From a virus, in the IMG/VR virus record IMGVR_UViG_3300010399_000304, positions 1 to 26,861 of that record: 26,861 nt of DNA; one strand, written 5' to 3'. This document shows, piece by piece, positions 1 to 26,861 of this stretch; position 1 is the first letter of the stretch, and each line of letters opens with the position of its first letter. The notes beneath the pieces were generated by a model. It was given only the letters and a program-made list of their open reading frames with translations, was not told the origin of the DNA and made no database searches. The translations under genes were made by a program, and so were the position numbers.

Positions 1-1358
1 CCACGAGGAAAGACGAACTCGTTTTCAATCAACATCGAATAGGTCAGATTGATATCGGAATTCGGCTCCGCAAAGGCGTCGGTGTTGTCCACTTGAAACG
101 TGGTATCCGTTGAGGTGATTGCCGAGGTTAATCGGGTCTGCGCACCATCAAATACCTGAACATCGTTGGCAACCGACATGGGCGATCGTGCCGTGATTTG
201 ATAGATTCCCGCGTGCTGTTCAATCTCCGTAATCACCCCGTGAAACCGTAACCGCTTGTTCGCTTCCCATTCGAGTTCCCAGAAGCCAAGATAAAAATCA
301 ATCGTATTTCCGGCAAGTCCCTCCGTCACCGCCGCCCGCACCTGTCCTGCCTCGTCCGACACGAGCGCAAAGACGAGCGTCGAGAGCGGGAAGCGCGACT
401 GCTCAATATCGGCGCGACTTTCGAGCGTGATGGGAATCAAGCATTCCAAACCAATCGGGTCGCGATTCGACGGATGCGCGCTCGCGACTTCAAACGGAAC
501 CCCGGTGTAGCTTCGATCCTGATACAGGGCCGTGCGCTCGGTATCGGATAAAGCGAACTTATAAAACCGGAGTTCGTCAATCCAGCCGTCCCAGTAATAG
601 GCCCCTGTCGTGTTCTGCACGCCCACATTGAAGGCATAGGTGATATCGCTCAACACGAACGAACGGGCGACGGAGTCTCGAATATTGTTGACCGATATGT
701 AAATCATTCCGTCTTCGTCGTTGTATTGTGCTTCGAGGAAGTAATCGACGCCGGTCGAGGGTGCGCCAAAGCTATTCGCCAGAAGAATCTGCTGACTGCC
801 TGACCCGTTATTGATAAGAAAGCCGAAACGGTCGGACCCTTGATCGTAGTAAAGCAGATACGACCGCTGATCATTGTTCGGCCCGTACTGCCCACAGATC
901 GCCATGTACGCCGTCTTTGAATCCATGTAGACCCTAGCGGTGATCGTGAAGGAATGCTGGTTGTGTAGCAGTGACGCTTTCGGCGTGCATGTCAGATAGC
1001 GAAGGCTTGCTTTGTTGAATTGCGCAGCGGTCGAAACGTGTCCCGTCGCTTGACCTACCGTATTGATGGAGGTGAGATTATTCAGCCCCACAGAATCGAC
1101 GCGGGTCGCTCCGGCACCTTCATCGAGAGTCCAATACGCGCTCGGACCCGCCAAGGGTTTGCTGATCACGCACTGATAAATCGGGGTCCGTGTCGTCTCG
1201 ACTAATGTCGCGGCATAGTTGGTGCTGGTAAAATGTCCCGGCGCATCGGGCAGGGCAGGAGGTGGAGCCGCCCCGCTGGGCAACACCGTGGGTATCGTGA
1301 CTGGCGTGCTGCCGGGAGTCGCTACGCCGCCAGGCCTAACTATTACAAAATCAGGCAT
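1..1358 (-). CDS. LamG-domain tail-tip protein, partial (3' end beyond window)
   Basis: An open frame of 452 codons runs off the left edge without a stop, so the C terminus is missing. The ATG at 1358 is preceded by GAAGAG. Residues 1-45 are a Gly/Pro/Thr-rich linker. Residues 73-280 look like a concanavalin A/LamG-type lectin fold: it opens with AYWTLDEGAGATRVDS, has QFNKASLRYLTC near 113-124 and closes with WDGWIDELRFYKFALSD near 256-272, all typical of this phage domain. Residues 300-452 are a separate beta-rich region (DIEQSRFPLSTLVFALVSD, then FYLGFWELEW) that I would compare with lambda gpL-like tail-tip or hub proteins. The position, last visible gene downstream of the tape measure, suits a baseplate or receptor-binding role, with the lectin domain contacting surface glycans. 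The lectin call is fairly secure; the hub assignment is inference. Confidence 0.75.
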   Translation of the reverse strand, partial: MPDFVIVRPGGVATPGSTPVTIPTVLPSGAAPPPALPDAPGHFTSTNYAATLVETTRTPIYQCVISKPLAGPSAYWTLDEGAGATRVDSVGLNNLTSINTVGQATGHVSTAAQFNKASLRYLTCTPKASLLHNQHSFTITARVYMDSKTAYMAICGQYGPNNDQRSYLLYYDQGSDRFGFLINNGSGSQQILLANSFGAPSTGVDYFLEAQYNDEDGMIYISVNNIRDSVARSFVLSDITYAFNVGVQNTTGAYYWDGWIDELRFYKFALSDTERTALYQDRSYTGVPFEVASAHPSNRDPIGLECLIPITLESRADIEQSRFPLSTLVFALVSDEAGQVRAAVTEGLAGNTIDFYLGFWELEWEANKRLRFHGVITEIEQHAGIYQITARSPMSVANDVQVFDGAQTRLTSAITSTDTTFQVDNTDAFAEPNSDINLTYSMLIENEFVFPR

Positions 1359-1473
1359 TTCTGATACACTCTTCGTACTGCATTAGGTGTGGTCCGGCGA
1401 GTCTTGTTACGGCATGACATGGTCGGTTCCGGCGGGGCGGGGCGTGGTTCTCACGTCCCAATCCTTCATGCTT

Positions 1474-2589
1474 TTACGCCCACGTTCCCTGACTGACGAC
1501 GCTACCCGAACCCATCGGCTCCATCCGAAAATACGAATTCGCCAGAATCGTCGGCGCGCCACCCGGAGCAGCGGAATATTGAAATTGCGGGATGAAGGTG
1601 CCCGCCACATTGATCCTTACAATTCCTGTGACACGCAAACTGATCTGCTCAGTCGCACCCGTGCTCGCCGACTTAAACACGGTGGCTGTCGCGGCTTCTT
1701 GAGAAACCCCATTCTCGGCAATATTCGCGACTGCTTCCCCACTGTTACAGATCGCTTTGTAGCGGATACCCGTTAGCGTGGCTGTACCGCCAAATAAAAG
1801 GCTTGTGGTATGGGACGTGGTCCCCGCTGAACGTGACGTGCGTAATTCTCCTTGAAAGAAATAGGTCGTATTCCCGGCAACCGACACCCCGCCCGATGTC
1901 GGGAACCAGGGTTGCGCCGTGGCAACATCCGAGCCGCTCGCATTCGCGCTTAAGACCTTAAACAGCATCGTGGACTCCTGATTGAAGACCTCAAAAAAGC
2001 TCAGCGCGAAAAGAAATCGCGTCGGCGGAAACGATGGCTTATCCCCGACAGGCACATACTGAATCGGGTAAGCGACATTCGGATCACGGATGGTTCCGGG
2101 GAAAAAGAATTGGTCGCGGAAGATCGCGCCTGCGGCCATATCCGCATCCAGCGAAGACGCCAAGGTGACGAGATCCCCGACCACCGTTGAGACGGTGACG
2201 AGTTGATAGTTTGGCCCATCCACCAGCTTGTAGACTTGACCAACGGTAACGCCTGCGGCATTGTTGAGATATACGGCCGAGTCTCCAGCGAGCGCATCGA
2301 CGACCGTCAGGGTATCGACCACCTTCGACGAGTCCAGGGCTAAGGACCACGGTTCCCCTCGAAAGACCCACTGCAGGAAGTTCTGCAACGACAGCAGGGT
2401 GGATAAGGAATCCATGGGCGGCCATTCAACTTGAACCTCACACGAGACATACGGCGTGCGGATAAACTCGCTGACTCCGGTAATCGTTGTATTGATCGTG
2501 ACCGGAGGCCGTGGCGGCGCACTGATCGCCTTCTGTGGAGAAGGAAGAGTAATCGTGCGACTGTTATAGGTGATGACGGGATTGGCCAT
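1474..2589 (-). CDS. Distal-tail-like phage protein, 371 aa
   Basis: The product has no signal peptide and begins MANPVITYNSRTITLPSP, the kind of opening seen in phage distal tail or baseplate proteins. The middle (about residues 95-165) carries a small beta domain of the type GDSAVYLNNAAGVTVGQVYK, common in phage tail proteins. The last 150 residues are Gly/Ser/Thr/Ala-rich and end with a beta-sandwich-like stretch (FIPQFQYSAAPGGAPTIL, then NSYFRMEPMGSG) that recurs at the C termini of many phage virion proteins. It lies 6 bases downstream of the secreted protein at 2596-3570 and precedes the lectin-bearing tail-tip gene after a 115-base gap (1359-1473), so a tail-tip structural role is likely. 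The family is recognised by style only; I cannot name an exact homologue. Confidence 0.7.
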   Translation of the reverse strand: MANPVITYNSRTITLPSPQKAISAPPRPPVTINTTITGVSEFIRTPYVSCEVQVEWPPMDSLSTLLSLQNFLQWVFRGEPWSLALDSSKVVDTLTVVDALAGDSAVYLNNAAGVTVGQVYKLVDGPNYQLVTVSTVVGDLVTLASSLDADMAAGAIFRDQFFFPGTIRDPNVAYPIQYVPVGDKPSFPPTRFLFALSFFEVFNQESTMLFKVLSANASGSDVATAQPWFPTSGGVSVAGNTTYFFQGELRTSRSAGTTSHTTSLLFGGTATLTGIRYKAICNSGEAVANIAENGVSQEAATATVFKSASTGATEQISLRVTGIVRINVAGTFIPQFQYSAAPGGAPTILANSYFRMEPMGSGSVVSQGTWA

Positions 2590-2595
2590 CGACCG

Positions 2596-3570
2596 CTAGT
2601 GTTGTGTGGTGATCAACGCGCTGTAGGGCAAGCCAACACCGCTGGCATCATTACAGTTCAGGGCAATCCAGTTCGCATTCGATTCCGTCTGCGTGATATC
2701 GATATAGTAAACGCCATTCCCCACCTCGGCTTCGGTCGTGTCGTTCGTCGTTGCGGGTGCGCCGAAATCTTTGGAGATCGTGCAGGTGATATTCGCTGTC
2801 GAGATACCCGTGGCGTTCGCTCCCGCCGAGGTCTTAAACCAAATCCCGAGCTGTTGAGACGCGACGTTTTTGATGATCGTCGATAAGGGCTGGGCAGACG
2901 CCGGAAGGATTTCATAATTCTGCGTCGTGACGGCTTGTGTCGTGGCCGGCGTGAAGGTGATCGTGTCGGTTGCTGCATTGAAGGCGGTGATCAGCCGAGA
3001 CTGTCCCGAGATATTACCGCTGACAAACCGAATGATGCTTCCCGCAAAGTAGTCCGTATCCGCCTCGGTCCGGCCCGCATCGACCATCGTGGTCGTCGTG
3101 CCGCTGTCGGCGGTGCCCGTCGCGGAGGCCGTCAACACATCCACGGCCAGATCCCCAATATGGTTGGCGTCGTAGCTGTTCGCCGCTTGAACGATGAACG
3201 CCTGACAGAAGTTAACGGACTGCACCGGCTGCCGGAAACAGACCTGGGTGCGCCCCAGCGTGTTCACGTCGGTGGCGGTCAACTCCACCGTCCATGTGCT
3301 TTTGCCAACCGCCGTCACGTCGGCATCGTGTGTCCCGCCACCTCTCGTCGTCGGCACCCATTCGCTGTAGGCCGGGATCGCCGTGTCGGCGGCCTTGGTT
3401 AAGCTGATCGTGATGTTCGCGTTGGAGCCCGTGTTCGTCCAGAGCAGTCCGGCACTCGACATAGCCAGGATTTCAACCTGGGTGGCTGTCGATTGCCGCA
3501 GTGGCATTTGCGCCAATAGCGACAGGGGACACAAGAGGAAGGCCAATAGGGCCACGATGCGGTATTTCAT
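2596..3570 (-). CDS. Secreted beta-rich phage protein with Sec signal peptide, 324 aa
   Basis: The N terminus MKYRIVALLAFLLCPLSLLA is a clear Sec signal peptide with likely cleavage after residue 20 before QMPLRQ. The mature part is Thr/Ala/Asn-rich and probably all beta. Residues from about 130 to 225 contain a module of the type SYDANHIGDLAVDVLTAS, DYFAGSIIRFVSGNISGQSR, then ITFTPATTQAV, which I associate with virion or appendage proteins of environmental tailed phages. Cys occurs sparsely (CFRQ, NFCQ, ITCT, LNCN), compatible with disulfides outside the cytoplasm. The start codon overlaps the stop of the upstream gene as ATGA (3567-3570), so it is translationally coupled to two other secreted products. 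The function is unknown: a tail appendage matured in the periplasm or a secreted adhesin are both possible. Confidence 0.72.
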   Translation of the reverse strand: MKYRIVALLAFLLCPLSLLAQMPLRQSTATQVEILAMSSAGLLWTNTGSNANITISLTKAADTAIPAYSEWVPTTRGGGTHDADVTAVGKSTWTVELTATDVNTLGRTQVCFRQPVQSVNFCQAFIVQAANSYDANHIGDLAVDVLTASATGTADSGTTTTMVDAGRTEADTDYFAGSIIRFVSGNISGQSRLITAFNAATDTITFTPATTQAVTTQNYEILPASAQPLSTIIKNVASQQLGIWFKTSAGANATGISTANITCTISKDFGAPATTNDTTEAEVGNGVYYIDITQTESNANWIALNCNDASGVGLPYSALITTQH

Positions 3571-4277
3571 TGATAAAGCCTTTCTGCCATACGCGGCGCG
3601 GCCCCGGAGCCGCCCACGGGAGGTGCGGCGGAGGGTTTCAAGCTGACGCCGATCGCCGCCCAGTCGGTAACGCTATTGGTCCAGGACATGGTCACGCTCG
3701 CCGCCCCGGCTTCTTCCGATGCGCCGTTCGAGACATTGTTCACGGCCAATCCAGCGCGTTTCGTTTGTCCCGCTCCGGCCGTAAAGGTAACGTTGTCCGT
3801 GCTGCACACCCCATCGACGACCACTTCGCCCACGGCCGAGGTCACGGCAATCGAGGGTGCCGAGCCAGAGCCGCCGCCCGTTGTGGGTGTTCCGACCGCG
3901 GTGGACTGATTCACGTTCGAGTAGGTGATGGCAGCGGCCGATGCTTCATTTGAGTTGGTCACGGCAACCGCTACGGAATTCGTTCCGCTGGTGGGTGCGT
4001 TCAGTTGCCAGAGTTGCGTGCGGACCCCGACTTGAAAGACGCCGCCCACGCCGCCCAACTCCGTCATCGCCACGCTGTTGTAGGTCACGCTGGAAACGCT
4101 CGTGCCTCCGCCCGTCGAGGTGCAGGTCACCACGACCATGCCGCAGTTGACGGTGCAGTTGTTCGTGTGACTGAACGAGAAGTCATCAGTGCCGTTTCCC
4201 GTAGAGTTGTTGTCAAAAACGGGAGTGTCTGCGAACAACGGACACGCACAGAGAAGAAGGATCAATACGAGTTTCAC
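3567..4277 (-). CDS. Secreted beta-sandwich protein, GTG start, 236 aa
   Basis: I place the start at the GTG at 4277, which overlaps the stop of the upstream gene as GTGA. It immediately yields a signal peptide, (M)KLVLILLLCACPLFA, with cleavage before DTPVF. A longer in-frame reading from 4382 would bury this signal inside the protein. The mature protein is rich in Ser, Thr, Val, Gly and Asn. It has the alternating pattern of a beta-sandwich, with VTYNSVAMTELGGV and MSWTNSVTDWAAIGVSLKPS resembling a widespread domain of phage and environmental secreted proteins. The C terminus is a Pro/Gly/Ala-rich tail (AAPPVGGSGAAPRMAERLYQ). It belongs to the run of signal-peptide genes behind the tape measure gene. 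The function is not known. Confidence 0.7.
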   Translation of the reverse strand: MKLVLILLLCACPLFADTPVFDNNSTGNGTDDFSFSHTNNCTVNCGMVVVTCTSTGGGTSVSSVTYNSVAMTELGGVGGVFQVGVRTQLWQLNAPTSGTNSVAVAVTNSNEASAAAITYSNVNQSTAVGTPTTGGGSGSAPSIAVTSAVGEVVVDGVCSTDNVTFTAGAGQTKRAGLAVNNVSNGASEEAGAASVTMSWTNSVTDWAAIGVSLKPSAAPPVGGSGAAPRMAERLYQ

Positions 4278-5866
4278 TTGCCCAACCGCCCTTTCATCAC
4301 AAACGGGCCGGTCGTGGCCGTACTGCCCGATGAACTGAATTGGATACACATCGACCGTGTTGCGGGAATGTAGGTCGTCCACGAGTAGGAATTCGCTGAA
4401 GCCGCAACGGTCGTAATCGGCGTATAGGTTGTGCCGCAGGTGCTCGAGGTCCCGTTGGCGGTATAGGACAACGTCATGGCGCCGCTACCGCCCTGCCAGC
4501 CGATCGATAGACCGTACTTTGTCGCCTGAACGGTTCCCGTCAAACTCGTCGGGAAAATCTCGACCGCGCCCCCACCGCATTGCCCCGGAGCATCCCCGAA
4601 GATGGCGCCGATCGCCGCGTCCACACTCACGGACGTGAGTCCCGCATCCGTCATCGCGTCGATGATCCGTTGATTCATCGGCCACGGCCACAAGGGAGTC
4701 GCCGTGAGCGTCCCGTTTTGATATCGATAGCAGATCGTCGCGCCAGTCGTTCCGTCGTTGATGTAAAGCGAGTTTCCACCACTGTAGATGCCCGTCACGG
4801 ACGAGGCCGAGTCGACGTTTGTCTGGGTCCAGTGAGCGGAAATCGAATCCCCAGTTCCACCGATCAGCGAGGCGTTCGTGATGCTCAAGTCCGGCGCCGC
4901 ACAGTCGGAGCCACCCGTTTCGGCCGTTTTGCAGTTTTGCAGTTGAACGGCTTGCTTCGTCTGGCCTGTTGGGACAACGACGGCCAAATCGGTGAAGTGG
5001 AAATCGCCGATTTTGGACAGCCCGACAAATAAGGTCGAGCAATAACTTTCCCCCGTTGGGAGGTAGGCAACAGTTCCGTACATCTCGACGTTGACTTTCC
5101 GGATCGCCTCACCCGTGCCGCCGTCGTCCGTGTAACGATGCGAGATCATGCCTTCACACTGCGACGTATTCGCCCCTGGCTGTTGGTTCTGGGTGAGGAT
5201 CAGATTGTCGGCAACGAGGTTTTTCGCGTCATACGAGGGAAAGAAGGTCGATTTGGGATTCGAGTTCGTCGAGTACGAATACTGCATGAAGCCCCGCCGC
5301 AGGTTCAGCGTTCCCGACCCGTTGTAATACTGGAGGGCTTCCCGGCCCGTTCCGAAGCTCGCAAAGTCCTCAAACAGATTCCCCGTCGCCCCATTGCGCA
5401 CACTGACCGTGACGTAGTTCCCACTGGAATTTCCGTTGTAGAAGATGACGCGCTGAAACGTGTTGTTGTCCGCACCCGTCGTCAGGACGGCGACTTCTTC
5501 ATTCGAGCGTTTGAAATTGATTCCCGTAATGACCCAGTAATCACAGTTCGTAAAAAAGAGCGGCTGCCGCGCATCCTGGCCGTCAATCGTCGCCCCGCCA
5601 TCGTTGATCGCTTCCACGGTGATCGGGCTTCCCGACGTTCCATTCACCCCGGAACACGAGAGCATTTGAGTCGCGCCTTGATATACCCCGTCTTGCAAAC
5701 GAATGGTGTCTCCAGCAACAACGGGCTTGGCGTAGGCTGTTGCAATCGTGCACGGTAGAGGACTGGAACAGGTGGACCCAAATCCGGAAGGCGAGACGTA
5801 ATACACCGCAGCCCAGGCGGGCGTAGCGAACAGCAAAAAGAAGATCAGGCGGGCCAAGAGTTTCAT
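4274..5866 (-). CDS. Secreted parallel beta-helix (pectate-lyase-like) protein, 530 aa
   Basis: The start at 5866 gives a textbook Sec signal peptide, MKLLARLIFFLLFATPAWA, cleaved before AVYYVSPSG. An upstream in-frame start at 5917 would prepend 17 polar residues and hide it. The mature N terminus (VYYVSPSGFGSTCSSPLPC, then AGDTIRLQDGVYQG) is the usual entry of right-handed parallel beta-helix proteins. It is followed by coils such as ITVEAINDGGATIDGQ, YWVITGINFKRSNE and NTFQRVIFYNGNSSGN through about residue 370. The last 100 residues (from about VEIFPTSLTGT) look like a separate Ig/fibronectin-like sandwich. Such folds serve as phage tailspike depolymerases or polysaccharide lyases, but no catalytic residues can be assigned by eye. 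A Sec signal is unexpected for a cytoplasmically assembled tailspike. Confidence 0.75.
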   Translation of the reverse strand: MKLLARLIFFLLFATPAWAAVYYVSPSGFGSTCSSPLPCTIATAYAKPVVAGDTIRLQDGVYQGATQMLSCSGVNGTSGSPITVEAINDGGATIDGQDARQPLFFTNCDYWVITGINFKRSNEEVAVLTTGADNNTFQRVIFYNGNSSGNYVTVSVRNGATGNLFEDFASFGTGREALQYYNGSGTLNLRRGFMQYSYSTNSNPKSTFFPSYDAKNLVADNLILTQNQQPGANTSQCEGMISHRYTDDGGTGEAIRKVNVEMYGTVAYLPTGESYCSTLFVGLSKIGDFHFTDLAVVVPTGQTKQAVQLQNCKTAETGGSDCAAPDLSITNASLIGGTGDSISAHWTQTNVDSASSVTGIYSGGNSLYINDGTTGATICYRYQNGTLTATPLWPWPMNQRIIDAMTDAGLTSVSVDAAIGAIFGDAPGQCGGGAVEIFPTSLTGTVQATKYGLSIGWQGGSGAMTLSYTANGTSSTCGTTYTPITTVAASANSYSWTTYIPATRSMCIQFSSSGSTATTGPFVMKGRLGK

Positions 5867-5923
5867 ATGCGAATCACTATTACTGAAGAAAACGGAGCAG
5901 GTTGTCTTTGAGTGCACAGGGTG

Positions 5924-6319
5924 TCATTTTCGAATCACGGTCACCATGGCAGGAAGGCTTCGATTACCCGCAGCGTCATAGGCAAACGCCGTCAAGACGT
6001 AGGTGCCAACGGGAATAGCGGCGGCTTGCCAGCGCAGATACATGACCGCGCTCGGCAATTGCGTCTCGCTATTCACCACGATGGGATTGGGATTTCCCGC
6101 CCGAAATAGTTCCGCGCGAACCACACGTAAGTTGTCCTTAGCGAGTACCCGCACACTCACATCGTTACCGTAAAAGACGGCGTTGTTGGGTGTGACCCAT
6201 GTGATTGTCGGCGCGATGGTGTCGCCGGATGTTTGAGTTATAGCTGGCAACGTGGGTGAGATTACGGTGATCTGACCCGGATACGGCAGAATAAACAGAA
6301 TCAACGCCCATCGGTTCAT
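5924..6319 (-). CDS. Ig-like domain protein with hydrophobic N terminus, 131 aa
   Basis: The start overlaps the tape measure stop as ATGA (6316-6319). Residues 4-12 (WALILFILP) are strongly hydrophobic and could be a short signal peptide or anchor. Residues 33-131 form a bacterial Ig-like fold: APTITWVTPNNAVFYGNDVS, then VRVLAKDNLRVVRAELFRAG and YVLTAFAYDAAGNRSLPAM, where the Ala-Tyr-Asp-Ala-Ala-Gly-Asn stretch is the classic last-strand motif of this domain. Ig-like domains on phage tails often give weak, reversible binding to cell-surface glycans. This gene starts the run of four exported or beta-rich products that follow the tape measure. Whether it is a virion part or an exported host-surface protein cannot be told from sequence alone. 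Confidence 0.68.
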   Translation of the reverse strand: MNRWALILFILPYPGQITVISPTLPAITQTSGDTIAPTITWVTPNNAVFYGNDVSVRVLAKDNLRVVRAELFRAGNPNPIVVNSETQLPSAVMYLRWQAAAIPVGTYVLTAFAYDAAGNRSLPAMVTVIRK

Positions 6320-9300
6320 CGGCGTACCTCGGTCGCCAATAACCTGGACCCGCCCGACTGTGCGGCCCGATTCTGCGCCCGACCGATCTTCGTTCCATCA
6401 ATCGTGATCGTATGCCCTGCTTCAACTGCAGCAATCAGACGGCGCAATAACGCCGCCAATTCATTGCTGTTCTTGTTCTGCTGATCCGCCGGCACAACCG
6501 CTTCACCTTTCTCGAGGTGAAACAGTCCGGTGTACGGGACGTAATCGGTTCCCATCTGAAACTTGGGAATTCCATTCCAGAACATTCCACCGAAGATATC
6601 GCCTGTCCCGCCTTCGTAGCCTCCGGGGAAAGACGAGGCGGCCGGCGTCGGTAACTCGGGTTGCGGCGGCACTGCCGCTACTTCTGGCGGTTTAATTTCC
6701 GGCGGCTTGATTTCTGCGGGAGTCAGGAGCGCCGACTTCAATGTGGCGATGAGATCTTTAATACTCTCGTTCGCATCCTTAGCGGCCGGGAATAACAGTT
6801 CCAATTGCTCGCGTTCTTCAATGAGCTTCCCGACGCGTCCCTCAAGGGAAAGGATCGTGTCGTTGATCTTCTCCCATTCACTTCGACGCGAAATCCCTAG
6901 CGCCTTGGCAAGAGCTTCTGTGGCTTCTTTGTCGTTGTTGAGTTCTACCAAGTGCGCTTTGGTTGCGCCGATCGCGCCCTTCAGCCAGGCAATTCGTGCC
7001 CGCGTTTCTTCCTTCTGCTTTTCGATCGACTCTTGTGCCGCCACCGACGCATTCGCCCAAGCTTCGGAAGCTTGCCGCTGCAGCCCGATGACTTCAGGTA
7101 AGCGGGTCTTTAATGTTTCGAGTTCAGTAAGCCGCGCCGCTTGTTGTTGTGCGCGAATCGCCGCGTCGAAATCGTCGAGTTCTTTCTGGGCCTTCGTGAC
7201 TGCCGAGGTATTACCGCCGAGCTCGCCAATCGTCGTGGCCACTGCGGTAAAGGCGTGCCCACCCTTCGTGATTCCCGCGAAGGTCTTAACGAGCGTCTCG
7301 GTTACCGCACCAACGGCTTTTGCATTCTTGACTGCCTCGACCAACTTCTCGCGCTCGATATCTTGAGTGATATCTTGAATGCGCTTCTCAATCGACACCC
7401 GTTCGTTGGTCAGCTTTTCATAATTGGCCGCCGATTCACGTACCGCATCGTCGTAAACCTTCTGCCAATGTGCGGCATCGTCCAGCGTTTTGGTCAGATC
7501 GTCGAGTTCCCGCGACCAGTCCTCAATGTTCTTCGTCGCTTCTGCAATACCCGCATCCAAGATGTCGAGTTTCTGAACAATTGCCGACGAGAGTTGCTCG
7601 AAGGTGCGCGTCAGTTCGTCATCAATCTCACCGATGCGTTCGATGGCGCGGATGAGGTCATAGATTCCCGCAATGCCGGCCGGAATCTCCATGTGTAACG
7701 CCTTCATCGAATCGACCATCGAGAGAATATCGCCGCCTAAGAACTTCACGATGGCCGACGCTTCAACACCCGCGCCCTGTAATGTAGCGATGGCGTTATT
7801 CAGCGCTTCACTATCCTGCGCCGCATCCGTTACGCGCGACATAAAGCCCGTCGCTTTCGCCAAGTCGTAAATCGCTTTCGTGGCATCGGGGATTTCTTGA
7901 TGTAAGGCCATCATGGCATCCACCATCGTCAGCACATCGCCGCCCAGGAATTTCACAATGACGGACGCATCCACTCCCGCCGCTTGCAGATTGGAAATGG
8001 CTGTATTCAGCGCTTCGCTATCTTTCGCCGCATCGCCAACCTTCGCCATGAAGTCCTGAACCTTGGCCATCCGTTCCAATTCGATTGCTGCTTTATCGAG
8101 TCCGTCCAACCACTCACGCCACGTCTTCATAAACGGCGTCATGGTGGCGAGCGCTTGCGCACCGATCGTGCTGTTGGCCTTCGCGGCTTCGGCTTGGAAG
8201 TCTTTCCACATCTTCTCCAGCGAAAAGCGCGACTGCTTGACTTGATCCGCAGTAAGGGAACCCATTTGCTGGGCTTCGGAGAGACTGTCGAATAAACCCT
8301 CCACCGACTTCGCGAAGGGATTCTGGATCTTCTGGACAAATTCGTTAGCGAGTTTGTGTAACCCATTGAGCAGGACAATCACGGCACCCACACCGCCCGT
8401 TAATGCAATCGTCAGCGCCTTGTGCTCGCGCGCAAAGTTACCGATCAACTTATTCAGGACAACGAAACCTGCGATAGCGGCCGTCACTTCCGGCGCATAC
8501 TTCACGGCTTTAGAGGCAACCCCAGAGAGTCCTGTCAGTGGCTGACCTGCGGCATTCTTGCCCGTGCCACTCATGATCGAACCGAGCCTGGTTGCAAAAC
8601 TATCCAGCGCCCCGTGAATGAATTTTGTCAGGAAAATGTCCACGATAGCGGCAAGCGCTGAGCGTCCGAGATTTTTGAACGCTTCCCAGAAGGATTGGCC
8701 CTGCGCGATCATTCCGGTAAACATGCGGGAAATATCATTCGTGAATTGATCGATGACCGCCTGTCCCTGATCTTGAATCTTCTTCAGCGCGGCAAGGCGT
8801 TCGGCATCACCTTTAGCCCGTGCTGCCGCAAGTGCCGCCGCTTTTGCAGCATCATCGTCGGTCATCGCTTTAATGCCTTTTAACGCATTACTCAGAACCT
8901 CCGCATCCGTCAGAAGCGGGTCAAGTGTCATTCCCATGGCGCCCTGAATGGCTGTCACTTGCGGCCCAATCGACAGCAGGGCCCTGCTTAAGTCAGCGAA
9001 CCGCGCGATAGGCCCCTCAAAAGCATTCTCAGCACCATGAAGGAAATTCGATAACCGCGCACTCGCGTCGGCTGCTTTTGCTAAAGCCTCCGCATATTTT
9101 TCTGCGTCTTTCTTCGCCGTTTCTTGCTTTGAGTTGATTTCACTAAGGAGACCGGAAACTTCACGTCTAGCCTTGGCTTCATCACGCGCCTTAGCCGCCG
9201 CCGTGTCCTCCGCACCTAATTTCTCCATGGCTTTTTGTAACTTATCGACTTCGACTTCAGCCGCCTTCATCTGCTCTTTCAATTCCGACATGCTCACTCG

Positions 9301-10224
9301 ACTTGTCAGAATATTGGCTGCCATCGCTCCTAGCGCGGCGACACCGCCCAGCGCCTTCGATGCTTCTTCTAACTTTGTCCGCGCGTTGATCTCTTCTTGG
9401 ATACCGACGATGATGTCTCGCTGTCTGGCTTTTTCTGTTTCTAAGACATTGATCTGGCGTTTCGTGGATTCGACACCGGAAATTCGTCCCGCCGCCTCGT
9501 CTAGCTTGATGTAGGCTATCTCCGCATCGCGGAGGATCTGCACGAGTTGTCTGTTCAGCTCGAGTTGGTGATCATAGGCTTTCTTCGCCGTGTCGTCCCA
9601 TCCCGTAACCGCGCTTTCCAGTTTTTTATAAATGGCGGGCAGTTGCTCTAAAACCTGAATCATCCCAATGACAGCAACGGCACTGAACGCCCCGGCCAAT
9701 ATCGGGCCGATGCTTTCGGATTCCGCCAGAAATCGCGTTACCGATCGCGGCAAATGAACGCCCAGCATTTGCTCTAATCCAGAAGCGGCAGCATGAGCAT
9801 CGCCGAATGAGTGCGTTATTTTTGCGGTGCTGCTCTCGACAGCAGCACCCAGTTGAGAAAAATCATCGCCAAACTCAGAGAGAGGATCGCCGAGAGTAGA
9901 AAATTCGTCCGTGCTCCTAACGAACGCGCGGACGGATCGGTCGGCAGCATCGAATTTAGCGTCGAGTCTTTTCGTCGCCTCCTCAACTTCATTGAGCCAT
10001 CGGACTTGATCTTTTGCGGCAGTACTGGCGTTGCGGAAGGAGTTCGACATCGACTCGCCTGTCTTCTTCGCCTCAACGCCTGCCGATTTGAGAGGGTCCG
10101 CCAGCGGTTTCAGATCGTTCTCTAGACTCTTTGCGTCCCGCTGGATTCGCTGTAAACCCGCGCTCCACTGATCCGTCGATAGGCTTATCGGGACCGCTAA
10201 ACTTTTCAGTACTGCGTCAGCCAT
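6316..10224 (-). CDS. Phage tail tape measure protein, 1302 aa
   Basis: The largest gene in the window, it begins directly after the gp10-like stop (TAAATG). The N terminus (residues 1-110) resembles tape measure starts with ISLSTDQWSAGLQRIQRDAK. A hydrophobic segment lies at about 172-195, followed by GWDDTAKKAYDHQLELNRQ at 208-226. Long heptad-like helical regions follow (about 230-380 and 880-1150). Further hydrophobic patches sit near 560-620, as expected of a protein that enters the host membrane during DNA ejection. A tandem pair of 69-residue repeats lies near 725-862. The C terminus has the common tape measure ending FQMGTDYVPYTGLFHLEKGE, then AVVPADQQNK. At about 0.15 nm per residue it predicts a tail near 195 nm. 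No lytic transglycosylase or peptidase motif was evident to me. Confidence 0.93.
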   Translation of the reverse strand: MADAVLKSLAVPISLSTDQWSAGLQRIQRDAKSLENDLKPLADPLKSAGVEAKKTGESMSNSFRNASTAAKDQVRWLNEVEEATKRLDAKFDAADRSVRAFVRSTDEFSTLGDPLSEFGDDFSQLGAAVESSTAKITHSFGDAHAAASGLEQMLGVHLPRSVTRFLAESESIGPILAGAFSAVAVIGMIQVLEQLPAIYKKLESAVTGWDDTAKKAYDHQLELNRQLVQILRDAEIAYIKLDEAAGRISGVESTKRQINVLETEKARQRDIIVGIQEEINARTKLEEASKALGGVAALGAMAANILTSRVSMSELKEQMKAAEVEVDKLQKAMEKLGAEDTAAAKARDEAKARREVSGLLSEINSKQETAKKDAEKYAEALAKAADASARLSNFLHGAENAFEGPIARFADLSRALLSIGPQVTAIQGAMGMTLDPLLTDAEVLSNALKGIKAMTDDDAAKAAALAAARAKGDAERLAALKKIQDQGQAVIDQFTNDISRMFTGMIAQGQSFWEAFKNLGRSALAAIVDIFLTKFIHGALDSFATRLGSIMSGTGKNAAGQPLTGLSGVASKAVKYAPEVTAAIAGFVVLNKLIGNFAREHKALTIALTGGVGAVIVLLNGLHKLANEFVQKIQNPFAKSVEGLFDSLSEAQQMGSLTADQVKQSRFSLEKMWKDFQAEAAKANSTIGAQALATMTPFMKTWREWLDGLDKAAIELERMAKVQDFMAKVGDAAKDSEALNTAISNLQAAGVDASVIVKFLGGDVLTMVDAMMALHQEIPDATKAIYDLAKATGFMSRVTDAAQDSEALNNAIATLQGAGVEASAIVKFLGGDILSMVDSMKALHMEIPAGIAGIYDLIRAIERIGEIDDELTRTFEQLSSAIVQKLDILDAGIAEATKNIEDWSRELDDLTKTLDDAAHWQKVYDDAVRESAANYEKLTNERVSIEKRIQDITQDIEREKLVEAVKNAKAVGAVTETLVKTFAGITKGGHAFTAVATTIGELGGNTSAVTKAQKELDDFDAAIRAQQQAARLTELETLKTRLPEVIGLQRQASEAWANASVAAQESIEKQKEETRARIAWLKGAIGATKAHLVELNNDKEATEALAKALGISRRSEWEKINDTILSLEGRVGKLIEEREQLELLFPAAKDANESIKDLIATLKSALLTPAEIKPPEIKPPEVAAVPPQPELPTPAASSFPGGYEGGTGDIFGGMFWNGIPKFQMGTDYVPYTGLFHLEKGEAVVPADQQNKNSNELAALLRRLIAAVEAGHTITIDGTKIGRAQNRAAQSGGSRLLATEVRR
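7639..8052 (-). repeat. Tandem 69-residue protein repeat inside tape measure gene
   Basis: Two adjacent 207-base units (8052-7846 and 7845-7639) encode sequences alignable without gaps. Unit 1 begins FMAKVGDAAKDSEALNTAIS and unit 2 begins FMSRVTDAAQDSEALNNAIA. Both contain the same IVKFLGGD core and an ALH-x-EIP segment. Roughly 60 percent of residues are identical by eye, while many shared residues use different codons, so the duplication is old and kept at the protein level. Duplicated units of this kind would change tail length. Confidence 0.85.
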
Positions 10225-10662
10225 TTATGCCGTCACCCGATCAATAATGTCCTGCATCTTCTCTTGAATCGCCTGAGTCATCCGGTCCACGTTGGCGTCA
10301 AACGCCGGTGCCATGAACGGATGCGCCGGCATTACTCCTGACGAGCTTCCCTTACGCCCCTTTTTGTAGAAGCGTTCCCTCGTGCCCTTCTCTACAAACA
10401 ATGCGTGAAAATCTTTCGCATCCGGCCCGACATCTACTGTCACTCTATGAATGCCATTGTCTTTGCTGGATACTCTCTTCTTGATACGGTCTGCCATATG
10501 GCTACCGTCTTTACTGCGCGGCGCTATGGCTCGGGCCGCATCCACGAGAATATCGGCAGCAGCGTCAGCAACTTCAATGAGTCCTTTACGTTGCAGACTC
10601 GCGTCGAGTTCCTGCAATTGCGCTTCGAACTCAGACCAGCCGATGAGTCGAAAAGTCGCCAT
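10225..10662 (-). CDS. HK97 gp10-like tail/neck protein, 145 aa
   Basis: The product matches the HK97 gp10 family pattern. It has an N-terminal helix (FEAQLQELDASLQRKGLIEV), then ADILVDAARAIAPRSKDGS, where Ala-Arg-Ala-Ile-Ala-Pro is the family hallmark, then ITVDVGP-type beta strands (VTVDVGPDAKDFHALFVEKG) and the ending MPAHPFMAPAFDAN, the characteristic Pro-Ala-x-Pro-Phe-Met box. The family acts at the head-tail joint or tail completion. It usually sits between the head-tail adaptor and the tail tube gene. Here it lies downstream of the tail chaperones and directly in front of the tape measure gene, separated from the chaperones by a plus-strand gene. The stop abuts the tape measure start. 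The family call is strong; its unusual position is noted separately. Confidence 0.88.
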   Translation of the reverse strand: MATFRLIGWSEFEAQLQELDASLQRKGLIEVADAAADILVDAARAIAPRSKDGSHMADRIKKRVSSKDNGIHRVTVDVGPDAKDFHALFVEKGTRERFYKKGRKGSSSGVMPAHPFMAPAFDANVDRMTQAIQEKMQDIIDRVTA

Positions 10663-10670
10663 ATTAAGCG

Positions 10671-10676
10671 TATGCT
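10671..10676 (+). promoter_or_regulatory. Putative -10 box for plus-strand moron
   Basis: TATGCT ends 6 bases before the ATG at 10683, so a transcript from it would start at or next to the start codon. No convincing -35 hexamer is visible 17 bases upstream, and no Shine-Dalgarno stretch lies between. The assignment rests on the same spacing recurring before other plus-strand genes of the window. Confidence 0.35.
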
Positions 10677-10682
10677 CTGCAC

Positions 10683-10946
10683 ATGAGACAAATGTTAATC
10701 ACGGCTGGTGGGGTTGCTCTTGGATTCTTGATCGTCTTGCTATTGCTCAATATCAGTCACGTCACCGATAAGATTGTGGGCTGGGATGATGAAGCGAAAG
10801 CGGCATATGCTCATCAATTAGATCTCAATCGACAATACGTTGAACGGGCTCGACAAGCCGAAGCACGTCGCTATGATGCGGCTCGCCGCATTGCTGAACG
10901 TAATAGACAGCCCCTGTGCGAGCTGGATAACACCTGCGAACCCTAA
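10683..10946 (+). CDS. Membrane-anchored tape-measure-like moron protein, 87 aa
   Basis: This gene lies opposite to all its neighbours, between the gp10-like gene and the tail chaperone genes. Residues 4-24 form one transmembrane helix (LITAGGVALGFLIVLLLLN). Residues 33-51, GWDDEAKAAYAHQLDLNRQ, match tape measure residues 208-226 at 15 of 19 positions, and in both proteins the segment follows a hydrophobic stretch. Ten of the 15 shared residues use different codons, so the match reflects selection on protein rather than a recent copy. A charged helix (about 52-76) and a short C-terminal tail with two Cys follow. The stop overlaps the chaperone stop (10943-10946). There is no Shine-Dalgarno; a -10-like TATGCT sits 6 bases upstream. 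A superinfection-exclusion role by mimicry of the tape measure is a hypothesis; HK97 gp15 is a comparable small membrane moron whose block depends on the tape measure. Confidence 0.8.
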   Translation: MRQMLITAGGVALGFLIVLLLLNISHVTDKIVGWDDEAKAAYAHQLDLNRQYVERARQAEARRYDAARRIAERNRQPLCELDNTCEP

Positions 10947-11296
10947 CTCGGCTTCGCCTCTGGATTCCCCTGTGCTTCCTGGAATCCCTGGAAGAGTTTC
11001 ATCATTTGAAATTGCTCCTCTCGGGTTTGCGGTTTCGGAGATGGCGCATCCCACTTCGGCATGACGTCTGCGGGACTCCACATCTTGTCACTCTTCTTCG
11101 TGCGATTGAGATTGAGCATCAGTGACATCACTTGTGCGAATTGAAAATCCCGGCGCCGATCCCCGAAGGGTTCGATGCTTTCATAAACCATCCATTCAAA
11201 CAATTCATGCGCGGGCATCGCATCGATCTCACGTAACGACTTTCCGAGATAGCCAGCTAGACGGAAACGGAATCGGTACTCTGGCTGGCTTCGGAT
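10943..11296 (-). CDS. Tail assembly chaperone, T-part of frameshift product GT
   Basis: This frame has no convincing start of its own. It is entered by a -1 slip at the A-heptamer at 11302-11296 in the upstream chaperone gene. Reading from the slip gives IRSQPEYRFRLAGYLGKSLR, then EIDAMPAHELFEWMVYESIE. The leucine-rich segment followed by a Met-Pro-x-x-Glu-Leu-x-Glu-Trp box is the standard signature of lambda gpT-like domains. The slip product would have 108 residues of the G part plus 117 of this part, 225 in all. A start at the internal ATG at 11218 would cut the family signature in half, so I reject it. The domain guides tape measure folding and tail tube polymerisation. The stop shares bases with that of the plus-strand moron. 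Confidence 0.87.
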   Translation of the reverse strand: MRSQPEYRFRFRLAGYLGKSLREIDAMPAHELFEWMVYESIEPFGDRRRDFQFAQVMSLMLNLNRTKKSDKMWSPADVMPKWDAPSPKPQTREEQFQMMKLFQGFQEAQGNPEAKPS

Positions 11297-11619
11297 TTTT
11301 TTGCGGCTTCATCAATCGCCTCCTTGCTGAAGCCGTTGAGTAAGCCGATCTCATCACTGATCTTCTTGCGGACGGCGATACTCATTTCCGTGAGTTCCGC
11401 CATATCTTCTTCGGTGGTATAGATGGGCTGTAGATCTTTATCCACAATCGACAGTGCCATCAAATAGACCGTCTTCGTCCGATCTTCATCGCTGAGGTTG
11501 TCTAGCTGTTTTGCAGATAAGGCACGAATGCGAATCGTGTCCTCGATTTCGTCGATGTAGATGTCTTTCGTTTTTCGTTTCGCGGCCCAATTAATTCTTC
11601 CGTTTCCGTTACTGCTCAT
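11257..11619 (-). CDS. Tail assembly chaperone, G-like, 120 aa
   Basis: The start has a strong GGAAGG ribosome site 6-7 bases ahead. The product is helical and acidic (IDEIEDTIRIRALSAKQLDN, then LSDEDRTKTVYLMALSIVDK) and has the size and position of lambda gpG-like chaperones, directly after the tail tube gene. The C terminus becomes Ser/Ala-rich (EAAKKSEASQSTDSVSV), as expected of a tail read only when no frameshift occurs. The slippery A-heptamer lies 36 bases before the stop codon. Most ribosomes should yield this short form and a minority the longer GT form. It probably acts in the cytoplasm during tail assembly and is absent from the mature virion. Confidence 0.87.
   Translation of the reverse strand: MSSNGNGRINWAAKRKTKDIYIDEIEDTIRIRALSAKQLDNLSDEDRTKTVYLMALSIVDKDLQPIYTTEEDMAELTEMSIAVRKKISDEIGLLNGFSKEAIDEAAKKSEASQSTDSVSV
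11296..11302 (-). promoter_or_regulatory. Programmed -1 ribosomal frameshift site (A AAA AAA)
   Basis: On the minus strand the reading frame is GCA AAA AAA TCC, so the heptamer A-AAA-AAA sits in the X-XXY-YYZ phase required for tandem -1 slippage. After the slip the frame is ATC CGA AGC and stays open to 10943, joining the G-like gene to the gpT-like signature. The arrangement is the conserved one for long-tailed phage chaperones. Confidence 0.88.
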
Positions 11620-11643
11620 GAACCCTTCCTGTGTTGTATTAAC

Positions 11644-11679
11644 CCTAGCAACGCGACCACGTAAAGCCGCGCTGCTAGG
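11644..11679. other. Stem-loop between tail tube and chaperone genes
   Basis: CCTAGCA (11644-11650) pairs with TGCTAGG (11673-11679). One mismatched position is followed by CGCG (11652-11655) pairing with CGCG (11668-11671), leaving a loop of about 12 bases. It lies in the 78-base gap after the tail tube stop. In the minus direction it is not followed by a run of T, so it is not a standard intrinsic terminator. An attenuator or RNA-processing or stability element that raises tail tube output relative to the chaperones would fit. Confidence 0.5.
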
Positions 11680-11697
11680 CTAAGGAGTCTCTTCAGT

Positions 11698-12126
11698 CTA
11701 GTTCGGGCCAGATATGGCGCCGCTTATCTTCAAGGTAAACGTCACTTTGTACGCTTCGTTCGGCGTCAGCGGCCCGACCGTCCAGCCGATGACGAGCGCA
11801 GCGAATGAGAACGTTAACGAACTACCGCCGGTAGGCATGACCATCCGGAAATTCGCTACAGTTCCCGCAGCGACTTTGAAATATGCCGTCTGTTGCTGCA
11901 CGTTCGTCGGCAAATAATTACAGACGATGTCCATTTCGAGGCCGTCCGGGAGGCCCCCTATGTACTCCTTAGCCGTTGATAACATGTGGGTTACCTCGAC
12001 TAAGTCATTCCGTTGCCCGATTGCCCCGATGCTCGTGACTTCACCGATTGTCGTGAAGACTTCTGGTGAAGCCGCGTTGCCTATTTTGAGTAGGGTTTGC
12101 GACCCTAAAAAGGCACTTGTGGCCAT
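11698..12126 (-). CDS. Major tail tube protein, 142 aa
   Basis: The start is preceded by GGAGGGACT, the strongest ribosome site in the window, as expected for the most abundant tail protein. The N terminus FLGSQTLLKIGNAASPEVFT, then TIGEVTSIGAIGQRNDLVEV, carries the Gly-Glu-Val-x-Ser pattern of gpV/gp17-type tube proteins. The body has alternating beta segments (GLEMDIVCNYLP, FRMVMPTGGSSLTFSFAALV) and ends with VTFTLKISGAI, the usual last strand. Family members are about 140-250 residues, and this one is a short single-domain form without a C-terminal Ig extension. It polymerises as hexameric rings around the tape measure. If the neighbouring glycosyltransferases act on the virion, this protein is a plausible target. 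Confidence 0.85.
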   Translation of the reverse strand: MATSAFLGSQTLLKIGNAASPEVFTTIGEVTSIGAIGQRNDLVEVTHMLSTAKEYIGGLPDGLEMDIVCNYLPTNVQQQTAYFKVAAGTVANFRMVMPTGGSSLTFSFAALVIGWTVGPLTPNEAYKVTFTLKISGAISGPN

Positions 12127-12137
12127 AGTCCCTCCAG

Positions 12138-12154
12138 GGGATTTCTAAAATCCC
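12138..12154. promoter_or_regulatory. Perfect hairpin just ahead of the tail tube ribosome site
   Basis: GGGATTT (12138-12144), a 3-base loop and AAATCCC (12148-12154) form a perfect 7-base-pair stem. In the minus-strand message it ends a few bases before the GGAGGG ribosome site of the tail tube gene. A 5' hairpin there could protect the abundant tail tube message or keep the ribosome site open. The rest of the gap 12155-12233 shows no feature I can support. Confidence 0.45.
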
Positions 12155-12233
12155 AAGGGGGCATATGGGTGTGTTGTCGGCTGCCATGGCTTGCCGGTGT
12201 GACGACCCGCGTGCTTGGGTTGTGGTTAAGGGT

Positions 12234-12335
12234 TTAGTTCGTGACTTGCGCTTTAAGCCATTCTTCCCAGGCCGTGAGAATGGTCCTCAAGGCGCGGATA
12301 ATGGTCTCTTGTAACTTGTGCGTGACGGCGGTCAT
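12234..12335 (-). CDS. Small helical protein between adaptor and tail tube genes, 33 aa
   Basis: A short frame starts 3 bases after the adaptor stop with GGAA about 8 bases upstream. It encodes MTAVTHKLQETIIRALRTIL, then TAWEEWLKAQVTN, an amphipathic helix with hydrophobic residues every three to four positions. The spacing and ribosome site support translation, but the length leaves room for doubt. It occupies the place where a gp10-like gene and a tail terminator gene are normally found. I do not recognise a family; it could be a remnant of a lost neck gene. Confidence 0.5.
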   Translation of the reverse strand: MTAVTHKLQETIIRALRTILTAWEEWLKAQVTN

Positions 12336-12338
12336 CGA

Positions 12339-12710
12339 TCATTCCGGACGTGCGACGATAGGAATACCATCGATGAATTCGCGTTCGGTGCTTTGGATGG
12401 TCGTGACTTCAACCATCATGCTGAAGTCGCAGGAAATCCGGAGATCGATATTTCGCGGATCGCGGATGGCACTCGATATATTCCAGATCGCGCCGTCCCA
12501 GATAATCCGGTGTGAGGCCGGCGTGATTCCCGGACGATACGGAATCGTGAATTGCACGACGGTCTCCGACTGGCGTAACGGCTCGGCCCATTCCGTGAAT
12601 CCGCCGTTTGCCGTGAGAGCGCTCCAGGTGGTTTGAATGCCGCCATTCGCCAGATTGGTTAGGACACGGCCTTCAAAGGTAATGAGGTCCGTGCGGCGGC
12701 CGGCATTCAC
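12339..12710 (-). CDS. Head-tail adaptor protein (SPP1 gp16-like), 123 aa
   Basis: I start this gene at the GTG at 12710, which overlaps the stop of the glycosyltransferase ahead as GTGA and has AGGG 8 bases upstream. It gives (M)NAGRRTDLITFEGRV, the usual N terminus of this family. A start at the ATG at 12752 would add 14 residues unlike the family and overlap the glycosyltransferase by 46 bases. The body contains ESETVVQF-type strands (RQSETVVQFTIPYRPGITPA, then SHRIIWDGAIWNISSAIRDP), where the Arg-x-x-x-x-Ile-x-Trp-x-Gly-x-x-Trp-x-Ile run is diagnostic of phage head-tail joining proteins. It closes the neck of the capsid. Its normal neighbour, the gp6-like connector, is now 13.4 kb away at 26145. 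Confidence 0.88.
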   Translation of the reverse strand: MNAGRRTDLITFEGRVLTNLANGGIQTTWSALTANGGFTEWAEPLRQSETVVQFTIPYRPGITPASHRIIWDGAIWNISSAIRDPRNIDLRISCDFSMMVEVTTIQSTEREFIDGIPIVARPE

Positions 12711-13375
12711 GGCGTAAACCCTGTCGGCAATCCACCCGTCCAGCGATGCCATTCTTGATGCGAGCGATCATGAATGTTTTTTACCGACGTGTTGCCCGGA
12801 TGAATTCTCGCAACCATTCGTGATTCAGCGTCAATCGAGATCACTGCATTTTCTTGTCGCGCCGCCCTCGAAAACATGCCGTCTTCGCCAGTGTGTTCGT
12901 TCTCCGAATTCGGATCGCGCTCAAACGGATGACGCGACCAGAACTCACGCGTGAATAGCAATGACGTTCCCATTGGAAATTGACTTCGACCTACAAATTT
13001 CCATACGCCGTACTCAGCGGAGTAAAAGAGCAAGCTGTGATATCCAGTGATGCTCATGTGGGATTCTTCTAACAGCTTGACCTGCTCGGCCAGCCTCGTT
13101 GGTGCAGACCAATCGTCTGAATCGAAGTTCGCAATAAGCTCGCCAGTCGAAATCCGTACACCGTGATTTCGCTTTTGCGGAATCGCCAGTCTATCCCTCA
13201 AGATAACGTGGCTCACGTTGGGATACTTTGGCGGAACCGGAAAGGAGACATCGTCCATGTCGTCAACGATAACTAATTCTTTTTCTGGATAAGTTTGGGA
13301 AAGGAAGCACTCCAATGCCTGAGCCGCCCACTGCTGACGGCCCCTCGTTATGAGAATCCCGGAAACTAATTGCAT
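12707..13375 (-). CDS. GT2 family glycosyltransferase, 222 aa
   Basis: The start at 13375 gives MQLVSGILITRGRQQWAAQA, the normal opening strand and loop of GT-A fold enzymes. A GTG at 13411 in the same frame would add 12 residues of non-family sequence. Residues 36-42 (IVDDMDD) bind the nucleotide, 85-88 (DSDD) is the metal-binding DxD-type motif, and 163-170 (GEDGMFSR) is the Glu-Asp acceptor-side motif containing the likely catalytic base. The protein is complete though short for GT2 and has no membrane segment. It should transfer a sugar from a nucleotide donor in the cytoplasm. It is the last accessory gene before the adaptor, which it overlaps by 4 bases, so it is probably co-transcribed with tail genes. 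Confidence 0.88.
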   Translation of the reverse strand: MQLVSGILITRGRQQWAAQALECFLSQTYPEKELVIVDDMDDVSFPVPPKYPNVSHVILRDRLAIPQKRNHGVRISTGELIANFDSDDWSAPTRLAEQVKLLEESHMSITGYHSLLFYSAEYGVWKFVGRSQFPMGTSLLFTREFWSRHPFERDPNSENEHTGEDGMFSRAARQENAVISIDAESRMVARIHPGNTSVKNIHDRSHQEWHRWTGGLPTGFTP

Positions 13376-13377
13376 GG

Positions 13378-13424
13378 TAAAATGAACGAGCCGCCGAGGT
13401 GCTGACAACACCTGCGAGCGGCTC
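13378..13424 (+). promoter_or_regulatory. Extended -10 and leader hairpin ahead of HNH endonuclease gene
   Basis: TGGTAAAAT (13375-13383) reads as an extended -10. GAGCCGC (13388-13394) pairs with GCGGCTC (13418-13424), and inside it AGGTG (397-401 of 13 kb) pairs with CACCT (13409-13413) around a 7-base loop. The hairpin sits in the untranslated leader, 16 bases before the AAGGAG ribosome site at 13440-13445. It is not followed by T residues, so a leader control element is more likely than a terminator. Homing endonuclease genes of other phages are often held back by such leader hairpins. Confidence 0.45.
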
Positions 13425-13450
13425 TAGCCACAACGTCCCAAGGAGACATC

Positions 13451-14212
13451 ATGGGTAAGTTCAAAGATATCACTGGACAACGCTTTGGCCGATTACTTGT
13501 CTTGTCGATCGTTGCAGAAAGAACCAAGCAAAACCGCATTCAATGGCTCTGTTCATGCGACTGCGGCAAGGAATGGACCGTGATTGGTCACAACCTTACA
13601 AACGGCAGACAGAAAAGCTGTCCCTGTCGCAAAAATCAACTTGCCGCTGAACGACATTATGTTCACGGCATGGTTCATAAACGTGAATACAGGATCTGGT
13701 CTGGAATAAAGAAGCGATGCTTTAATCCGAAGGAGCCCGCATACAAGAACTATGGTGAGCGCGGAATTACCATGTGCGACGAATGGAAGAAGGACTTCAT
13801 GGCTTTTTACCGAGACATGGGTCCATGTCCAGACGGATTCACGATTGACCGAATAAATAATGATGGCAACTATGAGCCAGGGAATTGTCGGTGGACTACC
13901 CGCGTAATCCAGAACCGCAATAGACGCGACGTTGTAATGCTTACTCATGACGGAGAAACAATGTCGCTTCGAGATTGGGCAGACCGAATGCACATGAATT
14001 TCGATAAGCTTCGGTATCGATATGAGCACCACATTGAACCGCTATTCGGTAGTGCTCGGAGATTAAGTCCATCTGAACGTGATGAAATCCGCGAGGCGTA
14101 TTCCAGCGGCAAGGAAACCGGCCCAGCCCTCGCTGCAAGATTTAAGGTTGGATGTCAAACGATTTACAATGTGATACATCGAAAGAACATCACTGATCGA
14201 CAGCGTCAGTAA
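13451..14212 (+). CDS. HNH-type homing endonuclease-like protein, 253 aa
   Basis: The gene reads against its neighbours and has a strong AAGGAG ribosome site 5 bases before ATG. Residues 5-60 (DITGQRFGRLLVLSIV, then WLCSCDCGKEW and SCPC) form the small Cys-bearing N-terminal domain of phage HNH proteins. Residues 80-160 hold the nuclease-like core: YRIWSGIKKRCFNPKEPAYK, NYGERGITMCDEW, FTIDRINNDGNYEPGNCRW. The Asp-Arg-Ile-x-Asn-x-Gly-x-Tyr-x-x-x-Asn-Cys-Arg-Trp run is the signature. A helix-turn-helix-like region (MSLRDWADRMHMNFDKLRYR) and a second one near the C terminus (GPALAARFKVGCQTIYNVI) probably read DNA. It is not inside an intron; it stands alone between two glycosyltransferases and overlaps the next gene tail to tail by 23 bases. 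Confidence 0.85.
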   Translation: MGKFKDITGQRFGRLLVLSIVAERTKQNRIQWLCSCDCGKEWTVIGHNLTNGRQKSCPCRKNQLAAERHYVHGMVHKREYRIWSGIKKRCFNPKEPAYKNYGERGITMCDEWKKDFMAFYRDMGPCPDGFTIDRINNDGNYEPGNCRWTTRVIQNRNRRDVVMLTHDGETMSLRDWADRMHMNFDKLRYRYEHHIEPLFGSARRLSPSERDEIREAYSSGKETGPALAARFKVGCQTIYNVIHRKNITDRQRQ

Positions 14213-14873
14213 ATAATCGTTGCGACCAATCAACTGGAATTCCGTAAAGCTCACATAAGTCCCTGGCTGCTGGCTCCCATTTTCCACGGCTAATCGCGCT
14301 AACCAGGTAATTGAGCGGAGTGGGCGAGAGTTTTTCCTTGAACGCTAGTACTGGCTCTTTCAGATCACAGGAATAGATCGACCCATTGATTTCAAAGTCC
14401 GATGCCTCGCCGTGGTCGTGACACTTACTGGCAATCGTATAGAGGTAGGCCGGTTTGAACAGTGAAACCTGACAACTAATTCTATATCGCGTTCCAGGCG
14501 GGACAATTTCGAAGTAGGGATCGCCGTAACGTTCAATTCCTCCAGGGCACGGATAAAGCCGAACGCATCCTGCATCATAGATATTCATCTCCTGTAATCC
14601 ATGATCGATCAAGTCTTGTCTTACAGGACCCGTAAGGAAAAAGTCGTCCTGAAAAAGCAAAATGGTCTCTTTCGCTTCCTTCGCATATCCCGCGAGGATC
14701 TGACACCACGTCTTTCGTCCGCCTTGATACACGTCGGCGCCGTAGCTCTCACCGCACCATTCATCCGTCACAATCGTCACTTCCGGATGCGTCGGCCAGA
14801 ACTTATCGAGCAGATAGAAGAACGGCAATAGCGCATCCCGATAGGCCCAGCACGTAGCAACCGCTAAGCGCAT
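14190..14873 (-). CDS. Phage DD-motif glycosyltransferase-like protein A, 227 aa
   Basis: The N terminus MRLAVATCWAYRDALLPFFY is a first Rossmann-type strand and helix as in GT-A enzymes. The segment DKFWPTHPEVTIV (23-35) and the metal-site-like stretch ILLFQDDFFL (71-80) recur in the proteins at 16377 and 20015, making the three a paralogous set. The second half (RYGDPYFEIVPPGTRYRISC, then QVSLFKPAYLYTIASKC) would carry acceptor determinants. Relatives in other tailed phages are mostly annotated as hypothetical. I infer a sugar-transfer role from the fold pattern and context; the donor and acceptor are unknown. The start overlaps the sugar dehydratase stop by 10 bases. Confidence 0.72.
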   Translation of the reverse strand: MRLAVATCWAYRDALLPFFYLLDKFWPTHPEVTIVTDEWCGESYGADVYQGGRKTWCQILAGYAKEAKETILLFQDDFFLTGPVRQDLIDHGLQEMNIYDAGCVRLYPCPGGIERYGDPYFEIVPPGTRYRISCQVSLFKPAYLYTIASKCHDHGEASDFEINGSIYSCDLKEPVLAFKEKLSPTPLNYLVSAISRGKWEPAARDLCELYGIPVDWSQRLFTDAVDQ

Positions 14874-16138
14874 CGCAGATAAGAATCCATATTGCTGAGC
14901 AGTCCCGCCAATCCGCTCATCGATGTTTCAAAGGGTGGAAGCCCCACATAAAAGCCGCGATCGTGTAGCGCATTCGCTCCAGGCAATGCCGTTGCTGCCA
15001 TGTTCGGATACTTCCAAAACGCCGGGTGCCTCATGAGATTTCCGCCGACGATCGGCCGAGTATCGACTCCGTACTGTTTCAAATACCGCGCCGCATCGCT
15101 TCGCGTGTAGGGCATCTTTTCTTTAATCACGAAGGGCAGACCAAACCATGCAGGCGTGGCTTTGTAGCTCGTCGGCATCAAGGCTTCTACGGTGTGCTCG
15201 TTCGTTGTTCGAAACTGATTCGCAATCGCCATCGCGTTCGTCTCGCGCCATCGGTTCATCGTGTCGAGTTTTTCGAGCTGTACCTGCCCCATCGCGCCCT
15301 GAAGTTCCGTTGGCCGGAAGTTAAACCCCATCGCGAGAAATAAATAATGCGGATCATCCACGCATCCATACCGCGTCAGAACATCAACATCGTTCAGCCG
15401 ATAGCGCATGTCACGGGCCCAGCCATGAGCGCGCATCAATCGACAGCCTTCCGCAAACTCCGCACTCTCTGTCGTGATCATGCCGCCTTCCATCGTCGAT
15501 ATGTGATGCGAGGCGAAGAATGAAAACGCGGCGGCCGTTCCGAAAGTTCCCACCTTATGACCATCAAACTCCGCACCGAGGGCTTCGCAGCAGTCCTCGA
15601 AGATCAACAGCTTGTGGCGGTCGGCGAGTTCTTGAATCGCGTCCATCTCGCATGGATTGCCCATCAGATGCACGAGGAATATCGCTTTCGTCTTTGGTGT
15701 GATGGCCGCTTCAAGAATCGCCGGCGAGGTGTTCAATGTAGACACTTCCACATCAACGAAGCGCACCGAGAATCCCGCCTCAATTGCCGCCCATGCCTGC
15801 GTCGGCCAAGTGACGGCCGGAATCAGAATCTCATCGCCGCGCTGGAGCATTCCCAGTTCACGCGCCACGAGCATCATCACGAGGTCTGCCGAGCTGCCCG
15901 AGTTCACCATCACGGCCCGCTGAGATCCGAGATAGTCGCCGAATTGCCGCTCAAAGTCTTCGACCTTCGTCCACATGGTCGTCATGCGATCGCAAAGACA
16001 ATCCAGCGCCGCTAAGATTTCATCCGCCGTCCAAGTGACATAGCCGAGCGGATAGGGATAGGTCGGCGCCGGTGCTTGCGCGAGGCGTTCTTCAATCATC
16101 TCTCGTAGCAAGACGGGATGGGCTTGAGCATAGATCAT
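14864..16138 (-). CDS. ColD/E1-like PLP-dependent sugar 3-dehydratase (DegT family), 424 aa
   Basis: The start at 16138 forms a TAATG overlap with the small gene ahead; longer in-frame starts would overlap that gene heavily. The fold is DegT/DnrJ/EryC1/StrS: NSGSSADLV (79-87) is the cofactor-phosphate loop, AVTWPTQAWA (108-117) stacks on the cofactor, and EDCCEALGAEFDGHKVGTFG (181-200) carries the Asp for the pyridine nitrogen. At the position of the cofactor-binding Lys the protein has His: SFFASHHISTMEGG (206-219), with H211 in the Lys place. That substitution marks ColD and CDP-sugar E1 dehydratases, which remove the C3 hydroxyl instead of transaminating. The substrate is probably an NDP-4-keto-6-deoxy sugar supplied by the host. 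It could feed the glycosyltransferases around it. Confidence 0.85.
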   Translation of the reverse strand: MIYAQAHPVLLREMIEERLAQAPAPTYPYPLGYVTWTADEILAALDCLCDRMTTMWTKVEDFERQFGDYLGSQRAVMVNSGSSADLVMMLVARELGMLQRGDEILIPAVTWPTQAWAAIEAGFSVRFVDVEVSTLNTSPAILEAAITPKTKAIFLVHLMGNPCEMDAIQELADRHKLLIFEDCCEALGAEFDGHKVGTFGTAAAFSFFASHHISTMEGGMITTESAEFAEGCRLMRAHGWARDMRYRLNDVDVLTRYGCVDDPHYLFLAMGFNFRPTELQGAMGQVQLEKLDTMNRWRETNAMAIANQFRTTNEHTVEALMPTSYKATPAWFGLPFVIKEKMPYTRSDAARYLKQYGVDTRPIVGGNLMRHPAFWKYPNMAATALPGANALHDRGFYVGLPPFETSMSGLAGLLSNMDSYLRCA

Positions 16139-16380
16139 TAAGCTTTTCTTAATCCGAAATAGCGTAGATCGCTGTTGGTCGGATGGCTCCATGACAGCGT
16201 ATTTGAATGACCTTTTGGGCAAACGCTACTTGTGAGAACTAAGCCCACATGTGAATCCCACGCCTTGTCTTGATTCTTCTTTGATCCGCATGTCGCGCAT
16301 ATACCAGACTTTTCCAGCCTAGCGATTTCGCGTAAGCGCGGACACTTCGGCGAGTGTGGTATATGGCCGCAGCATTTCAC
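16138..16380 (-). CDS. Small zinc-ribbon-like protein, GTG start, 80 aa
   Basis: The GTG at 16380 overlaps the stop of the glycosyltransferase-like gene ahead (GTGA), and its own stop forms TAATG with the dehydratase start, so it is held in a tightly coupled chain. The product has paired Cys/His ligands: CCGHIPHSPKC (3-13), CATC (28-31) and CPKGH (54-58). This looks like one or two small zinc knuckles joined by a helix (LREIARLEKSG). No family is recognised. The basic character and metal ligands would suit RNA, DNA or protein binding. Its job in a sugar cassette is unclear, and it may be a passenger gene. Confidence 0.6.
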   Translation of the reverse strand: MKCCGHIPHSPKCPRLREIARLEKSGICATCGSKKNQDKAWDSHVGLVLTSSVCPKGHSNTLSWSHPTNSDLRYFGLRKA

Positions 16381-17087
16381 AGAAACGCCTCGATCCCCGG
16401 CACGCCCACGCAGAGATTCTGCAAGACGTCAATCGGTCGCATTCTTCCTTCCAGCACCGCATCATTCGCCAAGCACGTCAGAAACGAATCGCCGCCGTTA
16501 CCTCCAGGGAGTGGCCGATGCACGCCCATCATGCGCTCGGGCCAGTTCTCGGCATTCATCGTCAGTAGCGTTCCTGTCATTTCAAATTCAATCGCACCGT
16601 TTCTTCCAACATCCCGTGCAGGACCAATCTCGGAAAGCACCGCACTCGATAAGCGATGCAACCATGTGCGACGGTAGAGTGTCGGGACCAAGTTTGTTCT
16701 CTTGAACGGATGGTGCGCCCGATCGTATTCGCGGATACGGTCCCAGTCGGGAAACTCAAGCTCAGGAGCATGTGCCGCGCCCGCCTGAAGTTTTACTAAT
16801 GCGATGTCAGGCAGTTCGTTCATCATCAAGATAACGCAGCGCAGACCTTCGAAGTCTAGCGATGGCTCGATAAAATTGTCGTCCAACACCAGCAATACAA
16901 ATTGTTCTGACAATGTATTTAGTAACGTGATGAGATTCGCATTCCACCCGAGGTCTATCTCAGGAGATAGGACCGTAACGGGAAATGGACAGTCCGGCCA
17001 GCTTCTCTTAAAGCAGTCCCACCAGATTTGCTGAATCGGTGCGCGACGAGGACACGAAACGACAACGAGGCGAGTGTCGAGGCTCAT
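16377..17087 (-). CDS. Phage DD-motif glycosyltransferase-like protein B, 236 aa
   Basis: The ATG at 17087 overlaps the stop of the preceding small gene (ATGA). The protein shares the layout of the enzymes at 14190 and 20015: an N-terminal strand (TRLVVVSCPRRAP), then KRSWPDCPFPVTVL (27-40) equivalent to their FWP segment, and FVLLVLDDNF (63-72) in place of the DDF box. The second half includes YDRAHHPFKRTNLVPTLYRR and the C-terminal GVHRPLPGGNGGDSFL, absent from the other two, so acceptor specificity probably differs. No membrane segment is seen. It is a likely cytoplasmic sugar transferase, inferred from fold pattern and neighbourhood rather than from a named family. Confidence 0.7.
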   Translation of the reverse strand: MSLDTRLVVVSCPRRAPIQQIWWDCFKRSWPDCPFPVTVLSPEIDLGWNANLITLLNTLSEQFVLLVLDDNFIEPSLDFEGLRCVILMMNELPDIALVKLQAGAAHAPELEFPDWDRIREYDRAHHPFKRTNLVPTLYRRTWLHRLSSAVLSEIGPARDVGRNGAIEFEMTGTLLTMNAENWPERMMGVHRPLPGGNGGDSFLTCLANDAVLEGRMRPIDVLQNLCVGVPGIEAFL

Positions 17088-17254
17088 TCCTTTTCGCGTC
17101 GTTCAATCTCGGCAAGTAGCAACCGAGCGCGCGCTACTGCGGATTCAATTAAATCCTCTTCCGACATATGGTCATTCGGGTCCATGTGATCTAAGGTCTC
17201 GGCAAAGATCAAGGCGCTTGCCTGAAGCAATGCGTATTTCCGCTCGGCGGTCAT
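17084..17254 (-). CDS. Small acidic helical protein, 56 aa
   Basis: A short frame whose stop overlaps the next start as ATGA. It encodes MTAERKYALLQASALIFAET, an acidic middle (LDHMDPNDHMSEEDLIESAV) and a charged helix ending LLLAEIERREKE. The ATG at 17254 is separated by only 17 bases from the plus-strand start at 17272, so the two genes diverge from one very short region. On the minus side TATGAA lies about 9 bases before the ATG and could act as a weak -10. The helical content and coupling suggest a real gene. The family and function are unknown. Confidence 0.6.
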   Translation of the reverse strand: MTAERKYALLQASALIFAETLDHMDPNDHMSEEDLIESAVARARLLLAEIERREKE

Positions 17255-17258
17255 TCGC

Positions 17259-17264
17259 TATACT
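17259..17264 (+). promoter_or_regulatory. Putative -10 box for plus-strand gene at 17272
   Basis: TATACT ends 7 bases before the ATG at 17272, which would place the transcript start at or one base before the start codon. There is no Shine-Dalgarno sequence in the intervening TCATAAA. The -35 region is not recognisable. Confidence 0.4.
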
Positions 17265-17271
17265 TCATAAA

Positions 17272-17493
17272 ATGAAATGGGATGAACTCACCAATACTAT
17301 TGCTAAAGGCGTCTACCGTATCGAGATGGCCGACGGCTTCATTCCTCCAGAGGAGGCAGATGCACGTTGGGAGCAACTGATAGCCCAAGAGAAGGAGCGC
17401 GGCTTCGGCTCCGGCCCGTATGTCGAGATCAGGCGATATGTCGGCTCAGCGTTGATTGTCATGAACAAGATGGGTCTTATCGATTACGACTAG
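17272..17493 (+). CDS. Small plus-strand moron protein, 73 aa
   Basis: This gene runs against its neighbours between two small minus-strand genes. It begins MKWDELTNTIAKGVYRIEMA, followed by an acidic helix (PPEEADARWEQLIAQEKER) and the C-terminal GSALIVMNKMGLIDYD. It is soluble with mixed alpha-beta character and has no recognised family. Its stop TAG overlaps the stop of the convergent 58-residue gene within CTAG (17490-17493). There is no ribosome site; a TATACT box 7 bases upstream suggests a leaderless message from its own promoter. That would let it be made independently of the late operon, as morons in prophages are. Confidence 0.62.
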   Translation: MKWDELTNTIAKGVYRIEMADGFIPPEEADARWEQLIAQEKERGFGSGPYVEIRRYVGSALIVMNKMGLIDYD

Positions 17494-17666
17494 CACGTCA
17501 GCCCTAATCGCTCGGCAATCACTTTCGCTTCCGATCGGAATCGTCGCGCGAGTTCGACGGCAACGAGATATTGAGCTTGTAAGTCCGCCGCGTCAGCTTC
17601 ATACGCCTCGGCTTGTTCCTGAAGATCGGCGAAGGCGTCATAGTCGGAGATTTGATCGGGTGTCAT
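17490..17666 (-). CDS. Small coiled-coil protein, 58 aa
   Basis: A frame starting one base after the previous stop (17668) encodes MTPDQISDYDAFADLQEQAE, then AYEADAADLQAQYLVAVELA and RRFRSEAKVIAERLGLTC. The spacing of Leu and Ala residues indicates a continuous amphipathic helix or coiled coil. It is acidic in the first half and basic in the second. Its stop overlaps the stop of the convergent plus-strand gene. Close packing on both sides supports it as a real gene, but I recognise no family. Confidence 0.55.
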   Translation of the reverse strand: MTPDQISDYDAFADLQEQAEAYEADAADLQAQYLVAVELARRFRSEAKVIAERLGLTC

Positions 17667-17667
17667 T

Positions 17668-17907
17668 TCAACTGACGGTTACGTGTGAACAGCTAATCTC
17701 CGGGATGTTTACTTTCACGTCTGGTGCGCTAGTGGTCACAGTGCCTGTCGATGAATATGCCGTAACCCATGGCGTTGAGTATGTCAGATATGGCTGATAC
17801 AGATTCCATTCCTGTCCGCAGTCCACACAGTACGGACGATCACAATGAGAACAATATTTCATGTGCTCGTGCTTACAATGCTCGTGCTTGTGGCGATGTT
17901 GATTCAT
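17668..17907 (-). CDS. His/Cys-rich metal-binding small protein, 79 aa
   Basis: The ATG at 17907 has an excellent AGGAG ribosome site immediately upstream and overlaps the end of the exostosin-like gene by 35 bases. The first 17 residues (MNQHRHKHEHCKHEHMK) contain six His and one Cys. They are followed by YCSHCDRPYCVDCGQEW, two CxxC pairs that resemble a zinc ribbon or treble clef. The remainder is Thr/Ser/Tyr/Val-rich (LYQPYLTYSTPWVTAYSSTG) and ends PEISCSHVTVS, possibly a beta-strand tail. Strong zinc or other transition-metal binding is likely. No family is recognised and its role in the cassette is unknown. Confidence 0.62.
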   Translation of the reverse strand: MNQHRHKHEHCKHEHMKYCSHCDRPYCVDCGQEWNLYQPYLTYSTPWVTAYSSTGTVTTSAPDVKVNIPEISCSHVTVS

Positions 17908-18826
17908 ATTCTCCTCTCGCTTCTAATTTTTTGGTCACTGCGTAACTCATAATCTCCGGCCAGCGCCGCGCATCCAGATACTTGAGCCAGTAATGCCGCG
18001 CTTCTAACCCGCGATCGATCAGTTCGTGGTCGGCTTTCCCGTCAAGGTAAGCCAAGGCCGCAGCATCCGCCTGGGAAGCATCTCGGCTTTCAACGCGGAT
18101 GATGAAATCGTCATAGGGTATCTCGGTTGCGAACGGAAGGACGTAATCGCTCGACACGAGCAATGGAATCCGGCCCGCACTCATCGCTTCAAAGAATCGG
18201 TACGGCAGCACGCCAGGAATCGACTCGGGACACAGTGCTAATCGGCTGTCTCTCATGCTCCGGCGAAACGCTGCACGGCGCCGCGTGTATTCGGGATCTT
18301 CTGGTTTACGGTATCCGAAGAAGTCCGTGTATTGCGCAATGTCTGCTTTAAGCTTGGGATTATCCAGGCACGCATTCGAGGACGCCGTGCGCGTATCCGT
18401 GGACAACCATCCGTGGAAGCTAATGTCATGAATGAAGCCACGATCCGGCAGTTCCATACATTCGGCATAATCTTCGACGGGCCACGCGATTTGAATTGTT
18501 CCCGGATCGTGCGGCAGCATCCACGTTCGGGCATCGCACTTGAGAAACAGGATCGGCAGACGAATCGCCGCTTTGAAATTGTCCGAGCAATCGAAGAAGA
18601 CGTGACGCGATTCATTACCAGCGAAGTACGGAAGGCTGTAGAGCCTCGCGTGATCCAATATGCCAGTACCCGCCGTTGCTTCAAAGAGCCGGATGTTGCC
18701 AGGACAAACGAAGATGTCGGCGGAGTGTGGATCATCCGTGATCTCGATGCCTTCGAGTCTCAGTTCACCGGATGGCCACTGAATTAGCCCGATGTGTTCA
18801 GGCTTGTAGATGAATTGTCGAAGCAA
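17873..18826 (-). CDS. Exostosin/GT47-like glycosyltransferase, 317 aa
   Basis: The C-terminal half carries the exostosin-type donor domain: SRLALCPESIPGVLPYRFFE (194-213), then AMSAGRIPLLVSSDYVLPF (214-232). In this family the Glu-Ala-x-x-x-Gly-x-x-Pro-Val/Leu segment lies at the nucleotide-sugar site. The N-terminal half (SADIFVCPGNIRLFEATAGT; RHVFFDCSDN) is the acceptor-side domain typical of bacterial GT47-like enzymes in surface-polysaccharide and phage loci. The start overlaps the GT8-like stop by 29 bases. There is no signal peptide or membrane anchor, unlike eukaryotic exostosins, so it should act in the cytoplasm. Sugar and acceptor are not deducible. Confidence 0.8.
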   Translation of the reverse strand: MLRQFIYKPEHIGLIQWPSGELRLEGIEITDDPHSADIFVCPGNIRLFEATAGTGILDHARLYSLPYFAGNESRHVFFDCSDNFKAAIRLPILFLKCDARTWMLPHDPGTIQIAWPVEDYAECMELPDRGFIHDISFHGWLSTDTRTASSNACLDNPKLKADIAQYTDFFGYRKPEDPEYTRRRAAFRRSMRDSRLALCPESIPGVLPYRFFEAMSAGRIPLLVSSDYVLPFATEIPYDDFIIRVESRDASQADAAALAYLDGKADHELIDRGLEARHYWLKYLDARRWPEIMSYAVTKKLEARGEYESTSPQARAL

Positions 18827-19643
18827 CAGTTTCTTGTGCGCGAGAGACTGCGGCGAAGTAAGGCGCGTAAATGTATTTCACGTCTTCATCGCGCAGTTCG
18901 TAATTCGTCAGACGTTGACCATGCAGATATTCATGGTAGTGGTAGAACACGACGTCGTTGCCATCCACCTTTGGCCCTTCGGTCAGTGTGTAATGCGCGA
19001 GATTCCACGGCGCCAGACCCGCGCCGATGTTTTCAATCACGCAGAGTTCATCGCCGTACTTTACTGGAAATTCGTCCAAGTATTTCTGATCGCCACACCC
19101 GATCTTTGCCGAGCACCGCTCACGACACTGCGCTGCCCATGTCGACAGACACTCGCGGCCGACGTCGTTATTCTTGAACGTGACCCACGACACATTGAAT
19201 TGCCCATTCACTTCAAGATGCTTCTTTGAAGGGATGAGACGGTGCGGAATTACGGCAATGGAACGGTCGCCAATCTCGTCGAAGATCACTTTGGGATCAC
19301 TGAAGAAATAGCAGTCGGCGTCGATATAGGTAAGATGTTCCAAATACCAAGGATCGTCCACGTCCTTATCTGCCCAATCCATTACGTCTTCCGCCAAATT
19401 TGAAGCACACGTCCAGCAAAATTCCTGCCAAGTTCGATCTATTCGCTGATTCAGTAGAAAGGAGCGACCGTCCATCGGTAGGACGTTCTGGAAATTCAAC
19501 GACTGGAGCGTCCGCAACGTTTCAGTATCCATCGCAAGAACGCACAGTGTAAAAGCTTCGCTCGAATGCTTCACCAGCGAATCATAGAGAGCCAGGCCTT
19601 GCGGGAGATATTTTGAATCGAATAGGGTGCAATAATGACGCAT
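18798..19643 (-). CDS. GT8-like nucleotide-sugar transferase, 281 aa
   Basis: Starting at 19643 the protein begins MRHYCTLFDSKYLPQGLALY, the usual opening of a bacterial group related to GT8. A start 18 codons upstream would overlap the divergent gene and add unlike sequence. The metal-binding DxD is D108-x-D110 in YIDADCYFF (106-114), followed by SDPKVIFDEIGDRSIAVIPH and QFNVSWVTFKNND, all typical of the group. The last 90 residues hold CGDQKYLDEFP and ENIGAGLAPWNLAHY, acceptor-side motifs of the family. It is cytoplasmic and inferred to transfer a sugar, perhaps to a protein or growing glycan. Its start codon lies in the same CATG as the start of the divergent plus-strand gene. Confidence 0.82.
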   Translation of the reverse strand: MRHYCTLFDSKYLPQGLALYDSLVKHSSEAFTLCVLAMDTETLRTLQSLNFQNVLPMDGRSFLLNQRIDRTWQEFCWTCASNLAEDVMDWADKDVDDPWYLEHLTYIDADCYFFSDPKVIFDEIGDRSIAVIPHRLIPSKKHLEVNGQFNVSWVTFKNNDVGRECLSTWAAQCRERCSAKIGCGDQKYLDEFPVKYGDELCVIENIGAGLAPWNLAHYTLTEGPKVDGNDVVFYHYHEYLHGQRLTNYELRDEDVKYIYAPYFAAVSRAQETVASTIHLQA

Positions 19644-19875
19644 GGCCAATGATCGGCTATATATCGTTTGCAAGTTCTGCAATGAAGGCTTCGCCATTGC
19701 GAAACATTACGACGGGCCATGGTTCACTACCCGTCGTTCTCCAGAGCAACTGAATGAGTTTCTTGGCAAGCATTATCTCTGTAAGGGCGATGACGCCGCG
19801 AATTGGTGGCCGCATGACTGCTTTATATTAAAGCGTGAGAGCGACGAGGATTTCGACAAGATCACGTTATTTTAA
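19642..19875 (+). CDS. Small Cys/His-rich moron protein, 77 aa
   Basis: This plus-strand gene encodes MANDRLYIVCKFCNEGFAIA, then KHYDGPWFTTRRSPEQLNEF and LGKHYLCKGDDAANWWPHDC. The CKFC pair, the His-Tyr-Leu-Cys and Trp-Trp-Pro-His-Asp-Cys segments make a plausible single zinc site. Proteins of this layout (Cys-x-x-Cys-Gly/Glu-x-x-Phe-x-x-Ala-Lys) are familiar as small unannotated proteins of phages and environmental genomes. No Shine-Dalgarno precedes the ATG; AATAAT at 19631-19636 ends 5 bases before it, a -10-like spacing that suggests a leaderless message. The divergent GT8-like gene starts in the same CATG (19641-19644). Confidence 0.7.
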   Translation: MANDRLYIVCKFCNEGFAIAKHYDGPWFTTRRSPEQLNEFLGKHYLCKGDDAANWWPHDCFILKRESDEDFDKITLF

Positions 19876-19908
19876 CCACTTCAATCGCGTAGTGTCGCAT
19901 CGTCAATC

Positions 19909-19914
19909 TATAAT
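19909..19914 (+). promoter_or_regulatory. Putative TATAAT -10 box ahead of structured RNA
   Basis: A consensus TATAAT lies 5 bases before the left arm of an 11-base inverted repeat, so transcription would start on the first bases of that stem. A matching -35 box is not seen. Confidence 0.4.
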
Positions 19915-19919
19915 CGCTT

Positions 19920-20010
19920 GTCTCTGTGTCTCTTCCTGCAAAGGTCCCATATCGAAGCCAAGCATGGAATTAGGCAAGACGTATTGTGTGGTCCATGGGG
20001 ACACAGAGAC
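19920..20010 (+). ncRNA. Candidate small structured RNA closed by an 11-bp terminal stem
   Basis: In the 139-base gap between the plus-strand gene ending at 19875 and the convergent gene ending at 20015, GTCTCTGTGTC (19920-19930) pairs perfectly with GACACAGAGAC (20000-20010). Three more wobble or Watson-Crick pairs extend the stem inward. Inside, GCC/GGC and CCATAT/GTGTGG pairings can form. The left arm begins at the start predicted from the TATAAT box at 19909. A 22-codon frame (19964-20032) lies within but has no good ribosome site. The alternative is that the repeat is only a protein-binding or recombination site. Confidence 0.35.
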
Positions 20011-20014
20011 CTTA

Positions 20015-20716
20015 CTACACCTGCGAGGGTAGGCGGCTCCACGCATCCCAGTGTGGGAACTTGCCGTCCCATAACGGCCGCCGCGTCATATCCAGATCGA
20101 TTCCCATCTTGGCCACCAACGCCACTGTCTCTTCCCGCCATTGCGCTTCGGCGGCAGCATTGATGCGTGAGAAGACGTGAACCGTCGCATATGGGCATAA
20201 CACATCCCAATGCGATCCAATCTGATTGGCGTTCAGTTCCCAATAGGTCATGCCGATAATTCCCGCATCCTGCTCTTCGGTCAGCCGGGAACCGATATTC
20301 TCGGTGATCTCCAACATATACTGCCGACGTGTCAGGAACGCACCTTCGGAACTTCTGTCGGAGTCGCGAATGTCGATATGTCGAAAGCCTGGGAGCTCGG
20401 GACAATCCGCGCCGGTACTAACGCAGGGAAGTAAATGAATCGCTCCGACGGATTTGTTATTCAAGATGTGCTCATAGGCGCGATCAATCGCTTTTTGATC
20501 CACGCCGAGTGGCCAGAAATCATCAATCGCCATCATCAAAACTTCGTCCGGTATCGATTTCAAATACGACGTGATTCTTTTACTGTATGAGCCTTCGGGA
20601 TGACCCGCGATAACGTCGATAGGCCATGGTCTGTCGGGCCAGAATCTTTCGGCGAACTTGATGAATCCTTCAACGATATCATCGCGTCCGTCTGTTGAGA
20701 GAAGGGAGATTCTCAC
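20015..20716 (-). CDS. Phage DD-motif glycosyltransferase-like protein C, GTG start, 233 aa
   Basis: The GTG at 20716 yields (M)RISLLSTDGRDDIVEGFIK, a first strand like that of the proteins at 14190 and 16377. AERFWPDRPWPIDVI (22-36) matches their FWP segment and EVLMMAIDDFWPL (58-70) holds the paired Asp. The second half (AIHLLPCVSTGADCPELPGF, then GAFLTRRQYMLEITENIGSR) resembles the acceptor half of protein A. It probably transfers a sugar; the exact chemistry is unknown. The gene lies next to a divergent plus-strand gene, with a symmetric TATAAT element in the 26 bases between. It ends opposite the candidate RNA region. Confidence 0.72.
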   Translation of the reverse strand: MRISLLSTDGRDDIVEGFIKFAERFWPDRPWPIDVIAGHPEGSYSKRITSYLKSIPDEVLMMAIDDFWPLGVDQKAIDRAYEHILNNKSVGAIHLLPCVSTGADCPELPGFRHIDIRDSDRSSEGAFLTRRQYMLEITENIGSRLTEEQDAGIIGMTYWELNANQIGSHWDVLCPYATVHVFSRINAAAEAQWREETVALVAKMGIDLDMTRRPLWDGKFPHWDAWSRLPSQV

Positions 20717-20728
20717 GCTATCGCCTGC

Positions 20729-20736
20729 ATTATAAT
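20729..20736. promoter_or_regulatory. Symmetric -10 element for divergent transcription
   Basis: ATTATAAT contains TATAAT on the plus strand (20731-20736) and TATAAT on the minus strand (20734-20729). The plus hexamer ends 6 bases before the ATG at 20743. The minus hexamer ends 12 bases before the GTG at 20716. One element could thus drive both genes, as described for bidirectional bacterial promoters. Confidence 0.45.
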
Positions 20737-20742
20737 TGACCT

Positions 20743-20856
20743 ATGGAACAGGAAGAGATGACTTGGCTGCGCATGATCGGCGCGATTCTGACTTGTACCG
20801 CACTGTATGTGGTATGGGCACTTTTTCTCGGCTGGGTTTTCCTGTCAGGCCTGTAG
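20743..20856 (+). CDS. Single-span membrane peptide, 37 aa
   Basis: A plus-strand frame encodes MEQEEMTWLRMIGAILTCTA, then LYVVWALFLGWVFLSGL. An acidic 5-residue head precedes one long hydrophobic helix (about residues 12-37) that ends almost at the C terminus. The charge distribution suits an inner-membrane peptide with the N terminus inside or a small bitopic regulator. It has no Shine-Dalgarno but a perfect TATAAT 6 bases upstream. It fills the gap between divergent and convergent minus-strand genes (13 bases from the next stop). Phage small membrane peptides include exclusion factors, holin-like proteins and host-signalling modulators; nothing here decides which. Confidence 0.6.
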   Translation: MEQEEMTWLRMIGAILTCTALYVVWALFLGWVFLSGL

Positions 20857-20869
20857 CATCTTGCGATTC

Positions 20870-21139
20870 TCACGCGGCTTCACGTTCCTCGATATACTGC
20901 TGCGCGAATTTCCACTCACGCATCAATCCCGGTCCCAGTTCGGATTCTTTCAACAGCCAATACAGCTCCACTACGGATCTAGCGAAATCCTCCGCGGCTT
21001 CACCGAAAGACCGGCCTGTTCCGAAAAGAGAAAGCGGCCGAGACCATAGGAAGATCTCATCGCCGAAACGTTTTTCCATCACCGGGATCGCACGACGCAG
21101 TCTTAACCGTGGATCACGGATCATGCCGAGTTTCTTCAT
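20870..21139 (-). CDS. Uncharacterised helical protein, 89 aa
   Basis: The start overlaps the oxidoreductase stop as ATGA. The protein begins MKKLGMIRDPRLRLRRAIPV, is basic over its first third, and then has acidic helices FGEAAEDFARSVVELYWLLK and ESELGPGLMREWKFAQQYIE. It has no Cys cluster, signal or membrane span. I do not recognise the family. Its coupling to the oxidoreductase suggests co-expression, but it may simply be a passenger. Confidence 0.6.
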   Translation of the reverse strand: MKKLGMIRDPRLRLRRAIPVMEKRFGDEIFLWSRPLSLFGTGRSFGEAAEDFARSVVELYWLLKESELGPGLMREWKFAQQYIEEREAA

Positions 21140-22149
21140 GCGGACCTCGACTGAAGCGCCGATTCAAGAACGCGCTGCACATCAAGACCGTCGCGAAATG
21201 ATGGCCGTGCTTGCTTTCCTGTCAGAATCCAATCAATGAATCGTTGCACAATCTGAGATGCCGGCCGCACCCGACAATCGACACCCGTTTCTTCCGGTTC
21301 GCTGATCGGATCGCCTGCGGCCTCGTGGCCTTTGTGATGCTGTAGCGTGAAGCCGTATACCGGATTCTCCGTGGCATTGGATAACACCAGGGTCCCAGCA
21401 GTTCCTAGAATCTCAACGGAATGTCGCGCCGCCGTGGGACTCCCCGAACTCACCGTGAGCGTTCCCGCCGTTCCGTTCTCAAACGTAATCATCAGCGTCG
21501 CGATCGTGTCTCCCGAATGCCGATAGTCGAAAGGCTTGGTGACTCTAGCAGTAACAGAGGCGATCGGGCCAAAGAACCATTGAAGGTAGTAAATCATGTG
21601 GCTGCCGTAATGCGAGAGCGCACCGCCACCAGAACGCGCGTCGGTTCTCCACGTCGTAGCGTTATGGCGATGATCGGCACTCCAGAATATCCATTCCGCC
21701 GCAATGTGCAGCGGAGTACCGATACAACCTTGACTCATCAGTTCTTTTGCCTTCGCAAAAACAGTCAATTCCGGGAATAGAAAATCCACGACATTCGCCA
21801 CTCCGCATGTCTCCGCCACGGTCACGAGGGTTTCGGCCTCGGCAAGATTCGCCGCCAATGGCTTTTCGGCAAACACGGGCTTTCCGATGGAGAGTGCCCC
21901 CATAGCAATATCCGGTTGAAAGATTGGCGGTGTCGCAATGGCAACCGCATCCACCTCGTCACAGCGAACCAGCTTTTCCCAGCACGCAAATGGACGAGGG
22001 ATGCCCAGTCGTGAAGCTGCCCGCACGGCCGTTTCTGGGGATGTTGTGGCAATCGCGGTAACTTCGCATCGATCATCGCGCCGAAAGGCTGGCAGCAGTC
22101 CATAGCTTCCAAACCCCGCACCAACGATTCCGATTCGTATCCTGTCCAC
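21136..22149 (-). CDS. Gfo/Idh/MocA family sugar oxidoreductase, 337 aa
   Basis: The N-terminal Rossmann domain has the dinucleotide loop GIVGAGFGSYG (7-17) and AVAIATPPIFQPD (68-80). The catalytic-type segment GKPVFAEKPLAANLAEAETL (89-108) contains the conserved Glu-Lys-Pro. The C-terminal alpha/beta sheet domain includes GGGALSHYGSHMIYYLQWFF (174-193), where the His residues are in the usual substrate pocket. The length is normal for the family. Members oxidise or reduce sugars and cyclitols, including NDP-sugar 3-ketoreductases of deoxysugar pathways. With the ColD/E1-like dehydratase in the same cassette, a step on a keto-deoxysugar is a reasonable but unproven role. The GTG start lies 3 bases after the methyltransferase stop. 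Confidence 0.87.
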   Translation of the reverse strand: MDRIRIGIVGAGFGSYGLLPAFRRDDRCEVTAIATTSPETAVRAASRLGIPRPFACWEKLVRCDEVDAVAIATPPIFQPDIAMGALSIGKPVFAEKPLAANLAEAETLVTVAETCGVANVVDFLFPELTVFAKAKELMSQGCIGTPLHIAAEWIFWSADHRHNATTWRTDARSGGGALSHYGSHMIYYLQWFFGPIASVTARVTKPFDYRHSGDTIATLMITFENGTAGTLTVSSGSPTAARHSVEILGTAGTLVLSNATENPVYGFTLQHHKGHEAAGDPISEPEETGVDCRVRPASQIVQRFIDWILTGKQARPSFRDGLDVQRVLESALQSRSA

Positions 22150-22152
22150 TCA

Positions 22153-22860
22153 TCAGACCGGATGGTGCATGAGATGTTTTTTCTCTAACAGATACGTGCG
22201 ATACCCGCCTAACTCAGTCACTGCGGAATAGACATCCGTCGAATAGATCAGCCGCAAGCCAGAGTCCGCGAATAATTCCAGCAACTCCGCTTCGCTGAAA
22301 TGGATTTCCAGACATGGCTTACCATAAGCTGTCTTTTCAAAATACGTCGTCGCGTCAAATCGGATGGGCGTCTTGCTGAAGATCGCATAGCGTGAAGTGA
22401 CGCGCGCCGTCTCGCGGATCACCTGCCCGTAATCGAGAATGTGCAGCATGCAGCAGCCGCTCAACACGATATCGAAAGCATCATGCGCATAGGGCAACTG
22501 TCTGGCGTCTCCAAGATCAAATCTAATACCGGGATAGAGTTCCTCTGCCAATTCCTTAAACGTCGGCGAGAAGTCGAGCGCCGTATAGTCGAAATCGTAT
22601 CCTGCAATCTTTAAGACTTCGCTGTAATAGCCTGCGCTCGCCCCGACATCGAGTAGCGATACCTTCGGCCCGAACGAGATCTGACGCAAGCAGCGAATCA
22701 GCGCATTGAACGGCGGAACCGATATCCCCTTACGGTAGTTGTCGAGTTCGCGGCTTGCAATTTCGTATTGCAGCTTTGGGATATCTGGATCCTTCCAGGC
22801 GTTCGCATGTTCTGCTGCAACAATGACCGCCTCTAACGGATCGATCCTGCGGTAGTCCAT
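22153..22860 (-). CDS. Class I SAM-dependent methyltransferase, 235 aa
   Basis: The ATG at 22860 forms a TAATG overlap with the stop ahead, which I prefer over longer starts at 22911 and 22884. Motif I is VSLLDVGASAGYYSEVL (67-83), with the SAM-binding Gly-x-Ser-x-Gly variant. LDFSP (95-99) is the motif II acidic turn. GDARQLPYAHDAFDIVLS (117-134) holds the post-II Asp and post-III strand. The C-terminal half includes YFEKTAYGKPCLEIHFSEAE, with SEAELLELF as in small-molecule and sugar methyltransferases. It is likely to methylate a sugar hydroxyl or carboxyl group of the glycan, but the substrate is not evident. Confidence 0.85.
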   Translation of the reverse strand: MDYRRIDPLEAVIVAAEHANAWKDPDIPKLQYEIASRELDNYRKGISVPPFNALIRCLRQISFGPKVSLLDVGASAGYYSEVLKIAGYDFDYTALDFSPTFKELAEELYPGIRFDLGDARQLPYAHDAFDIVLSGCCMLHILDYGQVIRETARVTSRYAIFSKTPIRFDATTYFEKTAYGKPCLEIHFSEAELLELFADSGLRLIYSTDVYSAVTELGGYRTYLLEKKHLMHHPV

Positions 22861-23138
22861 TATGCTGGACACGGAGATTCCCATTCCTCGCGCGGTCTTA
22901 TCGCCTGCCATGCGGCATTTTCTTCGTCAGACAGCCAATACTTTGTTAGTGCATGGATATCGACCTGCCGTATATATCCATCGGGCGAATAAATATGAAC
23001 TTCTACCAACGACCATTTGCTGTATTTAAGCTCCGCCCAAGCGGTTTTTGCATACCGTGTAACTACGCACTGACCATCGATATAACGCACTTCGCTAGGT
23101 TTTGCTAAGAGGCTACGCACAACATCTCCGCCACGCAT
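22860..23138 (-). CDS. Uncharacterised small protein, 92 aa
   Basis: The frame is coupled to the methyltransferase by TAATG. The start is uncertain: ATG at 23138 is used here, GTG at 23159 overlaps the gene ahead, and GTG at 23120 has the best ribosome site (GGAG, 5 bases spacing). The product from residue 13 on (KPSEVRYIDGQCVVTRYAKT, then AWAELKYSKWSLVEVHIYSP) looks beta-rich, with a central Tyr/Trp-rich sheet and a helical C terminus (SDEENAAWQAIRPREEWE). No family is recognised. It may be a small accessory protein of the neighbouring transferases. Confidence 0.55.
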   Translation of the reverse strand: MRGGDVVRSLLAKPSEVRYIDGQCVVTRYAKTAWAELKYSKWSLVEVHIYSPDGYIRQVDIHALTKYWLSDEENAAWQAIRPREEWESPCPA

Positions 23139-23146
23139 TCTGTCGC

Positions 23147-24232
23147 TTACGCGGGGCACAGCACCCCCGTCAGTACTTCCGATACTTTCTGCATTCGCTT
23201 GGCGTAGGTGTGATCGGTCAGCGTTCGTTTCTGCCCATTCGCCGCAATCGTCACCCGTTCGTCGTAGTGCTTGAGGTAATGCTGAATCTTGTGGACTGCA
23301 TGCGCAGGTGTCAGGTACGTCTGGACTTCATTCGCTTGAAACATTTCCCAGACATTCTTGCTCTCTTCCGTAAGTAGCATTGCGCCGCAGCCAGTGCTTT
23401 CGTATACCCTCATGCAATTGGTGTAGCCTTCCGCGACCTCGCCATGACGATTGATACATATCTTCGACTGTAGAAGAATCTCGTACATATCAAGGCCCCA
23501 CGCTTGCCCCTGATACTTCTGCCGAAGAAGCGAATCCGCTGGCAGTGTCTCCACGCCATAGCCCCACCATTTGAATGTCGGTATTTCGCGCGCGACAGTT
23601 TCGAGCACCTGCATTCCGTACGTCCAGTGACTCGGATTGCCGACACCGCCGATAAACACGCAGTCGTGAATGCGTTTTAATGCGTCAGGATAGCCGGTAT
23701 ACCGCCGTTCCCACTGCTTGCTTACTAGCTTGTGTATCGCCTCAAACTCAAATGCCAGCGGATTGTACACGGCACGAACGCCGAGCACCTCGATGCGCGG
23801 GACGTAATGCGGAAACGACGTGAAGATCAAATGAAACTCACGAACGCGCTCATCTCCCGCCCATGGACACGAATGCTGTGCGACCAACAGATACGATTCG
23901 CGCAACCGATGCAGCGTGGACACGCTAAAGAACGAGAGGTCCTGCACGAAGACAACATCGGGCGCGAAGGCTGCGATTTGGGCGAGAGCAATGTCTTCCA
24001 GATCCCTCGACGAGACATTGTTTTCCATCGCCCAGTGTTGCTGGAGTTCCCAAATATTCGCGATGATGTCGATGGCTTCCCAGCCTAATTGACGCAAATT
24101 GCGCGTCACAAAGTCGGCTGTTCCGAATTGGCGAGCGAGAATCTTGTCGAGTCCTACTTGATAACCTTCGCTACAAACAGGCATCGCTTTTACTGCTTCA
24201 GGATAGTAGGTATCGACGCAGACAAGCCGCAT
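23147..24232 (-). CDS. GT1/CgeB-like glycosyltransferase, 361 aa
   Basis: The ATG at 24232 overlaps the preceding stop as TAATG; an in-frame start at 24268 would add 12 atypical residues. The N-terminal domain contains MRLVCVDTYYPEAVKAM and PDVVFVQDLSFFSVSTLHRL (91-110), a beta-alpha unit of the GT-B fold. The C-terminal domain carries CVFIGGVGNPSHWTYGMQVL (191-210), then EILLQSKICINRHGEVAEGY (251-270) and TNCMRVYESTGCGAMLLTEE (271-290). The Met-Arg-x-x-Glu-x-x-x-Cys-Gly-Ala segment is the signature of the CgeB-like glycosyl-transferase 1 subgroup. It is cytoplasmic and presumably adds a sugar to the cassette's glycan or protein target. Confidence 0.85.
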   Translation of the reverse strand: MRLVCVDTYYPEAVKAMPVCSEGYQVGLDKILARQFGTADFVTRNLRQLGWEAIDIIANIWELQQHWAMENNVSSRDLEDIALAQIAAFAPDVVFVQDLSFFSVSTLHRLRESYLLVAQHSCPWAGDERVREFHLIFTSFPHYVPRIEVLGVRAVYNPLAFEFEAIHKLVSKQWERRYTGYPDALKRIHDCVFIGGVGNPSHWTYGMQVLETVAREIPTFKWWGYGVETLPADSLLRQKYQGQAWGLDMYEILLQSKICINRHGEVAEGYTNCMRVYESTGCGAMLLTEESKNVWEMFQANEVQTYLTPAHAVHKIQHYLKHYDERVTIAANGQKRTLTDHTYAKRMQKVSEVLTGVLCPA

Positions 24233-25419
24233 TACCCAATCACCTGCAACTTCAATTCGTCTGTCCAATGATGCACCACGTCGAGCGCCTCTTCGTTTTC
24301 ATAGAACCATTTTCGCAGATACCGCGCTTCTTCATGCCGGTTCGGTCCCGTCCGATATAACCGCGATGTGATCTTTTGCACCGTGGAATCTCGTAGCGTC
24401 TTCATGTAATCGCTGTTATTGCGGATGAATATGGGCGGTCCACCATTCGCGGGATTCGGCAGTGTTTGCCAGCGATGATCTTCCTCCTCGCCGCAGAACA
24501 TCATTTCCTTGAACGTGGACGGTAAGACGACGGTTCCACGTTTCGCAATACGACTGAGAGCCGCCGCCGCACGTTCAGGATTTGGAACATGTTCAAGCGC
24601 ATGACTGCACCACACGTAATCGAACGCTTTATCCGGAATGTCCGATAATCCTTCCATCAGATTGCCGATGATGACTTGCTTGCCTTGCTCCTGAAGTGGT
24701 CGCAAATTGTCCAAATTGCAATCCAGATAGGTATTTGCACGAGGATGCGGGTAGGCTCCCGGCCCCACATCAAGAACGCTCCAGCTATCGGGAATCTCGG
24801 GAAGCTTCACGTAGTCTCGAGGTGCGCGTGGTCCGGGTTTCCGAAAGTTTAGACAAAAAGCAGGAAACCAGTGAATGTTTGGCTCCTCAGCTTCTAAAAC
24901 GAAACCATGGCTTTCGACTAAGGCAGTCAATCGCTCTCTCGAATATCCGCACAGGTGATAGCCAAACTCATTACGTCGAGGACCGAGCAGATGCCTTTCA
25001 TAGAACGCATCGCCGGTTTGACGTAATAGCCGAACGGTCTCGGTATGGTCCGGAACGTCGATACGCAGAATGCCGTTCGGTTCCATGATCTCATCAATCG
25101 CGTCGAGTGCTTTGTGCGCCTCGCCAATAGACAGATGCTCGAATGCGTGCCTTGTGAGGACTTCCGAGACGGACCAGTAGGCCGCAGGGATGTTGTCGAA
25201 GCTACCATAGGCATCCACGACCATCTCTTGCTCAAGCGGTCCTTGACGCAATCTGTCGATGGTTTTGTCCTGATGCTTGCCGTAATAGTTACTTTCGGAA
25301 GTCTGTAATTTCTCGACAAGATCCGGCCTGTCGGACGCAAGAAAGATGTTAGGGCCGCGCACATCGATATTGACGTAATCCGTCAGATATACCGAGCCAG
25401 CCCCAATATGGATTTTCAC
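24232..25419 (-). CDS. Double-domain SAM methyltransferase, 395 aa
   Basis: The GTG start follows the glycosyltransferase stop directly (TAAGTG). Two class I methyltransferase units are fused. The first spans about residues 1-190: MKIHIGAGSVYLTDYVNIDV, then LTRHAFEHLSIGEAHKALDA and EPNGILRIDVPD. The second spans about 208-395: WSVLDVGPGAYPHPRANTYL, IIGNLMEGLSDIPDKAFDYV, then WCSHALEHVPNPERAAAALS. Both have the His-x-Leu/Phe-Glu-His segment of sugar and small-molecule methyltransferases. The first lacks a complete Gly-rich motif I (HIGAGS only), so it may be reduced to substrate recognition. The fusion suggests two methylations or one active plus one scaffold domain. It sits between two glycosyltransferases. 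Confidence 0.83.
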   Translation of the reverse strand: MKIHIGAGSVYLTDYVNIDVRGPNIFLASDRPDLVEKLQTSESNYYGKHQDKTIDRLRQGPLEQEMVVDAYGSFDNIPAAYWSVSEVLTRHAFEHLSIGEAHKALDAIDEIMEPNGILRIDVPDHTETVRLLRQTGDAFYERHLLGPRRNEFGYHLCGYSRERLTALVESHGFVLEAEEPNIHWFPAFCLNFRKPGPRAPRDYVKLPEIPDSWSVLDVGPGAYPHPRANTYLDCNLDNLRPLQEQGKQVIIGNLMEGLSDIPDKAFDYVWCSHALEHVPNPERAAAALSRIAKRGTVVLPSTFKEMMFCGEEEDHRWQTLPNPANGGPPIFIRNNSDYMKTLRDSTVQKITSRLYRTGPNRHEEARYLRKWFYENEEALDVVHHWTDELKLQVIG

Positions 25420-26148
25420 TTACCGAACCGCTTCCGGCCTCATACCGTGACTCCACGTCTCACCGCCGCTCGTGTCCACGCGATATTTCTGATAGGTCGC
25501 TGTCCATTCGGATTGCAACGGCATGTACTTTTTACACAGGATGTCGTTATCGTTGCGTTGCGTCAGTTCGTTGGCACAACGGATCTCGTCTTTCTGAACG
25601 TGATGCAACACGCGGGCCGTGGGGATATCGGCAATACCGTAGTCGGCTAATAAGATCCGAAACGCGAAGCTGTTATCACCGCCATACATTCGGATGTCTT
25701 CATCGAAAAACCCAACGTCCTCACCGAGCAAGCGCGGGAAGATTCCGAAGTTCGCGTACACGCAACCCCATGCGGAATTCACATGAAACGGCCCACCATT
25801 TTCGGAATAGTGCAGGGCGCCGAGTCCGATATCGGGATGCGCTTCCATGAAGGCGATGGCTTCTAAATCGTAATTCGGCAAGACTTCCGCGTCGTCATTC
25901 AGGAACAGTATCCATTTTCCTTTCGCTTCACCGAACGCTCGGTTGTATCCGCGAACGTGTCCGAGTCGCGGCTTCTCATGAATCACGCGCACATTCCGCC
26001 ACTCGGAGACGTAAGGGATTTCAGAAGCATCGCTGACGACGAGTTCCCAGTTCACCTTCGTATGCAGCACAATCGAGCGCACCAATCGCGCGAAGGATGG
26101 ATCGCGTTCGACTTTCCCGGTAACGAGACTCAATAACGGTTTAGTCAT
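25420..26148 (-). CDS. GT2 family glycosyltransferase, 242 aa
   Basis: The start overlaps the head-tail connector stop as ATGA, so this accessory gene has been spliced tightly onto the head module. The GT-A signature runs from LLSLVTGKVERDPSFARLVR, VNWELVVSDAS and RLGHVRGYNRAFGEAKGKW (61-79) to LFLNDDAEVL (81-90), where N-D-D is the DxD-type metal site. The acceptor-side motif is MYGGDNSFAFR (154-164), with Gly-Asp in place of the more common Glu-Asp. The product is soluble with no membrane anchor. It probably makes the first or an early transfer of the cassette, but the sugar cannot be read from the sequence. Confidence 0.86.
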   Translation of the reverse strand: MTKPLLSLVTGKVERDPSFARLVRSIVLHTKVNWELVVSDASEIPYVSEWRNVRVIHEKPRLGHVRGYNRAFGEAKGKWILFLNDDAEVLPNYDLEAIAFMEAHPDIGLGALHYSENGGPFHVNSAWGCVYANFGIFPRLLGEDVGFFDEDIRMYGGDNSFAFRILLADYGIADIPTARVLHHVQKDEIRCANELTQRNDNDILCKKYMPLQSEWTATYQKYRVDTSGGETWSHGMRPEAVR

Positions 26149-26456
26149 GCAACCGTGGGGTCACGTTTCAGTCGGATCAAGTCGAGCATTCCCTGAGAGA
26201 GGATGTTGCTAATACTGGCTTCACGGTTGAAGTAGAGTTCGCCCAACACGAGACTCGTAACGTTCTTGTAATAGTCCGGTGCATTGACCTCTTGAGGGCT
26301 ATTGATGTACCACGCATCCGGTATTGCTGAGAGTTTGAAGAAATCCAGAACTAGCGCAGATGCGACTTCAATCTTGGCCACGATATCTTCATCCGCATCG
26401 GAGTGTGTGACGCGAAGATGCGCCTTCGCTTCCTTTAAAGAAATCAGTCCACTCAA
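26145..26456 (-). CDS. gp6-like head-tail connector protein, 103 aa
   Basis: The protein has the HK97 gp6/SPP1 gp15 pattern. ISLKEAKAHLRVTHSDADED (5-24) is the diagnostic N-terminal helix with the His-Leu-Arg-Val box, followed by IEVASALVLDFF and the C-terminal helix YKNVTSLVLGELYFNREASI. Length and all-helical make-up fit. It docks on the portal as a ring and receives the adaptor and tail. It overlaps the neighbours on both sides by 4 bases. In most phages the adaptor gene follows at once; here the glycan cassette separates the two. Confidence 0.88.
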   Translation of the reverse strand: MSGLISLKEAKAHLRVTHSDADEDIVAKIEVASALVLDFFKLSAIPDAWYINSPQEVNAPDYYKNVTSLVLGELYFNREASISNILSQGMLDLIRLKRDPTVA

Positions 26457-26861
26457 TGCTTGCTTCCCGTGGAGTAATCAACCTGCGTGAGATCTCGTCC
26501 CGGCCGGCCGTCTTTTCCGTCTTTACCTGGATCGCCCTTGCTGCCTACAGCGCCCTGTGAACCTTGCTTCGTAAAAAGCGTCCAGTCTGGAATATTGGAA
26601 GCACCGGGACCGACTTTCGTGCCGGCGATATTGCAAATCCACGTATCTCCGCCTCGGCGCACGATATCGCCCTTGACGTATTCCTTGGTTGACTCCCATA
26701 TTCCTCGGAATAACGGGACGTCGACACGGCGATTCACGATCAGTTGCTGGCCATCCGTCGAGGTCCGGATGTAGCCGAATTCGCGGGGATCGTCCGAATG
26801 AATAGGCTGTTCCTCGGCGTTTCCATTCATCAGCACTTGCCATCCGGCATTCAGCAAATCA
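26453..26861 (-). CDS. Carbohydrate-binding/collagen-like phage protein, 5' partial
   Basis: The frame is open at the right edge (the upstream codon is still coding), so the N terminus is missing; about 135 residues are visible. FRGIWESTKEYVKGDIVRRG, then GDTWICNIAGTKVGPGAS and PDWTLFTKQG, is a CBM5/12-like chitin- or glycan-binding module with the usual aromatic residues (W, Y, W, W). The end GSQGAVGSKGDPGKDGKDGR, then PGRDLTQ, is a collagen-type Gly-x-y run. Such modules are attached to capsid- or neck-associated phage proteins. The position next to the connector suggests a decoration protein or a portal-region protein. Confidence 0.75.
   Translation of the reverse strand, partial: DLLNAGWQVLMNGNAEEQPIHSDDPREFGYIRTSTDGQQLIVNRRVDVPLFRGIWESTKEYVKGDIVRRGGDTWICNIAGTKVGPGASNIPDWTLFTKQGSQGAVGSKGDPGKDGKDGRPGRDLTQVDYSTGSKH

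Follow-up and report, generated by a model that had tools for sequence, protein, structure and literature searches.

The head-tail connector and head-closure genes of the phage studied here are separated by a cassette of twelve enzyme genes, all of which are under purifying selection, and the same place in the neck is a recurrent insertion or exchange site for glycan cassettes. Judging from gene content and position, we lean towards the reading that the cassette is expressed late and uses host nucleotide sugars to build a methylated glycan with deoxysugar, which most likely decorates virion proteins. The window we analyzed is a complete IMG/VR record, a linear viral fragment of 26.9 kb. We compared it with a 66.7 kb relative, IMGVR_UViG_3300010403_000025, and with a wider set of phage and prophage loci.

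All the main genes of the window are on the minus strand, in the order collagen-like protein, connector, cassette, head closure, tail tube, tail chaperone, HK97 gp10-like protein, tape measure and tail-region proteins. The left border of the cassette is a gp6-like head-tail connector (26145..26456; PF05135 2.7e-8, phrog_40) and the right border is a gp16-like head closure protein, Hc1 (12339..12710; PF05521 1.8e-9, phrog_25), so Pfam and PHROGs confirm both neck genes at the positions proposed in the preliminary description. Directly upstream of the connector is the C-terminal end of a collagen-like protein that has a CBM5/12-like motif (26453..26857; Pfam CBM_5_12 and Collagen), for which the complete gene is found in the 66.7 kb relative (L012:6706-7827, 373 aa). 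The HK97 gp10-like neck protein (10225-10662, minus strand) comes after the tail chaperones and just ahead of the tape measure, not before the tail tube. Two tail-region proteins (2596-3570 and 4274-5917) have N-terminal hydrophobic stretches that resemble secretion signals, which is unusual for virion proteins. An Rfam search of the window gave no match, hence no known intron or riboswitch family, and a search of phage records for DNA close to the window also gave no match. Related portals were found in Pseudomonas, Pantoea, Sphingopyxis, Acinetobacter and others.

Between the connector and the head closure there are twelve enzyme genes and about seven small ORFs (~20 ORFs in total), which agrees with the earlier count of about twenty genes. 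The left border is a 4-base overlap, ATGA, of the connector and the gene at 25420, and the right border is a 4-base overlap, GTGA, that depends on a GTG start at 12710 for the head-closure gene; with this qualification, the overlaps that had been described at both borders are there. Many junctions inside the cassette overlap or abut, and there are also gaps of 153, 317, 235 and 778 nt. The 778 nt gap is occupied by an HNH endonuclease gene in the opposite orientation (13451..14212, plus strand; phrog_374 1.2e-69). The preliminary content list had all twelve enzymes, but it missed this mobile gene and the recurrence of the site in related phages.

Going from the connector towards the head closure, the cassette starts with a GT2-family glycosyltransferase (25420..26148; PF00535 1.7e-12), a two-domain methyltransferase (24232..25419; PF13489 in two stretches) and a CgeB-like glycosyltransferase (23147..24268; PF13524 2.2e-24). 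These are followed by a 99 aa ORF that is unmatched in the 66.7 kb relative (22860..23159), a further methyltransferase (22153..22911; PF08241 2.3e-13), a Gfo/Idh/MocA sugar oxidoreductase (21136..22149; PF01408 and PF22725) and a small conserved ORF of 89 aa (20870..21139; 96% identity in the relative). Two putative transferases (20015..20716 and 18798..19697), an exostosin-like GT47 glycosyltransferase (17873..18826; PF03016 3.6e-11), three small ORFs of 79, 58 and 56 aa (17084..17907; the latter two 95-98% in the relative) and another putative transferase (16377..17087) come next. The last part holds a ColD/RfbH-type PLP sugar 3-dehydratase (14864..16138), a putative transferase (14190..14873), the HNH gene, and a GT2-family glycosyltransferase (12707..13411; PF00535 1.5e-13) that overlaps the head-closure gene; all of these genes except the HNH gene are on the minus strand. 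The two methyltransferase genes with three domains and the oxidoreductase, whose PDB relatives include the sugar 3-ketoreductase 3rbv, are as previously described.

Eight glycosyltransferase-type genes had been claimed. Four have Pfam support (25420, 12707, 23147 and 17873), namely two GT2, one CgeB-like and one exostosin-like. The other four (20015, 18798, 16377 and 14190) have no match in Pfam, NCBIfam, PHROGs or PDB and show only DD/DxD-type or DAD motifs, and we call them putative transferases. Three of these align with each other and may be of GT-A type (20015, 16377 and 14190); the one at 20015 has a conserved DD, is 99% identical in the 66.7 kb relative and has a dN/dS of 0.02. The fourth, at 18798, has the DAD motif and may be GT8-like. 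AlphaFold models of two of the orphan transferase families were poor (pLDDT 38 and 47) and Foldseek gave no significant match. Homologue searches for 18798 and 14190 returned the 66.7 kb relative alone.

What had been described as a sugar dehydratase can be refined to a PLP-type 3-dehydratase. Its frame is open from 16222 and encodes 424 aa from an ATG at 16138. It matches the DegT fold over its full length, and its best PDB matches are ColD (2gms, 2e-67) and RfbH (3bcx, 7e-57). A histidine at the position of the PLP-binding lysine of aminotransferases is the hallmark of 3-dehydratases such as these, and here His replaces that lysine, with SHHISTMEGG aligned to SHHIATMEGG of ColD. The enzyme is thus like ColD, the GDP-4-keto-6-deoxymannose 3-dehydratase, and RfbH in its PLP fold and catalytic His, but it is encoded in a phage late operon without 4,6-dehydratase or ColC partners, and a Gfo/Idh oxidoreductase is present instead. 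We searched the window and the 66.7 kb relative for its pathway partners (4,6-dehydratase, ColC or E3 reductase) and found no PF16363 or PF00483; the host could supply them.

Among other phages we found seven ColD homologues, of which six have the His motif and the seventh has Gln; several are beside portal, terminase or capsid genes. One is near a portal identified by profile (L107), and those in L111-L113 are near apparent terminase, portal or capsid genes, judged by position and sequence only. In two phages a GDP-mannose-dehydratase-like gene, recognized by eye, adjoins the ColD-like gene. The ColD-like genes of L107 and L109-L113 have the catalytic His, and some adjoin putative 4,6-dehydratase or epimerase genes.

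In the 66.7 kb relative the twelve enzymes are all present at the same border, and their order is unchanged. Its connector is 98-99% identical to that of the window and its head closure 90%. Since dS between the two is about 0.3-2 for most genes, the relative is a separate virus rather than the same assembly recorded twice. In the same comparison, dN/dS is 0.02-0.21 for the twelve enzymes, which overlaps the range of the virion genes (0.01-0.16). The HNH gene is absent from the relative, where its flanking cassette genes overlap. At the right border the relative has a 50-aa hydrophobic ORF between the last transferase and the head closure, and it has its own inserts within the cassette, an IS1595-family transposase and a Vsr-like endonuclease (L013:2860-3849; L012:11255-12145), neither of which is found at those positions in the window.

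We observed several other features in this relative. Its tail tube and tail chaperone genes are separated by a gene that is related to the HNH gene of the window (L013:7525-8562); the window has none at that place. Its prohead protease and major capsid protein are apparently fused in one 691-aa frame (L012:2033-4108), with a 650-aa homologue in the empty-site phage described next. The tail region encodes one more methyltransferase (PF13578; L014:13049-13597), and an HTH gene that looks like a repressor is present, as is an excisionase-like gene.

In IMGVR_UViG_3300045947_000369 (L020) the site is empty, with the connector stop and the head-closure start 2 nt apart. This phage is a more distant relative, with identities of 59% in terminase, 61% in portal, 46% in connector and 39% in head closure. 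Related prophages of Pseudomonas, Pantoea and Sphingopyxis show a 4-base overlap of connector and head closure, and in the annotated phage Shpa the DNA-packaging connector adjoins the head-tail adaptor. The cassette therefore does split genes that are normally adjacent, as the preliminary description held. That description had also called for a comparison of related phages at this exact border, and the cassette is present in one and the site is empty in another. We considered misassembly or joined host DNA as the origin of the cassette, and the collinear relative together with the empty site rules this out.

To look at the site more broadly, we collected 80 viral and 17 genome loci with a portal profile and then used iterative profiles for the connector, head closure and cassette families. 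The connector was recognized in 74 entries, which include the window, the 66.7 kb relative and near-identical contigs and are not independent events. The head closure follows within 60 nt, with no enzymes, in 30/74. Enzymes lie between the connector and the head closure in nine entries (one, L033, with a doubtful overlapping ORF), and in thirteen, one of which is the 66.7 kb relative, enzymes come directly after the connector and the stretch ends before the head closure. The remaining 22 fall in none of these classes. Since the connector is directly followed by glycan or methyltransferase genes in 22 of the 74 loci, with differing contents, we conclude that this is a site of repeated insertion. 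We found no description of it in the open-access literature.

The nearest relatives at this site (L028-L030) have a GT2 homologue at the same place with 44-52% identity, and L029-L030 also carry a two-domain methyltransferase and a radical-SAM gene. A small gene of 112-124 aa, weakly like the fibre-tail adaptor PF23148 and absent from the window, lies between the connector and the GT2 gene in two of them (L030:7156-7530; L029:5317-5655). In more distant phages, a second block of MptE-like, GT8-like, GT9, methyltransferase and further putative transferase genes recurs between connector and head closure, and in some phages beside the portal or downstream of the head closure. For several families of this block the Pfam matches are weak. 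These related phages suggest, but do not prove, that phages with genes at this site decorate their own particles with sugars.

The twelve enzymes look soluble, as hydropathy predicted no transmembrane segments in any of them. The GtrA flippase (PF04138) was absent from the 12 records tested, with a positive control. Because the window is a 26.9 kb fragment, we re-tested absences on the 66.7 kb relative. GDP-mannose dehydratase and nucleotidyltransferase families were missing from both genomes, each of which may be incomplete, and the controls were positive. It had been noted earlier that the cassette lacks a nucleotidyltransferase and a 4,6-dehydratase, and we found none in the window or the relative; the missing families support the proposal that host nucleotide sugars are used.

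We believe that the cassette may work as follows. It sits in a siphovirus-type late operon, where it was inserted between connector and head closure, and would be transcribed together with the virion genes; the border overlaps and co-directional genes fit the late co-expression that had been proposed. Its soluble enzymes would draw on host nucleotide sugars, one of which the ColD/RfbH-type dehydratase would turn into a 3-deoxy sugar, perhaps with the Gfo/Idh reductase acting next. Several sugars would then be transferred in sequence and some of them methylated. The product would most likely be attached to virion proteins in the cytoplasm to give a glycosylated particle, as in the mycobacteriophage Corndog. 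Such a coat might shield the particle from host or environment or tune adsorption, which is speculative. Compared with the empty-site phage, we found no C-terminal or Ser/Thr-rich acceptor extension in the major capsid protein (of the 66.7 kb relative) or the tail tube (of the window). We also considered the collagen-like protein as a BclA-like Thr-rich acceptor and rejected it, as its repeats are charged, with few Thr, and Ser/Thr-poor.

The main rival holds that, in infected cells or lysogens, the cassette alters the polysaccharide of the host surface, in the manner of superinfection exclusion or seroconversion, by using host lipid carriers and a host flippase. O-antigen clusters typically combine deoxysugar, glycosyltransferase and methyltransferase genes, both ColD and RfbH are themselves O-antigen enzymes, and cytosolic enzymes could equally make a lipid-linked unit that host proteins flip; the excisionase-like and repressor-like genes of the 66.7 kb relative hint at temperate ancestry. 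However, the cassette is within the virion operon and not beside lysogeny genes, and relatives hold such gene sets in the head-neck region. The gtr O-antigen clusters of temperate phages also consist of phage-borne glycosyltransferases, but the window has no GtrA flippase or membrane transferase, a far larger enzyme set and a late-operon position. We consider remodeling of the host surface rather unlikely. The preliminary description had named the virion as a plausible target with the host surface as the alternative; the virion is now the better supported of the two. We take virion proteins as the most likely acceptor, given how the genes are arranged in the late operon, the apparent solubility of the enzymes and the precedent of Corndog.

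DNA is a frequent target of phage glycosyltransferases (literature cited in PMC12619734), so the cassette might instead hypermodify the phage genome with sugars to evade restriction. We did not find a thymidylate-synthase-like (PF00303) or DNA C5-methylase (PF00145) gene in the fragmentary genomes of the window and the 66.7 kb relative, with positive controls; in a Tet_JBP search, the positive control gave no match. Up to eight transferases and a deoxysugar enzyme are also more than is usual for DNA, and we think this explanation highly improbable. It is improbable, too, that the genes are selfish or neutral cargo, swapped at a tolerant site with no defined phage role. The content does vary among relatives, and the cassette has mobile genes in or beside it (HNH, IS1595-type transposase, Vsr-like), but all twelve enzymes are under purifying selection and their order is kept in a relative at a dS of about 0.3-2.

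To our knowledge, only for a few mycobacteriophages have experiments demonstrated that phage enzymes glycosylate the virion; the primary paper, Freeman et al. 2023, is cited through PMC12363180. The precedent from actinobacterial phages that had been invoked for the cassette holds. Corndog, a Cluster O mycobacteriophage, has an O-methyltransferase and three glycosyltransferases within its virion operon, between the portal and the protease (PMC4351075), and virion glycosylation in mycobacteriophages by phage enzymes is cited in PMC12363180. In both Corndog and the window, glycosyltransferase and methyltransferase genes are co-directional inside the virion structural operon. Corndog's virion proteins are reported to be glycosylated (PMC4351075 and PMC12363180). 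Corndog has four genes (gp35-gp38) between portal and protease, whereas the window has twelve enzymes between connector and head closure, adds a deoxysugar dehydratase and an oxidoreductase, and belongs to another phage group. This comparison with Corndog covers gene content and position.

The novelty lies in how large the cassette is, in its deoxysugar enzyme, in its location in the neck at a site that is cleanly empty in a relative, and in its recurrence with varied contents outside mycobacteriophages. Tentatively, the head-neck boundary may be a recurrent glycan-cassette exchange site across a broad metagenomic group of tailed phages akin to proteobacterial prophages; if so, virion glycosylation would be common outside actinobacteriophages and could include phage-made deoxysugars. 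A large, selected and exchangeable cassette at a fixed neck position, shared by many related phages, offers concrete loci and an empty-site comparison for asking how widely, and why, phage particles are sugar-coated.
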